Positions 1 through 64,000 of a stretch of DNA of 64,000 nucleotides are shown here, piece after piece. Every line of letters starts with the position of its first letter. Position 1 is the first letter of the stretch. The stretch comes from Nonomuraea helvata. GTDB taxonomy: Bacteria; Actinomycetota; Actinomycetes; Streptosporangiales; Streptosporangiaceae. The notes beneath the pieces are model-generated. The model was not told the origin of the DNA. It saw only the letters and a program-made list of their open reading frames with translations, and ran no database searches. Made by a program: the position numbers and the translations under genes. Where the stretch lies: NCBI RefSeq assembly GCF_039535785.1, contig NZ_BAAAXV010000009.1:1860001-1924000 (forward strand). Reading direction: 5' to 3'.

Positions 1-2
1 GC

Positions 3-68
3 GGTGAGATACCGGAGCACGTCATGGACAGCTACACGTACCTGATCATGCCAATGCGGGTCGCCTGA
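3..68 (+). CDS. C-terminus of an unidentified upstream protein
   Basis: An open frame enters from the left edge and stops with TGA at 66-68. Only 21 residues are visible (GEIPEHVMDSY..., ending PMRVA), too few to recognise. It is codirectional with the early operons. The gap that follows (69-231) carries the first AT-rich promoter/operator. Confidence 0.4.
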   Translation, partial: GEIPEHVMDSYTYLIMPMRVA

Positions 69-157
69 CTGTCGAGTGCGCGCCCGCCCGGTAACCATCG
101 GGAGGGCGCGCACCTCCGCAACTCCAGCGTTTTCGCAGCTCAAACCCCCGAAAACTC

Positions 158-193
158 TGTACGTCATGATCGTAAGAAGTTATGATAATGATA
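158..193 (+). promoter_or_regulatory. AT-rich early promoter/operator, copy 1
   Basis: TATGAT at 181-186 is a good -10 box lying 17 bases after TGTACG (158-163), exactly the arrangement of copy 6 at 14122. TTATGATAATGATA (180-193) is a reverse-orientation half-site differing at two positions from the consensus. An imperfect dyad (ATCGTAA, 4 bases, TTATGAT) overlaps the -10 box, so a bound repressor would occlude RNA polymerase. It lies 40-70 bases before the ParB-like gene. Confidence 0.65.
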
Positions 194-231
194 GTTCAAT
201 CAGTACAAGCCACCCACCCAAGGAGACAGTT

Positions 232-1332
232 GTGAGCACCAGCCCGACCACCGAAGGCCAGGCCACCACCACAGCGCCGGAGGCCACGAAGGACGCCGGA
301 AAGATCGTCGCCAGAACCATCCCCGTCTCCGCGATCCTCCCCGACCCGGACCAGCCGCGCGAGCACTTCGACGAGGAGAAGCTGAACGAACTGGCTGCCT
401 CGATGAAGAAGCTCGGCCAGCTCGAATCGATCGCCGTGCGAGTCGGCCCCAAAGGCACGTACCTCCTCATCGCCGGCGAGCGCCGCTGGCGCGCCGCCCA
501 GATCGCCGGCATCACCAAGCTGCGCGCCAACGTCCACCTCGGCGTCGCCGACGGCGACCCGATGACGCTCGCCAAGCAGGTCGCCGAGAACGTCGCGAGG
601 GCCGACATGACCCCGATGGAGGAGGCCAAGGCGTTCAAGCGCCTGGTCGACGCAGAGTACTCGGTGGAAGAAGTCGCCGAGATGTGCGGTAAGTCGGCGG
701 CTTACGTCGGCTGGCGCATCGACCTGCTCAAGCTCGCCCCCGCCGTCCAGGACGCGGTGGCCAAGGGGCATCTGCCGGTGAACCTCGCCTGGTACGTCGC
801 CCAGCTCGCCCACGACAACCAGGTCCGGTTCCTGTCTCGATGGGTGCGAGGCGACTTCCCGGCCGCACGGGACGCCGAGGCCTTCGCCCAGGCGTGCGCG
901 ACCGAAGAGAAGCGCCAGGCTGAGCAGGGCGCCATGTTCGTCCTCGCCGACGCCGAAGAGGCAGCCCAGGCGCTCGCCGACGACGGCCAGGAGCCACTGT
1001 TCGCCCAGCTGTCGGACGACGAGCAGGAACGCATCACGGTAGAGCGCAAGAAGCTCCTCGGCAAGATCGACCGGATGTCCGAGATTGGGACGGTCCTGTC
1101 CGAGATCGCCACCATGGAGCCCGGCGAGCTGGCCCTGCTCTTGGCGGGAGCCCCCGGCGGGCTCGCCGCTCAGCGCCAGCGCATTACGCACCTGCAGAGC
1201 CTGGCCGTCAAGGCCAACAAGTCCCTGCGCGACGCGCAGATGGCGGCTGCCGTCCGCGCGGGCGGCACGCAGGTCGCGCCTGAGACCTCCACGGAAGACG
1301 CGCAGGACTCCACCGCGATCAACCACGCATAG
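232..1332 (+). CDS. ParB/Spo0J-family DNA-binding protein
   Basis: A 366-residue ParB-family protein. The ParB N-terminal domain spans about residues 25-125 and carries the CTP-binding signature GERRWRA (82-88) and the ENVARADMTPMEEA stretch (120-132) typical of genuine ParB/Noc proteins. A helix-turn-helix (VEEVAEMCGKSAAYV, about 145-160) follows, then an alpha-helical C-terminus. The GTG at 232 is chosen because AAGGAG precedes it; longer in-frame starts would translate the AT-rich promoter. No ParA neighbour is visible, so it may be a plasmid-like partition factor, a regulator, or part of the phage modification set. The real parS-like target is unknown; the repeated AT-rich dyads nearby are candidates. 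Confidence 0.85.
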   Translation: MSTSPTTEGQATTTAPEATKDAGKIVARTIPVSAILPDPDQPREHFDEEKLNELAASMKKLGQLESIAVRVGPKGTYLLIAGERRWRAAQIAGITKLRANVHLGVADGDPMTLAKQVAENVARADMTPMEEAKAFKRLVDAEYSVEEVAEMCGKSAAYVGWRIDLLKLAPAVQDAVAKGHLPVNLAWYVAQLAHDNQVRFLSRWVRGDFPAARDAEAFAQACATEEKRQAEQGAMFVLADAEEAAQALADDGQEPLFAQLSDDEQERITVERKKLLGKIDRMSEIGTVLSEIATMEPGELALLLAGAPGGLAAQRQRITHLQSLAVKANKSLRDAQMAAAVRAGGTQVAPETSTEDAQDSTAINHA

Positions 1333-1337
1333 AAGAG

Positions 1338-1354
1338 TATCAAAATCATAAAAA
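1338..1354 (+). promoter_or_regulatory. AT-rich operator half-site, copy 2
   Basis: TATCAAAATCATAAAAA is identical over 17 bases to copies 3 and 5 but lacks the downstream TATGAT -10 box. It lies 6 bases after the ParB stop codon and about 50 bases before the next gene. It may be a binding site without promoter activity (a stoperator or spreading site). Confidence 0.6.
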
Positions 1355-1406
1355 TCTTCGGGGGTGACATGGTCGCCCCCGAAGGTCCGCCAGGAAGGAG
1401 GAAGCC

Positions 1407-2291
1407 GTGAGGGCCGCCACGCTGACACGCCGGTTCTACCGCTTCTACCGCGTCACATACCTCGACACGACATGGACTCTGTCCGCCGACCCGGTCGGCA
1501 ACGCCCGCGTGGTGAGCCTGCTCCGTGCCGCCCGCGGCTGGTCCCTCCCCATCACCGTCACACCGTTCACTGTCCACCAAGCCGCATTCGCCTGCGCCTG
1601 GTGCCTCGCACGGCCCCGCGCCTTCGTCTGGACCGGAACCGTCCGCCGCGAGAGCCCTTGGTGTGACGCCCCCCAGTGCCAGACCGCACGACTGCGACGC
1701 GCGGCCGGCTCACCGCCCACGCGCGGAAAGGAGATTCCAATGATGACCGTGGAACCCGGCTACACCGTGGCCTACGAACTGGCCCAGGTCATCGCTCTGG
1801 CCGAACTTGCAGTGGCGGCCGAGTCGACCGCCGCCATGGAGATATCACAGGACGGCAGCCGCTTGCGATTCAACGCGGGCCCGCAGACCATCCTCGCCGC
1901 CCTCGGAGACGAAGGCCGCACGATCGGTACGCGGATGACGCTGACCTTCACGCCCAACGATCCCGTAACCAGCGTCGAGAGCAGGAACGACATCAGCGAC
2001 CTGGACTTCATGCGCGGCTGTCTCGCCGAAGGCGGCAAGAGGCTGTACCTGACGAGGAGCCACCGCCAGCGGTCGGGATGGCTGATGACGTGCAACCCAA
2101 CGCTGGACCAGCGGAAGCCGCCGTACGACGTGCCCGAACGATACAAGGTGATGTGCTACACCAGCCCCGGTCCTTGGCACCTGCTCGACCTGGAGACTGG
2201 TCTGGCCTACCGCGCCAAGCCGGGGCAGGCCGCGCTGCAGGGATCGCGCAGCGAGATGGAGACCCTGGCCGGGCGGCTCAACGCGTCGTGA
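1407..2291 (+). CDS. hypothetical protein, possible two-part gene with internal start
   Basis: The frame encodes up to 294 residues with no recognised family. The GTG start at 1407 follows GGAAGGAGG. The first ~110 residues carry two cysteine pairs (CAWC and CDAPQC, about 30 residues apart) suggesting a small zinc ribbon. At 1740 there is an in-frame ATG preceded by GGAAAGGAG, so the remaining 183 residues (MMTVEPGYTVAYELAQV...) may be translated independently. Either one fused protein or two in-frame products are possible. It sits between the ParB-like and GP88-like genes. Confidence 0.6.
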   Translation: MRAATLTRRFYRFYRVTYLDTTWTLSADPVGNARVVSLLRAARGWSLPITVTPFTVHQAAFACAWCLARPRAFVWTGTVRRESPWCDAPQCQTARLRRAAGSPPTRGKEIPMMTVEPGYTVAYELAQVIALAELAVAAESTAAMEISQDGSRLRFNAGPQTILAALGDEGRTIGTRMTLTFTPNDPVTSVESRNDISDLDFMRGCLAEGGKRLYLTRSHRQRSGWLMTCNPTLDQRKPPYDVPERYKVMCYTSPGPWHLLDLETGLAYRAKPGQAALQGSRSEMETLAGRLNAS

Positions 2292-2432
2292 CGCGCCGCC
2301 CTTGACTACGCGGGCGGCTCCTCACAGCCGCCTCCTGCCTCCACTGCCATATCAAAGGCGCCACATCTTGCGATCTCGATACGAACTGCGGCGTCTGCTC
2401 CCCAACCCTCCGGCCCACCGAAAGGCGCCGCA

Positions 2433-2531
2433 ATGCCCGCACACCAGCCCGCGCCCCGGAGCCCTCGGCAGAGCAGCGGTAAGAGGCTCCCGGCTTTCGC
2501 TCCGCACTGCGCACGAGGGGACAGGCCGTGA
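2433..2531 (+). CDS. possible small coupled ORF
   Basis: A 32-residue frame (MPAHQPAPRSPRQ...) follows AAAGG and its TGA overlaps the GTG of the GP88-like gene (GTGA, 2528-2531), the coupling seen repeatedly in this genome. It is arginine/proline rich with no known family, so it may be a chance ORF. The rest of 2292-2432 shows nothing recognisable. Confidence 0.3.
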   Translation: MPAHQPAPRSPRQSSGKRLPAFAPHCARGDRP

Positions 2532-3331
2532 GTGGGCAGGTGAACCGCGTTCAAGGCGCGCTGTTCGAACTCCCACCGGCCCGACCGGCGCCCGAGCGCC
2601 CGAGCAGGCTGCTCATGCGCAATTCGCGGCTGAGACGCGACCCTGAACGCATCTGGAACTGGACGCTACCCGCCTTGGCCGCCGAACTGCCGTCCGGGCG
2701 GAAGATCGTGACGTGCCCGTCCGCAGGCACCTGCGCCGACATCTGCTACGCCCTCTTCGGGACGTACCGCTTCCGCAATGTGCTCGAGCGGCACGTGGCC
2801 AACCTCCGCTTCGTCGTGGAGGACCTTGAAGGGTGGGAGCGCGTGATGCGAGCGGAACTCGGCGCGCGGCGCTTCCGCGGCGCGGCGGTCCGCATCCACG
2901 ACGCCGGCGATTTCTTCAGCGACGCCTACCTTGCGGCCTGGCTGCGCATCATCGACGCCCGACGCGAGGTGTTCTTCTACGCCTATACGAAGGAAGTGAG
3001 GAGATTCAAGCGAATGGTGGAGCCGCAGCCCCCGCCCAACCTGGCCTGGGTCTACTCCCTGGGCGGAAAGCACGACGCCATGCTGGACCTCGCCACCGAC
3101 CGGGTCGCCGACGTGTTCCCCACCGAAGCGGCGATCACCGAGGCCGGCTGGCATTCGCAGGCGCCGTCCGACCTCCTGGCGGTGCGGGGCCCCAGCCCAG
3201 TCGGGATGTCCGTCAATCGAATCCCGACGGCGGTGCGCCTCCTGGGCAACCGCACGCTCGGCCAGATGCAACAGGAGAGCGACCGCCGCAAGCGCGCACT
3301 CAGGGCTTCACGGAGAGGAAAACCGCTATGA
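2528..3331 (+). CDS. GP88-like phage protein
   Basis: The 267-residue product resembles the actinophage Gene-product-88 family, whose biochemical function is unknown. Supporting features are a WNWTLPAL motif, a cysteine cluster (TCPSAGTCADICYA, about residues 58-71), the stretch VRIHDAGDFFSDAYL (about 121-135) and FFYAYTK (about 150-156). The cysteine cluster and the HxxGDF motif suggest a metal site. Its GTG overlaps the preceding small ORF and its stop overlaps the next gene by ATGA, so the run is translationally coupled. Confidence 0.65.
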   Translation: MSGQVNRVQGALFELPPARPAPERPSRLLMRNSRLRRDPERIWNWTLPALAAELPSGRKIVTCPSAGTCADICYALFGTYRFRNVLERHVANLRFVVEDLEGWERVMRAELGARRFRGAAVRIHDAGDFFSDAYLAAWLRIIDARREVFFYAYTKEVRRFKRMVEPQPPPNLAWVYSLGGKHDAMLDLATDRVADVFPTEAAITEAGWHSQAPSDLLAVRGPSPVGMSVNRIPTAVRLLGNRTLGQMQQESDRRKRALRASRRGKPL

Positions 3332-3864
3332 CCCAGCCCGCCCCTGATCACGAGCAGCACATCCGCATCGCCATCACCCACCCCGACCCGCCCGAGGGCG
3401 GGGACTGCCGCGTCACCGTCCGGAACATCACCACCCGAGCCCAGCGCGGCAATGCCGAAGGCCGGCTGCCCACGACGGACACCGACGATGGGCCAAGGCA
3501 CGGGCCACGGTACAGGTCGTACTGCGGCGGGTGCGGTGAGGAGGGCCCGCTTCGGGAGGACGAGAGCCTCGCGGTGGAGGACGGCTGCGATCACGCCTAT
3601 CCCGGGTGGCGCTCTATGCCGGTCGTAGTGCACCGGCCCTACACCGACAAGCCGCAGCCGCTCGCCCGCTGGAAGGAGCAGGTGCGCGCGGTGTACCCAG
3701 CCGGGTGGCTGGATCGGCAGGGGCCGGTACGCGAACTGCGTCACGGCCTGGGGAGCCGGCATGTGCCCGGCCTCGCACCAGGCGGCGGCTACCTGATGGC
3801 GGTAATGCGGCCGGACCCCAAGAAGTCGAGGAGCCTGCCCGCGATCCAGACGTCGCTGTTCTAG
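3328..3864 (+). CDS. hypothetical zinc-ribbon protein
   Basis: 178 residues starting at the ATG of an ATGA overlap with the GP88-like gene, preceded by GGAGAGG. A probable zinc ribbon (YCGGCGEEGPL, then DGCDH about 20 residues later) lies in the middle. The acidic N-terminus and proline-rich C-terminus ending SLPAIQTSLF are unremarkable. No family is recognised. The following gap (3865-4007) holds promoter copy 3. Confidence 0.65.
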   Translation: MTQPAPDHEQHIRIAITHPDPPEGGDCRVTVRNITTRAQRGNAEGRLPTTDTDDGPRHGPRYRSYCGGCGEEGPLREDESLAVEDGCDHAYPGWRSMPVVVHRPYTDKPQPLARWKEQVRAVYPAGWLDRQGPVRELRHGLGSRHVPGLAPGGGYLMAVMRPDPKKSRSLPAIQTSLF

Positions 3865-3934
3865 CGCCCCGACAGGCGAAGGCTCTTCACCTGCTCTGAC
3901 CTGCAAAAACAGCCGTTTCTCAGGCCTATTTACA

Positions 3935-3966
3935 TTGCTATCAAAATCATAAAAAGTTATGATGAT
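3935..3966 (+). promoter_or_regulatory. AT-rich early promoter/operator, copy 3
   Basis: TTGCTA (3935-3940) and TATGAT (3958-3963) are separated by exactly 17 bases. Inside, ATCATAA and TTATGAT form a perfect 7-bp inverted repeat with a 4-base spacer, so the -10 box is half of an operator dyad. The half-site TATCAAAATCATAA is at 3939-3952. Copy 5 matches this one at all but one of 31 positions. It drives the operon beginning at 4008. Confidence 0.8.
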
Positions 3967-4007
3967 CACTATAACCAATAAGCCCCACAAACCCCGAAGG
4001 AGCCCGA

Positions 4008-4565
4008 ATGTCCGCCAGCGCGACCGCCCTCCGCGACCAGGCCAACCGCGACGACCAGGCCGCCTACGACTCCTTCGAGCGCTGCGACACCGACGGCGCT
4101 CTCAGCCAGTGGGCCCACAGCCTGAACGCCCAAGAGGCCCGCCTGCAGGCCGACATCACCGAGGCCGGCGGCGTCGCCCTGTTCCCCGCCCTGTTCGACC
4201 TGAACGGCAACCTGGTGCGCGCCAAGCTGATGCACGGCCAGTGGGGCGCCTACTTCGCGCTCCTCGACGAGCGCGGCCGGATCACCGGCCAGTGGTTCAC
4301 CCCCTCCAAGGCGAGCGACGCCCGCCGCGCCCGCGCCGCCGACGCCGCGCGCACCGTCGGCGACCTCAAGGGCGGCTACATCGGCTACGTGATGGCTCCC
4401 GCCAAGGCCGAGCTCCGCGGCGGCAACGTCGCCACCGTCACCGCAGTCGCCGTCCGCACCGACAGCGGCTACTCCCCGGACGTCGAGATCGTCGACAACG
4501 GCCAGCACAACGAGTACGGCGAGACGTTCGGCCGCTGGTACGCCATCCGCGGCGGCCTCATCTGA
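4008..4565 (+). CDS. hypothetical accessory protein
   Basis: 185 residues with an ATG at 4008 after AAGGAG. The N-terminus is alpha-helical and alanine-rich. The second half contains a beta-rich stretch (GGYIGYVMAPAKAELRGGN) and ends in EYGETFGRWYAIRGGLI. No catalytic motif or membrane segment is visible and no family is recognised. It is the first gene behind promoter copy 3 and probably heads a transcript reaching the methyltransferases. Confidence 0.7.
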   Translation: MSASATALRDQANRDDQAAYDSFERCDTDGALSQWAHSLNAQEARLQADITEAGGVALFPALFDLNGNLVRAKLMHGQWGAYFALLDERGRITGQWFTPSKASDARRARAADAARTVGDLKGGYIGYVMAPAKAELRGGNVATVTAVAVRTDSGYSPDVEIVDNGQHNEYGETFGRWYAIRGGLI

Positions 4566-4633
4566 CCTTCCTTCCTCCGGCCCCGGGGCACCCGCCCCGG
4601 GGCTCCCACCCATGCCTCAAGGAGGCCCCGCCC

Positions 4634-5452
4634 ATGACCGCCGCGAACCACGCCCAGATCACCGCCACCGTGGACGCCGCAACGCGAGCCGCGACCACCA
4701 ACATCGACGCCTTCGTCAAGGAGGGCCTGCGCCTGCTTGACACCTTCCACGCTGGCGAACTGGCCAAGCCGTACGAGCTGCCCCTCGTTCTGGCCCTCCA
4801 CATCGACCGGATCCGCGACATGGCTCTGCAGGCCATCAATCCCGCCAACGCGGCGAACCGATCGAACGCGTGGACCAACCTGGCCATGCGCACCGAGCCG
4901 GTGTTCGTCGCACCCGTCGCCACCCTGGCCGCCTGCGCTGCGTTCGTCGCCGGCGACAGCAGGCAGGGAGCCGAAGCCCTGGAGACGGCGCTCATCTGCG
5001 ACCCCGGCTACCGGGTCGCCCACCTGCTGCAGGGGATGCTGCGGGTCCGCACCGTTCACGCCGACTTCGACGTGTCCAACATCCCGTTACCGGACGTCCA
5101 ACCGCGCCACATCTGGGCAATCCCGCTGCTCCGCCGTGTCCGCCTGTACCACGCGCTGACCGAGAGGGGCCCTGCCGCGAACACCGGACACGACCCGTTC
5201 ACCGCCCGGACTGCCGTCGCCCAAGCCGCACACGACAGCGGCCTCGCCGTCAGCTTCACCACCACCGACTCCGCCCACTACGAGCGAGGCGGGAAGGCGC
5301 TGACCATCACCTACGACAGCGACGGCGGCCTCGTCCACGCGTTCTACATCCACGCCAGATCCCAGCCTGGACGGCGGCTCGACTCGCTGGCCGACGTCCT
5401 GGCCGCCCTCGACGCGATGACCTCCAGCCCGGCCGACATCCCGCCCGCCTGA
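4634..5452 (+). CDS. DUF4192-like protein
   Basis: 272 residues; the ATG at 4634 follows AAGGAGG. The central segment (TLAACAAFVAGDSRQG, then ALETALICDPGYRVAHLL, about residues 100-140) matches the pattern of the actinobacterial DUF4192 family, whose function is unknown. The C-terminal ~60 residues (beta strands such as KALTITYDSDGG) are outside that similarity. The long frame open upstream to 3959 is out-of-frame with the real gene at 4008 and is not coding. Confidence 0.6.
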   Translation: MTAANHAQITATVDAATRAATTNIDAFVKEGLRLLDTFHAGELAKPYELPLVLALHIDRIRDMALQAINPANAANRSNAWTNLAMRTEPVFVAPVATLAACAAFVAGDSRQGAEALETALICDPGYRVAHLLQGMLRVRTVHADFDVSNIPLPDVQPRHIWAIPLLRRVRLYHALTERGPAANTGHDPFTARTAVAQAAHDSGLAVSFTTTDSAHYERGGKALTITYDSDGGLVHAFYIHARSQPGRRLDSLADVLAALDAMTSSPADIPPA

Positions 5453-5515
5453 CCGCCCGCCCTCCGGGGCGGGTGAACCCGCCCCGAGGCACACCACCCA
5501 CATGGAAGGACCAAC

Positions 5516-5932
5516 ATGCTCAAGTTCGTCTTCGACGTGCCCGCCACCGCGACCATCAAGCTCTCGGCCGACGGAGAGCAAGCCGCCGAAAGGATCAACG
5601 ACGACGACAAGGAGGCGCGTTTCGAGACCCGCGCCATCGACGGCGAAAGCGGGGACTACTGGCAGATCGAGCTGGTCGTCCTGAGCTCGCGAGGACGCGC
5701 CACCCTGGCCGAAGTCTGGGACGACGGCACGCTCACCGCGGGGAGCCACGTCCAGCCGAGTCCCGTGCGGGAAGCCGTCCTGCCGGACGCCACCCGTGCC
5801 GAACCCGAGGATCGCCTGACCGCCTGGGAACACGCCGCCGACAGCGCGTGCGGCGACGAGCACGCCGCCGCAGCCGATCTGGCCGACGTCGTTCGCGCCC
5901 TCCTCCAGCGGGTGGAAGGCGGCAAGAGGTGA
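5516..5932 (+). CDS. hypothetical acidic protein
   Basis: 138 residues with an ATG at 5516 after GGAAGGA. The first ~60 residues are predicted beta (MLKFVFDVPATATIKLSAD...) and the C-terminal half is helical and rich in Ala/Asp/Glu. No family is recognised. Its TGA overlaps the GTG of the following methyltransferase, so the two are coupled. Confidence 0.65.
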   Translation: MLKFVFDVPATATIKLSADGEQAAERINDDDKEARFETRAIDGESGDYWQIELVVLSSRGRATLAEVWDDGTLTAGSHVQPSPVREAVLPDATRAEPEDRLTAWEHAADSACGDEHAAAADLADVVRALLQRVEGGKR

Positions 5933-6771
5933 AGATCCCCGACGACGTGCTCGCCGTGCTGGCCGACCCGCGCGTGATCATCGCTGGCGACCGCGTGCGG
6001 ATTCCATTCGAGCTGGACAGGCCACTGTACGAACGTGTCGACCACATCCTTCGGATGGCGGGCGGCAGGTGGGACCGCCGCAAGAGGGTCCGCGCTCATG
6101 TGTTCGGCCACCAGGTCGAGGAGTTCATGCGGCAGGCGATCGCGTCGGCTGAGTTCCCGTCCCGGTACGAGCAGGGCTGGTACCCGAGCCCGCCGCCTGT
6201 GGTCGAGAAGCTCCTGGAGCACGCCGGCATCAGCGACCAACGCCCGGGACTGACCGTGCTGGAGCCGTCCGCCGGGACCGGCTGCATCGCCGGACCAGCC
6301 GCCGCCCGCGGCGCCGTGGTCGATGTCGTCGAAATCGACGCCCGCCGTGTCGAAGTACTGCACCGACAGGGCTTCGCCCGCCGTGTCGTCCACGGCGACT
6401 TCCTGACCGATGTGCACCCGCTCGACTACCCGGAGGGGTTCAGCCGTGTGGTCATGAACCCGCCGTTCAACGACGCGGTCGCCCATGTCGAGCACGCGCT
6501 GGGGTTCCTCGGCGACGACGCAGTTCTGGTGTCGGTCATGCCGGAATACGTGCTCTGGCGCAGCGACCTTACGACCAAGAAGTTCCGGTGGCACGTGGAA
6601 GGCAACGAAGGCGAGTTCGTGCCGCTGCCCCGGGACGCGTTCACACCGTCCGGTGTCACCGTCCACGCCGTTCTCGCGATCGTGCCGACCGGCCACGAAG
6701 GGTGCACCGTCCGCAACCACAGCTGGCATCGCAGGTACCCCAAGCAGCAATACGAGCTGTTCGCCCTCTGA
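5929..6771 (+). CDS. class I SAM-dependent DNA methyltransferase (NPPF type)
   Basis: 280 residues. The SAM-binding motif I is EPSAGTG (112-118), the acidic motif II is VVEIDARR (133-140) and the catalytic motif IV is NPPF (177-180), as expected for N6-adenine or N4-cytosine DNA methyltransferases. No target-recognition domain is evident beyond a ~80-residue N-terminus. The GTG at 5929 lies in a GTGA overlap. No cognate nuclease is adjacent, so it is probably an orphan phage methylase that protects virion DNA. Confidence 0.75.
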   Translation: MKIPDDVLAVLADPRVIIAGDRVRIPFELDRPLYERVDHILRMAGGRWDRRKRVRAHVFGHQVEEFMRQAIASAEFPSRYEQGWYPSPPPVVEKLLEHAGISDQRPGLTVLEPSAGTGCIAGPAAARGAVVDVVEIDARRVEVLHRQGFARRVVHGDFLTDVHPLDYPEGFSRVVMNPPFNDAVAHVEHALGFLGDDAVLVSVMPEYVLWRSDLTTKKFRWHVEGNEGEFVPLPRDAFTPSGVTVHAVLAIVPTGHEGCTVRNHSWHRRYPKQQYELFAL

Positions 6772-6789
6772 CCGGAAGGAACCTGATCT

Positions 6790-6834
6790 GTGACTCACAT
6801 CGTGCACGACCACGCGGAAGGCAGGACGAAGTGA
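6790..6834 (+). CDS. possible leader peptide
   Basis: A 14-residue frame starts with GTG eight bases after GGAAGGA and stops with TGA overlapping the ATG of the next gene (TGATG). The next gene lacks a strong ribosome-binding site of its own, so translating this short frame could deliver ribosomes to it. The peptide sequence (VTHIVHDHAEGRTK) is histidine-rich. This is inference from spacing only. Confidence 0.35.
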   Translation: MTHIVHDHAEGRTK

Positions 6835-8009
6835 TGGCCCGGCGCCGCCGCCAGGCCGGCCCCGATGCGCGCCAGTTCGACCTGTTCACGATGGCGCCGC
6901 AGTCGACGGCCCCTCTACTGTCCACGCCCACGCCGGCTACAACCACGCAACTACCCACACCTTCCCCAACCCCGCAGCCCGCGCTCACCACCGCGGCGGC
7001 CAGGCAGGCCCCGCCCGACGCCCACCTGGTCGACGGCGACCGCAGGTACAGGCTCTCCCGCCGATCAGCTGCCGACCTCGCCGAGCGTGCCGCCGAGGCA
7101 TGGCATCAACGGCGCGCTGGCAGCGATATCGCGATCCCGATGGGGATCGTCGCCGGCCTGACCCTGCTGCGGAAGACCGGAACAGACGGCACCGACACGG
7201 CCCGCTTCGTCCTCGGCCTCGACAAACGAGCCCTGCTGAAGTTCCACCAACGGATCTGGGGCTACGTGTGGATCCGGCACCCGTACCTGGTGGAGATCGC
7301 CAGACCGATCCACGAGTGGCTCAGCGTGGAGGAGGACCCGCCCGCGAAAGCGATCGATGCCGTTCACGCTCTCACCCACACCATGATTCGCAACGGGCTC
7401 CTCGACATCACCGGAGACCCCGACCCGATGATGCGCTGCGAAGCCGATCTGTTGGGGATGGTGCTCACCCAGATGCGGTCGGAGAGAGCGCGCCTCGCGC
7501 TCGCTGAGGTTCACACCCCGCCCGACATGGCCGATCTGATCGTCCGCGTGCTGTTCGACCGCGGCGGCAACTTGAAGCCAGGTCAGTGGATCGACGAGCC
7601 GACCGCCGGCACCGGCGGCCTGCTGCGCTCGACCGCGCTGCTCATGCGCATGCAGGGCATGAACCCTCACGAGTTCGGATGGTCGCTGGGGGAGATCGAT
7701 CCGATCGCGGCCGCGTGCGCAGCCGTCAACGCGGTCGTGTGGGACCTCGGTGGCAATGTCCTCATCCACGTCGGTGACACCCTGGCCACCGGCAACGGAC
7801 CGTCGCGGGCCTACGAGCACCGCAAGGCGGTAGAAGCCCACTACGAGAAGGTGATGGACAGCGCCACCACGGCAGCGCGATTCATCGCCGCCCTCCGCAA
7901 GGCCAAGACGCTCATGGGCACGGTGGAGAAGTCGCGTCAACACCCTCACCGGACAGGCCCTGAAGGTCATCTTGGAGCGGCCGTGCAGGCGCGCATCGTC
8001 CGGCCCTGA
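6834..8009 (+). CDS. N6-DNA-methylase-like protein lacking motif IV
   Basis: 391 residues. A proline/threonine-rich N-terminus (residues 20-60) precedes a helical domain and then an HsdM-like SAM site, DEPTAGTGG (254-262), with GEIDPIAAACAAVNAVVWD (287-305) as motif II and following helix. After GDTLA, where type I methylases have NPPY/F, the sequence goes straight into a basic helical tail and no NPP[YFW] occurs. It may be catalytically dead, a SAM-binding regulator, or a partner of the upstream methyltransferase. The last ~60 residues look unlike the family and may have been replaced. Confidence 0.7.
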   Translation: MARRRRQAGPDARQFDLFTMAPQSTAPLLSTPTPATTTQLPTPSPTPQPALTTAAARQAPPDAHLVDGDRRYRLSRRSAADLAERAAEAWHQRRAGSDIAIPMGIVAGLTLLRKTGTDGTDTARFVLGLDKRALLKFHQRIWGYVWIRHPYLVEIARPIHEWLSVEEDPPAKAIDAVHALTHTMIRNGLLDITGDPDPMMRCEADLLGMVLTQMRSERARLALAEVHTPPDMADLIVRVLFDRGGNLKPGQWIDEPTAGTGGLLRSTALLMRMQGMNPHEFGWSLGEIDPIAAACAAVNAVVWDLGGNVLIHVGDTLATGNGPSRAYEHRKAVEAHYEKVMDSATTAARFIAALRKAKTLMGTVEKSRQHPHRTGPEGHLGAAVQARIVRP

Positions 8010-8060
8010 GCAGAAGGACGGACCCACCTTGAAGGTTTGACGTGCCCAACCCGTCACACA

Positions 8061-8089
8061 TTGTTATCAAACAAGTAGAAGAATATGAT
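8061..8089 (+). promoter_or_regulatory. AT-rich early promoter, copy 4
   Basis: TTGTTA (8061-8066), 17 bases, TATGAT (8084-8089). The operator half-site is degenerate here (TATCAAACAAGTAG), so the promoter geometry is kept while the dyad is weakened. The start codon at 8096 lies only 7 bases after the -10 box, implying a leaderless or nearly leaderless mRNA unless a later ATG (8144) is used. Confidence 0.65.
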
Positions 8090-8095
8090 CACGAT

Positions 8096-8506
8096 ATGAA
8101 ACACGCGCTCGCAACCTGCACCTATCAGGAGTTCACTCCCACCATGGGCTACGCCGTCCGTACCACCGTCGGCGCCCCGCGGGGGCCCCTGCCCTACGAC
8201 CTGGCCGGCCACGCCACCCTCCTCACCCCCAGACGGGAGATGCTCGGCCTGTCCTACGAGGCCTACAAGCCGCGCTACCTCCAGCTGTTGGGCAGCGCCG
8301 GCTTCGACGCCATCGCCGCCGAACTCGACGAGATCGGCAACGGCCTCTCCAGCGGACGACCGCTGGTGCTGCTGTGCTTCGACCGGCTCAACAAGCCCGG
8401 CGCATGGTGCCACCGGACGATGGCCGCCGCCTGGTTGCGAGAGCACGCTGGCATCGAGGTGCCGGAGCTCGGCGCCCAGTTGCCACCCAGCCTGTTCGAC
8501 CTGTGA
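8096..8506 (+). CDS. DUF488-like small protein
   Basis: 136 residues from ATG 8096. The segment RPLVLLCFDRL...WCHRTMAAAWL (about residues 84-108) matches the conserved LLCxE...CHR core of DUF488 proteins, whose role is unsettled. The N-terminal third (GYAVRTTVGAPRGPLPYDL) is consistent with the same fold. A shorter start at 8144 (MGYAVR...) is equally possible because the first start sits almost on the -10 box. Confidence 0.6.
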   Translation: MKHALATCTYQEFTPTMGYAVRTTVGAPRGPLPYDLAGHATLLTPRREMLGLSYEAYKPRYLQLLGSAGFDAIAAELDEIGNGLSSGRPLVLLCFDRLNKPGAWCHRTMAAAWLREHAGIEVPELGAQLPPSLFDL

Positions 8507-8519
8507 TCAAGAACCTGCC

Positions 8520-8678
8520 ATCACGGGGCGGCACACCCGGCGCCGCCCCGCTCATATCCAGCTCGGGCTCGACGAGTGGACGGCCCCGCACGGCATCCCA
8601 GAGTCGGACGGCAGGGACGTCCCCTCCTTCATCGCCGAGGACCAATCGGCCGTCTCAGGCCATCTCAGCCTTACCTGA
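8520..8678 (+). pseudogene. possible gene fragment
   Basis: Between 8507 and 8837 no intact gene is convincing. One frame (8520-8678) reads HIQLGLDEWTAPHGIPESD and then DVPSFIAEDQSAVSGHLSLT before TGA, with G/C-rich third positions like real genes here, but it has no start codon. It may be a decayed 3' end. The remainder of the gap holds promoter copy 5. Confidence 0.25.
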
Positions 8679-8767
8679 GGTGGACCACCAGGCCGACACT
8701 CACCTGGCCAGCCAAGTGTTCAGATAGCAGCAGGTGGGCGGTCCCACATCGGGCCTACCCGCCTCGC

Positions 8768-8796
8768 ATTGCTATCAAAATCATAAAAAGATATGA
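8768..8796 (+). promoter_or_regulatory. AT-rich early promoter/operator, copy 5
   Basis: TTGCTA (8768-8773), 17 bases, TATGAT (8791-8796). The half-site TATCAAAATCATAA is at 8772-8785, and ATCATA/TATGAT form the dyad. Only one base differs from copy 3 over 31 positions. It drives the AAA+/VWA operon. Confidence 0.8.
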
Positions 8797-8837
8797 TAGA
8801 GATATAACAACAGTCTGTGACCAATAAGGAGAAGTGC

Positions 8838-10067
8838 GTGACCACCACGACCCCTCACCCGACAGCGGTTCAGCCGCTCAGCGACCCGGCAGCCCTCCTC
8901 ACCTCCACCCGGCTCCGGGCCATCGTCGACGAACTCGGCGACCGCTACCTGGAGCGCAGCAGCGTCATTAAGGCTCTCGTCGCCTGCATGCTGGCCGGCG
9001 AACACTCCCTGCTGCTCGGCCCGCCCGGTACTGCCAAGAGCGAGCTGGCCCGAGACCTGACCGGCCGGATCCAGGACGCCCGCCTGTGGGAGGTGCAGAT
9101 GACGAAGCACACCGACCCGAAGCAGTTGTTCGGCCCGATCGACGTGGCCGCGCTCATGCAGGGCCGCTACGAGCAGGTGTGGGACGGGCGCGCCACCACG
9201 GCAAACATCGCGTTCATCGACGAGATCGGCAAGTGCGGCCCTGCCGCCCTCAACGGGATGCTGACCTACCTCAACGAGCGTTTGTACCACCCGGAGGCGG
9301 GCGGCTCGCCCATCCGCTGCGCGCTGCTGTCTGCGATCTGCGCCAGCAACGAGGTGCTCGAAGGCCAGGAATCTGCCGCGATCTATGATCGGCTGCTGGT
9401 CCGTCTCGAAGTCGGCTACCTCGCCGACGTGAGCAACTTCGCCACGCTGATCCGCTCAGCGACCGCCCCGGCCGTACCGCCGGCAGCGCCGACCACGGTG
9501 TTACTGGCCGATGTGGAGAACGCCGTGCGCGTCCACGTGCCCCGCATCGAGGTGCCCGACCCGCTGATCGACGCCGTGTGCACGCTGCGGACGGCGCTGC
9601 ACCACGAAGGGCTGATCGCCTCAGACCGGCGCTGGAAGAAGTCCATCCGGCTGCTGCAAGCCGCCGCCTTCCTGGACGGCCGCCGCGCGGTCACCTCGAA
9701 CGACATGGCGCTCCTGACACACGTCCTGTGGGACAGCCCCGCCGAGAAGACCACCGTCGAAGAGCAGGTCCTCCAGCTGGTCAATCCGGACGCCAAGGAG
9801 GCCCTGGACATGCTCAACATGCTCGACGCGATCGAAGCCGAGCTCAACAAGCTGGCCGGGCAGTCCCGCGAAAAGCTGTCCGAATGGGGGATCAGGGAGG
9901 CCAACCCCAAGCTCGCCAGGTCCGCCAGGAAGCTGAAGGAACTGCTCGAGCAGTCGACCGCGGCCGGCCGGTCGACCGACACGCTGAACGAGGTCATCGC
10001 CCGCCACCGCGCCGTGAACAGTCGCGTGATGACCGAAGCGCTCAACATGCAGCCCACCGGCATCTGA
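8838..10067 (+). CDS. MoxR/RavA-like AAA+ ATPase
   Basis: 409 residues. Walker A is GPPGTAKS (61-68) and Walker B is IAFIDEIGK (124-132). An arginine-rich sensor region and the spacing to a helical lid are typical of the MoxR branch of AAA+ ATPases; RavA is the best-known relative. The C-terminal ~100 residues are helical (AIEAELNKLAGQSREKL...) and could be a partner-binding extension. The GTG follows AAGGAG and an operon with the VWA gene begins 10 bases after its stop. MoxR-VWA pairs act as chaperone-like remodelling machines; the substrate here is unknown. Confidence 0.85.
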   Translation: MTTTTPHPTAVQPLSDPAALLTSTRLRAIVDELGDRYLERSSVIKALVACMLAGEHSLLLGPPGTAKSELARDLTGRIQDARLWEVQMTKHTDPKQLFGPIDVAALMQGRYEQVWDGRATTANIAFIDEIGKCGPAALNGMLTYLNERLYHPEAGGSPIRCALLSAICASNEVLEGQESAAIYDRLLVRLEVGYLADVSNFATLIRSATAPAVPPAAPTTVLLADVENAVRVHVPRIEVPDPLIDAVCTLRTALHHEGLIASDRRWKKSIRLLQAAAFLDGRRAVTSNDMALLTHVLWDSPAEKTTVEEQVLQLVNPDAKEALDMLNMLDAIEAELNKLAGQSREKLSEWGIREANPKLARSARKLKELLEQSTAAGRSTDTLNEVIARHRAVNSRVMTEALNMQPTGI

Positions 10068-10077
10068 GGAGCCCGAC

Positions 10078-11739
10078 GTGGCCGCGGAGAACGCGAAGAA
10101 CACGAAGAAGGCGAAGAAGCCGCTGGCGGCACTGAAGGACCTCGCGGCCAGAGCCGGGCGCTGGCTCGGCCTGGCCGCGACTCCCGCACCCGCCAAGCAC
10201 ACCAAGGTCGTCGACTCCGACCGGTGGGACGAGAGGACCTGGACCGACATCTACAACCAGGCTCGCGCCCTCCGCGACATGGCCGACGACCTGGCCGACC
10301 GGCACGACTACACGACTGACCTGCTCCGCGACGTGTGGACCGGCGCCTACAAGGCGGTGCCGCAGCTGCACGAGCTTGCCGACATGGACCCGTCCCGGGC
10401 GGTGAACCACCAGGTTGTGTCCTCGCTGGTGGAATCGCCCGGGTTCCGCGAGCTGCGCCGCGACACCGTCGGCGACCCCTACGCCGCAGCGATGGCGGTG
10501 CTGGCGCAGGGCAGCGCACTGCGCAGCATGCTCGAAGAGACCCGCGAGGCGCAGCAGGCAGCGAAGGCAGCGCAGGAGGCGCAGGAGCAGGCCGCGCAGG
10601 CGGCACAGCAGGTGCAGGCGGCGATGGAAGCGGCAGCAGCCGCAGCCGACCCGGATGGCAGCGTCCCGGGCGCCGCCGAAGCCCAGGTAGCGGAAGCCGT
10701 CGCAGCGGCTGAAGCCGCCGACCAGGCCGCAGCCCAGGCCGACGCAGCCGCCCAGCTGGCGCTCGCCCAGGCCGGGCCGGCCATCCGCACGGCCGCCCGG
10801 GCCGCCGCCGAGGAGGCGGCCGGGAAGGTGCGCGAGGAAGCCGAGCTGATGGCCGCGTGGGGTGTCGAACCCGAGCGGCTCCAGCGGATGAGCTTCGCCG
10901 CACGCGCCGACCTGGCCCGCCGCCTCACCGGGAACCGGCTGGCCGCGTACGCGCAGCTGATCGGCCGGTTCCGGGCGATGGCCGGCGGAGAACGAGCCCG
11001 CCGCGTCGAGCACACCACCGGCGAACTCGTCGGCGTCACGGTCGGCGACGACCTGTCGCGGCTCGTGCCGTCCGAGCTGGCCGCGCTCGCTGTGCCCACG
11101 CTGCGCGCAGACTTCGCCGTACGCCTCGCCGAAGGCAGGCTGATGGTGTACGAGTCGCGCGACGAAGAGGAGACCGGGCAGGGCGCCATCATCGCCCTGG
11201 TCGACTGCTCCGGCTCCATGAGCCGCAGAATCGACGGCTCCAGACCTCTCGAACCCAGCGAGGTAACCCGAGAGGCGTGGGCGAAAGCTCTGTCGCTCGC
11301 CCTGCTGGACCAGGCCCGCGCCTCCGGCCGTGACTTCGTCGGCATCCTGTTCTCCAGCGAGGACCAGCAGCAGGCGTTCCACTTCCCGAAGGGCCGCGCC
11401 GACTTGGTCGACGTGCTGGAGTTCGCCGAGCACTTCTTCGCCGGCTGGACCGACTTCCAGGTGCCACTCGGCCAGGCGGCCGACGTCCTGTCCGACCAGT
11501 ACAACGCCGACGGCAGCCGCCGCGGCGACATCGTCCTCGTAACCGACGGCGACGCCCGTGTGACCGACGAGTGGCTGGAGCAGTGGCGGCAGCGCAAGCA
11601 CCTGCTCGGTTTCAGGGTGTTCGGCGTGTCCATCGCCCAGCGCCCCACCAAGGTCCTGGAGGAGCTGTGCGACAACCTGCGCGAGATCAGCGACCTGCTC
11701 GACCTCGACGCCACCCGCGACATGTTCCGCGTCATCTAG
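10078..11739 (+). CDS. VWA-domain partner protein (ViaA/CoxE-like)
   Basis: 553 residues. The first ~150 residues are polar and helical, then an Ala/Gln-rich coiled-coil stretch (about 165-260) precedes the C-terminal von Willebrand A domain. Its MIDAS motif DCSGSMS begins near residue 376, with VTDGDARVTDEW near 483. This layout, with the AAA+ gene directly upstream, matches ViaA-type partners of RavA. CobT-like chelatase subunits have a similar layout, but no CobN-type subunit is present. Confidence 0.8.
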   Translation: MAAENAKNTKKAKKPLAALKDLAARAGRWLGLAATPAPAKHTKVVDSDRWDERTWTDIYNQARALRDMADDLADRHDYTTDLLRDVWTGAYKAVPQLHELADMDPSRAVNHQVVSSLVESPGFRELRRDTVGDPYAAAMAVLAQGSALRSMLEETREAQQAAKAAQEAQEQAAQAAQQVQAAMEAAAAAADPDGSVPGAAEAQVAEAVAAAEAADQAAAQADAAAQLALAQAGPAIRTAARAAAEEAAGKVREEAELMAAWGVEPERLQRMSFAARADLARRLTGNRLAAYAQLIGRFRAMAGGERARRVEHTTGELVGVTVGDDLSRLVPSELAALAVPTLRADFAVRLAEGRLMVYESRDEEETGQGAIIALVDCSGSMSRRIDGSRPLEPSEVTREAWAKALSLALLDQARASGRDFVGILFSSEDQQQAFHFPKGRADLVDVLEFAEHFFAGWTDFQVPLGQAADVLSDQYNADGSRRGDIVLVTDGDARVTDEWLEQWRQRKHLLGFRVFGVSIAQRPTKVLEELCDNLREISDLLDLDATRDMFRVI

Positions 11740-11767
11740 CCCCCCGACGAGCAGGAAGAGACCCGTC

Positions 11768-12241
11768 ATGATCCGCTTCGACTCTGTCACCCTCACCTAT
11801 GTGGGACTGGTCCTGGCCGCCAGAGACCTGTACCCGCTGAAACAGTGGCTCACCGCCAGGTGCCCCGAGTGCCACCAAGAGCCGCCCGTCGACGACCCCG
11901 GTCACGTCATGCTGCGCGGCTACGTCGCCGTGAGCTGCGCAGGTGGGCTCCTGGTCAACCCCAACATGCTGGGCATGCGCGTGCCGGACTGGCCCGACTG
12001 GAGGAGAGTCCGCCCGGACGTGACCATCGGCCGCTGGCAGCCCGCGGGAGAGCCGGACAGCCCCGCTGTGCGCGCGAAGGCCGTCATCACCGTGGAGCTA
12101 CTCGCCCAGGCCGGGCAGCCCTTCGGCGCTGTCGGGCCGGACCTGGTGCGGCTCCTGCATGGCCAGGAATTCGAGGTGCAATCCGACCCGACCGACGACC
12201 CCAACGGCTACCAGACGATCACGATCACCGCGCTGCGGTGA
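11768..12241 (+). CDS. hypothetical protein with one Cys pair
   Basis: 157 residues, ATG 11768 after GGAAGAG. CPECH (about residues 32-36) suggests part of a zinc site. The rest is predicted beta-rich and ends in a strand-like NGYQTITITALR. No family is recognised. It lies 28 bases after the VWA gene and probably shares its mRNA. The following 92 bases contain a GC-rich hairpin (GGCGGCG ... CGCCGCC). Confidence 0.6.
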   Translation: MIRFDSVTLTYVGLVLAARDLYPLKQWLTARCPECHQEPPVDDPGHVMLRGYVAVSCAGGLLVNPNMLGMRVPDWPDWRRVRPDVTIGRWQPAGEPDSPAVRAKAVITVELLAQAGQPFGAVGPDLVRLLHGQEFEVQSDPTDDPNGYQTITITALR

Positions 12242-12333
12242 GCGGGCGGCGGCGCCGGTCATCCCGACGCCGCCGCGCCAGCCCCACCACACCGACAAAA
12301 ACGCCCGTTTGAAAAGACAGGAGGGAAGCTCCC

Positions 12334-13422
12334 ATGACCAGCCAGGACCCCACCCCCACTCCTGCGACCCCCGCGCACCCCGTCGGACATGGCGGCACAA
12401 TGGAAGCCCTCGCCGGATACGCAGCCGCCATGGAACAGGGCGAAACGCCGATCATCGGCTACCTGGTCCTGTACTCGGTCTTTGAGTCGGAGGTTACCCG
12501 CGACGACCTCCACCGATGGTTCTTAGCGCTCGGGTTGGATGACACGTTCCTACCGCCCCCGATCCGCGAGCATGACGCGTTCGAGCGGGTCACCGGCCAG
12601 GCCGGCGTGCGGGCCTCCTACCGGCTCGACAAGGACGCGGCCCGGCACCGCGTGCCCGGGCAGAAGGCGCCGGATCAGAAGGTCACCGAGGCCACGCTGA
12701 TGATCCGCCACGTGTCCCGCGACAACCTGAAGGTCGTGCGGCACATGGTCCGAGAGGTCCGCGATGAGAGCCGGACGCGCCTGGAGTACGCCCCCCGGAT
12801 GGCGGAGCTCACATTCTGGCGTGACCCACTGGGAAGTGGCCAGCCGGGCCGAGGCGTCCTGCAGGTGACCCCAGACGAGGCCGAGATCGCCAAGCTGTCG
12901 TCCGACGAGCAGGAGCGGGTGCGGGAGACCTTGGGAAAGGTGGAGAAGACCTATCAGCGATACTGCCGCTACTACAGCAGCGATCGGCTGCGCACGCTCG
13001 TCCGCACCTACGTTGAAGCGCTGAACGCCGTCATGGTCCGCAGCGGCGGGGGCGTGTATTTCGTGCACAGCACGTACGCCGACCGGCTGGTGGCGCTGCG
13101 CGGCCTGGTGAAGCACTTCGGCGAGGGCAGCCAGCTGGCGCGCGTCCCGCTCCCCGACCAGGAGGAGATGCGCGAGATGGTGGTCGCCGCGCTCACCACG
13201 GAGGCGCGCGAGGACCTGGAGAAGCTCGCGCTCGACATCAGCAAGGCCCGAGCCGACGGCGTGTCCGATGCGCAGGTGCAGACCCTGTACAAGCGGTTCC
13301 GCGCCCTGCAGGACTCCGCAGCCGAGCACGCCAAACTGCTGTCCACCAGCCTGGACGACACACAGGCCGCCCTGCAGCTCGTCCACGCGCAGGTCGCCAG
13401 CCTGCTCGCCAACGCCGGGTGA
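12334..13422 (+). CDS. DUF6744-like protein
   Basis: 362 residues; ATG 12334 follows AGGAGGG. The protein is mostly helical, with an aromatic-rich patch (KTYQRYCRYYSSDRLRTLV, about 208-226) followed by a beta hairpin (GGGVYFVHSTYADRL). It resembles actinobacterial DUF6744 proteins, function unknown, though I am not certain of the family. The C-terminal 90 residues are heptad-like and could be a coiled coil. A 19-bp tandem duplication spans its stop codon. Confidence 0.6.
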   Translation: MTSQDPTPTPATPAHPVGHGGTMEALAGYAAAMEQGETPIIGYLVLYSVFESEVTRDDLHRWFLALGLDDTFLPPPIREHDAFERVTGQAGVRASYRLDKDAARHRVPGQKAPDQKVTEATLMIRHVSRDNLKVVRHMVREVRDESRTRLEYAPRMAELTFWRDPLGSGQPGRGVLQVTPDEAEIAKLSSDEQERVRETLGKVEKTYQRYCRYYSSDRLRTLVRTYVEALNAVMVRSGGGVYFVHSTYADRLVALRGLVKHFGEGSQLARVPLPDQEEMREMVVAALTTEAREDLEKLALDISKARADGVSDAQVQTLYKRFRALQDSAAEHAKLLSTSLDDTQAALQLVHAQVASLLANAG

Positions 13423-13442
13423 CCTCGCCAACGTCGGGTGAC
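13405..13442 (+). repeat. 19-bp tandem duplication across a stop codon
   Basis: CTCGCCAACGCCGGGTGAC (13405-13423) is followed immediately by CTCGCCAACGTCGGGTGAC (13424-13442), one mismatch. The first unit contains the stop codon of the DUF6744-like gene. The second provides the left arm of the terminator that follows, so the duplication may have created or extended the hairpin. Confidence 0.85.
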
Positions 13443-13465
13443 AGGGCGCCGCCCTGTCACCCGAC
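13433..13465 (+). terminator. perfect 14-bp stem hairpin
   Basis: GTCGGGTGACAGGG (13433-13446) and CCCTGTCACCCGAC (13452-13465) pair perfectly around a 5-base loop. There is no U-run, as is common in high-GC actinobacteria. It lies between the DUF6744-like gene and the next ORF. Confidence 0.7.
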
Positions 13466-13531
13466 ACGAACGGCCCCGACCAAACGACAAGTCCGTGCCC
13501 GTAACCGTGACCGACGCAGAGGGAGCACACC

Positions 13532-13948
13532 ATGACACCCGAACCGACCGCTGCGGCCTCCACCGCCGACCTCGGCATCGCCCCCGCGCGGCTTGTCGCG
13601 GAACTGCTCAACTGGCTGGCCGCCAACCTGGCCGTGCGCACCGCACGGGAGACGTATGTGGAGGCGACCGCCATGATCCGGCTGTGCCGTGTGCTCGGCG
13701 TACCCGCCCCTGAGGGCTTACCCGAGACCGCCCACGAGGCTTTGATCCTCCTGGCCATGAAGACCGAGACCCCTGAGCTGCAGCTCAGGGAACGGCTGCA
13801 CCACCAGGCGACCGGCCGATACCGTCAGCTCCGCCAGGAGTTCCTGGCCAACGCTGATGCGATGACGTTGGAAGCCGTGATCGAGCGCGTGCAGAACTCA
13901 CAGCGCCTCTGGGCCGCCAACCAGAGCAACCTGCCGGCCGGCCGCTGA
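13532..13948 (+). CDS. hypothetical helical protein
   Basis: 138 residues, ATG 13532 after GAGGGAG. It is entirely helical and Ala/Arg/Glu-rich with no cysteines in a metal pattern and no clear membrane segment. No family is recognised. It is the last gene before a good terminator at 13963-13990. Confidence 0.6.
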   Translation: MTPEPTAAASTADLGIAPARLVAELLNWLAANLAVRTARETYVEATAMIRLCRVLGVPAPEGLPETAHEALILLAMKTETPELQLRERLHHQATGRYRQLRQEFLANADAMTLEAVIERVQNSQRLWAANQSNLPAGR

Positions 13949-13962
13949 CGGACGCGATCACT

Positions 13963-13990
13963 GAACCCCACACCGTCCGGTGCGGGGTTC
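13963..13990 (+). terminator. factor-independent-like terminator
   Basis: GAACCCC-A-CACC pairs with GGTG-C-GGGGTTC around a 4-base loop, leaving one internal mismatch. It closes the transcript of the AAA+/VWA operon before promoter copy 6. Confidence 0.65.
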
Positions 13991-14121
13991 TCGCACGCTG
14001 CGGCCATTGCGCTGCCGTCCAGCGGCTCTACCTCGCTTGCCATGCGGAGCCGAACCGCTCCCTGCGCCGATCCGAGCCCCTCCAATCTGGCGACATTTCT
14101 GCAGCTCACAGACCCAAACCA

Positions 14122-14157
14122 TGTACGGCAAGATCATTAAATATTATGATTTTGATA
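14122..14157 (+). promoter_or_regulatory. AT-rich early promoter/operator, copy 6
   Basis: TGTACG (14122-14127), 17 bases, TATGAT (14145-14150). The exact half-site is present in reverse orientation (TTATGATTTTGATA, 14144-14157). The stretch before it shares GCAGCTCA and CCC-AAA blocks with the upstream region of copy 1, so copies 1 and 6 form a subclass. It precedes the 58-residue gene at 14196. Confidence 0.65.
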
Positions 14158-14195
14158 TAGAAATTTGCGATTCACCACAGACCCTGGAGGCGAAG

Positions 14196-14372
14196 ATGAC
14201 AGACCAGGCCGCGAAAGAGCAGCTGATCGAGAATCTGTACAACGAGCGTACAGAACTGGCTGGCGCGTACACCGAGGCGGTCCAGAGCGGACGGATCGAG
14301 GATGCGGACGACGCGCAGGCCGAGATCGACAGGCTGGGGGCGAAGCTGCGAGAGCTAGGCGAGGATCTCTAA
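14196..14372 (+). CDS. small coiled-coil-like protein
   Basis: 58 residues (MTDQAAKEQLIENLYNERT...), ATG preceded by CTGGAGG. Charged heptads suggest a helical hairpin or coiled coil. It is the only gene on a short unit between promoter copy 6 and the terminator at 14401. Small acidic helical phage proteins are often host-takeover factors, but nothing here shows a target. Confidence 0.6.
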   Translation: MTDQAAKEQLIENLYNERTELAGAYTEAVQSGRIEDADDAQAEIDRLGAKLRELGEDL

Positions 14373-14400
14373 ACAAGGAGTGGCTCGCACCAGGCGGTGC

Positions 14401-14424
14401 GGGCCTTCCGCGTTGTGAAGGCCC
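14401..14424 (+). terminator. 8-bp hairpin terminator
   Basis: GGGCCTTC and GAAGGCCC pair around an 8-base loop. A smaller hairpin (GCACC/GGTGC, 14387-14400) lies just before it. Together they end the 14196 gene unit. Confidence 0.55.
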
Positions 14425-14552
14425 CCTCGAGTGCCCGCCACCTGGTGAACCGCCACCACAAGGCAAACACGTGCACATCAGGACATGCCGAATCTTGCCA
14501 AGATCGGCTACCATCGGCCCTGATCGGCTACGCGTGACACAGTCGTTCACAG

Positions 14553-14623
14553 GCGCCGGAGGTGTAACAGCTGCACACCCCGCTCCCGGCGGGGAGGATC
14601 AGGTTCGACTCCTGGCCGGCGCT
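14553..14623 (+). tRNA. tRNA-Gly (anticodon CCC), phage-encoded
   Basis: A 71-base cloverleaf. The 7-bp acceptor stem GCGCCGG/CCGGCGC is perfect. The D stem has 3 bp (GTG/CAC) with loop TAACAGCTG. The anticodon stem CCCCG/CGGGG encloses loop CTCCCGG, giving anticodon CCC at 14585-14587 after U33. The variable loop is 4 bases. The T stem TCAGG/CCTGG holds TTCGACT. U73 matches glycine identity. The D loop lacks the usual GG and position 37 is G, so it may be atypical. No CCA is encoded. It reads the GGG codon. Confidence 0.7.
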
Positions 14624-14654
14624 CTTCGCCCCGCCTCACGCCAGGGAGGCCGAC

Positions 14655-16001
14655 ATGTTCCACGGATCGATCCCGGCCGCGATGCGGTCCATCGTCTACG
14701 AGCACGCCGGCGGATGGCCCACCGACCAGGACATCTACGTCGGCTGCTCCGGCAACTTCACCCTGGAACGGGTCCTGCACGCCCGCTTCGGCGCGAACCG
14801 CCAAGTGCATGGCAACGACATCCAGGCGTACTCCTGCGCGCTCGGCTGGTGGCTCGCTGGCCAGCCCTTCTCTTTCACCCTCCGCGACGAGTACGAGGAC
14901 GTCCTAGGCTGGCTCAGGCCCTTCCTGGACGACCCCACAGACCTCCTCGCCACCCTCATGCTCGGCACACGCTTCCTCCAGTGGGTCGGCAAGGAAGGCC
15001 CGTACTTCCGACGGATGATCGAGGCGACCCGCGAGCAGTGGCCCCGCATGCACGACAAGACGGCGGCCAAGCTGCGGAACCTGACTGTGCGACTCGGCTC
15101 CTTCTACGCCGGCGACGTGCGCGACTACCTGTCCACGGTGGTCCCGGGCAACGCCCCGGTGGTGATGTTCCCGCCCTTTTACAGCAAGGACTACCAGGCG
15201 CAGTTCGCCGCTCTGGACGAATGCTTCAACTGGCCAGCCCCCACCTTCGACGACCTGGACGAGAACGGCAAGGAACAGATCATCACTCAGGTGCGGGACC
15301 GGCCGCACTGGATGCTCGGCCTGCACATTGAGCGGCCCGAGCTGCGCCCCCACCTCGCCGGTGTAGTGCAGACCGCGAACCGCGGCCTGCCCATCTACGT
15401 GTACGCCGCATCCGGGCCCCGACGCATCGTCCGCCCGCGCCAGCCGACGCAGCCGATCCCCATGCCGAAAATCGGCCCCGCCGACGAGCTGGGCGACCGG
15501 ATGACCCTGCACGTCTTGAGCGGCGGCCAGTTCGCAGCGATCCGCAGCCAGTTCATGTCCAAGACGATCAAGCCAGGCACGCCGTTGCTCGCGTGCGGTG
15601 TCGCCGTCGATGGGCTGCTGGTCGGCGCGTTCGCCTACCTACCGCCGAAGTTCGACCCCGACTGCGCCTACCTCATGTCCGACTTCCCGGTCTCCTGGTC
15701 CCGCTACCGGCGCCTGGCCAAGCTGATCGTGATGGCCGCCACCACCAAGGAAGCCCAGCTTCTGCTGCAACGCTCGCTCTCGCGCAGGGTCACCGGCTGG
15801 TCGACCACAGCGTTCACCGACAACCCCAACTCGGCGAAGTACGGGCGAGGCATCCCCGGCGTCCGGCTGCAGAAGCGCACGGAGCCCGCGGCCGACGGCA
15901 TCCACCGATACCAGCTGCAGTACGGCGGCCCCATGGGGGAGCGGACCCTCCTTGAGGTCCTGGACCTGTGGAAGCGCAAGCACGGGAAGGACCAGCGATG
16001 A
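14655..16001 (+). CDS. antirestriction adenine-methyltransferase-like protein, possible Mom/GNAT fusion
   Basis: 448 residues. The N-terminal ~230 residues resemble phage proteins annotated as putative antirestriction adenine methyltransferases: YVGCSGNFTLERV (28-40) sits where a SAM loop would be, and FPPF (172-175) replaces the usual DPPY/NPPF. The C-terminal ~190 residues (VLSGGQFAAIRSQF..., ACGVAVDGLLVGAFAYL..., and a conserved-looking NPNSAKYGRG) look like an acyltransferase-type fold reminiscent of Mu Mom; that part is my inference. It overlaps the following ParB-fold gene by ATGA. The likely role is covalent modification of virion DNA against restriction. Confidence 0.6.
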   Translation: MFHGSIPAAMRSIVYEHAGGWPTDQDIYVGCSGNFTLERVLHARFGANRQVHGNDIQAYSCALGWWLAGQPFSFTLRDEYEDVLGWLRPFLDDPTDLLATLMLGTRFLQWVGKEGPYFRRMIEATREQWPRMHDKTAAKLRNLTVRLGSFYAGDVRDYLSTVVPGNAPVVMFPPFYSKDYQAQFAALDECFNWPAPTFDDLDENGKEQIITQVRDRPHWMLGLHIERPELRPHLAGVVQTANRGLPIYVYAASGPRRIVRPRQPTQPIPMPKIGPADELGDRMTLHVLSGGQFAAIRSQFMSKTIKPGTPLLACGVAVDGLLVGAFAYLPPKFDPDCAYLMSDFPVSWSRYRRLAKLIVMAATTKEAQLLLQRSLSRRVTGWSTTAFTDNPNSAKYGRGIPGVRLQKRTEPAADGIHRYQLQYGGPMGERTLLEVLDLWKRKHGKDQR

Positions 16002-16954
16002 CGGACACCACCAGCCCCACGGTCAGCGCCACCGCCACCAGATTCCGGCCGAGGCTCGTGCCGCGCGACCCGCGCACCCTCACCCGCCTGCCGGTGAACG
16101 CCCGTTTCATGCGCAAGGAGGAGTACGACCGGCTCGTGGCCAACGTGCGCCGCGACGGCTGCCTCACCAGCGTCCCGCTCATCTACTCCGGCGGCGAGTA
16201 CGAGGAAGGCCACGAACTCATCCTGTCCGGCAACCACCGCTGTGACGCCGCCGTTGACGCCGACCTGGACGAAATCGACTGCATGCTCATCGAGGAGCAC
16301 CTGTCGCCGCAGCAACTGGTCGCCTTGCAGCTGTCCCACAACAGCATCGCCGGCGAGGACGACCCGGCCACGCTGAAGCACCTGTACGACCAGCTCGACG
16401 ACGTCGACTGGCGCGCCTACTCCGGCCTGGACGACGAGCAGCTGGGCCTGCTCGCCGAGGTACAACCGGAAGGGTTGTCAGAAGCGAACCTGGACTTCGC
16501 CACCGTGAGCCTGATCTTCCTGCCGCCCGAACTTGAGGCCGCACGCCAGGCGTTCGACGACTCCCGCTTCGGCCAGGACGAGAGCTGGCTGGCGGCCCGC
16601 GCCGACTACGAGCAGACCCTCGACACGCTCGCCTCGACGCACGCCGCACACAAGGTCGGCAACGTCGCCACAGCCCTGCACATCATCCTCACGATCGCCG
16701 AACGGCACCTGGATGAACTGCGCGAGGGCTACACCGCCCCGGACGGCAGCGCCCTCCACACCGGCCGCGTCGGCCTGGAGACCGTGCTCGGCGCCCGCAT
16801 GCTGCCAGCGACCGCAGCCGCCACCATCAACAAGGCCATCGCGGCAGCCGAAGGTCGCGGCGAGATCGACCCTGGCCAGGGCTGGCAGCTCCTGGAGCGA
16901 CTCACAGGCGAATACCTCAGCGGCCCCAACCACAACCCCGCTGACCTGAGATAA
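15998..16954 (+). CDS. ParB N-terminal-domain protein
   Basis: 318 residues. The first ~115 residues are a ParB/sulfiredoxin-fold domain: RLPVNARFMRKEEYDRLVAN, then a strand-turn and ILSGNHRCDAAVDADLDEI (the GxHR variant of the ParB GERR box). The remainder is helical with no HTH obvious, unlike the ParB-family protein at 232. Such stand-alone ParB folds accompany phage DNA-modification genes and some are nucleotide-dependent enzymes. Its ATGA overlap with the methyltransferase-like gene implies a joint function. Confidence 0.75.
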   Translation: MTDTTSPTVSATATRFRPRLVPRDPRTLTRLPVNARFMRKEEYDRLVANVRRDGCLTSVPLIYSGGEYEEGHELILSGNHRCDAAVDADLDEIDCMLIEEHLSPQQLVALQLSHNSIAGEDDPATLKHLYDQLDDVDWRAYSGLDDEQLGLLAEVQPEGLSEANLDFATVSLIFLPPELEAARQAFDDSRFGQDESWLAARADYEQTLDTLASTHAAHKVGNVATALHIILTIAERHLDELREGYTAPDGSALHTGRVGLETVLGARMLPATAAATINKAIAAAEGRGEIDPGQGWQLLERLTGEYLSGPNHNPADLR

Positions 16955-16960
16955 CGCTCC

Positions 16961-17668
16961 ATGGGCAACCTCAGGCCGCTCAAGCTTGACCCCAACCTCG
17001 ACCCCTGGGAACGACAACCGGACGAGTCCCTCACCCGCCACGCCCAGTTCTGCACGTACCGAGACATGGGCCGATCCCGCAGCCTCCGGAAAGCTGCCGA
17101 GATGCTGACCAAGAACGACCGTTACGTGCGCGACGTGGCGGCGGCCCTCCGATGGCGAGAGAGGGCCGAGGCGTGGGACCGGCACATGGACCAGCTGTAC
17201 GAGGCGACGTGGGTCGAGGAGCGGCGCAAGGCCGCCGAAGCCGACGCGCGGATCCTCGGCGCCGGCATCGGCAAGATCGCCCAGCGGCTCCCCACGATGA
17301 ACCCTGCCGAGCTGTCCCCGAGCGACGTGATCAGGCTCATGGACGTGACGATGCGGCACCGGCGCACCCTGTTCGGCGACCCGGCCGCCACGCTCGCGAC
17401 CGGCCCGGAGGAGGCCGAGCGGCAGGCCCGCATCACGACGGAACAGGGCATGATGCTGGCCGACGTGATCAGCCGCACCTGCGAGGCGTTGCAGGCCGAA
17501 GTGCTCGACCTGGTCGCCGGACAGGCCCGCGATGGCGGCCACGAGGACGTAGAGGAGTTCGCCGCCGCGGTGGCCACCGCAGTGCAAGCGCAGTGGCCGA
17601 CCTGGCTGTCTCGCATCGTGCCCGAGCAGATCGCAGCAGTCACCGGCGAAGGAGGGAGCGATGAGTGA
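16961..17668 (+). CDS. terS: terminase small subunit (probable)
   Basis: 235 residues. The N-terminus has the small-terminase pattern of actinophages: FCTYRDMGRSRSLRKAAEML, then a helix-turn-helix and RWRERAEAWDRHMDQ (about residues 68-82). The remainder is helical. Small terminase subunits recognise phage DNA for packaging. The large subunit is 12.6 kb downstream, an unusually large separation filled by small genes and the restriction island. It overlaps the next gene by 8 bases. Confidence 0.65.
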   Translation: MGNLRPLKLDPNLDPWERQPDESLTRHAQFCTYRDMGRSRSLRKAAEMLTKNDRYVRDVAAALRWRERAEAWDRHMDQLYEATWVEERRKAAEADARILGAGIGKIAQRLPTMNPAELSPSDVIRLMDVTMRHRRTLFGDPAATLATGPEEAERQARITTEQGMMLADVISRTCEALQAEVLDLVAGQARDGGHEDVEEFAAAVATAVQAQWPTWLSRIVPEQIAAVTGEGGSDE

Positions 17669-17873
17669 CGACGGGGATCAGCCGACCCACGAGCCGCTCA
17701 CCCTGCACCTGGGCGACCTGCGCCCAGCCCGCTGCGTCCGCTGCGGCGCCGACGAGCAGTTCGTCGCCGCGACGATCTACGGATTGGCCGGGTCGGGCAG
17801 CCGCGTCATCGGCGGGATGGCCGTCTGCCAGAGCTGCGGCTGGTCACCGTACACCGCGATGACGCTTCCATGA
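17661..17873 (+). CDS. small zinc-ribbon protein
   Basis: 70 residues; ATG 17661 follows GGAGGGAG inside the end of the terminase gene. Two CxxC motifs (CVRCG and CQSCG, about 33 residues apart) make a zinc ribbon. No specific family is recognised. Confidence 0.65.
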   Translation: MSDDGDQPTHEPLTLHLGDLRPARCVRCGADEQFVAATIYGLAGSGSRVIGGMAVCQSCGWSPYTAMTLP

Positions 17874-17928
17874 ACGGCCCGCCCGCGCCACGCCAACCAC
17901 GACCGGCACCACTACGAAACGAGGCAGC

Positions 17929-18000
17929 ATGAACCGATTCGACCTGAGACCGGCAGTCCAACCCACCCAGCACGCCCGCGCTGGAGGCTTGCATGCCTGA
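17929..18000 (+). CDS. possible 23-residue ORF
   Basis: MNRFDLRPAVQPTQ... runs from an ATG at 17929 to a TGA at 17998-18000 and overlaps the start of the next ORF by 8 bases. Only a weak ribosome-binding site is visible. It may merely couple translation. Confidence 0.3.
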   Translation: MNRFDLRPAVQPTQHARAGGLHA

Positions 18001-18154
18001 TCCGCACGTGTCGATCACGTTGGACTTCAGGAGGCCTGCCGCTGCCGCCGTGGTGATGGAGCACGTGGTGGCGGCCGTCAACCGGTCGTCGATGCCGTAC
18101 GAGCTGACCGGGACCTCCTGCCACAGCTTCGACCTGGACGACGTGGAGGAGTAG
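17993..18154 (+). CDS. small hypothetical protein
   Basis: 53 residues (MPDPHVSITLDFRRP..., ending SFDLDDVEE), with CTGGAGG before the ATG at 17993. Predicted beta-alpha-beta. No family is recognised. Confidence 0.5.
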   Translation: MPDPHVSITLDFRRPAAAAVVMEHVVAAVNRSSMPYELTGTSCHSFDLDDVEE

Positions 18155-18157
18155 CCG

Positions 18158-18349
18158 GTGGCCGTCATCCAACGCTGGGAGCTGGTCGAGTACAGCGTCG
18201 ATCTGCCCGCCGACCAGCGCGACATCGTCGAGATCCTCGACCGGCTCCGCGCCGAGCTGCCCGATCGCTGGGAGTACCGCGAAACCGTCAAGGTCACGAT
18301 GGGTGACCGAGATCAGCTCGTCTTCCGCTACCGGAAGGCGCGGACATGA
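18158..18349 (+). CDS. small hypothetical protein
   Basis: 63 residues from GTG 18158, three bases after the previous stop. The sequence (MAVIQRWELVEYSVDLPAD...) is a compact alpha/beta pattern. It ends in an ATGA overlap with the next ORF. Confidence 0.5.
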   Translation: MAVIQRWELVEYSVDLPADQRDIVEILDRLRAELPDRWEYRETVKVTMGDRDQLVFRYRKART

Positions 18350-18591
18350 GCCGCATGTGGATCGTGGATGCCTCCGAGCGGCGTCACTTCGGCCATGCCC
18401 ATGACGACGGCCTCGTGATCCTTGACGACTTGCCCCGCGTCTCGCCTCCCGTGCTGTGGCCGGTGCCGGCAACCCTCGTCCTGCACGCTCCGAGGTCCCG
18501 CCTGACCTGGTGGCCGTGGATGCTGGCGACCGGCCGGCCCGGGCCGGGCGCGTCGCGGGTGAAAGCCGAGTACCGACGCAGACGCAGATGA
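18346..18591 (+). CDS. small basic hypothetical protein
   Basis: 81 residues starting at the ATGA overlap (18346). The N-terminus reads MSRMWIVDASERRHFGHAHD and the C-terminus is strongly basic (YRRRRR). The middle is tryptophan-rich (LTWWPWML). No family is recognised. Confidence 0.5.
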   Translation: MSRMWIVDASERRHFGHAHDDGLVILDDLPRVSPPVLWPVPATLVLHAPRSRLTWWPWMLATGRPGPGASRVKAEYRRRRR

Positions 18592-18645
18592 CCGTCTTCC
18601 GAATCGTCCTGGCCGTAGCGGCCGTTTATCACGGGGAGTAGTACA

Positions 18646-19452
18646 TTGCCGATCGACCCGCAGGCGTGCCCAGGGGTGTGCAACCGCAGGGCACGTCGGG
18701 CGTGGGAGGAGTACGACCAGGCGGTCATCGCTCACGCCATCGCCATGGACATCTACACGGGGGAATACCCGAAGTACCGGGCCGCCCTCGCTGCCTGGCA
18801 TCCCCCTCTCGCATGGCCGGTCGAGCCTCGCGAGCCAGCCGAACCTGAGCAGCCCACCGTCCAAGTCCTCCGCGCGAATCCGGTGTGGTGTTGCCGCTGC
18901 CCCCGCGCCATCCGCGGCGCGCTGTACCAGATCAATGAGACGGCGGCCGTCCTCTACGCGGATATCACCGGCCACCGTAGCGCGGTGATCACGGGCCCGA
19001 CTGGCAGGAGGTCTCTCGACCCCAGGGAGCTGATCGAGCTGCTCGACAACGTGTACGGGGATCTTGTCGAGGTGGCGGGCCAGTGGGCGGAGGTTCGCGG
19101 TCATCCGTTCCGGCCGCCACAGTCGCGCGGCAGCCACGCCCGCAACATCACCATCTCCTACCTGCTGGGGGAGCTCGACGACATCCTGCTGCACCACGCG
19201 TCGGTGGAGTTCGGGCTGAAGGTGCTGTATTGGGAGCGGAGGCTGCTGGACACGGCGAAGGCAGACCCGGCGAGCCGCCGGTCGCCGATCCGGTGCCCAC
19301 GCTGCCGGGACAGGGAGCTGTACAGGGAAGACGACGGCTACTTCAAGTGCAGGTCGTGCGAATGCCTGCTGACACAGGAGGAGCACGATCGCCGTTACGC
19401 CGATGAGGTCGACGAGCACGACCACGAGCAGCAGAAGGCACACGCATCATGA
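18646..19452 (+). CDS. zinc-ribbon protein, phage hypothetical
   Basis: 268 residues from a TTG start at 18646; the ribosome-binding site is GGGGAG. The C-terminus has a classic zinc ribbon (RCPRCRDRELYRE, then FKCRSCECLLT, about 215-240), and CCRCPRAIRG lies near residue 83. The central part is helical. Proteins of this style are common in the small-gene arrays of actinophages and may bind nucleic acid. It overlaps the next gene by ATGA. Confidence 0.6.
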   Translation: MPIDPQACPGVCNRRARRAWEEYDQAVIAHAIAMDIYTGEYPKYRAALAAWHPPLAWPVEPREPAEPEQPTVQVLRANPVWCCRCPRAIRGALYQINETAAVLYADITGHRSAVITGPTGRRSLDPRELIELLDNVYGDLVEVAGQWAEVRGHPFRPPQSRGSHARNITISYLLGELDDILLHHASVEFGLKVLYWERRLLDTAKADPASRRSPIRCPRCRDRELYREDDGYFKCRSCECLLTQEEHDRRYADEVDEHDHEQQKAHAS

Positions 19453-19757
19453 TCAACGTCGACGGATCGTACGAAGGTCCAGCGCTCTTGGCCGCCGGCG
19501 ACGGCCGCCTCACCGGGGCCCACGCCACGATCCAGCTCGCCGGCGAAGAGCATCCTCTCGGCGGCGTGAAATTGGTCTGGGAGGCGACCGCGGATGTGGA
19601 GGGCCTGGTCCCTGCTGGCGTGGTCCTCGGCACAGCAGCCCTGCGCGTGGAGGGCAGCAAGGAGGACCTGCCCGTCGCGGTGGACGGCGTCGCAGTGCGG
19701 CGAGACTCGCTTCGGGTGAGCCTGCGAGGCCGGCGGCATGTGTGGACGGCCCCGTGA
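19449..19757 (+). CDS. hypothetical beta-rich protein
   Basis: 102 residues, ATG in an ATGA overlap. Predicted mostly beta strands with short turns (ALRVEGSKEDLPVAVDGVAV). No family is recognised. Overlaps the next gene by GTGA. Confidence 0.5.
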   Translation: MINVDGSYEGPALLAAGDGRLTGAHATIQLAGEEHPLGGVKLVWEATADVEGLVPAGVVLGTAALRVEGSKEDLPVAVDGVAVRRDSLRVSLRGRRHVWTAP

Positions 19758-20056
19758 GCGACGGCACCCCGCCGGCCTGGCCGCCCAAGCCGCTCGCACC
19801 GCCGCTGCCGATGATCGACACTGAACGGGCGCAGCAGGCGTTCGCCACGTTGGGCGAGCAACTGCGGGCGCTGGTTGACGCGATGCGGCCCATCGCCGAG
19901 CAGGTGCTCCGCGACGTCGCTTCGGTCTGCGAGGTGTTCGCCGCGCTGGTGAATACGCCCGAGATGCGGGAGCTGGAAGTCGCCCGCCAGCGAGCACGAT
20001 CGATGATGAAGAGCAACTACGCCAGACGGCGACGCAGGAGGGTGAGACGAGGATGA
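19754..20056 (+). CDS. hypothetical protein with basic tail
   Basis: 100 residues from GTG 19754. A proline-rich N-terminus, one long helix, then an arginine-rich C-terminus (ARRRRRRVRRG) that could bind DNA. ATGA overlap with the next gene. Confidence 0.5.
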   Translation: MSDGTPPAWPPKPLAPPLPMIDTERAQQAFATLGEQLRALVDAMRPIAEQVLRDVASVCEVFAALVNTPEMRELEVARQRARSMMKSNYARRRRRRVRRG

Positions 20057-20601
20057 CCGAGCAACCGGACTGGGTGCGTAACCTCAGCCAGGCTGCGGCC
20101 AACCTGAAGCAGGGCCTCGACCATGTGGGAGACATCCTCAGGGCTCAGACTGCGATGGGGTGGGCGTTCCGCGGCGACCTCGTCGCCACCCGGGCCGCGC
20201 TCGCCGGGGCGAGCGCTGAGCAGCTGCGCGAGTTGTCCGCCGCAGCCTCGGTTCTGGCCGCCGTGGCGGACGATGCGCTGGCGGGTGAGGCCGGGGGTGG
20301 CAGGCATGAGCGGCCGGGGGGAGACCGTCCGGCTGAGCCGTCGGTGGAGGAGTGGGAGAGCGGCCCGGACGCGGCCAGCGGCGGCGGCGAGCCACCGGCG
20401 CGCGTCGAGGGGCGCGTCCTGCTGCTGTTCGGGGCCTTCGCCGTGGTGGTGACCGCCTACCACCCGGAGGGCGACCCGTTGCACGTGTCGGCGGCCGGGC
20501 TCGCTGAGCAGCTGGGTGTCGGAATTGAGGAGCTGCCGGGTAGCCGGTTCATCGGGGAGATCGTTGACGACCGGGTGGTGAACGCGGAACTGATCTGCTG
20601 A
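20053..20601 (+). CDS. hypothetical protein
   Basis: 182 residues. An N-terminal helical part contains SAEQLRELSAAASVLAAVAD, which recurs in shortened form in the 26-residue ORF at 23012. An acidic linker and a C-terminal beta-rich domain follow (VEGRVLLLFGAFAVVVTAYH ...). No family is recognised. Last gene of the overlapping run. Confidence 0.5.
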   Translation: MTEQPDWVRNLSQAAANLKQGLDHVGDILRAQTAMGWAFRGDLVATRAALAGASAEQLRELSAAASVLAAVADDALAGEAGGGRHERPGGDRPAEPSVEEWESGPDAASGGGEPPARVEGRVLLLFGAFAVVVTAYHPEGDPLHVSAAGLAEQLGVGIEELPGSRFIGEIVDDRVVNAELIC

Positions 20602-20654
20602 TCAGGGACAGGCGTTTTACCTGCGATTATGGGTGAGATACGCACTAAATGATC

Positions 20655-20684
20655 TTGTAAAATACCGTCCCAATCTCATAGAAT
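20655..20684 (+). promoter_or_regulatory. probable promoter
   Basis: TTGTAA (20655-20660), 18 bases, TAGAAT (20679-20684) in a locally AT-rich stretch, about 70 bases before the gene at 20756. ATGATC before the -35 box and GATCAT after the -10 box form an inverted pair. It does not carry the TATCAAAATCATAA half-site. Confidence 0.5.
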
Positions 20685-20755
20685 GATCATGTCGACAAGG
20701 AAATGGCAGTCCGAATCGACAGCAGACCGATCACTCAGAGAAAGGGTTCACCCCC

Positions 20756-21133
20756 ATGGGCCAAACGCCCGAACAGAATTTCGAAGATATGGCGGACGCC
20801 ATCGTCCGGTCACTGACCGCCCTGCAAGAGGCCGCCCGCCGCCTCCCACTTCCGATCGTTCTCCCCAAGCTCAGATCCGGCATGTCCGCCCACGAGTTCA
20901 TCGACCCGATCAAGGGGCTCCGCACCATGCTCGAAGCCGAGCCGATCCCCGAGACGGTGATCGCCCGGATCGACCAAGCCGCCCTCGGCATCCTGGCATC
21001 CATCGAACTCACCCAGATCGCCGCAGCTGACGAGATCGACTGGAGGTACGACGCCGTGCACATGATCTGCACCACGGCGGTCATCGCCGCGCGCCTGGCC
21101 GAGCAGGACCTGCGCAAGCCACGCAGAAGGTAA
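20756..21133 (+). CDS. hypothetical helical protein
   Basis: 125 residues from ATG 20756. The protein is all-helical (MGQTPEQNFEDMADAIVRSL...), with a conserved-looking EFIDPIKGLRTML segment. No family is recognised. It is monocistronic between its own promoter and the terminator at 21147. Confidence 0.55.
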   Translation: MGQTPEQNFEDMADAIVRSLTALQEAARRLPLPIVLPKLRSGMSAHEFIDPIKGLRTMLEAEPIPETVIARIDQAALGILASIELTQIAAADEIDWRYDAVHMICTTAVIAARLAEQDLRKPRRR

Positions 21134-21146
21134 TACCGGCCTACCA

Positions 21147-21174
21147 GCCCCGGGCAGCCAGGCCAGCCCGGGGC
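21147..21174 (+). terminator. 9-bp perfect hairpin
   Basis: GCCCCGGGC and GCCCGGGGC pair around a 10-base loop, 13 bases after the preceding stop codon. Confidence 0.6.
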
Positions 21175-21217
21175 CCATCGGCGGCAGAGGGAAACCCGCC
21201 GCCACCCAGAACGATGA

Positions 21218-21271
21218 GGGCCTGGCAGGGACGGATCCGAAGATCCGAAGATTGGCAGCCCTGCCAGGCCC
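21218..21271 (+). promoter_or_regulatory. long 5'-leader hairpin
   Basis: GGGCCTGGCAGGG (21218-21230) and CCCTGCCAGGCCC (21259-21271) pair perfectly over 13 bp around a 28-base loop. The loop contains tandem GATCCGAA units. It ends 32 bases before the start of the HTH gene at 21304, so it could attenuate, stabilise or sequester that mRNA. Confidence 0.55.
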
Positions 21272-21303
21272 GCAGACTGATCTCCCAGAAGGAGTTCACC
21301 CAC

Positions 21304-21720
21304 ATGGTAGAGCACCGCAACGTCATCGCCCCAGAGATCGCCGAGCGGTACGGTCGGGCCCTGACCACCGTGACGGACGTCTGGCGCAAGCACCCCGACT
21401 GGCCCGCCGCCACCGGCCGGCGCGGCCGGTGGAACGAGTACGACGCCCAGGCCGTCGACGAACTGATCCGGCGCGCGTTCCTCCGCCCACCGGCACCCGA
21501 GGAGGGCAGCTCGGACGATCTGCTGACAATTGCCGACATCGCCGCCTACACCGGGCTAGCGAGAGGCACGATCGACGCCGACATCTCGCGAGGCCGCATC
21601 CCGCCCCCGGACAACACCGAGGACGGGAAGCGGTGGAGGCGCTCCATCATCGACGGCGTCATGAGTAGGCGGCACGGCTACCGCCGGGCCGGCACCGGGA
21701 AGGAAGCGCCGGAAGTGTGA
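21304..21720 (+). CDS. helix-turn-helix DNA-binding protein (excisionase-like)
   Basis: 138 residues; the ATG at 21304 follows AAGGAG. Two HTH-like units are visible: one near residues 8-40 (NVIAPEIAERYGRALTTV then WRKHPDWP) and one near 78-115 (LLTIADIAAYTGLARGTIDA then GRIPPPDN), the latter a winged MerR/excisionase style. It could be an excisionase or regulator. A decayed second copy lies at 22553. Confidence 0.6.
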   Translation: MVEHRNVIAPEIAERYGRALTTVTDVWRKHPDWPAATGRRGRWNEYDAQAVDELIRRAFLRPPAPEEGSSDDLLTIADIAAYTGLARGTIDADISRGRIPPPDNTEDGKRWRRSIIDGVMSRRHGYRRAGTGKEAPEV

Positions 21721-21957
21721 TCGGAGCGCCGTACGACGTCGCCTCCCGGCCCCACAAGCGAAAACGGCCGTTCTACTGGCGCCGCGTTGAGCCGCGTCGA
21801 TCCTAGGGGTTGTCGCCAGCCTCGAGCCACTGGCAGGCTCGCCGCTATGACGAGACACGGAAACGAGGGCGGCTGGGCCGCGAGCGACTCGGGCGGCTGG
21901 ACAGCTCGGAGCGTGGGCGGCGGCGTCCGCCACATGGGCGGCTGGTAGGCGTGAAGA

Positions 21958-21989
21958 AAGGCCCGACCCCAAGCTTGGGTTCGGGCCTT
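21958..21989. terminator. bidirectional hairpin terminator
   Basis: AAGGCCCGA and TCGGGCCTT pair around an inner CCCCAAGCTTGGG helix. It lies between the plus-strand HTH gene and the 3' end of the minus-strand gene at 21996, so it can serve both directions. The stretch 21721-21957 shows no gene; part of it (about 21835-21870) resembles 23848-23890. Confidence 0.6.
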
Positions 21990-21995
21990 AACCAT

Positions 21996-22172
21996 CTACT
22001 CCTTGCGCCGCACGAACAAGCCGAGCAGCCCCCACAGGGTGAAGCCGCCTGCGGCGCACCCGCCCAGGAGTGCGGCCGGCCATGTCGTGCCGTCCGCCCG
22101 GAGCAGCGCGGTCGCGATGCTGGTAGCGGTTACGACAGCCAGCGCAACCAGAAAACCACGTTCCAAACTCAT
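21996..22172 (-). CDS. small two-helix membrane protein
   Basis: 58 residues from ATG 22172 with GGTGGGA upstream. Two hydrophobic segments (GFLVALAVVTATSIATALL, then a turn and AALLGGCAAGGFTLWGLLG) and a basic tail RRKE indicate a two-pass membrane protein. It is the only minus-strand gene in this stretch and is boxed in by hairpins on both sides. It could be holin-like or a superinfection-exclusion protein; nothing decides. Confidence 0.55.
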   Translation of the reverse strand: MSLERGFLVALAVVTATSIATALLRADGTTWPAALLGGCAAGGFTLWGLLGLFVRRKE

Positions 22173-22552
22173 AGATCCCACCAGAATCACCGGGTCGTAT
22201 ATGGGCAAGAGAAAGCACTCGGGTTCCCCTCCTGGCTCTCCTCCTCTCTTGAGGGGTCATCTCCCTTGCTTGCGCCGATCGGCGCTGCCGGTCGTTCTTG
22301 GTGGATGTGGTCATAGTAGGAGCAACACTGCTCCTCCCACTGGAAAACCCAGAAAGGGCCTGAACCCCATATGGGTTCAGGCCCTTTCTACTGGTTAGGG
22401 GTCACGCGATGTGCCGAGCGTCGGAGGCGGCGTGCGGCACATGGGTCCTCAGTGCGACGCCGGGCCGATTCGGGGCAAAGGGGACTCCCTCGATCCTCTT
22501 CAGTAGAACACGTGTACGCATAGGGTTGCCGGTTCGGGCCCTTCACCGTCCA
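22173..22552. other. gene-free interval with palindromes
   Basis: No convincing gene. It contains a 14-bp perfect palindrome (GCGCCGATCGGCGC, 22272-22285), an inverted repeat GGAGCA/TGCTCC (22319-22334) and a 17-bp perfect hairpin (22351-22389). Bases near 22425-22450 resemble 21909-21940, consistent with an old duplication. Confidence 0.5.
22351..22389. terminator. 17-bp perfect hairpin
   Basis: AGAAAGGGCCTGAACCC and GGGTTCAGGCCCTTTCT pair perfectly around loop CATAT. The arm has the same AAGGGCC/GGGTTC character as the hairpin at 21958, suggesting a duplicated element. Confidence 0.6.
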
Positions 22553-22806
22553 GTGGAACGAGTACGACGCCCAGGCCGTCGACGACCTAGTGCGGCGCGT
22601 TTCTCCGCCCGCCGGCACCCATAGAGGGCTGGGCGGACGACTTGCTGACGATCAACGACATCGTCCCCTACACCGGGCTCACAAGAGGGACGATCGACAT
22701 TCCGCGTTGTCCGGGCCGCATCCCCGGCCCGAACAACGCGGAGCACGGCGTGAAGCGGTGGAAGCGGTCCACGATCGACGACATCATGAGCAAGAGACGC
22801 GGCTAA
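22553..22806 (+). pseudogene. decayed duplicate of the HTH gene at 21304
   Basis: The DNA closely parallels 21430-21685: GTGGAACGAGTACGACGCC is shared, then the TIADIAAYTGLARG-like coding stretch (here TINDIVPYTGLTRG), the IPxPxN segment and the KRWKRSTIDDIMS segment. The reading frame is broken after the first ~20 codons and again later, and the N-terminal HTH is missing. It ends with TAA at 22804-22806. Confidence 0.75.
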
Positions 22807-22823
22807 CGGCGGAAAAGGACGTC

Positions 22824-23015
22824 ATGACGATTGTGTATGTCACGGGTGCTGGAGACCGCTACCACGCATCACGAGACTGTCTAGGACTCCAGTCAGGGCA
22901 ACAAGGTGGCGAAGCCCAGGGCTACGAACTACGCGAGATAGTCGAGATAGACCTCAGTTCGGCTATCGCTGCAGGCAAGACCAGGTGCGGCACCTGCGGA
23001 GGAACGGCACCATGA
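22824..23015 (+). CDS. small cysteine-rich protein
   Basis: 63 residues from ATG 22824 after AAAAGGA. VYVTGAGDRYHASRDCLGL and a C-terminal CGTCGG motif form a YHxxxxC...CxxC pattern common in actinobacterial small proteins of unknown role; probably one zinc ion. Overlaps the next ORF by ATGA. Confidence 0.6.
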   Translation: MTIVYVTGAGDRYHASRDCLGLQSGQQGGEAQGYELREIVEIDLSSAIAAGKTRCGTCGGTAP

Positions 23016-23092
23016 GCCCCGAGCAGCAGCGCGAACTGTCCGCCGCTTCGACGCTAGCCGCTCTGGCCGACGAGGAGCTGAGCACCAGGTGA
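23012..23092 (+). CDS. 26-residue ORF, remnant of the 20053 gene family
   Basis: MSPEQQRELSAASTLAALADEELSTR stripped to its core is a near copy of residues 54-79 of the protein at 20053. It keeps start, stop and coupling overlaps (ATGA in, GTGA out), so it may be a minimal coupled peptide or a truncated paralogue. Confidence 0.45.
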   Translation: MSPEQQRELSAASTLAALADEELSTR

Positions 23093-23733
23093 GTGTGGAA
23101 GCTTGGTCGGCAGTCGCCGCCGCCGTCTCGGCGCTCGCTGCAATCGTCGCTGTGGTCGTGGCCTTCTTCGCCTGGAAGGCGACCAAAAACGCTGCCAAGG
23201 CCACGGCCGACCTCACCAAGATCGAAGCTCGTCGCTGGCATCACGATCTGACCCCTCAATTCACCTTCGAGCTCGGCCCGGAGGCGGGAGATCGTACGAC
23301 ACTGAAAGTGTGGTTCAACGGGCCCGCCGCGCTGGGGGAACTCACTGTCAGCGTGACCATCCGCAACGACAAGCCGAGGAACTCCACGTTGGCTGGCTCG
23401 CCTTCCCAGGAGGAGATCGACGCGCAAGTGTGGGGGCCGTACCGGTTCGTCCCGCATGTGGATGGCGCAGACCAGCATGGTCGTGCGGCGGCACCGATCA
23501 AGCTTCTGCCTGGAGACGGACGCCAGTTCTCGCTGCAGCGGACCATCGCCCCTTCGTGGACTAGGGAGGAGTGGTGGCGCGACGAATTCAAGTACGCGCC
23601 TGTCCGCGTCGGGCTGCGGTGCACAAGTGGGGACGACGATCCGTGGACCGTGTACCACGAGGTACCGACAGTCCAGGGCACACCACTAGAAGGCCGGCTC
23701 TACGCCGCCGGCCGGGACACTGACGGTGGATGA
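23089..23733 (+). CDS. membrane-anchored hypothetical protein
   Basis: 214 residues from GTG 23089. An N-terminal transmembrane helix (AVSALAAIVAVVVAFFAWK, about residues 12-30) is followed by a ~180-residue soluble domain predicted beta-sandwich (TLKVWFNGPAALGELTVSVT). Similar one-helix proteins are common in actinobacterial genomes and mobile elements. Function unknown. Confidence 0.6.
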   Translation: MSVEAWSAVAAAVSALAAIVAVVVAFFAWKATKNAAKATADLTKIEARRWHHDLTPQFTFELGPEAGDRTTLKVWFNGPAALGELTVSVTIRNDKPRNSTLAGSPSQEEIDAQVWGPYRFVPHVDGADQHGRAAAPIKLLPGDGRQFSLQRTIAPSWTREEWWRDEFKYAPVRVGLRCTSGDDDPWTVYHEVPTVQGTPLEGRLYAAGRDTDGG

Positions 23734-23809
23734 GCTGATCGCGCTCCTGAAGGCGCGGGTCGACGAAGCCGAGCAGGCCCAAAATGCCCGTTTGACCGAG
23801 CCGGGTTGA
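23726..23809 (+). pseudogene. truncated DUF6221-like protein
   Basis: 27 residues from GTG 23726 (VDELIALLKARVDEAEQAQ...) match the N-terminal helix of actinobacterial DUF6221 proteins, which normally run to about 100 residues or more. It stops at 23807. The DNA after it (23848-23890) resembles 21828-21870, so a duplication boundary may have cut the gene. Confidence 0.5.
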
Positions 23810-23898
23810 CCCCGCGCGGGGGTTGCCGTCGGCGCCGGGGCGCTGGCAGGCTCACCGCCATAACGAGACACGGGAACCACAGCGGTGGGTGGCTGGGA

Positions 23899-24555
23899 TC
23901 AGCTTGCATCGAGATCTAGAAACATCTCGGATGTTGGGTGCGGCCAGGGCAGCGAGTAATAGTTACTGACCTGCTGCTCGATATGAGCCTTCGCTTCCGT
24001 GATCAGCGCCTCGATGTCATGAACCACTCCACCGTGGGTGCGCCTGCGTCCGTCGTGGACGGTGTCCCACTTGCTCTTCTTGCTCTGGCGAGTGGTGGAC
24101 CCCTGCTCCTTGCTGCCGAAGCCTTTGAGTTTGCTGTTCCAGATCGGCTGGTAGCCCACACGCAGTCCGTTTTCACCTAGATCGGCGTGCACGTCTGGCA
24201 TCAGCAAAGCGCGAAACCGGAACTCGGCTATGGAAAGGCCGCCCTCCATGATCGAGAGCCGGTGCTGCTTGAGCCGACTGTGAAGAGGGAAGCGCTCCCG
24301 CACCCTCTCCCCGGTCGCGCTGTTACTCGAGAGCGCTTGGCCTGCATATACGGGGATCTGCAGGTTCGCTAGTGGCAGGTAGAGATGCACGCTGGTGCCC
24401 CGGTAGTACAGCGCATACAGTCCGGAGCCCTCGAATCGAGGGATCTCATGCGTCATGGAGACCAGCGGTTGACGTTCAAAGTTCTCGCAGATGGTGACTG
24501 CGATCTGCTCGGTCGACAGCGGGTCGAACGACGCGGGGGTGTACTCGGAGGGCAT
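23899..24555 (-). CDS. Eco29kI-family (GIY-YIG) restriction endonuclease
   Basis: 218 residues from ATG 24555. The GIY-YIG core is present as GLYALYY (45-51) and PVYAGQA (68-74), followed by the basic helix ERVRERFPLHSRLKQH and a WNSKLKGFGS...SKWDTVHDGR segment as in Eco29kI-type enzymes. Founder enzymes cut CCGCGG. The cognate C5 methyltransferase is divergently transcribed 254 bases away. The frame is open further upstream to 24834, but that part would cover the divergent promoter and is excluded. Confidence 0.8.
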   Translation of the reverse strand: MPSEYTPASFDPLSTEQIAVTICENFERQPLVSMTHEIPRFEGSGLYALYYRGTSVHLYLPLANLQIPVYAGQALSSNSATGERVRERFPLHSRLKQHRLSIMEGGLSIAEFRFRALLMPDVHADLGENGLRVGYQPIWNSKLKGFGSKEQGSTTRQSKKSKWDTVHDGRRRTHGGVVHDIEALITEAKAHIEQQVSNYYSLPWPHPTSEMFLDLDAS

Positions 24556-24755
24556 GGCTTCCTGATCTGGGTTGGGGGGCGTCGACCCCAGGCCACTGGG
24601 ACAACGGTGGAGCTGTGTGCCGGACCCGGCCAGACATCGGCCAGTTGGCGTTGCCCGTCGAGGACAAGGGCTCGTCCGAGGGCACCCCTCCGGAGGTTTG
24701 TCTGGATCCAGGCTTTGATCAGTACGGACCCTATGGTCTCGATCACTTTTGGGCC

Positions 24756-24797
24756 ACTCGTTCGAGTGAATTACCCCCAAGATCGCCAACTCCGCGG
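24756..24797. promoter_or_regulatory. restriction-modification divergent control region
   Basis: Within the 254-base divergent gap, an inverted repeat ACTCG-TT-CGAGT lies at 24756-24767 and a CCGCGG hexamer, the expected recognition site of the Eco29kI family, at 24792-24797, 12 bases before the methyltransferase start. Methylation state at this site could feed back on expression, as in some other systems. Function is inferred. Confidence 0.4.
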
Positions 24798-24809
24798 TAT
24801 GGTTCTCGC

Positions 24810-26159
24810 ATGGTTGACCAGCCGCAAGAGACAACAGAACCGCGCACCAGTGTTGAACTGTTTGCGGGTGGGGGTGGCCTCGCCATGGCGGTCCACCAAG
24901 CGGGCTTTCGTCCTCTTCTGTTCAACGAGTTCGACCACCGGGCCTGCGAGACGCTTGTGGCCAGCGCCAAGAAGACCCTCGGGGTCGACGGCTTGGTGCG
25001 AACTGAAGAGAAGCGGCCTGAGCCGCCAGAGCCAGGTAAGCCCGCGCCTCTGTATCCGGGGGACGTGCGCGATCTGGATATGAGTGCCCTAAAGGGCAGG
25101 GTCGACCTCCTAGCAGGAGGTCCTCCCTGCCAGCCGTTCAGCGCGGGCGGCGTCGCCAAAGGCGACGAGGACAAGCGCAACATGTTCCCCGCCATGTTCA
25201 AGGCGGTGCGTGAGATTCGGCCGAAAGCCGTAATCTGCGAGAACGTGCGGGGCCTGTTGCGGCCGTCTTTTAGGGATTACTTCCAGTACATCCAGAACGA
25301 ACTGCGGCTTCCGTTCGAGAAGCGGAACGACGAAGTGAGGTGGCAGGATCATAACGATCATCTGACGAGCATCCTCGCGAAGCTCTCCGATGATGATAGT
25401 GATCCTGACCATTACAAAGTCGTGATGATTCCGGTTAACGCTGCTGACTACGGCGTTCCTCAGGTGCGCAACCGCGTCGTCATCGTCGCCTTCAGAGCTG
25501 ACCTCGGCGTCGACGTCGAGGCATTCGAGAAGTACGTCAAGACTCCGAGATTCTCTGAAGACGCCCTGTTCCGCTCCATGCGCGACGAGGATGGTCCGTA
25601 CTGGCAACGCCATAGGGTGCCAGGTCATGTGCGCGATCGAGTCCGGGCCCGCCTCCCTAAGGTGATCAAAGAGGACGACTGCCAGCCTTGGCGAACACTG
25701 CGCGACGCGATTCAGGGCTACGGCACAGATGCGAAGCTGCCGGCGCTGCCCAAAGTGAATCTGAAACGACTCGACGAGAAGTTCGACTTCGGCGAGAGGA
25801 TCGACGTCACCGACCACATCGGCTGGCCCGGTGCCCGGATCTACAAGGGGCATACCCCGAACGAGCTCGACCGGCCTGCCAAAACAGTCAAGGCTGGCGT
25901 GCACGGTGTGCCAGGCGGCGAATCGGTGATGCTGTTGGACAGCAGGTACCGTGATTCCAATTCTCCTGATGGGTGGACCTATCGGCATCGCTACATGACC
26001 GTTCGTGAGACTGCTCGCGTGATGACCTTCCCCGACGCGTGGCTCGGCGCCGGTCCACGGGGGGAGCAGATGCGGCAGTTGGGCAACGCGGTTCCGGTCG
26101 TCCTAGGCGAGTTCTTCGCCAACGCCGTCGCCGAAGCGCTCGCAGCCGCAGGACACTGA
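24810..26159 (+). CDS. DNA (cytosine-5) methyltransferase
   Basis: 449 residues. C5-methylase motifs in order: I FAGGGGLAMA (18-27), IV GGPPCQPFS with catalytic Cys107, VI ENVRG (144-148), VIII QVRNRVVIVAF, and C-terminal RYMTVRETARVMTFPD plus QLGNAVP (motif X). The variable region before motif IX would read the target. No ribosome-binding site precedes ATG 24810, so a leaderless start is possible. It protects the host from the divergent Eco29kI-like nuclease and sits 4 bases before the vsr gene. Confidence 0.9.
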   Translation: MVDQPQETTEPRTSVELFAGGGGLAMAVHQAGFRPLLFNEFDHRACETLVASAKKTLGVDGLVRTEEKRPEPPEPGKPAPLYPGDVRDLDMSALKGRVDLLAGGPPCQPFSAGGVAKGDEDKRNMFPAMFKAVREIRPKAVICENVRGLLRPSFRDYFQYIQNELRLPFEKRNDEVRWQDHNDHLTSILAKLSDDDSDPDHYKVVMIPVNAADYGVPQVRNRVVIVAFRADLGVDVEAFEKYVKTPRFSEDALFRSMRDEDGPYWQRHRVPGHVRDRVRARLPKVIKEDDCQPWRTLRDAIQGYGTDAKLPALPKVNLKRLDEKFDFGERIDVTDHIGWPGARIYKGHTPNELDRPAKTVKAGVHGVPGGESVMLLDSRYRDSNSPDGWTYRHRYMTVRETARVMTFPDAWLGAGPRGEQMRQLGNAVPVVLGEFFANAVAEALAAAGH

Positions 26160-26163
26160 TGTC

Positions 26164-26958
26164 ATGGCGCGGAAAGGCGACGAGGGACATTGGAAGGAAC
26201 GGCTGCCCGCAGAGCGTGCGTACAAGCGTCGCGCTGGTGCCGTAGCTCCATCTGTGGAGCAGGATCGTGCTGCTGGTGGCCGCAGCCGCCGCAGCGTCGC
26301 CCTCAGCGGCGGCCGCTTCGCGCGAGCCTCAATCACGCTTCGGCTATACAAGCGCACACGGCGCATCCGTGCATACCTGCGCTGGTCGCAGAACGGCAAG
26401 ACGGAGGAGAGGTACGTCTGTGAAGTGGAGCGCGATTCCCGTCGGGAGAACCTTGTCGAGGCATGGCGACAAGCTTGGGCGCAGGGATTCTTGGCTGAAG
26501 AGCCCCTACCACCTGAGTCAACAGCTTCTTCACCAGAGGTCCGTGCCTCCATGCGGGGCAACCGCGGCAAGGATACGGAGCCGGAACTGGCCCTTCGCAA
26601 GCTGCTCTATCAGCGTGGCCTGCGTTACCGGGTCAACGCCCAGCCGCTCGCCGAGATTCGACGCAAGGCGGACGTAGTCTTCCTTGCCGATCGAGTCGCG
26701 GTCTTTGTGGACGGCTGCTTCTGGCACGGATGCCCAGAGCACTATCGTCCTTCAACGAGGAACGCGGAGTTCTGGCGTGAAAAGATCGAAGGCAACAAGG
26801 CCCGAGACGCGGAGACCACCGAGCAACTAGTGGCAGCTGGTTGGACGGTCATCCGGATCTGGGAGCATGAAGACCCTGCTGCGGCCGCAGACAAAGTCGG
26901 TCACGTGATCACACGACTGAGGCTGGACGCTGCTACGACTGCTACAGCGTCCACTTGA
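26164..26958 (+). CDS. Vsr-type DNA mismatch endonuclease with N-terminal extension
   Basis: 264 residues. The C-terminal ~130 residues are a very-short-patch-repair endonuclease: RGKDTEPELALRKLLYQRG, RRKADVVF with the catalytic Asp, and CFWHGCPEHY with the zinc-binding Cys/His, then WTVIRIWEHE. It would nick T:G mismatches arising from deaminated 5-methylcytosine at sites made by the adjacent methylase. The first ~110 residues (IRAYLRWSQNGKTEERYVCE) form an extra domain not in E. coli Vsr. The ATG at 26164 follows the methylase closely. Confidence 0.85.
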   Translation: MARKGDEGHWKERLPAERAYKRRAGAVAPSVEQDRAAGGRSRRSVALSGGRFARASITLRLYKRTRRIRAYLRWSQNGKTEERYVCEVERDSRRENLVEAWRQAWAQGFLAEEPLPPESTASSPEVRASMRGNRGKDTEPELALRKLLYQRGLRYRVNAQPLAEIRRKADVVFLADRVAVFVDGCFWHGCPEHYRPSTRNAEFWREKIEGNKARDAETTEQLVAAGWTVIRIWEHEDPAAAADKVGHVITRLRLDAATTATAST

Positions 26959-27144
26959 GGCGACGCTCTCCCCAGTAGGCCCTTCACATCCTCCCCTCCA
27001 CATCCCCGAGATCGCGCTCGGCCTAACGGTTCGCGAATGGCTCGGCTTGCGCCCCTGATCAGCGGCGTGTCACACTTCCCGCAGGCAGATCACGTATGCC
27101 CTCAGCCAGGCCGGCTGGGGGCATCGCGCATTTCGGGGGTGAGC

Positions 27145-27396
27145 ATGGACCCCGAACCGATCAGCGCGCAAGACGCCGCAGCCCGTCTTCGCCGTCGGCC
27201 AGCCACCGTCCGGAAGTGGCGCGAGCGTTACGGCGCCCGCATCGTCGGCCGCGAGCAGCGGCGGGACTACTTCGACTGGCACGACTTGGCGACGATCGAC
27301 GGCTGCATCGCTCGTGGGGAGGAGGTGCCAGCGACACCGGAGCAGCGTGACGCGCTGCGCGCGTCTCTGCGTGAACGCTGGCAGGGTGCGGCCTAG
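27145..27396 (+). CDS. small helix-turn-helix protein
   Basis: 83 residues from ATG 27145 (a GTG six bases earlier is also possible). ISAQDAAARLRRRPATVRKW (about 6-25) is a typical HTH and RREQRRDYFDWHDL follows. It resembles the DNA-binding half of small terminases or MerR-type regulators and lies just before the late operon. Its stop overlaps the convergent gene at 27393. Confidence 0.55.
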   Translation: MDPEPISAQDAAARLRRRPATVRKWRERYGARIVGREQRRDYFDWHDLATIDGCIARGEEVPATPEQRDALRASLRERWQGAA

Positions 27397-27734
27397 TCGC
27401 CGACCCGGTACCGCTCGATCTTGGCGAGGATCTCGTCGTCGGCTGGTTTGATCATCCAGGTGGCGACGGGCGGCACCTGGTGGAGCAGCACGTGGTCGAG
27501 ATCGGGCAGGCCCAAGTCGCCCGTCAGATCGACGAGATAGGCGTGCAGCTCCGGCCGGCGCTTGAGCGGACGGCCGTTGTCGTCGACGGCGTCGAACGGT
27601 ACGCGCGGCGCCTCGTAGCGTGCGTACACCTTGGCGACGACCCAGTGCCGGATCGGGTCGCCATGGGGTGCCACCCAGCCGCCAGCGCCCTTGTCGTAGG
27701 GCCAGTTCTGCAGTACGACGTGCGACTCCTCCAT
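27393..27734 (-). CDS. hypothetical protein on opposite strand
   Basis: 113 residues from ATG 27734. The sequence MEESHVVLQNWPYDKGAGG..., HWVVAKVYARYEAPRVPFDAV reads like an authentic globular protein with aromatic-rich strands. The stop overlaps the convergent HTH gene by 4 bases. No family is recognised. It interrupts the plus-strand late region, so it is probably an independently expressed accessory gene. Confidence 0.5.
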   Translation of the reverse strand: MEESHVVLQNWPYDKGAGGWVAPHGDPIRHWVVAKVYARYEAPRVPFDAVDDNGRPLKRRPELHAYLVDLTGDLGLPDLDHVLLHQVPPVATWMIKPADDEILAKIERYRVGD

Positions 27735-27778
27735 GCCCCGATTCTCGTACGTGCGTTCGATGTCTGTCAGGTCGGGGG

Positions 27779-28294
27779 GTGGATGTGGGGATCGTCTTCC
27801 AATACCTCCCTCCGGAGGAGGCGGCTCTCCGGACCACGGCTGGCTTCCCTCAGTTCGTGATCAATCAGGGATCGGTCTTCCCGGTCACCGGTCTGGCGTT
27901 CGACGGCGCTGGCACCGCTCAGGAGTACGCGTACTGGAAGTTCACGCCGTTCGGGTACGTGACCGACGCGGACGTGTCCGTGGAGATCATCTGGTATGCC
28001 GCCTCCGGCACCAGCGGCACCGTCAACTGGGGGGCGGCCATCGCCTCTATCACGCCAGGCGTGGACACCGAAGACGTGGAGACCGCCGCGTTCGCCAGCA
28101 TGCCAACAGTGACAAGCAGCCATCTCGGCACCACGGCGCGCCGCTTGCACAGAACCGTCGTCACGATCACCGACCAGGACGGCATGACCGTCGGCGATGA
28201 GTGCTGGCTGCGCGTCATGCGCAATCCCGCGGTGGACACGCTGACTGCCGACGCGATCCTCACGAGCGTCCGGATCTCCTACCCGGACACGTAG
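27779..28294 (+). CDS. phage virion-associated protein (probable)
   Basis: 171 residues from GTG 27779. Beta-rich with a jelly-roll-like strand pattern (AYWKFTPFGYVTDADVSVEI, GTVNWGAAIASITPG, WLRVMRNPAVDTL). Proteins like this occur near the terminase in actinophages and are thought to be virion decorations or fibre parts. No enzyme motif. Confidence 0.5.
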   Translation: MDVGIVFQYLPPEEAALRTTAGFPQFVINQGSVFPVTGLAFDGAGTAQEYAYWKFTPFGYVTDADVSVEIIWYAASGTSGTVNWGAAIASITPGVDTEDVETAAFASMPTVTSSHLGTTARRLHRTVVTITDQDGMTVGDECWLRVMRNPAVDTLTADAILTSVRISYPDT

Positions 28295-28305
28295 GAGGCG
28301 GTCTC

Positions 28306-29544
28306 GTGTCGGTCCGGTTCGACGTGGACGGCGAAAGCTACACGCGGGTCACGGGCCTGGCCGGTGTGGCGAGCTGGACAGTCACCTGCTGGGCGCGGCT
28401 GGCAGTCAACCGCGGCACGACGACCGTGCTGTGGCAGATCGACAACGGCACGGGGACCAGCCGGCTGCGATGTAACGCCTGGGATGGCGCAGCGCTGACG
28501 TATCAGACCGACGATGGCGGTTGGTTCGGGCTGGCCGGGCAGACGATGACGGTTGGCACCTGGTACTACATCGGCATCTCGGCCGACGCCAACCCGGGCC
28601 TAGTGAGAGTCCGAGTAAGGGCGGCGGGAAGCGCCACGTGGGGCGGAGGGAACCCGGCCCAGGCCAACGTGACGATCAGCGCCAACACGCTGCGGCTCGG
28701 CGATGGGCAGGCCGCGAACGAGTTCCTCAACGGGTCGCTGGCGGCAGTCAAGGTGTGGAACGCGCCGCTCACGCTAGAGGAACTCGAACTGGAATCGTGG
28801 ACGTACATGCCGCAAAGGACAACCGGCATTCGCGGCTGGTATCCGTTCACGCGGGTCGAGACTGTGGACTACTCGGGCCAGAGTCAGGTCCTGACGGGCG
28901 GCAGCGGGGCAACACTCGAAGACGGGCCGCCGATCCCGTGGCAGCGAGGACGACGTCGAATCGTCGTCAGCGCCGCCAGCCCCGGCATCGCCGGGCAGGT
29001 GGCTGGCAGCCTGCCGCCGCTGGGCGGGGCGGCGGCTGGGGCCGCCCGAGTGTCCGGCCAGGCCGCGTCCGCGCTGCCCAGCATGTCCGCGGCCGTTCAG
29101 AGTTCGGTCGAGGTCTCTGGCGACGTCGATGGCGCGCTGCCCGCGTTCTCGGCTGCGGTCGACGGCTTCACCCACTCGCCGGGGCAACTGGCCGGTACGC
29201 TGCCCGCGCTCTCCGCCGTGGCGGAGGGCCTCATCCCGTTGCCGGGAGAGCTGGTCGGCACGCTGCCGCCGCTCGGCGCGGCGGCGGAAGGCGAAGTCCT
29301 GTTCGGCGCCGTCGATGCCACGCTGTCGCCCTTCAACGCTGCTTTGGCCGGTGCCGCGGTTGTGGAGGGGGCGGCGGATGCCGCCCTCCCCGGCTTCTCA
29401 TCCGAGATGGCGGCCGACGTCATCTACGACGTGACCGTGGACACGCCGGGGCCTGACCAGGGCTGGTCGGCTTTACCGCCTGCCCGGCCGATCGATACCA
29501 GCGGCGTCGCCCGTGGTTGGGTCGCAGGCCGGCCTACGACCTGA
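28306..29544 (+). CDS. LamG-domain protein with seven 21-residue repeats
   Basis: 412 residues from GTG 28306 after GGAGG. Residues ~1-190 form a concanavalin/LamG-type domain (SWTVTCWARLAV, WYYIGISADANPGLVRV, LAAVKVWNAPLTLEELE). After a linker, about seven 21-residue repeats follow with consensus GxxxGxLPxLxAAxxGxxxxx (for example GQLAGTLPALSAV). Likely a virion fibre or surface protein that binds carbohydrate. It sits just upstream of the large terminase, unusual for a fibre. Confidence 0.6.
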   Translation: MSVRFDVDGESYTRVTGLAGVASWTVTCWARLAVNRGTTTVLWQIDNGTGTSRLRCNAWDGAALTYQTDDGGWFGLAGQTMTVGTWYYIGISADANPGLVRVRVRAAGSATWGGGNPAQANVTISANTLRLGDGQAANEFLNGSLAAVKVWNAPLTLEELELESWTYMPQRTTGIRGWYPFTRVETVDYSGQSQVLTGGSGATLEDGPPIPWQRGRRRIVVSAASPGIAGQVAGSLPPLGGAAAGAARVSGQAASALPSMSAAVQSSVEVSGDVDGALPAFSAAVDGFTHSPGQLAGTLPALSAVAEGLIPLPGELVGTLPPLGAAAEGEVLFGAVDATLSPFNAALAGAAVVEGAADAALPGFSSEMAADVIYDVTVDTPGPDQGWSALPPARPIDTSGVARGWVAGRPTT

Positions 29545-29560
29545 CCGGGAGGGGGACGGC

Positions 29561-29848
29561 GTGCTGCGGATTCCGTGGCTGTCGGTCGAGTTCGTCAAGG
29601 TGCCGATCACGACGGGGCCGCCCGAGCTCACCGACCTGCCTGTGCACATGGCGATCCTGCCGAAGGGCCAAGATCCCAGCCCCGGTGATTGGAAGCCGGC
29701 GGCGTGGATCGGCATCAGGGCGTCTGTGCTGATCGGGCCCGGGACGGGGTTGCCGCTGGAGAAGGGGCTCACCTACGGCATCTGGGTCAGAGTCACGTCC
29801 GCTCCGGAGATGCCCGTCCTCGGGCCTTTCCCGCTGCACATCACCTAA
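29561..29848 (+). CDS. small phage structural-type protein
   Basis: 95 residues from GTG 29561 with GGGAGGGGG upstream. Beta-rich (LSVEFVKVPITTGP..., GLTYGIWVRVTSAPEMP). The pattern suits a small beta-sandwich virion or fibre-associated subunit. No family is recognised. Confidence 0.5.
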   Translation: MLRIPWLSVEFVKVPITTGPPELTDLPVHMAILPKGQDPSPGDWKPAAWIGIRASVLIGPGTGLPLEKGLTYGIWVRVTSAPEMPVLGPFPLHIT

Positions 29849-29860
29849 GGAGGGCCGACG

Positions 29861-30280
29861 ATGGTTACACGCATCCCCGACGGCGTCCGTTCGGCCGCCT
29901 GCGACGCGGTGGTGGACCGGGTCGACGTCGGGACGACCAACCCAGCCGGCCGGTTGCGCATCTACAGCGGGTCGCAGCCCGCTTCGGCCAACAGCGCGGC
30001 CACCGGCACGCTGCTGGCCGAGGTGCCGTTGGCTCTCCCGGCGTTCACGGCGGCCAGCAACGGCGTGGCAACGCTGCTCGGCGTCCCGCTGACCACGGAT
30101 GGCTTGGCCGCCGGGACCGCCGGATGGTTCAGGATCGTGGACCGCGACGGCGGCACGGTGCTGGACGGTTCTGCGGGCACGTCGGGGACGCAGCTCATCC
30201 TGAACACGGCCACGATCTCTCCCGGCGTGACCGTGCAGATCAACTCCGGCACGATCACGATGCCCGGAAGCGAGCCGTGA
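29861..30280 (+). CDS. small phage structural-type protein
   Basis: 139 residues, ATG after AAGGAGG. The sequence (AGRLRIYSGSQPASANSAAT..., GWFRIVDRDGGTVLDG) matches a recurring phage protein type predicted as a beta-sandwich. Precedes the terminase by 4 bases. Confidence 0.55.
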   Translation: MVTRIPDGVRSAACDAVVDRVDVGTTNPAGRLRIYSGSQPASANSAATGTLLAEVPLALPAFTAASNGVATLLGVPLTTDGLAAGTAGWFRIVDRDGGTVLDGSAGTSGTQLILNTATISPGVTVQINSGTITMPGSEP

Positions 30281-30284
30281 CCCG

Positions 30285-31832
30285 GTGACGGCGACGCTGT
30301 CGCCCTGGAGGGTGGCGGCCAACCGCTTCCGGCCGAAGCCGCGCAAGTGGGCGAGTCCAGGCGCGATGGCGTCCGCGATCGATCGCGGCCACCGGCAGAC
30401 GGCGATGCTCGCCCGCATCGACCAGGAGCTGGTCGAGCTGTTCGACGGCAAGGACGACCGCGGCTTGATGATTTTCACGCCGCCGCAGGAAGGCAAGTCG
30501 GAGCGGGTCTCCCGCAGGACACCGGCATGGCTGCTGGCGCACGATCCGACGCTGCGGATCGCCATCGTCAGCTACTCGGCGGACAAGGCCGTCAGGTGGG
30601 GCAAGCAAATCCTGCGGGACGTCCGCGCGCACCCCGAACTCGGGATCGTCCTGCGCAAGGACGCGCAGACGGCGGGCCGGTGGGAGACCGAACAAGGCGG
30701 GCGCCTGTTCTGCGTCGGCATCCAGGGCGGTATCACGGGCGAGCCCGTGGACGTAATGGTGATCGACGACCCGGTGGAAGGGCGCGCTGAGGCGGAGTCG
30801 GCCACCTACCGGGAGGCAGCCTGGGACTGGTGGGAAAGCAACGCGTCCACCCGCCAGTCATCCCGGTTCCGCGTGCTGCTGATGATGACCCGATGGCACG
30901 AAGATGATCTCGCGGGTCGGCTGCTGGCGCGGGAGCCGGGCCGGTGGCGGGTGCTGCGAATCCCGGCGATCGCCGAGGAAGGCGACCCGCTTGGCCGCCG
31001 TCCAGGCGAAGAACTCGCATCGGTGCAGCAGCGCCGTCGCGGGTACTTCCACCAGCTGAAGGAGCTGCGGAGCGCGTACGTGTTCAGCGGCATCTACCAG
31101 CAGGCGCCCACCGTGGCCGAAGGCAACCTTTTCCGGAGGGCGGATTTCAGGTACTGGCACCAGCTGCCCGCCGACCCGTCCAGGCACGGCCCGCTGTCCG
31201 GCGGCCGAATCGACCTCGGCGGCCGGGCAGTCCCGCTCGACGACCTGTGGAGGTTCCTCACCGTCGACCTGGCCGCGTCGACAAAAACGTCAGCGGACTG
31301 GACGGTCGCCAGCGTGTGGGGAATCTCCCCGGACGGCGACCTGATCCTGCTGGACCGGCGGCGCGGCCGGATCGAGGAGGCCGAGCACTGGGATCTGGTC
31401 CGTCCACTACGCGAGCGGTGGGCGGCCGACACCGTGTTTGTGGAGGCCGGGTGGATCGGCACCACGCTGGTGATCGACGCGACCGCGAGCGGCGTGCCGG
31501 TGCAGCCGCTCACCGCCGACACCGACAAGCTGACCCGTGCCTTGCCCGCAACGTCGAGGGTGAAAGCGCACCGCGTGTGGTTCCCTGCCGGCGTGCCGTG
31601 GCTGGATGAGTGGTGCGACGAGCTGGCCGGGTTCCCCTCGGCTCAGCACGACGACCAGGTGGACACCCTGGCGTACGCGGCGCGCGTGGTGACGATGCAT
31701 TGGGTGCGTCAGGACGCCGCCGGGCCGGACGGCGATGCCGCCGCGTCCGCGGGCGCGGCGATCGAGCAGGCGTACACCGCGGCCACGGGCGGCGACACGG
31801 GCGGCATCGACTTCATGTCCCTCGACTACTGA
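30285..31832 (+). CDS. terL: terminase large subunit
   Basis: 515 residues from GTG 30285. The N-terminal ATPase domain shows a terminase-type Walker A variant (TPPQEGKSERVSRR, near residue 65) and Walker B VMVIDDPVEG (near 158), with TRWHEDDLAGRLL nearby. The C-terminal RNase-H-fold nuclease has TVDLAAST (first catalytic Asp) and HDDQVDTLAYA (last). It translocates DNA into the prohead and cuts it, using the portal encoded next. Confidence 0.9.
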   Translation: MTATLSPWRVAANRFRPKPRKWASPGAMASAIDRGHRQTAMLARIDQELVELFDGKDDRGLMIFTPPQEGKSERVSRRTPAWLLAHDPTLRIAIVSYSADKAVRWGKQILRDVRAHPELGIVLRKDAQTAGRWETEQGGRLFCVGIQGGITGEPVDVMVIDDPVEGRAEAESATYREAAWDWWESNASTRQSSRFRVLLMMTRWHEDDLAGRLLAREPGRWRVLRIPAIAEEGDPLGRRPGEELASVQQRRRGYFHQLKELRSAYVFSGIYQQAPTVAEGNLFRRADFRYWHQLPADPSRHGPLSGGRIDLGGRAVPLDDLWRFLTVDLAASTKTSADWTVASVWGISPDGDLILLDRRRGRIEEAEHWDLVRPLRERWAADTVFVEAGWIGTTLVIDATASGVPVQPLTADTDKLTRALPATSRVKAHRVWFPAGVPWLDEWCDELAGFPSAQHDDQVDTLAYAARVVTMHWVRQDAAGPDGDAAASAGAAIEQAYTAATGGDTGGIDFMSLDY

Positions 31833-31878
31833 TCTGCGGCCGGCCACGGCCCGCCATGACCACGGAGCGGGGTGAGCG

Positions 31879-33981
31879 ATGGCCAGCATCCCGACCAGCG
31901 ACATCGGCGGGCTCGCTTCGATCGTCGGCGGATGGTGGATCGACGACTGGCTGGAGGTCCTGCCGGATCTGACGTGGCCGCTCAGCGTCCACACCTACGC
32001 GCGGATGCGTCATGACCCGCAGCTCGCCGGAGTCCTGGCCGCCTACACGCTGCCGATCAGGCGGGCGGTGTGGCAGTTGGATCCGGCCGGATGCCGGGAC
32101 GAGGTCGTGGCCATGGTGGCTGACGACCTGGGCCTGCCGATCAAGGGCGCGGACGAGAAGCCGGGGCCAGCGCGGCGGCGTGGGGTCAGCTGGTCCGAGC
32201 ACGTGCGCATGGCGCTGTTGTCGCTGGTGTTCGGCCACATGGTCTTCGAGCGGAGGTACGAGATCCGGCGCGGCCAGGCACGGCTGGTGTCGCTGGGCGA
32301 GCGGATGCCGCACACCATCGACGAAATCGAGCTGGCACGGGACGGCACCGTCCGGTGGGTGTCACAGGACGTCGCTGGCAGTGGCCGCCCCATCCCGGCT
32401 GACCGGCTCGTCTGGTACGTGCACGCCCGGGAGGGAGCGAACTGGGCGGGCCGCTCGGTCATGCGAGCGTCGTACGGGCCGTGGCTGCTGAAGCACGAGC
32501 TGTGGAGGGTTCACGCGACCAGCATCAGACGTTTCGGGATGGGCATCCCGAGCGTGGAGGCGCCGTCCGGTGCGACCGCCAACCAGGTGGCGGAGGCGCA
32601 ACGGCTCGCCTCCTCGATGCGGGCGGGCGACCAGGCCGGGATCGGGCTGCCGCCCAACTTCAAGCTCAGCCTGACGGGCATGACCGGGTCGGCGCCGGAC
32701 GCACTGGCGTACATCACCTACCTCGACCAGCAGATGAGCAGGTCAGCCTTGGCGGGGTTGATGGATCTCGGGAACACGCCGAATGGTTCCCGGGCGCTCG
32801 GCCAGAGCTTCTTGGACTTGTTCTTGCTGTCCCTGCAGGCGGTCGCCGACGAGATCGCCGACGTGGCCACCTCCGGGCATCCGGCGCTGCCCGGCATTGT
32901 GACGCAGTTGGTGGATTTCAACTTCGGCGAGGACGAGCCTGCACCGCGAGTGATCGCGAGTGACGTCGGCACGCGGCATGAGGTGACGGCCGAGGCGCTG
33001 CAGATGCTGCTCTCCGTTGGCGCGATCACCGCCGATGACGAGCTGGAGGCGTACGTACGGCAGGCGATGCGTCTGCCGGAGAAGGCGGAGGACGCGCCCC
33101 CGCCACCTCGCCGCCCCGGTCCGGACGAGCCAGAGCCCGAACCAGGGCTGGAGCAGGAGGAAGACCAGCAGCGCCGGGCAGTCCCGCGGCGTCGGTCTTT
33201 GGCACGTCAGCGCGGGCCCCAGGCCGCGGCCGGGGCGCGGCGTCAGCTGACCTTGGACGAAGCGGACTCAGGCGTCGATCCCGACGCGATCCAGTCCCTG
33301 TGGCAGGAGGCTCTGGACACGTTGATCGCCGCGTGGGTTGCGGTCTCGCAGGCGTGGCGTGACGCCCTGGCCGACCAGGTTAAAACGGTCGTTGATGCCG
33401 GGGATCTGCCATCGCTCGCCCGCATGGAACTCGACACCGGCGACGCCGAACAGCTCCTCACCGACGCCATGACCGACCTCGCAGCGGCGTCCGCCGAGCA
33501 GATGGCAGCGGAGGCCGCCGCCCAGCAGGTGGAGGTGGAGCCGCCGCCGGTCGATGAGGACCACTTGGGCGCGATCGCCGCAGCCCTCTCCGTACTGCTC
33601 GCGGCGTGGCTGGCCGGGGCCGCCGCCCGGGAAGCGCTGCGGCTGGCCGTCCCAGGCGTCGGCGGAGACCAGGTCGCCAACGCCGTCATCGAACACCTGG
33701 AGGGCCTGTCTGACGCCTTCCTGCGCGAACAGCTCGGCGGCGCGCTGTCGACGGCGCAGATGGCTGGCCGCATCGCCGTGCTTGAGGCCGCACCTCCAGC
33801 CCGATACCAAGGGCTGGAAGTGCTCGACAGCAACACGTGCGGGCCGTGCCGGGACGTTGACGGCCGCCTGTTCGACGGCCTGGGGGAGGCCAAGGCCGCC
33901 TACGCGCCGGGCGGCTACATCGACTGCCAGGGCCGATTGCGGTGCCGCGGCACGGTGATCGCCATTTGGGATCCGGCATAG
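31879..33981 (+). CDS. portal protein fused to MuF-like head protein
   Basis: 700 residues. The first ~400 match DUF935-type portal proteins (PIRRAVWQLDP, LLSLVFGHMVFERRY, GWAGRSVMRASYGPWLLK-like stretch). A charged proline-rich linker (about 395-450) leads to helices and a C-terminal Mu gpF domain with DSNTCGPCRDVDG and GYIDCQGRLRCRG (about 650-690), a zinc-type Cys set. Portals form the dodecameric DNA gate and MuF proteins enter the head. ATG 31879 follows GGGGTGAG. Confidence 0.85.
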   Translation: MASIPTSDIGGLASIVGGWWIDDWLEVLPDLTWPLSVHTYARMRHDPQLAGVLAAYTLPIRRAVWQLDPAGCRDEVVAMVADDLGLPIKGADEKPGPARRRGVSWSEHVRMALLSLVFGHMVFERRYEIRRGQARLVSLGERMPHTIDEIELARDGTVRWVSQDVAGSGRPIPADRLVWYVHAREGANWAGRSVMRASYGPWLLKHELWRVHATSIRRFGMGIPSVEAPSGATANQVAEAQRLASSMRAGDQAGIGLPPNFKLSLTGMTGSAPDALAYITYLDQQMSRSALAGLMDLGNTPNGSRALGQSFLDLFLLSLQAVADEIADVATSGHPALPGIVTQLVDFNFGEDEPAPRVIASDVGTRHEVTAEALQMLLSVGAITADDELEAYVRQAMRLPEKAEDAPPPPRRPGPDEPEPEPGLEQEEDQQRRAVPRRRSLARQRGPQAAAGARRQLTLDEADSGVDPDAIQSLWQEALDTLIAAWVAVSQAWRDALADQVKTVVDAGDLPSLARMELDTGDAEQLLTDAMTDLAAASAEQMAAEAAAQQVEVEPPPVDEDHLGAIAAALSVLLAAWLAGAAAREALRLAVPGVGGDQVANAVIEHLEGLSDAFLREQLGGALSTAQMAGRIAVLEAAPPARYQGLEVLDSNTCGPCRDVDGRLFDGLGEAKAAYAPGGYIDCQGRLRCRGTVIAIWDPA

Positions 33982-34089
33982 GCAGACAAGAGCCGCCTGA
34001 TCTTGCATGCCGAACGATTCGGCTCGATCACGGCGCCGCAGGATAAGGATCTCTTGGGCGTTTCGCAGGCGGAGTTGCCCGGTGGGTTC

Positions 34090-35487
34090 TCATGTCGATC
34101 GCTCGACGCCGAACCCTCTTTGCGCTCCGCTGTCCTCGCCCGTGTCGGCTCCGTGGCGGAGGGTATGCCACCCGTCCGCGCCTATCTTCACCCGCCATGC
34201 CAGCGGCCATTCCCGCTGCGCGCCCTCGGCCGGCGCCGCTCGCACGTCAGTGAGATTCGCCCCGTCTAGGCCCGTTGCTCCCTCGAACACGACACTTCTA
34301 TTGAAAGTCGTCTTTTGGAACATCACGTCTCGATTGAAGGTCGTCTTGTTGAACCAGGCGTCTCGATTGAAGGTCGTCTCGTCGAACCAGGCGTCTCCGT
34401 TGAAGGCAGCCCCGGCGAACCAGGCGTCTCGATTGAAGGTCGTCTCGCCGAACCAGCTGCTGCCGGTGAAGCTGGCATCACTGAACGTGGCGTCAGCGTT
34501 AAAGGTCACATCAGCCCACCCGACATCGCCGTTGAAGCCCACCTCATCGAACCGGGCTGCGCTGTCGAAAATCGCCTTGTTGAACCAGGCAATGGTGGCA
34601 AAGGTCGTCTTGGCGAACCAGGCCGCGCCAGTGAAGTGCGCTTCGCTGAACCACGCGGTGCTGGTGAAGGCTGTCTCGTCGAATCTGGCGACGCCGTCGA
34701 AGGTCGCGCCGTCGAACTGGGCATCGCCGATGCGGCAACAGCTCAGATCGAGGTCGATGAGCGTGGCGCCGGTGAGGTCGAGCCGGATGCCGGGCCAATG
34801 CTGCGGGTTGGGCTTGGCCCGTGCGGGCCGCCACCGGGACTTGGGCGGTGAGGCCTGATAACGCAGGTGCGCGGCCAGGATGCGTTGGGCGGTGAGTCGG
34901 ACCTGGCGTTCCTCGCGCGGGTCCCGTCCGGCCGGGGGCGTAGAGATGCCAGCCACGGCGGCACGTGGGACGGCGGACTCGGGAGTCTCGGTCCGACCCG
35001 AGGCCGGGGTGTACGGCATGCGCAAATAGGCGCAGATCACATCCACGATGGTCTGCCGTAGTGCCGGGGTGTCCTGAGCGAGGCGTTCCAGGGCGTACAG
35101 GCCAGCGAGACGGACTGGAGCCTGATCATTGCCGAGCTGTTCAGCGGCCTTGGTGTACAGCTCGGTGACCCGGCGTTCCGTGGCGTCATGAGTGGTGTGC
35201 GCCGCGGCCAATTCCTGGTGACGCTGTCGGCGTACGGCGAGCAGCAGAGTCACGGCAGCGCCAACACCGGCCGCAGCCGCCAACGCAGTGCGGACGGCTT
35301 CAATCCGGGCGGACACCTGCTCGGCAACCGGCAATTTGTCCAGGTCCTGAAGCAGCCATGAGGTGGTCCCCCAAGCTGCCACGCCGATCAACAGCGCTGC
35401 GGGGAGTGCCCACCACCACATCGAGCGCGGCGGACGCAGCTCGGGTGGGCGAGCAGGTGACTTGGAAGGCCGCAGGAGGAAGCCCAT
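34090..35487 (-). CDS. membrane-anchored pentapeptide-repeat protein
   Basis: 465 residues. Two hydrophobic segments near residues 25-45 and 70-85 anchor the N-terminus. A conserved helical part (VRLAGLYALERLAQDTPALR...) follows, and the last ~200 residues are phenylalanine-spaced pentapeptide-type repeats of 11-residue period (FNRDAWFDETT style), which form a right-handed beta-helix. The 3' part shows matching 33-bp DNA repeats (34333-34460). Widespread in actinobacteria, function unknown. It is inserted against the late operon between portal and protease. Confidence 0.8.
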   Translation of the reverse strand: MGFLLRPSKSPARPPELRPPRSMWWWALPAALLIGVAAWGTTSWLLQDLDKLPVAEQVSARIEAVRTALAAAAGVGAAVTLLLAVRRQRHQELAAAHTTHDATERRVTELYTKAAEQLGNDQAPVRLAGLYALERLAQDTPALRQTIVDVICAYLRMPYTPASGRTETPESAVPRAAVAGISTPPAGRDPREERQVRLTAQRILAAHLRYQASPPKSRWRPARAKPNPQHWPGIRLDLTGATLIDLDLSCCRIGDAQFDGATFDGVARFDETAFTSTAWFSEAHFTGAAWFAKTTFATIAWFNKAIFDSAARFDEVGFNGDVGWADVTFNADATFSDASFTGSSWFGETTFNRDAWFAGAAFNGDAWFDETTFNRDAWFNKTTFNRDVMFQKTTFNRSVVFEGATGLDGANLTDVRAAPAEGAQREWPLAWRVKIGADGWHTLRHGADTGEDSGAQRGFGVERST

Positions 35488-35619
35488 GACTCATTTGACC
35501 GCGCCATGCGCCGCCTGCCAGCCCGAGTAATCAAGTCGTGACGGGGCCCGTGAGCCTCGGTACACCTCTTTCCTGCTGGCTTCCAGCTGGGCCCGATTCT
35601 GAGCAAGGAGGACTGACGG

Positions 35620-36915
35620 GTGAGGCATACAACCGCGCGGCCACGCGCCCGACAGCGGGAGGAGCGCGCCGACTGGTACCGCATCCGCAACGCAGCCGGC
35701 GACGACGGAGCCCCCGCCGAGGTCTACATCTACGACGAGATCTCCTGGTGGGGAGTCTCCGCACAGGACTTCATCAGCGAGCTGAAAGAGATCACCGCGA
35801 GCAAGATACGGCTGCGGCTCAACTCGCCGGGTGGCGAGGTGTTCGACGGGATCGCGATTGCCAACTTGCTCCGGTCGCACCCCGCCAAGGTCACGACGTG
35901 GGTGGACGGTTTGGCCGCGTCAATCGCGTCGGTGATCGCCCTCGCCGGCGAGCAGGTGATCATGCAGCCGCACTCGCAGATGATGATCCACAACCCGTGG
36001 GCGATGTGTATCGGCGACGCCGCCGACATGCGGGACGCAGCCGAGCGGCTCGACCGCCAGTCCGACAACCTCGCTGCCGTCTACGCCGAACGCGCCGGCG
36101 GCGACGTGAAGCACTGGCGCGAACTGATGCAGGCCGAGACATGGTTCAGCGCCGCCGAAGCGGTCGCTGCGGGCCTGGCCGACGAGGTGGCCGAGCACGG
36201 CAACCCCGACGACGCCCCACAGGACGCCCCCGATGACGACGCCAAGGCCAGGGCTCGCGCATGGGACCTGAGCGTGTTCCGGTACGCCGGCCGCGCGGAG
36301 GCGCCCGCCCCGAACCTGACCGCCGTCCGCAACACCCGCCTGCCGGTGATCGGCCAGGCCAAGCATGCTCCCCCGGCCGGGCCGGCCGCGGGGCCCCAGA
36401 AAACACAGGAGGAGGACAGCATGTCCACTCTCGCCGAGGGGCTGCGTGAGCGGCTCGGCATCGCCAGCGACGCCGAGCTCGACGACGCCGCTCTGCTGGA
36501 GGCGCTCGACGAGGCGTTGGCCGAGCGCGCCGACGACGAACCTGCCCCGCCCGTCCCAGAGCCGGAGCCGGTGGCGGCGCGCGTGCCCGACGGGATGGTG
36601 CTCATCGATGAGGCCACGCTCGACGAGCTGCGCTCCAACGCCGCCGAGGGCGTCGCGGCACGGGCGCAGCAGCGCGCCGAGGCCCGCGACCAGGCGCTCA
36701 ACGAGGCCATCCGCCTCGGGAAGTTCCCTCCCGCCCGGCGTGCGCACTACGCGAAGGCGTGGGACGCCGACCCGGACGGCACCCGCCAGCTGCTCGACTC
36801 GCTCGCCGAGGGCCTGGTCCCTCTGGACCCGATCGGCGAGCCCGGCGGCGAGCCGCACAGCACGGAGGAAGACGAGGTCTACGACCGCATCTTCACGACC
36901 CCCGGAAAGGGGTAA
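35620..36915 (+). CDS. ClpP-like prohead protease with scaffold tail
   Basis: 431 residues from GTG 35620 after AAGGAGG. Residues ~25-200 are an S14/ClpP-fold head maturation protease: LNSPGGEVFDG, GLAASIASVIALAG (nucleophile Ser) and MMIHNPW (catalytic His). The C-terminal ~200 residues are acidic and helical, fitting a fused scaffold domain; an internal ATG at 36421 after AGGAGG could give the scaffold alone. It processes the prohead before packaging. Confidence 0.85.
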   Translation: MRHTTARPRARQREERADWYRIRNAAGDDGAPAEVYIYDEISWWGVSAQDFISELKEITASKIRLRLNSPGGEVFDGIAIANLLRSHPAKVTTWVDGLAASIASVIALAGEQVIMQPHSQMMIHNPWAMCIGDAADMRDAAERLDRQSDNLAAVYAERAGGDVKHWRELMQAETWFSAAEAVAAGLADEVAEHGNPDDAPQDAPDDDAKARARAWDLSVFRYAGRAEAPAPNLTAVRNTRLPVIGQAKHAPPAGPAAGPQKTQEEDSMSTLAEGLRERLGIASDAELDDAALLEALDEALAERADDEPAPPVPEPEPVAARVPDGMVLIDEATLDELRSNAAEGVAARAQQRAEARDQALNEAIRLGKFPPARRAHYAKAWDADPDGTRQLLDSLAEGLVPLDPIGEPGGEPHSTEEDEVYDRIFTTPGKG

Positions 36916-36918
36916 CCG

Positions 36919-37299
36919 ATGGCCGACTACCTTCCCGTCTACCTCAACGGTGTCGAGCCGTTCACGATGACCGCCAGCGCTCCCGTCACCGGCGGGCAGG
37001 TCCTGGCCGCCTCCGGCGTCGGCACCGTCGCCCCCACCGCGGGGCCCAGCGGTGCCGCGATCGGTATCGCCCAGAACGACGCCCCCACGGGCGGGTTGGT
37101 CACCGTGTGGCCCCTATCCGGTGTGGTCCACGAGTCCACCAGTCCCGCCGGCGTGGCCGCCGGCGCGGCCCTCACTTCATCGACGTCCGGCGGCATCGAC
37201 TCCGGAACGCTCGCCTCGATCGCCGCTGCGGGCACCCACATCGGCACCGCGCTCACCACGGCCGGCGCGGGTGCCAAGGCCCGCTGGATCGGCCGCTAA
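36919..37299 (+). CDS. capsid decoration/cement protein (DUF2190-like)
   Basis: 126 residues, 3 bases after the protease. The sequence (FTMTASAPVTGGQVLAASG, then GIAQNDAPTGGLVTVWPLSG) is the compact beta-barrel pattern of capsid cement proteins that stabilise mature heads, and it lies directly before the capsid gene as expected. Confidence 0.75.
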   Translation: MADYLPVYLNGVEPFTMTASAPVTGGQVLAASGVGTVAPTAGPSGAAIGIAQNDAPTGGLVTVWPLSGVVHESTSPAGVAAGAALTSSTSGGIDSGTLASIAAAGTHIGTALTTAGAGAKARWIGR

Positions 37300-37317
37300 C
37301 AGAGAGGACAAGGCACC

Positions 37318-38253
37318 ATGCCTGTCAACCCCCCGGGCGCGCCGACCCTTGCGGGCGACCTGCTCACCATCCACCGGCTGCTCCAGTCGCCCGAGCAACT
37401 GCGGCGCCGCCTCCGGACGCTGGACGACATGCGGTTCGTCGCGGACCAGATCCTCACGCAGCGTTGGCGCTCCAGCGGCGGCGCGGTGCTGTTCGAGGTG
37501 TCTGAGCCGATCATGACGTCCCGGCCGGTGGAGCCGGTGTCGCCAGGCTCCACCTACCCGTACGCGCCGACGGCCGACGGCGCCGCCGGGCTGTCGGCCG
37601 TGCAGGACTGGGGCCAGGCGTCCCGCCTCACGGACGCGGCGATCAAGCGGCGTGTCCGCGGCGGCGACGAGCTGGACCGCGTGCTGCGGAAGATCCTCAA
37701 CACGGTCATCGCCAAGATCGACGCCCTGGCGATCGCCGCGGTGGCGTCCGCCGTGACCAACACCGTCAACGCCGACACCTACGGTGGCGCGTGGAACGGC
37801 ACCACGCCGAACATCCTGCGCACCCTGGAGGCCGCGAAGGCGTTCATCGCGGACCTGGACATGGGGTACGAGCCGGACACCGTGCTGCTGTCCAGCGAGA
37901 TGTACGCGATCATGGTCAGCGACGACCGGGTCAACAACCTCAGGCGACGGGAGACCACCGACAACCCGATCTACGGTGGCGACGTCGAGATGATCGACGA
38001 CCTCGTCGTGGTGAAGGCTCCGGCCGCGCGCCTGCCCGCCGCCGACGTCTGGGTCCTCGACAGCCGGCAACTGGGCGGCATGGCCGACGAGGTCGGTGCC
38101 GATCCGGGCTACGTGATGGCCGAGATGGGCGTGCAGGTCCAGTCCGAACGTATCGCGAGAGCGAACGCCTGGGACATCTGGGCGCGCCGCCTCACGGTGC
38201 CCGTGGTCCAGGAGCCCGGCGCCGCTGTCCGCATCACCAACACGAAGGACTAG
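37318..38253 (+). CDS. major capsid protein
   Basis: 311 residues, ATG after AGAGGAC. Position between the cement protein and connectors, plus an HK97-like pattern: a helical N-terminal arm, an acidic E-loop-like region, spine helix (RGGDELDRVLRKILNTVIAKI), and a P-domain/A-domain order ending with the strand WDIWARRLTVPVVQ. It forms the icosahedral shell. Confidence 0.8.
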   Translation: MPVNPPGAPTLAGDLLTIHRLLQSPEQLRRRLRTLDDMRFVADQILTQRWRSSGGAVLFEVSEPIMTSRPVEPVSPGSTYPYAPTADGAAGLSAVQDWGQASRLTDAAIKRRVRGGDELDRVLRKILNTVIAKIDALAIAAVASAVTNTVNADTYGGAWNGTTPNILRTLEAAKAFIADLDMGYEPDTVLLSSEMYAIMVSDDRVNNLRRRETTDNPIYGGDVEMIDDLVVVKAPAARLPAADVWVLDSRQLGGMADEVGADPGYVMAEMGVQVQSERIARANAWDIWARRLTVPVVQEPGAAVRITNTKD

Positions 38254-38259
38254 CCGATC

Positions 38260-38613
38260 ATGGCGAAGACGTACCAGGTGATCGGGGCATGTGTCACCAA
38301 CGTCCCGGTCTCCACCAGCCAGGGGACCCAGCTGTCGACCTTCTACACGGGCCAGGTCCTCCCCGCCGATGTCCCCGAGGCTCGGATCCAGCACCTGCTG
38401 TCGGTCGGCCTAATCAAGGAGCTCGAGTCGACGGAGCCGGCCGAAGCAGCGGCGGCGCCCAGCGGCGAACCCGAGCCCGCGGTGACCGCCCGCTCCTCCA
38501 AGCCGGATCTCGTCGCGTACGGCGTCGCCCGGGGCGAGGACCGCGCCGAGCTGGAGAAGCTGACCCGCGACCAGCTGATCGCGAAGTACGTGCGGCAGCC
38601 GGACAAGCAGTAG
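38260..38613 (+). CDS. head-tail junction accessory protein
   Basis: 117 residues. Beta-rich N-terminus (TYQVIGACVTNVPVSTSQG), a flexible Ala/Pro linker, and a C-terminal SAP/rho-like helical pair (AELEKLTRDQLIAKYVRQ). Proteins of this form sit between capsid and connector genes in actinophages. Confidence 0.5.
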   Translation: MAKTYQVIGACVTNVPVSTSQGTQLSTFYTGQVLPADVPEARIQHLLSVGLIKELESTEPAEAAAAPSGEPEPAVTARSSKPDLVAYGVARGEDRAELEKLTRDQLIAKYVRQPDKQ

Positions 38614-38683
38614 CCGACGTGGCCCGGCGCTCGCCCCCCGCCCGCGCCGGGCCACCGTCGCGATCCGCAAGGGGAGGTGAGCA

Positions 38684-39136
38684 GTGGTGGCCGAGCCGTG
38701 GACACCGAGCCTGGAGATGGTCGCCGACCACATCCCCACTCGGACCCGGCCGATCGAACCGCCGGGCGAGACCCGGTATCTCAACACGTTCACGTCGGAG
38801 ACCACCCCGACCGACGTGCAGGCGCAGCGCCACATCGAAGACGCCGTGGTCACGGTGCTCGGGGCGGTGGGCGGAGTCGTCCCGGCCGCACCCATGTTCC
38901 TGTCCATCCTCGCCCGTGAGGCGGCTGCGTTGCGTGCAGCCGCTGACATAGAGATCGCCTACCCCGACCGCGACGCCGACGTGGCCGTGTACGAGCAGCT
39001 CAACGAGCTGGCGAACGCCAAGCTCGAACGGCTGGTGCAGGCGATCAACGACCAAGGCCACGGCACCTCGGGGTCGTCGTTGCTGCCGGTCTGGTCGATG
39101 CCGGAACCGCCCTGGTGGGGCGACTACCTGCTGTAA
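38684..39136 (+). CDS. head-tail connector protein
   Basis: 150 residues from GTG 38684 after GGGGAGG. Mostly helical, with EMVADHIPTRTRP at the N-terminus as in gp6/gp15-like adaptors that extend the portal. Gene order supports this. Confidence 0.65.
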   Translation: MVAEPWTPSLEMVADHIPTRTRPIEPPGETRYLNTFTSETTPTDVQAQRHIEDAVVTVLGAVGGVVPAAPMFLSILAREAAALRAAADIEIAYPDRDADVAVYEQLNELANAKLERLVQAINDQGHGTSGSSLLPVWSMPEPPWWGDYLL

Positions 39137-39146
39137 GGGAGGCCCG

Positions 39147-39581
39147 GTGCTGATCGTCTGGAATGAGCCGGAGTTCGAGCGCGTGTTCCACAGCGAGACG
39201 GGGCCGGTCGGGCTGCACGTCGCCAAGCTGGCACGCCAGGTCACCCGTACGGCGCAACGGTATGCGCCCGTCTCTGCGGACGGCAGCGCGGGCCGACCGC
39301 CCGGCTACCTGCGGGCGAAGATCCGCTGGGACATGGGCCGCGACCTCATCGGCGTGTACGCCGACATCTCGTCACCGGCTCGCACCGCCAACGGCGCCCC
39401 GTACGGCCTGTTCATGGAGGTCGGCACCAGGCCGCATCCGATCCGGGCGCGCCGCCCTGACGGGTGGTTGCGCTGGTGGGGGCCCGACGGGCGCGTCCAC
39501 TTCACCGAGGTGGCCCGCCATCCCGGCACCGAACCGCGAGCCTACCTACGGCGGGCGTTGGCCAGCCTGCGCGGGGCGTGA
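39147..39581 (+). CDS. HK97 gp10-like tail completion protein
   Basis: 144 residues from GTG 39147. The sequence (VAKLARQVTRTAQRYAPVS, YGLFMEVGTRPHPIRARRP, EPRAYLRRAL) matches the minor tail completion family that caps the head-tail joint. Confidence 0.75.
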   Translation: MLIVWNEPEFERVFHSETGPVGLHVAKLARQVTRTAQRYAPVSADGSAGRPPGYLRAKIRWDMGRDLIGVYADISSPARTANGAPYGLFMEVGTRPHPIRARRPDGWLRWWGPDGRVHFTEVARHPGTEPRAYLRRALASLRGA

Positions 39582-39584
39582 CCC

Positions 39585-40022
39585 GTGCCGCGGGTCGCCG
39601 CCGTCACGGCGGTGCTCCAGTGGGTCAACGGCCATCCGACGCTGACGGGCCGCGGCCGGCCGCTCGACCGCGGCGCGTTCCGCGAACTGCCCCGGTCGCC
39701 CGCGCCCGGCTGCTACCTAGTGCTGTACCGGCTGGACGGGGCTGACGCGCTCACCGCCGAAGAACCAGCCGACGAGGCCCGAATCGGGGGCCTCGTGTGC
39801 GGGCCGGACGACGAGGCGACCGAGCGCGCCGCCACTGCGTACGCCAACGCTGTCGCCGCCCTGACCGGGACGCCGACGGCGATGGGCGACGTCGCCACCT
39901 GCCTCGTCACCGACGACATCGTCGGCCCCCAGCTCGTCGACAACCGGGCCGGCACCCGCGGCGAGCACGCCTACCAGGTCGACGCGACCTTCTTCCTCGT
40001 GCCTCTCATCCCTGGAGTGTGA
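39585..40022 (+). CDS. tail terminator-like protein
   Basis: 145 residues from GTG 39585. The alpha-beta sandwich pattern and position (gp10-like gene before, tail tube shortly after) fit the tail terminator that stops tube growth. The C-terminus AYQVDATFFLVPLIPGV is typical of this group. Confidence 0.6.
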   Translation: MPRVAAVTAVLQWVNGHPTLTGRGRPLDRGAFRELPRSPAPGCYLVLYRLDGADALTAEEPADEARIGGLVCGPDDEATERAATAYANAVAALTGTPTAMGDVATCLVTDDIVGPQLVDNRAGTRGEHAYQVDATFFLVPLIPGV

Positions 40023-40024
40023 AC

Positions 40025-40351
40025 ATGGCGGCTCTGCCCCTGCAGGTGCTGGTCCCGGCGGGATCGGTATCCAGCTTCGATCCGGCGTCGGGCGGGGGTG
40101 ACACCTGCCCCTGCGGAGACGGCGTCTGGATCGAGTTCATCAACGCCGGCGCCCAGGCTCGCACCGTGACCCTGGTGACACCCGGCGCCTATCGGGGGTT
40201 GGCGATCGCCGACCGCGCAGTGCCGATCCCGGCGAACTCGACGGTGAAGGTGCCCGCCAGCGGCGACTACGCGGGCGCGAACGGCCGCGCCTCGATCACG
40301 TACGACGCGCCGACGGACCTGCGGGTCGGCGTCTTCAGGTACACGTCATGA
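40025..40351 (+). CDS. small phage structural protein
   Basis: 108 residues from ATG 40025. A Cys pair (CPCG) near residue 28 and beta-strand pattern (ARTVTLVTPGAYRGLAIADR). Probably a small head or tail decoration protein. No firm family. Confidence 0.5.
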   Translation: MAALPLQVLVPAGSVSSFDPASGGGDTCPCGDGVWIEFINAGAQARTVTLVTPGAYRGLAIADRAVPIPANSTVKVPASGDYAGANGRASITYDAPTDLRVGVFRYTS

Positions 40352-40605
40352 CGGCCGCCCGCCCGGCCAAGAGGCCGGCCGCCGAGCAGGAGAAGTCGGA
40401 CCGGCCGCCGTACTACATCGCAACAGCGGCCCTGTACATCGGCGCCGCCCGCGCGCACATCCCGGGAGATCAGGTGCTGCCCGCCCACGTCGACAGGTTC
40501 GGCTGGGCCGACAAGGTGCGGCCCCCGGACGATCCGCCCGCCGTTCCCTCCGACCAGCCTGCGACCGACGAGGGTCAGGCCGCCACGACAGAAAAGGAGA
40601 GGTGA
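40348..40605 (+). CDS. small phage protein with proline-rich tail
   Basis: 85 residues, ATGA overlap with the previous gene. A central RPPYYIATAALYIGAARAHI segment is flanked by charged, disordered ends. Similar short proteins precede the tail tube gene in related phages; function unknown. Confidence 0.5.
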   Translation: MTAARPAKRPAAEQEKSDRPPYYIATAALYIGAARAHIPGDQVLPAHVDRFGWADKVRPPDDPPAVPSDQPATDEGQAATTEKER

Positions 40606-40607
40606 CC

Positions 40608-41162
40608 ATGGCCCGTGGCAAGCCGCGCGCACTCAGTCTCGGCCCCGGGTATCTGTACCTGGCCACGCTCGGAGCTGCCGAGCCGATGGATCTGACCACG
40701 CCGTGGGCGGCGGTTGATCCAGCATGGACCGGCCTCGGATATACGAACGAAGGTTCGGAGTTCACGTACGAATTGTCGAGCGAACCGGTGGAGGTCGCTG
40801 AGGAGCTCGACCCGATCGCCATCGCGCTGACCGGCAGAAACTTGGGCCTGAACTTCGCCCTCGCGGAGGTGACGGCCACGAACCTGCGGGTCGCGATGAA
40901 CGGCGGCACCATCACGATCGGCACCGGTGTGGTGACCTTCGAGCCGCCGGAGCTCGGTCAGGAAACCAACGTGAAGCTCGGGTTCGAGAGCGAAGACCAC
41001 AGCGAGAGGTGGATCTATCGGCAGTGCTTGAGCCAGGGCCAGATCGGCATTCCGCGTCGCAAGGGGGCCGAAAAAGCCTTGATCAACTGTGAATTTCTCA
41101 TGACAAAGCCGGAGGGCCTGACGCCCTTCAAGGCGATGCTCGAACACCCGCGGAGGGCCTAA
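40608..41162 (+). CDS. major tail (tube) protein
   Basis: 184 residues from ATG 40608 (GGAGAGG upstream; a GTG at 40602 is in frame). The sequence (GPGYLYLATLGAAEP, GYTNEGSEFTYELSS, NVKLGFESEDHSERW) has the tail-tube beta-sandwich pattern of siphoviruses and the gene lies just before the tail chaperones. Confidence 0.8.
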   Translation: MARGKPRALSLGPGYLYLATLGAAEPMDLTTPWAAVDPAWTGLGYTNEGSEFTYELSSEPVEVAEELDPIAIALTGRNLGLNFALAEVTATNLRVAMNGGTITIGTGVVTFEPPELGQETNVKLGFESEDHSERWIYRQCLSQGQIGIPRRKGAEKALINCEFLMTKPEGLTPFKAMLEHPRRA

Positions 41163-41165
41163 CCG

Positions 41166-41657
41166 ATGACGAAACGCTCCTACACCTCCAGGAAGAACCA
41201 GCAGAGCGGCTCAGCTGGCCTGCCGACGCAGGAGTTCGACCTCGACGACATCACCTGGGTGTGCGAGTCGAACGTCAGTGTCCTCGACCTGTCCGAGTAC
41301 GCGCGGCTCGCCCAGCAGGGCGTCACCGCTGAAAGCTCTGAAGGGGCGGCCATCCTCGCCGATGTCTTCTCCGGGCTTCTCGGCAACAACTACCAGAGGT
41401 TCAGGCTGCACTGCCGCAAGAACGGCACAGAGCCCGGGGTGCTGGTGGAGATCCTGCGCGACCTGATCTCGGACGCCGCGCAGCGCCCTACACAGAGGCC
41501 CTCGGACTCGTTCGATGGGCCGCCGCCCGAGGAGGCTACGTCGAAGGTCGTTTCGCTCTCGCGGGGCGTTGTCAGCGTGCAATCCCTGAGCCCGGCGCCG
41601 ACGGCGGAGGAGCCGCAGACGCAGGAAGACCAGCCGCGGATGGTCTCCTACGGCTGA
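41166..41657 (+). CDS. tail assembly chaperone (G-type)
   Basis: 163 residues between tail tube and tape measure. The helical core (YARLAQQGVTAESSEG, LLGNNYQRFRLHCRKNG, VEILRDLISDA) and disordered C-terminus fit the upstream half of the lambda G/GT-type chaperone pair. The downstream half lies in the -1 frame, which stays open across the end of this gene, so a programmed frameshift is likely. Confidence 0.7.
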   Translation: MTKRSYTSRKNQQSGSAGLPTQEFDLDDITWVCESNVSVLDLSEYARLAQQGVTAESSEGAAILADVFSGLLGNNYQRFRLHCRKNGTEPGVLVEILRDLISDAAQRPTQRPSDSFDGPPPEEATSKVVSLSRGVVSVQSLSPAPTAEEPQTQEDQPRMVSYG

Positions 41658-41689
41658 CCGATCTGCCGCTGGCTGACGCGCTCGACGTC

Positions 41690-41887
41690 ATGCATGCCCT
41701 CTGGATTGAGTGGCGCACCGACCTCGTGCAGACGCAGGCCCTGCTGGCCCTGGCGGGTGTTGACGACGTCGCCGCCGACCCCCACGAGGCGTTCGACGAG
41801 GCCTGCAAGTCCGGATCCCCGCACCGGCAGGACCCGGAGGAGCGTCGCCGCATGATCGCTGAGCTGGTAGCAGCCGCCGGCGGATAA
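41690..41887 (+). CDS. tail assembly chaperone, frameshift half (T-type)
   Basis: 65 residues from the first ATG (41690), but the frame is open upstream to before the end of the G-type gene (reading IPEPGADGGG..., then LLRLTDLPLADALDV). In siphoviruses this portion is made only as a G-T fusion after a -1 slip. I see no textbook slippery heptamer, so the slip site is unknown. Independent initiation at 41690 is the alternative. Confidence 0.6.
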   Translation: MHALWIEWRTDLVQTQALLALAGVDDVAADPHEAFDEACKSGSPHRQDPEERRRMIAELVAAAGG

Positions 41888-41931
41888 GCCGCCCCGCATA
41901 GCCACGGACGGGCCGCTCGGCGGGGGGTGCG

Positions 41932-44900
41932 ATGGCAACCCCGCTCGCCGAGGCGTTCGTGCGCGTTCGCGCCGACACCTCCTCCGTCAGGGACGACGTT
42001 CGCAAGGGGTTCGACGGCGTCGATGCGGACGGGCACGGCCGCCGCGCCGGCCGGGAGTGGGGAGACGGGTTCTCGTCCGGGATGGGCGGCAGCCTGTCCG
42101 AGCTCGGCGATGTGGGGCGGCGAGCGCTGGCGGCGATGCTGCCAGCGCTGGGCGACCTCGCCGCCGGGTTCACGAGGGCGGCGACGGCGGCGGGCGGGCT
42201 CCTCGCCGGCGTCGCCAAGTGGTCGACGCTGGCGGCCGGCGTCGCAACGGTCGGGGCCGCTGCGGCGAGCGCCGCCGCGGCCACGGTGGAGCTGGCCGCC
42301 GCGATCGCCCCCTTGTCGGGGCTTCTCGCTGGGCTGCCGGGCGTGGCCTTGACCGGCGCCGCCGCATTCGCGGCTTGGCGGCTGGCCACCGGCGGGCTCG
42401 CCGACGCGATGAGCGCTGCCCTCGCCGGCAACGCCGAGGCGCTCGCCGCCGCACTGGGCAGCCTTTCCGAAGGCGGCCGCGCATTCATCAGCGAGTTTGA
42501 GCAGGCCGTACCGGCCCTTCGCGACTTCCAGGCTGCCGCCCAGGACGCGTTCACCGGCCAGCTCGCGGGCAGCCTCGCCGGGTTCGTGTCGGCGCTCGAC
42601 GCGCTCCGGCCGTCCGTGGCCGGCCTGGGAGCCGACTTCGGCGCGATCGTCCACCAAGCCCTCGCGTTCGCAACCAGCGCGGGCACGCTCGCGCAGTTCA
42701 ACAGTGTCTTCGCCGTCACCCGCGACCTCGTCGGCGCGGTCCGGGACTCCCTGAACCCGCTGCTGCAGGGGTTCACGGATCTCGGCGTGGTTGGCAGCAC
42801 ATGGCTCGGAGGGTTCTCCACGGGCCTGCGGGACGTGCTGTCGACGTTCGGCGCGTGGATGTCGCAGATCGCTTCCAGCGGGCAGGCGCTGGCGTGGCTG
42901 CAGGAAGCCACCGGCGCGCTGCAGCAGCTGGGCCGTCTGGCGCTGGACGTGTGGGGCACCTTCACAGGGCTGCTCGACGCGGCAGCGGCGGCGGGCGGTT
43001 CGGCGCTGGGCGTGCTCGGCCAGCTCACCGGCGCCCTGAACACGTGGGTGAACAGCGCCGCCGGTCAGGAAGTGCTGGTCTCCGTCTTCGAGGCGCTGCA
43101 CCAGGTCGGCGCCGCGCTGCTGCCGGTCATCACCGCGCTGGCGGGCGCCTTGGCCACGATCGCCCCGCAGGCGGCGGCCATTGCGACCGCGCTTGGCCCT
43201 GTCCTGACGTCCGCGATCGCCGCGCTCGCGCCGGCGATCGCTGCCCTCGGCCCCGGCATCGTCGCCGTCGTTCAGGGGCTCGGCGGCGCGGTCGCCGCGA
43301 TCGCGCCAGCGCTGCTGCCGGTCGGCCAGGCGCTGTCCGGGCTGCTGGTCGCGCTGTCGCCCCTTCTGCCGGCGCTGGGCCAGCTCGTCGCCATCACCGC
43401 TGGCGGCCTGGCCAGCGCGGTGCAGTCCGTGCTGCCCGCGCTCACGCCGCTCGTGGCCGCGATCGCGCAGCTGGCCGCCGGGATCTCGCCGCTGCTTCCG
43501 CAGCTCGCGCAACTGGTCGCCCAGCTCGCCGGGGCGCTGCTGCCGGCCATCACACCGCTGCTGCCGGTCATCGTCCAGCTGGCGTCCACGATCGGCGGCG
43601 CGGCCGTGGCCGCTCTGTCTGGCCTGGTATCCGCGCTGTCGCCCGTCCTTGCTTCGGTTGGGCAGGCGTGGCAGCAGATCGGCGGCCCGCTGCTGGCAGC
43701 CGTGCAGGGGATTGTGCCGCACCTGGTCGCCTTCGGGCAGTCGGTCGCCGGGCTGGCACCGATCCTCGGCCAGGTCGTGACGGCCGCGCTGCCGATCATG
43801 GTGCAGCTGGTGCAGGCGGCCGTGCCGGTGCTCGGCCAGCTCGTCACGGTGTTCGGGACGCTGCTGGTCGCGCTCGCGCCGCTGCTGCCGATCGTCGTGC
43901 AGCTGGCGGGTGTGATCGGGCAGACGCTGCTGTCGGTCATCAGCAGCCTGCTGAAGGCGGTCACGCCGCTGCTCGGGCCGCTCGGGCAGCTGGCCGTGAC
44001 GATCGGGCAGGTTCTCGCGGACGCGGTCGAGGCCGTCGCGCCGTTGATCGTCGCCGTCGCCGAGGCGATCGCGCAGCTGCTGCCGGTGCTCGCGCCGCTG
44101 ATCACGCTGGTGGCGCAGGTGGCCGGGCAGATCGGCGGCGTCCTCGTGCAGGGCATCACGACCCTCGTCCAGGCTGTAACGCCCGTTTTGCCGATCATCG
44201 TGTCGCTGGCGCAGCAGATCGGGCAGGCGCTGCTCGCCGCGCTGCAGGCCGCCGCCCCCGCCCTCCTGGCGATCGTCCAGGCCGTCGTCGGGCTCCTACC
44301 GGCGCTCACCCCGCTGATCGGCATGGTCGCCCAACTCGTGCAGGCGATCGTCCCGCTGGCGGTCACGTACCTGCCGCTGTTCTCACAGCTGCTCGGCGCG
44401 CTCGCGCCGGTCATCACCGGCGTGATCGGCGTGGTCGGCCAGCTGCTGGCGGCGCTGACGCCGGTCCTCGGCGTCCTCATCCAGCTCGCGATGCAGGTGC
44501 TGACGCCGCTGGCCCCGTTGCTGCTGCAAGTCGTCCAGGCGTTCATGCCGCTCGTGCAGGCGGTGCTGCCTCCGCTACTCCAGCTGGTGCAGGCGATCAC
44601 CCCGATCCTCGCACTGGTGGCGCAGGTCTTCGGGCAGATCATGACGGCGCTCGCCCCGCTGCTGGATGCGCTGATCCAGCTGGTGATGGCGGTGCTCACG
44701 CCCATCTTGCCGATCATCACGGCGCTGGCACCGCTGCTCGGCACCCTGGTCGGCGTGTTCGCCCAGCTGCTGGTCGCGATCACGCCGCTCATCGAGGTCC
44801 TGCTGAAGCTGATCGTCAGCGTCCTCACCCCACTGATCGAGATCATCGCGTCGGTCATCTCGTGGCTGGTCGACAAGCTCGCGCCGGCGTTCGAGTGGGT

Positions 44901-45849
44901 CGCCGGACTCATCTCGGGAGCCATCAACAAGATCGCCGAGGTCTTCCAGTGGCTCTACAACTTGCTGATCGGGAACAGCATCATCCCGGACCTGATCACC
45001 GGGCTGAGGGACTGGTTCCAGAAGGGCGTCGACTGGGTCGCATCGATCGTCTCCTGGTTCGGGGAATTGCCCGGCAAGTTCTCCGCCTGGTTGGGCCAGG
45101 TCGTGAGCTGGGTGCAGACCAAGTGGTCCGAGATCAAGAACGCCATCCAGTCCAAGATCGACGAGGTCCGAGAGACGATCTCCCGAGTCCTGGGCCAGAT
45201 CTCCGACCGCTGGAACCAGGTCTGGGACACGGTCCGGAACTTCGTCTCGGAGAAGTGGGAACAGATCAAGGGCGCCGTGTCGCAAGGCATCGACGGCCTG
45301 CTCACCTGGTTCCGCGATCTTCCCGGGCGCATCGTCAGCACGCTCGGCAACCTGGGCTCGACCTTGTGGAACGCCGGCCGCGACCTGATCAGCGGGCTGT
45401 GGAACGGACTCCAGTCGATGTGGAACTGGTTCCGCGACGCCATCTACCGCTTCTTCTCGTCGATCATGCCGCAGTGGGTGAAGGACGCGCTCGGCATCGC
45501 GAGCCCGTCGCGGCTGATGGAGGCGATCGGCAGGCAGCTGCCGCCCGGCCTGGTGATCGGTATCGACCGCAACATGCCGCTGATCGAGGCCGCGTCTCAG
45601 CGCATGGCGGACGCGACGGCGGCCGCGTTCGACGGCCTGTCCTCGCCTGCGATGGAGTTCACGGGGACGTTCGGCGCGCCGGCCGCGCCCCGTACGGCTG
45701 CCGCCCAGGCGCGGCCCGGCATCGTCATCGAGAACATCACCATCCAAGGTGTGCTGGACCCGAGCAACCCGGTCTCCTACAGAGTCATCGTGGAGCAGTT
45801 GCGGGAGGCGATCCGCCAGCTGGAGCAGGAGGTGTTCGCGGATGTCTGA
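41932..45849 (+). CDS. tape measure protein
   Basis: 1305 residues, the largest gene. The N-terminus (EAFVRVRADTSSVRDDVR) is typical. Residues ~380-1000 are long hydrophobic Leu/Pro-rich repeats (LxPLLPxLxQLV style) that would span the tail lumen and help form a DNA channel. The C-terminus (DALGIASPSRLMEAIGRQL) carries the widely conserved GIxSPSR motif. Its length predicts a tail of roughly 200 nm by the usual 1.5 angstrom-per-residue rule. Large minus-strand frames opposite it are compositional shadows. Confidence 0.9.
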   Translation: MATPLAEAFVRVRADTSSVRDDVRKGFDGVDADGHGRRAGREWGDGFSSGMGGSLSELGDVGRRALAAMLPALGDLAAGFTRAATAAGGLLAGVAKWSTLAAGVATVGAAAASAAAATVELAAAIAPLSGLLAGLPGVALTGAAAFAAWRLATGGLADAMSAALAGNAEALAAALGSLSEGGRAFISEFEQAVPALRDFQAAAQDAFTGQLAGSLAGFVSALDALRPSVAGLGADFGAIVHQALAFATSAGTLAQFNSVFAVTRDLVGAVRDSLNPLLQGFTDLGVVGSTWLGGFSTGLRDVLSTFGAWMSQIASSGQALAWLQEATGALQQLGRLALDVWGTFTGLLDAAAAAGGSALGVLGQLTGALNTWVNSAAGQEVLVSVFEALHQVGAALLPVITALAGALATIAPQAAAIATALGPVLTSAIAALAPAIAALGPGIVAVVQGLGGAVAAIAPALLPVGQALSGLLVALSPLLPALGQLVAITAGGLASAVQSVLPALTPLVAAIAQLAAGISPLLPQLAQLVAQLAGALLPAITPLLPVIVQLASTIGGAAVAALSGLVSALSPVLASVGQAWQQIGGPLLAAVQGIVPHLVAFGQSVAGLAPILGQVVTAALPIMVQLVQAAVPVLGQLVTVFGTLLVALAPLLPIVVQLAGVIGQTLLSVISSLLKAVTPLLGPLGQLAVTIGQVLADAVEAVAPLIVAVAEAIAQLLPVLAPLITLVAQVAGQIGGVLVQGITTLVQAVTPVLPIIVSLAQQIGQALLAALQAAAPALLAIVQAVVGLLPALTPLIGMVAQLVQAIVPLAVTYLPLFSQLLGALAPVITGVIGVVGQLLAALTPVLGVLIQLAMQVLTPLAPLLLQVVQAFMPLVQAVLPPLLQLVQAITPILALVAQVFGQIMTALAPLLDALIQLVMAVLTPILPIITALAPLLGTLVGVFAQLLVAITPLIEVLLKLIVSVLTPLIEIIASVISWLVDKLAPAFEWVAGLISGAINKIAEVFQWLYNLLIGNSIIPDLITGLRDWFQKGVDWVASIVSWFGELPGKFSAWLGQVVSWVQTKWSEIKNAIQSKIDEVRETISRVLGQISDRWNQVWDTVRNFVSEKWEQIKGAVSQGIDGLLTWFRDLPGRIVSTLGNLGSTLWNAGRDLISGLWNGLQSMWNWFRDAIYRFFSSIMPQWVKDALGIASPSRLMEAIGRQLPPGLVIGIDRNMPLIEAASQRMADATAAAFDGLSSPAMEFTGTFGAPAAPRTAAAQARPGIVIENITIQGVLDPSNPVSYRVIVEQLREAIRQLEQEVFADV

Positions 45850-47026
45850 CCTCCAGCTCGGCCGCCTCACGCTCCGGGAGACGCAGGCGTTCAGCGAGTC
45901 GGCGTACCAGGGCTGGTCGATGCACATCTCCGGCGTCGAGGTGTGTCCGATGGTGACGCGTGACGAGGTGTGGGCCCGCTTCGACGGTGCGCTCGGCGTG
46001 CAGGGCGCGTTGGTGCCGGTCGTGTTCGAGGAGAAAACGGAACGGAACGGGTACTACACCGTGCTGTCGTCGAGCGGGGAGGTGCTCGACCGGAAACGCC
46101 AGAACATCACCGAGATCAGCTGGAAAATCTCGCTTCAGCGCCATGGCCCGGACACGGACGTGGACCTGGAGTCACGCCTGATCGGGGCGACCCGGCAGAA
46201 CGACTTCGGCCAGGTGGGCGAGCGGTGGAGCGCGCCGAGCATCGGCGCCTACGGCTACTACACCGGGGCGACGCTGCCCGGCGTGCTGACCCGAGTGGGC
46301 GCGGATGGGCCGATCACGGTGTTCCGTGGCGTCCCGGCCGGGGTGAACCCGCGCTGGGGCTGCGCAGTGGAGCACTATCTGCGAGGCCGCGTGAAGATCC
46401 TCACCGGTGGAACTGAGCGGGTGGGGACGGGCCACCCGCTCCAGGCCAGCCAGTGGGAGCTCACCAACGGCCTGGTCAGGGTCAGGCCGCTGAATAGCAG
46501 CGGCAGCCTCGAGGTGGCGTCGTTCACAAACGGCCGTTGGCGCGGCAAGAGGTGGTGGGTGCAGGTCGGCGCCGAGCAGATCACCCGCTGGGAGTCGGCC
46601 GGTGTGCTGCGCAACGACTTGGAGCAGTGCGTGATCAGGCTGACCGCGGTGCGCAGCCCCGTCGGCCGCGCCTACCTGGACCTGACGGTACGGCGCGGGT
46701 CGCGCATCGTCGAATGCTGGCTACAGCGTGGCGACTCCGGCCCGATGTCGGTGTTCCTCGCTGACCCGGAAACGCTCACCGACTCGACGTCGTACGCGAC
46801 GCGATCGAGCGACGACGCCGACGGTAACCGCGTGGCTGTCGGCAGCGCCCGCAACTTCGACCTGCACACGTCGGGCGGCCTGACGCGAACCAATGCGACC
46901 TCGATGGACTGCTGGCTGGGCGTCGTCGCTGGCGGCGGCTCTGCGGTCAACGGTGACCGGGCGACGGACCTGCAAGCCCAGTACATCGGCGCCCTGCCGG
47001 AGATCGTGGCGGCAGTGCGGCGCTAG
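45842..47026 (+). CDS. distal tail / baseplate protein
   Basis: 394 residues starting 8 bases inside the tape-measure gene. Beta-rich (LQLGRLTLRETQAFSES, VFEEKTERNGYYTVLSSSG). Position directly after the tape measure and before the tail-tip protein fits a Dit-type protein. Long for a Dit, so extra carbohydrate-binding-like domains may be present (SFTNGRWRGKRWWVQVG). Confidence 0.6.
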   Translation: MSDLQLGRLTLRETQAFSESAYQGWSMHISGVEVCPMVTRDEVWARFDGALGVQGALVPVVFEEKTERNGYYTVLSSSGEVLDRKRQNITEISWKISLQRHGPDTDVDLESRLIGATRQNDFGQVGERWSAPSIGAYGYYTGATLPGVLTRVGADGPITVFRGVPAGVNPRWGCAVEHYLRGRVKILTGGTERVGTGHPLQASQWELTNGLVRVRPLNSSGSLEVASFTNGRWRGKRWWVQVGAEQITRWESAGVLRNDLEQCVIRLTAVRSPVGRAYLDLTVRRGSRIVECWLQRGDSGPMSVFLADPETLTDSTSYATRSSDDADGNRVAVGSARNFDLHTSGGLTRTNATSMDCWLGVVAGGGSAVNGDRATDLQAQYIGALPEIVAAVRR

Positions 47027-47502
47027 CTCGCGGGCTTCTTGCCCCGGGCGCTGCGGATCACGGTGGCGACCGCGATGACGTTGCACTCCTCGTTCGGCTT
47101 GCCCGGATTCGCCTCCATGATGTTCACCGAGAGCGCGTTCAGGCCGTCTGCGTCAACGTTGTAGGCGCTGGCAATCCGCTTGAGCGCTCGAACTTCGTGA
47201 TGCCACTCGCTCTTGTCGTTGGGGTGTTCCGCGCGCGCTGCCGCCAGGGCCGTGCGGTACTCCTCGCGCGCCCGCCCCAGAGGTAGCGGGCCCCCGCCTG
47301 CACCGCGGCCGGGGAGTGCCAGCTTCCATGCCTTCCAGGCGTTGGCGTCGGTCCATCCCGGGGTGTCACCGATCCACGCGGCCGGCTCCGGGGTGGGGTG
47401 GTCGGTGTCGGCGTAGCGGGTGAGCCATTTTCCAACAGTCGCTCCGGAGACGCCGAACATGGCGCCGATGTTGTCCTTGCTCAGGTAGCGCTTGGCTTCC
47501 AC
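47023..47502 (-). CDS. reverse-strand HTH regulator inside the tail operon
   Basis: 159 residues from GTG 47502, 6 bases after AGGAGG. The N-terminus YLSKDNIGAMFGVSGATVGK is a clear helix-turn-helix. A tryptophan-rich stretch (AAWIGDTPGWTDANAWKAWK) follows, then charged helices and an acidic/hydrophobic C-terminus. Its stop overlaps the convergent distal-tail gene. It is transcribed divergently from the tail-tip gene across an inverted-repeat operator array, so it probably autoregulates and represses that promoter. Family uncertain. Confidence 0.65.
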   Translation of the reverse strand: MEAKRYLSKDNIGAMFGVSGATVGKWLTRYADTDHPTPEPAAWIGDTPGWTDANAWKAWKLALPGRGAGGGPLPLGRAREEYRTALAAARAEHPNDKSEWHHEVRALKRIASAYNVDADGLNALSVNIMEANPGKPNEECNVIAVATVIRSARGKKPAS

Positions 47503-47514
47503 CGCCACCCTCCT

Positions 47515-47582
47515 GTCTTTGTCGGAATGCGAGACAAAGACTAAGGGTGCCGAGAGACCTTGTCTAGAAATTCGACAAAGAC
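47515..47582. promoter_or_regulatory. operator array GTCTTTGTC / GACAAAGAC
   Basis: GTCTTTGTC (47515-47523) and GACAAAGAC (47533-47541) form a perfect 9-bp inverted repeat with a 9-base spacer. A second dyad TTGTC (47560-47564)/GACAA (47574-47578) follows, its right half again reading GACAAAGAC (47574-47582). The array fills the divergent gap between the HTH gene and the tail-tip gene, upstream of both start codons. Confidence 0.75.
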
Positions 47583-47595
47583 TCGGGGGTGACTT

Positions 47596-50500
47596 GTGCC
47601 GGTCAACGAGAAGCTGATGGAGCTGGGGTCGTGGCAGATCACGCTGGTCGACGAAACCCCGAAGACCGTTCTGGACAAGATCGAGTATTTCGGGCATATC
47701 GCGTTCGTGCCAGCGCATGTGGAGCCGGGCCAGTACAACGATCGGCTGCTCGACATGGCGCGGTACGTCGGTGTGGTGACCGCACGCGACGTGGACCATC
47801 TGCGCAAGCAGATCAGCGGCCAGTCCACCGCGCTGTGGCTCGGCGACGCGGACGGTAAGGGCGACGTGCTGGAGACGCCTGTCTCCATCAACGGCAGCTT
47901 CGCCCAGGCGATCCGAGCCATCTTGGGCACGGGCACCGCAGTGGTGGAGGGCACCCTGCACTCGGTGCCAGGCATCTACCGGAGCACGCACGTCTGGCAG
48001 TCCAAGCGCAAGGCGGTGGCGTACGTGTGCGCCACGATGGGCGCAGAGTGGCGCGTGACGGGCAGCTGCAAGCTGGATGCGGGCCTGGCGTCCGACCTGT
48101 ACGAGGACACCCCGTCCACAGTGATCGTTCGCAAGCGCCCGAATCGCAATACGGACGGGGACGACATGTCCTTGCGCGGTCTGCGCGGCGACATGGGCGT
48201 CGCGCAGACCGTGGCGGACTGGACCAGCCGGGTCGTGCTTCTCGCCGAGGGCAACGGCAGCTCGGTCGTGACGGCCGCCGCGAACAACACGGACGTCCCG
48301 TACCGCGATCTGCGCGGCCAACCGGTCAAGCGGACCCGCATCATCAGCGAGAGCACCACGTCGGGCGGCAACGCGCAGGCGCGAGCGCAGTACCAGCTCG
48401 ACCAGTACGTCACCCCGAGGTCGCAGATGAGGATGACCACGGATGACTACGACGTGTCCGGAGCGTTCAAGCCAGGCGACTGGGCGTGGGTGTACGACCC
48501 GGACACGGATTTAATCGACCCGAAGAACGAGATCATGTTCCGAGGCGAACTCATCCATCCGGTTCGCCTCAGGATGGTGGGCGCGTCCTGGCCGGTCGGG
48601 CCAGAGATGACGGTCGCGTATCGGGGGCCAGGCGGCGACTGGCTGGACCTGACGCCGTACGTCGCCCACGAGGGCGGCCAAACGACCGTGGACGTGGGAG
48701 ATCTACTCCAGTCCTTGTCGGGCCGCGGCAGCGAGCCGGTCGGCCCGCGCCCGATCCCGGACTCGACGGTGCCCGGCCCGGTGACTTGGGTGCTGCCATT
48801 CGAGTCGAGCGTCTACATCGGCCCGGACGGCACGACGCGCGCCAGGATGCTACTCCGGTGGGAGCAGCCGCTGAATAGCGACGGGTCCACGATCTTGGAC
48901 GGTGCCCACTTCGAGATCGAGTTCGGTGTCTCCCCGGCCGCCACCGAAGGCTGGCAGACCACGTACGCCGCCTGGGGCACGCTGCAGACGATGGTGCTCG
49001 ACCTGACACCCGGCCTGGCATACGACTGGCGCATCCGGGCTGTCGACGCCAACAACAACAGGGGCCAGTGGAGCACCGTCGAAACGGCGGTCGCCCAACC
49101 GGACACCATCCCACCGAGCACGCCGGCGGCACCGACGGTCGCGGCCAGCTTGATCGCCATCCAGATCACGCACACGCTCGGGCGAGCCTCGGGAGGCGAA
49201 TGGAATCTTGAGCTCGACCTCGATCGTCTCGAAGTGCACGTCGGTGCGACCGCTGGCTTCACCCCGGACGAGACGACCCTGCGCGGGGTGGTCGCGGCGA
49301 ACGCCGGGATGATGCAGGCGCAGATCCCCGCGGTCGGTACGGTGCCGGAGGCCAACACCAGCCTGCGGCAGGTCAAGGTGATCGCGGTCGACGCCTCCGG
49401 TAATCGGAGCGATCCGTCTGCTGCCGCGCCGGTGACAGCGCTGCTGATCGATGACGCGCACATCACGAACCTGACCGTCGACAAGGTGAGTGCGGGCGAG
49501 ATCAAGTCAAACTGGCTGATCGGCGCCAGCATCCGCACGGCGAGCGCCGGCGAGAGGGTCGAGCTCAACGCCAGCGGCCTGCACGGCTACAACGCTGCCG
49601 GTGTCGAGCTGGTGACGATCTCCAACAGCGGCAGCTTCACCCTGCGCACTGCGGGGTCAGGCAGTCCACGTATCCAGCTCGACGGCACTGGCCTGCGCGG
49701 GTACAACAACGGCGGTCTGCAGACCATCGGGCTTGACAGCTCCGGCAGCTTCAGCCTCCGCTCGGGCAACACCGGCTCGCGGATTGAGCTCGACACCTTC
49801 GGGATGCGCGGCTACAACTCGACGGGCGCTCAAACCTTCGGCCTGTCAGCCTCCACGGGCAACCTGGATATGGTTGGCCGGCTGACGAGTAACGTCAGCG
49901 GGTCATCGAAGCGACTGGTGATCAATCCGAACTTCGGCGTGGACACCGAGATCCGCTTCTACGAGGACGCGACGCAGTACCACTACATCACCTCCTTCGT
50001 GGAAGGCGATATCAACCTGCAGATGGGCTCCGTGGCCAGCGACGGCCGGAAGTTCATCGTCCATCTCGCCTCTGGTGATGGAAACTTCGTCGGCTTGGTC
50101 GACTCCGCTACGACCACCCGCATCTCCGGAATCACGTCCTTGTCGGATGGGCGCGTCCAAGTCAGAGGCAGCGGCATGACCGGGGAAGGCGGCTCGTTCA
50201 AATGGCATGTGCAGTCAGGGCCGGGCGACGGCATGTTCAGAACGTTCTGGAACGGCTCGAACATCCAGTTCGTGAGGCAGGACACCAATTCCGTGGTGAA
50301 GACGTTCATCATCGATCACCCGTCGGACAGCGCGCGGTATCTGGTCCACGCGACGACCGAGAGCCCACACAACGGGGTGGAGGACTGGGGCATGGTCGAA
50401 CTGGACGAGGACGGCCTGGTCGTCGTGGAGCTGCCCGCCTACTTCGAGGACCTCACGTCGCCAGAGGGCCGTGCGGTGTTCCTGTCGTGCCGGGATGTGC

Positions 50501-50700
50501 CGGACGGCGTGTCGGCCACATACCCGGCCAACGGCCGCTTCACGATCTCCGGCACTCCCGGCCGAAAGGTGTTCTGGCTGGTGAAAGCCGTCAGGAAGGA
50601 CGTGCCGCCGCTGCTGGTCGAACCGCTGCGCACGCAGGTAGATGTCCACGGCGAGGCCCCGTACCGCTACTACACGATCATTAAGGAGCCGGATGACTGA
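47596..50700 (+). CDS. tail-tip / receptor-binding protein
   Basis: 1034 residues from GTG 47596. Residues ~1-390 fit the Gp37-like tail baseplate protein of actinophages (tail hub region). Around 400-520 is a fibronectin-III-like domain (TARMLLRWEQPLNSDG, LAYDWRIRAVDANNNRGQW). Around 640-760 are three repeats of form ELDxxGLRGYNxxGxxT with SGSFxLRSG. The C-terminus (IDHPSDSARYLVHATTESPH... VVVELPAYFEDL) matches a fibre C-terminal domain thought to act in trimerisation. Likely host-recognition protein. Confidence 0.75.
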   Translation: MPVNEKLMELGSWQITLVDETPKTVLDKIEYFGHIAFVPAHVEPGQYNDRLLDMARYVGVVTARDVDHLRKQISGQSTALWLGDADGKGDVLETPVSINGSFAQAIRAILGTGTAVVEGTLHSVPGIYRSTHVWQSKRKAVAYVCATMGAEWRVTGSCKLDAGLASDLYEDTPSTVIVRKRPNRNTDGDDMSLRGLRGDMGVAQTVADWTSRVVLLAEGNGSSVVTAAANNTDVPYRDLRGQPVKRTRIISESTTSGGNAQARAQYQLDQYVTPRSQMRMTTDDYDVSGAFKPGDWAWVYDPDTDLIDPKNEIMFRGELIHPVRLRMVGASWPVGPEMTVAYRGPGGDWLDLTPYVAHEGGQTTVDVGDLLQSLSGRGSEPVGPRPIPDSTVPGPVTWVLPFESSVYIGPDGTTRARMLLRWEQPLNSDGSTILDGAHFEIEFGVSPAATEGWQTTYAAWGTLQTMVLDLTPGLAYDWRIRAVDANNNRGQWSTVETAVAQPDTIPPSTPAAPTVAASLIAIQITHTLGRASGGEWNLELDLDRLEVHVGATAGFTPDETTLRGVVAANAGMMQAQIPAVGTVPEANTSLRQVKVIAVDASGNRSDPSAAAPVTALLIDDAHITNLTVDKVSAGEIKSNWLIGASIRTASAGERVELNASGLHGYNAAGVELVTISNSGSFTLRTAGSGSPRIQLDGTGLRGYNNGGLQTIGLDSSGSFSLRSGNTGSRIELDTFGMRGYNSTGAQTFGLSASTGNLDMVGRLTSNVSGSSKRLVINPNFGVDTEIRFYEDATQYHYITSFVEGDINLQMGSVASDGRKFIVHLASGDGNFVGLVDSATTTRISGITSLSDGRVQVRGSGMTGEGGSFKWHVQSGPGDGMFRTFWNGSNIQFVRQDTNSVVKTFIIDHPSDSARYLVHATTESPHNGVEDWGMVELDEDGLVVVELPAYFEDLTSPEGRAVFLSCRDVPDGVSATYPANGRFTISGTPGRKVFWLVKAVRKDVPPLLVEPLRTQVDVHGEAPYRYYTIIKEPDD

Positions 50701-50911
50701 GCAGACCGAGCAGAAGGCCTCCATTCCGATCGCGGCCACGCTGGCGGTCACCCGGCGGCAGCGCAACGACGCCCTCGACGAGAACGCCATGCTGTGGGCG
50801 CACGTCGAGCAGCTCACCGCCGAGCTCGACCAGGTCAAGGCCGAGCTGGCGCAGCTGCGTGACAGCGCCCTGGTCAGCGGTAGTAGTACGTCGTCTTCTT
50901 CTTCCGCCTGA
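50693..50911 (+). CDS. small coiled-coil phage protein
   Basis: 72 residues, ATG overlapping the tail-tip stop by 8 bases. Heptad-rich (ENAMLWAHVEQLTAELDQVK). The last ~12 residues are serine-rich because they are antisense to the next minus-strand gene's C-terminus, so the true end may be functionally unconstrained. Confidence 0.55.
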   Translation: MTEQTEQKASIPIAATLAVTRRQRNDALDENAMLWAHVEQLTAELDQVKAELAQLRDSALVSGSSTSSSSSA

Positions 50912-51095
50912 AGATCATCCGGAACATCCACCAGGGGAGCCACACCAGCAGCCCCCACATCCCGCACGTGAAGATCGTCAACATCAGGTGTCTCATGTGG
51001 CTCATGCCGGACAGGCCCCGCTCCTTGTGCACCGCGGTGACCTTGCGCGGCGGCTGCGGAGGTTGACCGTACGGCGGCGGGGGCTTACGGGCCAT
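50874..51095 (-). CDS. small cationic membrane protein
   Basis: 73 residues from ATG 51095 after CTGGAG. Proline-rich N-terminus, one hydrophobic span (LMLTIFTCGMWGLLVWLPWW) and a lysine/tyrosine-rich tail (FRRKKKTTYYYR). It overlaps the plus-strand gene at 50693 by 38 bases tail to tail. Similar proteins are common in actinobacteria and phages; function unknown. Confidence 0.6.
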   Translation of the reverse strand: MARKPPPPYGQPPQPPRKVTAVHKERGLSGMSHMRHLMLTIFTCGMWGLLVWLPWWMFRMIFRRKKKTTYYYR

Positions 51096-51120
51096 GAAAC
51101 ATCTCCAGGGAAACGAGTGA

Positions 51121-51239
51121 TCTTGACGCGGGTGAGACGCGTCAAGAACGTTCCCGGTTGACCGCCAGCGCGTGTCCGCATCCGGACATACCGATCTCCC
51201 GACGTGCCGCCCGTTGTCATGGGGCTGGACGGGCGGCAC
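51121..51239. terminator. two hairpins upstream of the lysis genes
   Basis: TCTTGACGCG/CGCGTCAAGA (51121-51147, 10 bp, 7-base loop) and GTGCCGCCCGT/ACGGGCGGCAC (51204-51239, 11 bp). Either may end the tail transcript or regulate lysis-gene expression; the first could also be an operator for the small minus-strand gene. Confidence 0.45.
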
Positions 51240-51272
51240 CCCTTTTCACCGTCTTGGCGACCAAGGAGTGCC

Positions 51273-51521
51273 ATGAGCGACGATGACAGGCTGTCCAAGA
51301 TCGACGCCAAGCTGGACGTGCTGATTGCCAAGCACGACGCCCAGGGCGCGACCGTCACCGACCACGAAACGCGGCTGCGAGTGGTCGAGCGCAACGCGGT
51401 CACGCGAACGGAGCTCGATCAGCGCTCCCGGCGGATCCAGGGCAACGTCACCATCATCATCGCCGTGGCCGCGGTCCTCGTGTCCCTCGTTTTCGGACTC
51501 ATCTCGGCACTAGGAGGCTGA
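51273..51521 (+). CDS. holin-like (XhlA-type) membrane protein
   Basis: 82 residues from ATG 51273 with AAGGAG upstream. A coiled-coil N-terminus (LDVLIAKHDAQGATVTDHET) is followed by one transmembrane helix (VTIIIAVAAVLVSLVFGLIS) at the C-terminus. This layout matches XhlA-type holin partners and the gene directly precedes the endolysin. Confidence 0.6.
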   Translation: MSDDDRLSKIDAKLDVLIAKHDAQGATVTDHETRLRVVERNAVTRTELDQRSRRIQGNVTIIIAVAAVLVSLVFGLISALGG

Positions 51522-51524
51522 CCA

Positions 51525-52283
51525 ATGCCGTGGCTTACCCAACTCGCTGATGTCGCCCGCCGTACCGGCTGCCCGGTCACAGAGGTACGCGGGTGGAAAA
51601 CCCGCGGCCACGGCCCACAGCCGGAGGTACAAGGCGTGGTCTGCCACCACACCGCGGGCCCGGCCGGTGGCGGCGACTACCCGTCGCTGCGGGTCGTTCG
51701 CTCCGGTCGCCCCGGGCTCAAGGGACCGCTCTCGCACATCGGGCTCGGCAGGAGTGGCCGCATCTACGTCATCGCCGCCGGCCGCTGCTGGCACAACGCC
51801 CCGTCCACGTCTCCGCTGCACGACAACTCCAGCTCGATCGGGATCGAGGCCGAAAACGACGGCAGCCAGCCCTGGCTCGCAGAGCAATTGGACGCCTACC
51901 ACCGGCTGTGCGCCGAACTGTGCAAGGAGTTCGGCCTGCCTGCGAGCAGGGTCAAGGGCCACAAAGAGGTCAACCGGCAGAAACCTGACCCACACCACAT
52001 CGCCATGGACGACTTCCGCAGCGCCGTCGCTCGACTGATCAAGGCCGACCAGGACGGTGACGGCTGGCCGGGCAGGCTCCTCCGTTACCCGCCGGTCACC
52101 CGTGGCGAAGACGTACGAGACTGGCAGCAGGCTGCCGCACGGCTCGGCTATGAGCTCGACATCGACGGCGCCTACGGCTCGGCCTCGCGCGCGGTGTGCC
52201 GGAAGATCCAGCGCGACGCGGGCCTCGACGATGACGGCATTGTCGGGCGGCTCACCTGGGCCGCCACCTTCCATGCTCGATGA
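51525..52283 (+). CDS. endolysin: N-acetylmuramoyl-L-alanine amidase
   Basis: 252 residues from ATG 51525. Residues ~30-165 are an amidase-2 domain: VCHHTAG (zinc His41/42 region), GIEAENDG and GHKEVNRQKPDPHH (second zinc His plus catalytic Lys/Asp). Residues ~185-250 are a peptidoglycan-binding 1 repeat (VRDWQQAAARLGYELDIDGAYG). No signal peptide, so release needs a holin. It cleaves the amide bond of the peptide stem to lyse the host. Confidence 0.88.
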   Translation: MPWLTQLADVARRTGCPVTEVRGWKTRGHGPQPEVQGVVCHHTAGPAGGGDYPSLRVVRSGRPGLKGPLSHIGLGRSGRIYVIAAGRCWHNAPSTSPLHDNSSSIGIEAENDGSQPWLAEQLDAYHRLCAELCKEFGLPASRVKGHKEVNRQKPDPHHIAMDDFRSAVARLIKADQDGDGWPGRLLRYPPVTRGEDVRDWQQAAARLGYELDIDGAYGSASRAVCRKIQRDAGLDDDGIVGRLTWAATFHAR

Positions 52284-52377
52284 CCTGGCGCGGCTGTATC
52301 TGCTGCGCGCCTCCCATGCCCCCGGCCAGCCGTGTCCCCGTGGTTGGTCGGGCCGATCTCGCCTCGAGGAGAAAATC

Positions 52378-52644
52378 ATGCGTCTGAACTGGAAGATTCG
52401 CGAGCCGCTCCTGCTGCGTGGAGCCGTCGCCCTGCTGCTGATGGGCGCCGTACGTCTGTGTATCGCGCTCGGCGTCATCCCGCCGGAGTGGGCGCTGGAC
52501 GAGGCCCGCGTCGAGCAGCTGCTCGACGGCGCTGTTGTGGCGTGGGCGTGGTTCGCCGGCCGCCGCACCGTCACCCCCGTCGCCGCGCCCCGCGGCCGTG
52601 ACGGGCTGCCGCTCGTGCAGCTGACTGAACGGCCGCGTCAGTAG
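52378..52644 (+). CDS. putative holin
   Basis: 88 residues from ATG 52378 with GAGGAG upstream; the frame is open to an earlier ATG at 52273. Two hydrophobic segments (LLLRGAVALLLMGAVRLCIAL and LLDGAVVAWAWFAG) and a basic tail fit a phage holin placed just after the endolysin. Confidence 0.6.
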   Translation: MRLNWKIREPLLLRGAVALLLMGAVRLCIALGVIPPEWALDEARVEQLLDGAVVAWAWFAGRRTVTPVAAPRGRDGLPLVQLTERPRQ

Positions 52645-52677
52645 GCGCGGCGCGTTCACCTACTCCTGCGTACGCCG

Positions 52678-52712
52678 GTCGCCTCCACCCGCCACGTGCG
52701 GGTGGAGGCGAC
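52678..52712 (+). terminator. late-operon terminator, perfect 15-bp stem
   Basis: GTCGCCTCCACCCGC and GCGGGTGGAGGCGAC pair perfectly around loop CACGT and are followed by TTTGTC. It marks the end of the late transcript. Confidence 0.8.
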
Positions 52713-52779
52713 TTTGTCATGTCTAAGAGGGTGCTTTCGAACCTCCGATGGGGTCGGGCTGCAGCCGGACCGCCAGGGC

Positions 52780-53730
52780 TCAGCCCAGCGCGTCCATCAG
52801 GGCGGTGACATAGGCGTCCAGCCGCTCCTCCACGGCACGCGTCGTCAACTCTGCCCTTCCTGCCTCCCTCCATGGCTGCGACACCACCTGCACCTCTTCT
52901 GAAGCCGCCAGCGCGTCCCGCACCTGCCAGTACAGCCGCTCGCTCGTGGCCGCGGCCAGCACCCCGCCGGCTTCCTCATACGCCTCAGCGAACCGCAGAC
53001 CCCACGCCGGGCCGTGCAGCAGGGCGAGATTGGTGGAGCAGTGCGCGACATCGAGGTCTGCCGGGCCCCAGGAGGTCGCGGCCCAGTCGACGACGCCGGT
53101 GATCCGGGCACCTGCCGGGCTTGGGGGCGACATGTCGAACAGCACGTTGCCGGGTTGGAAGTCCCGGTGCAGGAATCGTCCTTCATAGGGCGGCGCGGGC
53201 TTGCGGATCACGTCGATCGCCGCGGCCCATGCCGCCGCGTCGGCGCCCTTCGGAACCACGACGGTGTCGGCGGTCGTCAGCGTCACATACTTCCGGGGCC
53301 GCTCGGCGGGCCGCAGCGCATGGATCGCTGCGAGTTGACGGGCCAGCAGAGGGACGCGTGTCTCCAATCCCTCATCGTCGAGGACCGTTCGGCCCGCCAG
53401 ATGTGTCATGAGGAGCGAGGGATACTCGCAATGCGCGGCGGTCGGATCAACCGCGACCAGTCCAGGAGCCGGCACGTCGGTCCCCGTGAGCAGGGTCAGG
53501 GCGCCGGCCTCCCTGTTCAGCCAGTCCTCGGCGTACTCCATGTTGACTAAGGTCCGCAGCACCAGGTCACGGGTGCCTCCGTGCCGCGTGCCGATGGTCA
53601 GCCTCCGCATCTCGGCATTGATGCCTCCGTGCAGCGCCTCGGTTTCGACTATCCGTTCGCCGACCTCCAGATGCCGGCTCACCCAAGCCAATGTCAACGG
53701 TCGGACAGCCGCCTCGTCGTGGTTGATCAT
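52780..53730 (-). CDS. APH-family phosphotransferase
   Basis: 316 residues. The aminoglycoside-phosphotransferase/kinase fold is shown by FLHRDFQPGNVLFD (catalytic loop, about 188-201) and ITGVVDWAATSWG (metal Asp). The N-lobe precedes it. Members phosphorylate small molecules such as aminoglycosides or fructosamines; the substrate here cannot be told. It lies outside the late operon on the reverse strand and may be a lysogenic-conversion gene or chromosomal. Confidence 0.75.
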   Translation of the reverse strand: MINHDEAAVRPLTLAWVSRHLEVGERIVETEALHGGINAEMRRLTIGTRHGGTRDLVLRTLVNMEYAEDWLNREAGALTLLTGTDVPAPGLVAVDPTAAHCEYPSLLMTHLAGRTVLDDEGLETRVPLLARQLAAIHALRPAERPRKYVTLTTADTVVVPKGADAAAWAAAIDVIRKPAPPYEGRFLHRDFQPGNVLFDMSPPSPAGARITGVVDWAATSWGPADLDVAHCSTNLALLHGPAWGLRFAEAYEEAGGVLAAATSERLYWQVRDALAASEEVQVVSQPWREAGRAELTTRAVEERLDAYVTALMDALG

Positions 53731-53818
53731 CGTGCCATCTCACCATCCCGACGGCTGCACACGCCAAGGCTTTGTCGATCAGTGCGTGAGCGCCGCTCAA
53801 TGAGGTGCCAGCTCGCCG

Positions 53819-54334
53819 TCAGGTGCGGTAGCGGCGGGCGGCGGTGTCGGGGCTGACATCCAGAACGGCCGCGTCCCACAGGTCGGGCAACACCGCCCGT
53901 CCGTCACCGGCACACCACCACACTGACCCAACCCTCAGCATGAACACCAGCGCTCTGAGGCCACGACTGCACTCGCCCCCGATCTCACCCATCCCGGAGG
54001 CAGACGAGCGCACTCGCGGCGTGCCGTGCGACCTATCTACGACGAGTTGCGGCGAGATGCTGGGGGCGATGCGGCCAAGCTGCCACCCCAGCACCGTGGC
54101 GCGCTGGACGAGCTCATCCACGTTGGGGCTGTGCTCGTCAGCGAGTACTTCCTGGACGGCCTCGCGGGCTTTCTCGACTTGGGCGAACTCTGTGATGACG
54201 CCGAGAGCTTCGACGCGGCTGACCCTTGTGAAGGCGCCGGAGAGCGGGTTTCGAAGGATGATGATGGCCGCGATGGCAACCGTCGGCCAAGCAAGCGCGT
54301 TGACCAGGGTGGCGGCGAACTCAAGAGCGGACAC
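53819..54334 (-). CDS. small membrane protein, possibly frameshifted
   Basis: 171 residues. The N-terminal ~75 residues (FAATLVNALAWPTVAIAAIIIL, then a charged helix VEALGVITEFAQVEKA) match the common actinobacterial one-helix protein found in phages. The C-terminal half (LGWQLGRIAPSISPQ onward) no longer looks like that family and ends in an HTH-like DVSPDTAARRYRT, suggesting a frameshift or fusion to a gene remnant. Confidence 0.5.
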   Translation of the reverse strand: MSALEFAATLVNALAWPTVAIAAIIILRNPLSGAFTRVSRVEALGVITEFAQVEKAREAVQEVLADEHSPNVDELVQRATVLGWQLGRIAPSISPQLVVDRSHGTPRVRSSASGMGEIGGECSRGLRALVFMLRVGSVWWCAGDGRAVLPDLWDAAVLDVSPDTAARRYRT

Positions 54335-54418
54335 ATGAAGGCTTCGCGTTGTGGACGTTGTGTGTTACCCCGATCACTGTCGATAACTGCCTCGGTGCGC
54401 CAGCACGACAAGATCATC

Positions 54419-54630
54419 TTGCTCCCCATTTGGGGGCATGGGCTGTCCGGAAGGGTCCGCGTCCGTCCGGGGGAGTCTGGATACGTCCGCCTCTACCAGG
54501 TAATGTGCGATCACCACAGGCCCAATGGGGTGGGCGGACGGGTTCAAATCCCACCACCACCGCCACTGTGAAGGGCCTCTGACCTGCGGGTCAGAGGCCC
54601 TTCGTCTGTCAAGATCATGGGCCATTTGTG
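54419..54630 (+). repeat. attachment-site repeat A (tRNA-Ser 3' end)
   Basis: 212 bases closely matching repeat B at 63191-63402 in the same orientation. Identical blocks include GCTCCCCATTTGGGGGCATG and GAGTCTGGATACGTCCGCC. At 54540-54566 the sequence gives the T-loop (TTCAAAT) and 3' end with CCA of a serine tRNA (acceptor strand CACCACC plus G), while the 5' half expected for pairing (GTGGG) is absent. This is an attR-type junction: element DNA on the left, tRNA 3' end on the right. Confidence 0.7.
54570..54603 (+). terminator. tRNA-type terminator in repeat A
   Basis: GAAGGGCCTCTGACC and GGTCAGAGGCCCTTC pair perfectly over 15 bp around loop TGCG. In repeat B the paired positions change together (T-A to C-G), keeping the stem, which supports function. 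Confidence 0.75.
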
Positions 54631-54649
54631 AACAGCCGCCGGTCGAGCT

Positions 54650-54871
54650 CTTGGGCGAGTGCTTTCCGTCAGGCTCTCGATGATCAGGCCGAGCAGGATG
54701 TAGTCGGTGTTGGAGTAGGCCCGGTAGCGGGAGCCGTCAGCGATCTTCCCGCCCTTGCCGTCGAGCAAGCGGGATCCGGCGGTTGACTGAGGTGAAGCCT
54801 GCGGGGGCGGCCACTCCCAGGATCAGCGTCGCGCACGCGAGCCCAGCCACGCCGGCTTTCGCACGATTCAT
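54650..54871 (-). pseudogene. broken serine hydrolase (R61-type) gene
   Basis: Reading down from ATG 54871 (AAGGACC upstream), a signal peptide (MNRAKAGVAGLACATLILGV) is followed within ~20 residues by a frame change and then RAYSNTDYILLGLIIESLT (about 54680-54735), the YxN motif of class-C beta-lactamase/DD-peptidase proteins. The SxxK region that should lie between, and everything after the YxN motif, are missing. It lies right beside repeat A, so integration or excision events probably destroyed it. Confidence 0.65.
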
Positions 54872-54969
54872 CTTGTGGGTCCTTTCGATGATTGAACGCA
54901 CGCGCAGGAGAGCTGCGGCGCAGTCCATGGCTCCCCGCGACGTGGGATATCGGATTCTGGTGAATGGGG

Positions 54970-56175
54970 TCAGGTCGCGGCGAGGGCTCCGGTGGGAGAG
55001 AGGCGGGCGGCGCGGATGGCCGGGTACAGGCCGGCGATCGCGCCGACCAGCAGCGTGGCCGCCACCCCGCCGACCATCGCCCACACGGGTACGACGGCGG
55101 GCCAGCTCTGGGTGCTCGCGTACAGGGCGGTCACGGCGGCGCCGGTCAGGACGCCGCCGAGGCCGCCGAGGGCGGACAGCACCAGGGACTCGGTCAGGAA
55201 CTGCAGTCGGATTTGGCCGCGGGTCGCGCCGAGGGAACGGCGGAGCCCGATCTCGGCGCGGCGTTCCAGGACCGAGATGACCATGGTGTTCGCCACGCCC
55301 ACCCCGCCCACCAGCAGGGCGACGCCGCCCAAGCCGAGCAGTAGCCCGGTGAAGGCGCGGTCGGTAGCCTGGCGGGCGGCCAGCGCGTCGGAGGGCCGGG
55401 AGACCTTGACCTCGTTGGGTGCCTGGGGGTTGGCGGTGGCGGCCAGCACTGCTCGTACCGCTTCGACGGCGGTGTCGGCGGTGCGGGTGTAGACGGTCGT
55501 GGGACGTTCGTCGAACCCCAAGTAGGAAGCCGCGGCCGGCCAGCCGATCAGCGCCGCGGCGTTCAGCTCGGGTGCCAGGGGCACCGGCCGGAGGATCCCG
55601 ACGACAGTGAACCACCTGCCTCCGAGGTACACCTGGAAGTTCTGACCGGCGTCGCCCATGCCGAGCCGCCGGGCCGCTGTGTCGCCCAGGACCACGGCCG
55701 GATAACGCGCGGTCGCGGCGTTGAGCCAGGCTCCCCGCGCGAGGGCTGCGCCCAAGGTCTGAGGCAGGTTCAGGTACGCGGCCTGGACCGAGATGCCGCC
55801 GCTCTGCGCCTGCGGGATGCGGTCGTTGCGGTAGACGTGGGCCCCGGCGACCGTGCCCACCGCGGCGACCTGCTCGACGGGGCCTATCCGGGAGATCATC
55901 TCGACGGCCTCGCGTGGCAGCGTGGCGTCCTCACCGAACAGCGTGTTGCCGGGAGAGACGGTGAGCAGGTTGGTGCCGAGCGCGTCCAGGGTGCGGTCCA
56001 GCTCGGCCCGGCTTGAGGAGGAGATGCCGACGACGGCGATCATCGCCGCGATGCCGATGGCGATGCCCAGAGCCGACAACACGGCCCGCAGCGGGCGGGT
56101 GCGCAACCCGGCCGCGCCCACACGCAGCACGTCGCGCGGATGCAGCCGGGCGGGGGACAGCTGGTCCGCGGGCAT
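54970..56175 (-). CDS. MacB-like ABC transporter permease
   Basis: 401 residues. An N-terminal helix (ALGIAIGIAAMIAVVGISS), a ~220-residue extracytoplasmic MacB_PCD domain, then three C-terminal helices with FtsX/MacB signature (ANTMVISVLERRAEIGLRRSLGATR). MacB-type permeases work mechanically with an ATPase and an HlyD-like adaptor, both encoded next, to export or act on cell-surface substrates. Abuts the ATPase gene without a gap. Confidence 0.88.
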   Translation of the reverse strand: MPADQLSPARLHPRDVLRVGAAGLRTRPLRAVLSALGIAIGIAAMIAVVGISSSSRAELDRTLDALGTNLLTVSPGNTLFGEDATLPREAVEMISRIGPVEQVAAVGTVAGAHVYRNDRIPQAQSGGISVQAAYLNLPQTLGAALARGAWLNAATARYPAVVLGDTAARRLGMGDAGQNFQVYLGGRWFTVVGILRPVPLAPELNAAALIGWPAAASYLGFDERPTTVYTRTADTAVEAVRAVLAATANPQAPNEVKVSRPSDALAARQATDRAFTGLLLGLGGVALLVGGVGVANTMVISVLERRAEIGLRRSLGATRGQIRLQFLTESLVLSALGGLGGVLTGAAVTALYASTQSWPAVVPVWAMVGGVAATLLVGAIAGLYPAIRAARLSPTGALAAT

Positions 56176-56835
56176 TCAGACCACCGCCCCGTCGCGCATG
56201 GCCACCTGGCGCGGCAGGCTCGCGGCGATCTCCCGGTCATGGGTGATGACCACGACCGTCGTGCCGGCGGCATGCAACTCGCGCAGCAGCGCCATCACGC
56301 CCGCCCCGCTGGCCGAGTCCAGGTTGCCGGTGGGCTCGTCGGCCAACAGCAGCCCCGGCTCGCCGGCCACCGCCCTGGCAATGGCGACCCGCTGCCGCTG
56401 CCCTCCCGACAGTTCGTGCGGCCGGTGGCCGAGTCGGTCGCCGAGCCCGACGCGGACCAGGACGTCCTTCGCCCGGCGCATGCGTTCCCGCTTCGGCATG
56501 CCGGTGTAGAGCAGGCCGTCGGCGACGTTGTCCAGGGCAGGCAGGCCGGGCGCGAGGTGGAACTGCTGGAAGACGAAGCCGATCCGGCGGGCGCGCAGCG
56601 CCGACAGCCGGCGGTCCGGCAGCGTGGCCACGTCGTGGCCGTCGATACGGACTGTACCGGTGGTGGGCCGGTCCAGCGTGCCGATCAGGTTCAGCATGGT
56701 CGACTTGCCGGAGCCGGACGGGCCCACGATGGCGACCATCTCGCCGTGCCCGATCGACAGGGTGACGCCGCCCAGGGCCGTCACGCCCCCGGGGTAGGTC
56801 TTGGTCACCTCGTGGAGGTCGACCATGGCGTTCAT
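56176..56835 (-). CDS. ABC transporter ATPase (MacB/LolD type)
   Basis: 219 residues: Walker [10 protein letters not shown] (about 36-44), Q-loop [12 protein letters not shown], signature [12 protein letters not shown], Walker [13 protein letters not shown], switch His in VVVITHD. ATGA overlap with the adaptor gene upstream on this strand. Partner of the permease above. Confidence 0.92.
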
Positions 56836-57893
56836 GACGGCATCCCCACGGTCATGCCCTCGCGCAGGCCGTCACCCGTCACTTCGACCCGGCCGCCGGC
56901 GAACAGGCCGGTACGCACCGGGACGATACGGCTGGCCGTGCCGTACACCGTTTGGACGCCGTAGCCGCCCTCGGCGAGGGCGAGGAGCGCCGTCACCGGG
57001 ACGGTCAGGACGTTCTTGCGGCTGGAGGCGGTGAAGGCGACGTCCACAGACGCCTGGTCGAACGCGGTTTTGTTGCCGCTGATCGCGATCGTGACCTCGA
57101 TTTTCGTCTCCGGGTCCGCGGTCTCGCCGCCGCTGCCGTCGCCGGTGTCGATGACGACTTGGGTCTTGGTGATCTTGCCCTTGATGGTCTTGCCGTCGGG
57201 CAGTTCGACGCCTACCGCGGCGCCCTTTGAGGCCAACTGCTGCTCGGACACCTCCAGCTCCACGGTGACCACCCGCGTGGTGCCCGTGACGGACAGCACC
57301 TTCGTTCCCGGCTGGAGGGCGTCGCCGGTGGCGGCCTCGTGGGCGTCCACCCGGACCGGTCCAGCCGCGTACACGACCCGGCCGAGCTCCACCGTGCCCG
57401 TCTCCGGCAGGCCGAGGTCCTCCTGCCAGTCCCGCACCGCTGTGGCGGTCTGGGAGGAGTAGGAGTCGTCCACGGTGAATCCGTCGTAGCCGAGCGCGCG
57501 CAGGTTGCGCTCGAACTGCTCGACGTCGGCGCCCTCGAGCCCGGGTGACAGCGCGCGGTAGGCGGGCAGCGAGCCGTACAGGAGTGTGACCGGCGTGTCG
57601 TCCACGCGGTAGACGGCCTTGCCGCGTTTGACCGTGGCGCCGACGGCCGGCATGCGGGTCAGGGTCCCGGTCAGCTTGCTGGACAGCACCGTGGCGGAGC
57701 CGTGGCCGAGCGTTCCCGTCTTGGTCTGGGTGTCCACAAGGGTCTCCCGGGAGACCTGCGCGGTGGCCGGGGGCAGGCCGCCCGCCGCCGACCGCTGGGG
57801 TGCGGCTGCCATGCCGCCGTGGATCCAGAGCCAGGCCGCGGCGGCGAGCACCGCCGCGGCCAGGATCCCGGACGCCCATCTGGTGCGGGTCAC
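56832..57893 (-). CDS. HlyD-family periplasmic-adaptor-like protein
   Basis: 353 residues from GTG 57893. One N-terminal helix ([17 protein letters not shown]), a short hairpin/lipoyl-type region ([21 protein letters not shown]), a peptidoglycan-binding 1 insert ([20 protein letters not shown]) and a beta-barrel ending ([20 protein letters not shown]). Gram-positive MacB systems carry such adaptors. It overlaps its neighbours by ATGA and GTGA. Confidence 0.85.
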
Positions 57894-58432
57894 CCACCGC
57901 TCCAGGTCTGGGTCGGCGCGCCGGACGGCGCGGCCGGCCGGTACTTGGCGCAGGTCTGCCGGGCCGCCTGGACCTTGGGGTCGTTGGGATCCATGCCGAT
58001 CTCGGGGCCTATTTTGAAGCCGCCACTGGCGTCCGGGTCGGGGAACTTGGGCACGCCGTTGTCCCGCATGCACTGGGCGAACTTGCGTTGCTGCTCCACC
58101 TTCTGCGGGTCGGCCTGCTCAGGCTCGCCACCGTTGGGCAGATACTGCTTGCACTGTTCCATGGCCGCCTTCGCCTTCTGCGGGTCGGCCCCCTCCGGGA
58201 GCCTGACCTGGATCCTGCCGTCATCGCCCTGCGGGTCGGGCATGTCGACGCCGTGCTCGCGCATGCACTGCGCGAACTTCAGCCCGCCGTCCTCCCCTGA
58301 GGTGGTGCCGGCGGCATTCGCCGTGGCAGCTGGGCTGCCGGCGGAAGCGACCTGGGCGCCGGTCGACGCCTGCCCGCACGCGGTCAGGCCCGTGATCAGC
58401 AGGCCGAGCGCAATGACTGTCGTGATACGCAT
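57890..58432 (-). CDS. lipoprotein with duplicated FAQCMR motif
   Basis: 180 residues from ATG 58432. The signal peptide ends in lipobox LTAC (Cys19). Two repeats follow: KFAQCMREHGVDMPDP and KFAQCMRDNGVPKFPDP, each with a downstream Cys (EQCKQYLP, RQTCAKYRP), giving two probable disulfides. This family accompanies MacB-like ABC operons in actinobacteria; function unknown, possibly substrate or signal sensing. First gene of the reverse operon. Confidence 0.8.
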   Translation of the reverse strand: MRITTVIALGLLITGLTACGQASTGAQVASAGSPAATANAAGTTSGEDGGLKFAQCMREHGVDMPDPQGDDGRIQVRLPEGADPQKAKAAMEQCKQYLPNGGEPEQADPQKVEQQRKFAQCMRDNGVPKFPDPDASGGFKIGPEIGMDPNDPKVQAARQTCAKYRPAAPSGAPTQTWSGG

Positions 58433-58447
58433 GAGACGTCCTTCTCT

Positions 58448-59860
58448 CTAGTCGGAGAGCACGGCGAGCGCCCTGGCCAGTACGGGATCGCGCCCCGTGG
58501 ACACGTCCTTCGCGGTCGTCCGCACGTAGTGGTGGGGCGGCGTGCCGCTGCGGTTGATGACCTCGTGGTTCGGCCCGAGGTGGTAGAGCGCGGGCAGGAG
58601 CAGGACGCTGTTGTCGTCCAGCGCGTACGCCCTGGCCGGTCCCGACACGATGCCCGCGGTTCGGGTGCCGACGAGCGTGCCCAGGTCGTGTGCCTTGACC
58701 GCGGAGGTGAAGTGGTCGCAGGCCGAGGCGCAGTCGCGGTCGGTGAGCACGGCCAGGGGCAGGTTCAGCAGAGGGACGGCGTCGTCGGTACGGCTGGCGG
58801 TACACGTGTCGCCGGCGTCGCACAGGTAGGCGGTGATCTTGTCGTGCGCGAACGCGCCCAGCAGCCGGTTGGCCTCTTCCGGGGAGCCGCCGCGGTTGCC
58901 GCGCACGTCGAGGACCACTGCCTTCGCCTTCCTCAGGCCGGCGATCGCCTGGAGCACGGCGTCGGCGGCTTTCGGTGCGAAGCCGGTCAGCTTGACGTAG
59001 GCGATGCCGTGGTCCAGGAGCTTGGCGGCGACGGTCTTGGAGGCGGACTCGTACAGGGTGGGCTTCAGCGTCACCGTCCAGGTCCGGCCCGTGGCCGGGC
59101 GGCGCAGCTTGAGCCTGACCGCGGAGGTCTGCGGGTACTGCGGGTAGAGCATGCTCACCACGCCCGGCGACAGAACGCCGCCGGCGAACGGCGTGTCACC
59201 GTTGACCGCCTCGATGACGTCACCGGGGCGCAGCCCGTGCTCGGCGGCCGCTCCGCCGAGCACGCCGCGGACGTACAGCGGAGGCAGTGCCTGTTGCGGC
59301 GCGCCGGTCATCAAGCCGCTGGAGGGGAAGGTGGTGATGCCCAGCCCGTACTCCTGGCCCGGCTGGTAGCCGGGCGGCAGTTCGGCGCGCTGCCACCTGG
59401 CGTGGTTGTCGCCCAGGGCACGGATCAGGCCGCTGAGGGTCGCCGTGGCCAGCGACTGCCGCAGCGCGGCATCGTCCGGCAGCAGACTGCTCACGCGCTG
59501 GTAGACGGCGCTGAAGGCGTCCCAGTCGCCCTCGCGGTCGCCCGTCAGCGCGGGCATCACCGCATCGGCCACATCCCGCCCGTTCCGGTTCAGCTCCTGG
59601 GCGAACGCGGCGAACGCCGCGACCAGCAGCTTGCGGCTGTCCAGGACCTTCCTGTCGTAGTAGTGGTCAAAGACGCACTGGTACGCCTGCTCGATGGTGG
59701 TGATCGTGGTGGCCTTCACCTGCGCGGGCTGGGAGGGGCCGGTTACGGCGGCACATGGCTCAGCCTGCGCCGGGACGTTCTGCGCGGCTCGCGCCGCCGT
59801 GCTCGACGTCAGGAGCAGGGCTCCGAGGGACACGGCGAGCAGCTGTTTGATCGTGGGCAA
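58448..59860 (-). CDS. secreted S41-family peptidase
   Basis: 470 residues from a TTG start at 59860 (GAGGA upstream). Signal peptide MPTIKQLLAVSLGALLLTSS with ARA cleavage. A helical N-domain, a PDZ-like domain (LRPGDVIEAVNGDTPFAGG) and the tail-specific-protease core: KAVVLDVRGNRGG, and TDRDCASACDHF with the nucleophile Ser position. Related to C-terminal-processing proteases; some homologues are actinomycete secreted hydrolases. Lies 15 bases before the lipoprotein gene. Confidence 0.82.
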   Translation of the reverse strand: MPTIKQLLAVSLGALLLTSSTAARAAQNVPAQAEPCAAVTGPSQPAQVKATTITTIEQAYQCVFDHYYDRKVLDSRKLLVAAFAAFAQELNRNGRDVADAVMPALTGDREGDWDAFSAVYQRVSSLLPDDAALRQSLATATLSGLIRALGDNHARWQRAELPPGYQPGQEYGLGITTFPSSGLMTGAPQQALPPLYVRGVLGGAAAEHGLRPGDVIEAVNGDTPFAGGVLSPGVVSMLYPQYPQTSAVRLKLRRPATGRTWTVTLKPTLYESASKTVAAKLLDHGIAYVKLTGFAPKAADAVLQAIAGLRKAKAVVLDVRGNRGGSPEEANRLLGAFAHDKITAYLCDAGDTCTASRTDDAVPLLNLPLAVLTDRDCASACDHFTSAVKAHDLGTLVGTRTAGIVSGPARAYALDDNSVLLLPALYHLGPNHEVINRSGTPPHHYVRTTAKDVSTGRDPVLARALAVLSD

Positions 59861-59870
59861 GGGGGTTTCC

Positions 59871-61151
59871 TCACTCGCAGAAGCGAACGTCGGGATACTT
59901 CTCGGACGGCCCGTCGAGCAGGCTGCCGTCGCCCCCGCGCAGATGGCGGTCGAAGAAGGCGGCGACGTAGGCACGCTCGGCGGCGGCCGCCCGCACCGGG
60001 TCGATCGTGCCGACCGCCCGCGTCAGGGCCTCGGGGATGGCCTTCATCGCCGCCAGCTGGTAGATGATCGACTTGGCGTCGGTGTAGCTGGCGTGCGTCG
60101 TGCCGACGATGGACAGGAAATGCCGCTCGCCGCGCAGCTTGTCCCAGAAGCCGGACATCAGGACGCCGAGCTGCTGGGGCCCCGCACCGTTGCTGCTCAT
60201 GACCATGAAGGGCCGCTTGCCGATCTTGGTGGCGACCTGGCCCACCAGCTCGGCCGCCTGCTCCGGCGTCGTTGTCGACGGATTGACGGGCACGGTCGGG
60301 ACGACGCTACCGTCGAGGTCGATCCCGGCCTTGATCCGCGAGTCGTTGGCCATGGCCTGGGCGGCCGTCGAGCCGCCCAGGGAGTGCCCGAACACGCCGA
60401 TCCGGTCCAGGTCCATGCTGTCGGCCAGTCCTCGGGGCAGCGAGCGGCCGGCGGCGAGCCGGTCGAGCACGAACCGCGTGTCGGCGATGCGCACCTTCAT
60501 CACGCTGTAGGCGCCGTCCTTGTCGAGGCCGGGCCGGACGGTCTCCACCCGCCCTCCGGGGAACTGCACCGCGTCGGCGTCATAGGTATGGTCGATCGCC
60601 ACGACGACGTAGCCGCGGCTGGCCAGATCCTCCACGAGCGTGGTGCCCAGCCAGCGGGACTCTCCCGCCCCATGTGAGTAGAGCACCACCGGATATGGAC
60701 GGGAGGAGGGGCGGACCGGGGCTTCGGTGCGGGCGTGGGTGAGCGGGAATCGCACTTTGTCCAGGTCGATGTCCACGTCGCCAAGTTCGAGCTGCTTGGC
60801 GGCCTGCTGCAGACCCTTGGTGAGCGTGGTGCGATAGCGGGCCAGTTCCTTCGGTTGCATCCAGACAGTGGGCGTGCCACCGCGCTTGGCCGGGTACCAC
60901 ATGGTGACCATCAGCTCGCGGTCGTGGTTGCTGTCCCACCAGGGGTCCTGCCGTCCGCGGTCCACCAGGTGCAGCGAGACCATGCCGACGTCGTACGTGC
61001 CGGTGGGCGCGGGTAGCGTCAACCGTCGGGCCGCGGCCTGCGCGGCCGCCGGCAGTATGGTCGGCGCCACGGCCAGGCCGAGGGTGAGACCCGCCGCCCC
61101 GGTCAGGAGTCTGCGCCGGCCGAACGCAGTGCTGTGCATGTCATCTGTCAT
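59871..61151 (-). CDS. Tat-exported alpha/beta hydrolase
   Basis: 426 residues from ATG 61151 (a second start, 4 codons on, also works). The Tat signal is FGRRRLLTGAAGLTLGLAV. The nucleophile elbow is GVFGHSLGGSTAA (about residue 245) and PVVLYSHGAGESRW is the oxyanion strand. The architecture matches the platelet-activating-factor acetylhydrolase/chlorophyllase-like group. Likely a secreted lipase or esterase. Confidence 0.8.
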   Translation of the reverse strand: MTDDMHSTAFGRRRLLTGAAGLTLGLAVAPTILPAAAQAAARRLTLPAPTGTYDVGMVSLHLVDRGRQDPWWDSNHDRELMVTMWYPAKRGGTPTVWMQPKELARYRTTLTKGLQQAAKQLELGDVDIDLDKVRFPLTHARTEAPVRPSSRPYPVVLYSHGAGESRWLGTTLVEDLASRGYVVVAIDHTYDADAVQFPGGRVETVRPGLDKDGAYSVMKVRIADTRFVLDRLAAGRSLPRGLADSMDLDRIGVFGHSLGGSTAAQAMANDSRIKAGIDLDGSVVPTVPVNPSTTTPEQAAELVGQVATKIGKRPFMVMSSNGAGPQQLGVLMSGFWDKLRGERHFLSIVGTTHASYTDAKSIIYQLAAMKAIPEALTRAVGTIDPVRAAAAERAYVAAFFDRHLRGGDGSLLDGPSEKYPDVRFCE

Positions 61152-61267
61152 GGCGAACAGGTGTATCCAGGCCGCGGTTTCAGAAAAGTATCGTTGTCGA
61201 GCGGCTGATACCTTCCTGAAACTCCCGGTTCGGCAGGTTGCAGGAGACGACGGGAGGACTGGCGACA

Positions 61268-61921
61268 GTGCGCATACTCGTGATCGAGGACGACGAGGAG
61301 ATGGCGGAGGCGATCGCCGCCGGCCTGCGCCGCTCACGGATGGCCGTGGACGTGGCACTGGACGGGCCTGCCGGGCTGGAGCACGCCCTGGAGAACGACT
61401 ATGACGTCATCCTGCTCGATCGCGATCTGCCCGGCATGCACGGCGACGAGATCTGTGCCCGCCTCGTCAGCACCGGCTGCCGCAGCAGGGTGCTCATGCT
61501 CACCGCGGCAGCGACGAACGAGGATCTCGTCGACGGGCTCAGTCTGGGGGCCGACGACTACCTGCCCAAGCCGTTCGACTTCCCGGTGCTGGTGGCCCGC
61601 ATCGGCGCGCTGGCGCGGCGCGCCCACCCCGCCGTCCCCCCGACCCTCCGCCACGGAGATCTTGTCGTGGACACCGCACAGCGCCTGGCCACCCGCGCCG
61701 GGCGGCGGTTGGAGCTGACTCCCAAGGAATTCGGCGTTCTGGAACTGCTGCTGGCCTCCCGAGGGCGGACGGTCTCAGCTGAAGAGCTGCTGGAGCGGGT
61801 GTGGGACGAGTTCGCCAACCCGTTCAGCCACACCGTGAAGATCACGATCAGTCGGCTGCGGGCCAAGCTCGGGGATCCGCCGATCATCGAGACGGTGTCC
61901 AAGTCCGGCTATCGCATCTGA
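61268..61921 (+). CDS. OmpR-family response regulator
   Basis: 217 residues from GTG 61268. Receiver domain with acidic pocket EDD (7-9), phospho-acceptor Asp51 (ILLDRDLPGM), conserved Thr/Lys (LTAAA, LPKPFD). The C-terminal winged helix has RLELTPKEFGVLELLLAS and HTVKITISRLRAKLGD. It is divergent from the hydrolase/ABC genes across 116 bases and directly upstream of its kinase. Confidence 0.93.
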   Translation: MRILVIEDDEEMAEAIAAGLRRSRMAVDVALDGPAGLEHALENDYDVILLDRDLPGMHGDEICARLVSTGCRSRVLMLTAAATNEDLVDGLSLGADDYLPKPFDFPVLVARIGALARRAHPAVPPTLRHGDLVVDTAQRLATRAGRRLELTPKEFGVLELLLASRGRTVSAEELLERVWDEFANPFSHTVKITISRLRAKLGDPPIIETVSKSGYRI

Positions 61922-61929
61922 GGGTGCCC

Positions 61930-63213
61930 ATGTCCCGCCAGCCTCTATCACGTCTGAGAGGGCCCATGTCCCGCCGGCCTCGCCGTACCATCCGGATGCG
62001 TCTGACCCTGATCTACGGCGCGCTCTTCCTGCTGTCCGGTGCCGGCCTGCTCGCCGTCACCTATGCTCTGGTCGTCCACTCCACCAGCGCAGTCGTCTTC
62101 GACGGGCAGGACGGCCACCTGATCGGCGCTGCCGACGGCGCCCCGGACGCCGGCCGCCACCTGCTGGGCATCCCGGAAGGATTGACCGCCGAACAGGTCC
62201 AGGCTCAAGCCGACCGCATGCGCACCCAGGCCGTGCGCCAGCACGCAGCCGAGCTGCGCTCACTCCTCACCCAGTCGGCCATCGCCCTGGCCATCATGTC
62301 GGTCGTCTCGATCGTCCTGGGCTGGACCGTGGCCGGCCGCGTCCTGCGCCCGCTGCGCACCATCACCAGGAGCGCCCGGCAGATCTCCGCGACCAGCCTG
62401 CACGCGCGGCTGGCGCTGACCGGACCCGACGACGAGCTCAAAGAACTCGGAGACACCTTCGACGACCTGCTCGGCAGGCTGGACGCCTCCTTCACGGCCC
62501 AGCGCCAGTTCATCGCCAACGCCTCCCACGAGCTGCGCAGCCCGCTCGCCCGGCAACGCACTGTGGTGCAGGTGGCCCTCGCCGATCCCGGCGCCCACGC
62601 CGACCAACTGCGCGCTGTCTGCGAACGGGTGTTGTCGGCCAACGCTCAGCAGGAGCGCCTGATCGAGGCGCTGCTCACCTTGGCCCGCGGCGAGGCCGGC
62701 ATCGACCACCACGAACCCTTCGACCTGGCCGAGATCACCGATCACGTCCTGCGCACGCACCGCCCCGAAGCCGACCGCCAGGGAATCCGCGTGGACGCCG
62801 CCCTCGGCCCCGCAGCGGCCTCCGGAGCCCCCCGCCTCGTCGAGCGCCTGGTGACCAACCTGGTGGACAACGCCCTGCGCTACAACGCCTCTTCCGGAAC
62901 CGTCCACGTCACCACCGGCATGACGGACGGACGTGCCGCGCTCACAGTGGTCAACACCGGCCCCGTCGTTCCCGAGACGGAGATCGGGCGACTGTTCCAG
63001 CCGTTTCAGCGCGCCGGCACCGCCCGGGCCGGCCACGACAGCGGACTCGGCCTCGGACTGTCCATCGTCAAGGCCATCGCCGCCGCCCACGGCGCTCAGC
63101 TCGACGCCCGGCCGAACCCGCAAGGCGGCCTATGCGTCATCGTTACTTTTCCACCCCCTAGCCAAGACGGGGGTCGGGACTGGGAGCCGGTTGCTCCCCA
63201 TTTGGGGGCATGA
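61930..63213 (+). CDS. sensor histidine kinase
   Basis: 427 residues from ATG 61930; a second start at 61966 follows a 36-bp duplication of the start region. Two transmembrane helices (residues ~28-48 and ~115-140) flank a small extracytoplasmic domain. HAMP, then HisKA with FIANASHELRSPL (His200), and HATPase motifs LVTNLVDNALRYN and DSGLGLGLSIVKAIAAAHG. The last ~15 residues run into repeat B, so the native C-terminus was probably altered. Confidence 0.9.
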   Translation: MSRQPLSRLRGPMSRRPRRTIRMRLTLIYGALFLLSGAGLLAVTYALVVHSTSAVVFDGQDGHLIGAADGAPDAGRHLLGIPEGLTAEQVQAQADRMRTQAVRQHAAELRSLLTQSAIALAIMSVVSIVLGWTVAGRVLRPLRTITRSARQISATSLHARLALTGPDDELKELGDTFDDLLGRLDASFTAQRQFIANASHELRSPLARQRTVVQVALADPGAHADQLRAVCERVLSANAQQERLIEALLTLARGEAGIDHHEPFDLAEITDHVLRTHRPEADRQGIRVDAALGPAAASGAPRLVERLVTNLVDNALRYNASSGTVHVTTGMTDGRAALTVVNTGPVVPETEIGRLFQPFQRAGTARAGHDSGLGLGLSIVKAIAAAHGAQLDARPNPQGGLCVIVTFPPPSQDGGRDWEPVAPHLGA

Positions 63214-63402
63214 ACCGTCCGGCGCAGTCCGCCTCCGTCCGGAGGAGTCTGGATACGTCCGCCCTCCCAGGTACTGTGCGAATCATCACAGGCCCAATGG
63301 GGTGGGCGTACGGGTTCAAATCCCACCACCACCGCCACGAGAAGGGCCTCCGACCTACGGGTCGGGGGCCCTTCGTCTGTCAAGATCATGGGGGCATTTG
63401 GG
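63191..63402 (+). repeat. attachment-site repeat B (tRNA-Ser 3' end)
   Basis: Matches repeat A (54419-54630) throughout, including the tRNA-Ser 3' end at 63312-63338 and a following terminator (63341-63374, GAAGGGCCTCCGACC with GGTCGGGGGCCCTTC). The left part overlaps the kinase C-terminus. It is again an attR-type junction without the tRNA 5' half. Confidence 0.7.
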
Positions 63403-63506
63403 GACATCAGCCCCCAGCCAAGATCACGCAGACGGACTCCCGGTGGCGGTGGTCGCTCACCTTCCGATCCGGAGGGAACGCCAGAGAACGGCCTGAAGGG
63501 GCGCGT

Positions 63507-63740
63507 GAGCTACCGCGTCGCCTGGTAAATCGACGGCAAGCGTGAGAACGGACGCGACACTGAAACGTGCGACTCGCACGAGATCGTCAAGCGCAGCTTC
63601 GCCGGCACCTCGAAGGAGCCCTTGACTGCGTCTGCGGTCGCTACCTCGCCGCCCCGGCATCTGAGCCCGGATCCACCATCGTTGATCTCGACCACGAGTG
63701 GCATGCCTCTACCAGCCGGCATGGCCGGATCCCGTCACGC
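63507..63740 (+). pseudogene. decayed integrase N-terminus (possible)
   Basis: Reading from GTG 63507, SYRVAW is followed by a stop codon and then IDGKRENGRDTETCDSHEIVK, which resembles the YRVRW.IDGKR-type N-terminal arm-binding domain of actinobacterial tyrosine integrases. Later the frame degrades. Its position 170 bases after an attachment-site repeat fits a remnant of the element that used the site. Confidence 0.4.
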
Positions 63741-63960
63741 ACACGTTGATGTGAATTGATGGGATGGATCTATCTCACCACCCGTTGCCGGTGATGTCCA
63801 GATAAGAGATCTACCGAGGACTCTGCAGCAAAATGCCCATTGGGGTAGACAGCGCCCCAGATTCGGCCTTAAATACATCCCATCTCTTCATGTCGGTGAC
63901 ACACGGATGCCGCCGACATGAAACATCCCCCGCTTCGGGATCAGTGCGAGGAAGTGCCGA
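63741..63960. promoter_or_regulatory. upstream region with inverted repeats
   Basis: No gene. TTCATGTCGG (63887-63896) and CCGACATGAA (63913-63922) form a perfect 10-bp inverted repeat with a 16-base spacer, 39 bases before the next start codon; it may be an operator. GATGGGATG (63758-63766) and CATCCCATC (63876-63884) form a second, distant inverted pair. Confidence 0.4.
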
Positions 63961-64000
63961 TGAGACTCACAACTGTCCTGTGCTCCACCGCCTCCGCCGT
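63961..64000 (+). CDS. start of a secreted protein (cut by window end)
   Basis: ATG 63961 follows GAGGAAG at a good distance. The first 13 residues (MRLTTVLCSTASA) look like the beginning of a signal peptide. Nothing else can be said. Confidence 0.5.

Follow-up and report, generated by a model that had tools for sequence, protein, structure and literature searches.

Why should one short AT-rich element recur at operon after operon of a prophage in a high-GC genome, and what protein reads it? The first-pass annotation of the window analyzed here, a 64,000-nucleotide stretch of the Nonomuraea helvata genome (G000), had described six related AT-rich sites at early operons, with a half-site exact in four and degenerate in two, and had proposed either a dispersed promoter/operator under one regulator or a distributed set of ParB sites. 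The six sites are borne out, and the set is larger than described. The 14-mer half-site TATCAAAATCATAA occurs exactly at 1338(+), 3939(+), 8773(+) (a real copy, placed one base off at 8772 in the annotation) and 14144(-), with two mismatches at 180(-) and, by our own count, with five at 8065, beyond a search at up to three mismatches; that search returned five window matches against 0.09 expected, a number reached in none of 100 shuffles.

Predicted promoter cassettes at early operons

Forty-nucleotide promoter cassettes account for five of the window's six sites; each runs from a -35-like hexamer through 17 bp of spacer to TATGAT and a GATA-type start region. The spacing reported earlier for five copies is exact in these five. 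The first (158..197, +; TGTACG, 17 bp, TATGAT, then AATGATA; PWM score 39.4) heads the gene of a ParB-like protein (232..1332, +; ParB_N and HTH_ParB), the GTG start codon of which, at 232, lies 39 nucleotides from the presumed +1 at 193. Element 3 (3935..3974, +; TTGCTA, 17 bp, TATGAT), its left arm exact and its right arm degenerate, heads an operon that starts at 4008 with a phrog_5855 protein (4008..4565, +); the orthologue in G161, a phage-like contig from another genus, is the third gene after the G161 element at 55704. Element 4 (8061..8100, +; TTGTTA, 17 bp, TATGAT, CACGATATG) contains the start codon, at 8096, of a predicted leaderless gene for a 136-amino-acid protein (8096..8506, +), and alignment of homologues backs this start position. 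The best copy, element 5 (8769..8808, +; TTGCTA, 17 bp, TATGAT, AGAGATATAA), heads an operon of a MoxR-type AAA ATPase (8838..10067, +) and a VWA-domain protein (10078..11739, +). Element 6 (14122..14161, +; TGTACG, 17 bp, TATGAT, TTTGATATA) precedes a 58-amino-acid ORF (14196..14372, +), with a phage DAM-like and GNAT-like protein further downstream (14655..16001, +). The sites noted earlier at 180 and 14144 are real, not as minus-strand elements but as right arms of the plus-strand promoters at 158-197 and 14122-14161.

The sixth site, which separates the ParB stop codon from the next gene, is a bare half-site (1338..1354, +; the exact 14-mer plus AAA); it has no -10, and the promoter PWM did not recover it. 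Directly 3' of it stands a hairpin with a 15-bp stem (1354..1386, +), and the segment 1330-1400 folds at -28.8 kcal/mol (z -4.45). The hairpin is possibly the terminator of the ParB operon; it is absent from the output of a terminator scan that requires a T run.

Nine G000 cassettes, ten in G161 and five in the metagenome phage L269 give 24 in all, of which 23 are intergenic. An ATG falls exactly at the presumed +1 in eight, seven of them opening reading frames of 97-153 codons and the eighth one of three codons; in the remaining 16 the start codon lies 33-91 nucleotides downstream. The leaderless ATGs begin 7 nucleotides after the -10, consistent with the earlier expectation of starts 6-9 bases after TATGAT. 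Judged by the -35/-10 geometry and the start-codon distances of these 24 cassettes, the putative operators overlap predicted early promoters.

Extent of the set in the prophage

Four further copies stand to the left of the window, the farthest about 11 kb away (at -10993, -4773, -4173 and -2258, where negative numbers continue the window coordinates leftward). The nine G000 cassettes are all promoter-oriented and head at least nine operons from -11 to +14 kb; the early genes at about -19.5 to -13.8 kb are without the element. In the genome-wide motif search that the first-pass annotation had called for, the 14-mer at up to two mismatches gave nine matches, eight of them inside a 19-kb stretch of the prophage, so that copies are many in the early region and rare elsewhere in the host. 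Random placement inside genes, named there as counter-evidence, was not seen: all nine G000 cassettes are intergenic in a region that is 15% intergenic. With a promoter PWM built from 17 of them, the 19 copies (nine over 124 kb of G000, ten over 88 kb of G161) score 21.7-64.6 bits, against maxima of 2.7 and -0.7 in Markov sequences (ten each).

Dyad symmetry

The earlier description of an ATCATAA/TTATGAT dyad over the -10 was right as to the dyad and too narrow as to its extent; in full it reads TATC-N3-ATCATA-N6-TATGAT-N3-GATA. With a 20-position model read off the best copy, which itself matches at 20/20, the six window sites score 15-20 on the plus strand, the next best site 13 and the maxima of 20 Markov sequences 12-14. 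Against within-copy shuffles, the symmetry of the 19 G000 and G161 copies reaches z 13.2, and the inner arm within the spacer alone z 8.4, with p<0.05 in 12 of the 19. The site is a dyad, centered near -15.5 and extending from about -31 to +1, so that it overlies the promoter. Six of the ten G161 copies fail p<0.05 in the inner-arm test, so conservation may partly serve the promoter itself.

Relatives with and without the element

Ten copies occur in G161, whose proteins in common with G000 are 34-63% identical (leaving out one 15-residue match of 73%), and five in L269, with the same geometry and a different inner sequence. G000 and part of G161 have the dyad letters ATCATAA-N4-TTATGAT, L269 has about GATAGCATGCTAT, and G250 has TATGTC-N22-GACATA with the center shifted by one base. 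Among 297 genomes of the family, the promoter pattern matched in 16, more than once only in G000, G161 and G250; the 14-mer at one mismatch matched in 12, more than once only in G000 (six) and G161 (four). When 19 related phage records were searched over their full length, the dyad pattern turned up in two, and these two are one phage, 99.98% identical across 13,089 bases.

A class-wide scan of 393 genomes at up to three mismatches gave 33 matches in 24 genomes and no cluster outside G000. Gene-sharing relatives lack the element over the lengths covered: G339 (40 kb) and the phages Soos (50 of 57.5 kb), Satis (46.7 of 186.7 kb) and Tonitrus (50 of 58 kb). None was found in G269 or G011. In 80 relatives of the 4008 protein there were two single matches of at least 25 bits, both in loci of 40-49% GC, and blastn of element 5 against phages returned weak partial matches, the best at E 0.3 among the matches listed. 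Three single viral-contig matches to the exact pattern, in loci of 31-35% GC, were taken as chance, as was a single 42-bit match in G246, with no relative of the phage proteins within 40 kb. Many of the listed matches to the exact pattern in genome contigs are, by record title, in unrelated bacteria. Judged by titles and the starts of abstracts, in a search with most subscription journals outside its range, the literature gave no description of the element and no experimental work on the phage group carrying it.

A candidate regulator

A small helix-turn-helix (HTH) protein of 153 amino acids is encoded 4.7 kb left of the window (L012:15262-15723; window -4738 to -4277). Its ATG lies exactly at position 35 of an element in all three phages, G000, G161 and L269; in the latter two the gene and the early genes diverge, and the elements are paired at distances of 100 and 104 bp. 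The copies, their positions, orientation and symmetry, and this coupling of HTH gene to element, are read directly in the DNA. The -10 of the element ahead of the HTH gene is poor in G000 (GACGCT) and L269 (GACCAT). Homologues are present in G161 and L269 (profile E 9.8e-9 for L269, whose protein aligns over one HTH only). With the HTH profile, one of the two element-bearing records among the 19 matches and the other ends inside the gene; the protein was not found in the 17 records without the element, except for a weak 27-residue match in G711. With G711 set aside, this co-occurrence (3 versus 17) has a chance of 1 in 1140, in a sample where G000 was given, G161 was found by the motif and only L269 is independent. 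HTHs of the general class are common (a two-row profile matches 75 of 260 family genomes at E<=1e-3), so a similar HTH alone means little. Searched by tblastn, the G000 protein matched none of 50,697 phage records at E<=1e-3 and no plasmid, and the G161 protein matched no phage. By eye, G269 appears to hold a broken remnant of the HTH gene.

On this evidence we lean toward a promoter with a dyad operator bound by a phage-encoded dimeric repressor, most likely the small HTH protein. The dimeric repressor is the best reading because the dyad overlies the promoter. Each element would be a host-sigma promoter, its -35 reading TTGNTA in the best copies and standing 17 bp ahead of the -10 TATGAT, and transcription would begin at the final A of GATA; a dimeric protein occupying the dyad, from about -31 to +1 around -15.5, would keep RNA polymerase off, and one protein would switch all element-headed operons together. 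Since its own gene starts on an element, the HTH protein would be autoregulated. We infer promoter activity, start point, binding and repression rather than activation; the repression would serve lysogeny or early shut-off in lytic growth. The earlier idea of a dispersed promoter/operator forming one regulon at early operons is supported to this extent.

At single-base precision, since leaderless ATGs fix the +1, the reading says where the promoters and operator of a phage group should lie, where transcription should start (in the window at 193, 3970, 8096, 8804 and 14157) and which protein would be the regulator. If the regulator is right, a small HTH protein matchless in the searched phage records joins the phage switches. 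A bolder version, which we hold only tentatively, is that the phage group has a common chassis (TTGNTAT, 17-bp spacer, -10, 3 nucleotides, GAYATA, dyad from about -31 to +1) with lineage-specific letters, that a small HTH repressor made from a leaderless, autoregulated mRNA begun inside its own operator controls G000, G161 and L269, and that lineages gain separate immunity by re-lettering. With the G161, L269 and G250 sets it would become possible to test how operator letters and protein change in step across a whole dispersed regulon.

Alternative explanations

The elements could instead be a phage-specific early or middle promoter class needing a phage activator or sigma-like factor, with the conserved TATGATNNNGATATAA as recognition sequence rather than operator. 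The right half (-10 to +4) is indeed the most conserved part, several G161 copies are without the inner left arm, and in G288 the right half alone survives, with diverged cousins such as TAGGATTTAGATGTAAG. We nevertheless consider this unlikely: most copies have a left arm that mirrors the right one, in spacer that the hexamers leave free, L269 and G250 keep the symmetry with other letters, the L269 copies vary in their -10, and three window copies pass a sigma-70 consensus scan.

Somewhat less likely still is that such dimeric operators are bound by another phage protein, the ParB-like one (232-1332, acting like KorB) or a separate C1/Cro-type HTH encoded about 19.5 kb left of the window. In G000 an element heads the ParB gene, in G161 the gene comes second after one, and the protein shows good conservation (43-44% identity, invariant motifs); a palindrome scan gave no second repeated dyad as an alternative ParB site, which carries little weight since it also missed the known element. 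Sites do not accompany the ParB-type gene in relatives, however: no element occurs in the 13-17 kb loci of close ParB relatives (L239-L243, 49-56% identity), nor does the dyad pattern occur anywhere in the full records L239-L245, so ParB is an unlikely binder and the distributed ParB site set proposed earlier is not supported. The C1/Cro-type gene in G000 has no adjacent element; since it and its neighboring early genes are without one, the regulon may act at a second level and not be the immunity switch itself.

That a single AT-rich promoter was duplicated and its copies retained for strength or as targets of a host AT-binding silencer of the Lsr2 type, with no phage regulator involved, is improbable, for although elements 3935 and 8769 have a run of 24 identical bases in common and the 19 G000 and G161 elements are 53-82% A+T in DNA of 66-71% GC (window 1-18000), the cassette is common to two genera with proteins only 34-63% identical, which argues against recent copying, and L269 keeps the geometry at 42-62% A+T.

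Comparison with known systems

Dispersed phage operators are a known kind, to which the element would belong. The conserved inverted repeats of the Streptomyces phage phiC31, bound by the phiC31 repressor, likewise form dyad operators scattered over many early promoters of an actinophage, under one phage repressor; that repressor differs from the small HTH protein proposed here as regulator, and the repeats were compared by their general description. KorB of plasmid RK2, a ParB-family regulator with dispersed operators at promoters, offers a similar pairing of gene and sites, whereas relatives of the ParB here lack the element.

Cluster O mycobacteriophages also combine many short dyads per genome (17 bp, TGTTCGGNNNCCGAACA) with a ParB-like gene; those dyads lie mostly away from predicted promoters, with 11 of 34 inside genes in Corndog, unlike the cassettes here, 23 of 24 intergenic and with a built-in promoter (PMC4351075). 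The stoperators of cluster A mycobacteriophages (L5 and others) number 20-plus sites dispersed over promoters and short intergenic spaces, in an orientation fixed to transcription and under one repressor, which acts as a monomer on a 13-bp asymmetric site and also stops elongation (PMC9283540, PMC6550527). The element resembles them in its dispersed promoter and intergenic sites, fixed orientation and single candidate repressor, and differs in that its sites are symmetric dyads fused to the promoter rather than short asymmetric monomer sites. The one site placed like a stoperator is the 1338 half-site.

An AT-rich predicted promoter element overlain by a dyad

The repeated AT-rich element described in the first-pass annotation is real: its 14-nucleotide half-site has five matches in the window at up to three mismatches, versus 0.09 expected. 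At up to two mismatches, the whole genome (G000; 11.26 Mb in 12 contigs) contains nine matches, eight of them within 1855231-1874157 of the window's contig (C9) and one far off. A dyad model scores six sites on the plus strand of the window at 15 to 20 of 20 positions and everything else at 13 or less, although these scores are descriptive, the model having been derived from the best copy.

The copies share a 40-nucleotide frame, in promoter orientation, with a -35-like hexamer at positions 0-5, the -10 hexamer at 23-28 and GATA at 32-35. Over 124 kb of G000, a matrix built from 17 copies (eight from G000, nine from G161) found nine sites (-10993, -4773, -4173, -2258, 158, 3935, 8061, 8769 and 14122; negative values lie left of window base 1). 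It found ten more in a second genus of the same family, within 88 kb of the phage-like 90-kb contig G161:C2; only -4773 and G161 10888 were outside the matrix set, and the remaining sites match partly by construction. Five more cassettes, with the same geometry and different inner sequence, occur in the metagenome phage L269, giving a set of 24. TTGNTA is kept in 5/9 G000, 8/10 G161 and 3/5 L269 copies, TATGAT in 7/9, 10/10 and 2/5, and GATA in 6/9, 10/10 and 3/5. The promoter matrix missed position 1338, where an exact half-site stands next to a strong hairpin and lacks a -10, and found no element among the early genes from about -19.5 to -13.8 kb, beside a Cro/C1-type gene. In three copies from two phages (window 158 and 14122; G288:C105:19195), TGTACG replaces TTGNTA at -35 and is perhaps the site of a second factor.

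The proposal of a dispersed promoter/operator at early operons is borne out in the sequence, as the -35/-10 frame is common to the copies and 23 of the 24 cassettes are intergenic rather than placed inside genes (the remaining one, L269 7918, overlaps a gene end). The share of intergenic sequence is 15% in the early region of G000 and 9% in G161. In eight cassettes an ATG lies exactly at position 35, seven nucleotides past the -10. Seven of these open reading frames of 97, 108, 114, 121, 136, 138 and 153 codons, and the eighth (-2258) opens three codons, with a gene start 28 nucleotides beyond. The other 16 have a start codon 33-91 nucleotides downstream, 13 of them at 33-43. Gene calls came from a simple in-house caller, which had put two of the seven leaderless starts (-4738 and 8096) further downstream; homologues back the start at 8096, where their alignment begins. 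A generic sigma-70 scan of 18 kb returned four sites versus 1.0 expected, three of them the elements at 3935, 8061 and 8769.

Across 19 copies the symmetry between left and right arms is much stronger than the base composition of the left arm would give (z 13.2), and this is also true of the inner part within the 17-bp spacer, which is not fixed by the hexamers (z 8.4); singly, 8/9 G000 and 4/10 G161 copies reach p<0.05 in the spacer-only test. The exact half-site in G000 is the left arm at 3935 and the right arm at 14122, a swap that fits, as expected, a putative two-fold protein site. The dyad is centred near -15.5, which lies between the hexamers; a dimer bound there would block access of RNA polymerase.

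Prophage setting

The window (G000:C9:1860001-1924000; GC 61-75% in 2-kb bins) is part of a prophage, with genes for terminase, portal, ClpP-type protease and amidase at 30-52 kb. No integrase stood out among the genes called. The early region begins far left of base 1, where YqaJ-type exonuclease, RecT, DNA polymerase III sliding clamp and Cro/C1-type HTH genes are found. The clamp (607 aa, -1755 to 68) has by eye a long acidic N-terminal extension. At -13375 to -11202 (L012:6625-8798 in the left flank), a Mu/rve-domain transposase is followed by an ATPase-like gene, IS21-like by eye; directly downstream, element -10993 now heads the exonuclease-RecT operon. Under the element at 8769 lies a gene pair for a MoxR ATPase and a VWA protein (8838-11739).

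Taken together, the promoter-operator cassettes appear to make up an early regulon of this actinobacterial prophage. They are close in kind to the phiC31 CIRs. They are also close in kind to the mycobacteriophage stoperators (PMC9283540). From both they differ in promoter fusion, leaderless starts and the candidate regulator.

The candidate regulator

The first-pass annotation had also suggested a distributed ParB site set. The protein at 232 carries both domains expected of a ParB and the invariant motifs, but the element is absent from the scanned loci of relatives that are 49-56% identical to it, so this reading is unlikely, although a relative could use other sites.

A better candidate for the regulon is a small HTH protein encoded at -4738 to -4277 (L012:15262-15723), common to G000 and G161 at 32% identity and with two HTH-like stretches by reading. 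Pfam HTH-type matches are mostly sub-threshold, with one above cut-off (Myb-like, E 2e-5, G161), and among solved structures a chain called RelI is a match (1.4e-4). L269 has a relative aligning over one HTH; across 125 loci, tblastn at E<=0.05 matched nothing else. In all three phages the ATG of this gene is position 35 of an element, so the gene would be autoregulated. Adjoining it at -7644 to -5163 (L012:12356-14837), luciferase-like monooxygenase and multicopper oxidase genes look like cargo.

We searched whole 19 related phage records, covering 7 of 19 ParB loci and 12 of 15 loci of the 8096 protein (the remaining three lie in records already included); 12 further ParB loci and 80 loci of another set lay outside this search. 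The dyad pattern occurs in two records, both of one phage (L269/L270, 99.98% identical over 13,089 bases), reached via the 8096 protein and not via the motif. The HTH profile matches one of the two, the other ending inside the gene, and gives a further weak match over 27 residues in G711. Tallied by phage, three have element and HTH protein, and 16 of the 17 without the element lack any HTH match. With G711 set aside, this co-occurrence is 1 in 1140, although G000 was given and G161 found by motif, leaving L269 as the only independent case. Because the broad HTH class is widespread (the profile matches 75/260 family genomes at E<=1e-3), the case for the protein as regulator would draw less on rarity than on its position and autoregulation.

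Related phages

At a 15-bit threshold, 32 of 34 scanned loci (L239-L268, L271-L272) showed no element, and a matrix scan found none in G339 or in parts of three named phages. The 26-kb contig G288 holds a single half-conserved copy (23.7 bits) besides diverged cousins that lack the left arm; at about 7840, 13940, 14814, 19195 and 20896 of G288:C105 lies a diverged promoter family in which only right halves such as TAKGATTNAGATGTAAG are kept. A phage-like region of G250:C28 holds at least five copies of TTGYTATGTCCCTNAANTTGGCCTATAATAGAGACATAA (50986, 73476, 73981, 75163 and 82321), all in promoter orientation with the dyad centred one base over, a putative sibling regulon. It shares with G161 a large protein, 51% identical and perhaps a terminase; no HTH-protein relative turned up there in blastp over 40 kb. 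G161:C2:88243-89940 (L165:6243-7940) encodes an odd fusion: a phage integrase of 565 aa whose residues 328-369 strongly match a LacI-type HTH (1.6e-15). Five genomes (G194, G168, G138, G061 and G096; L207-L211) carry a conserved sequence like TGTATATCAGAAYRCGTTCTGACTATGATTGAGATATGA, in which TATGAT is immediately preceded by a dyad and an ATG is placed as in the elements.
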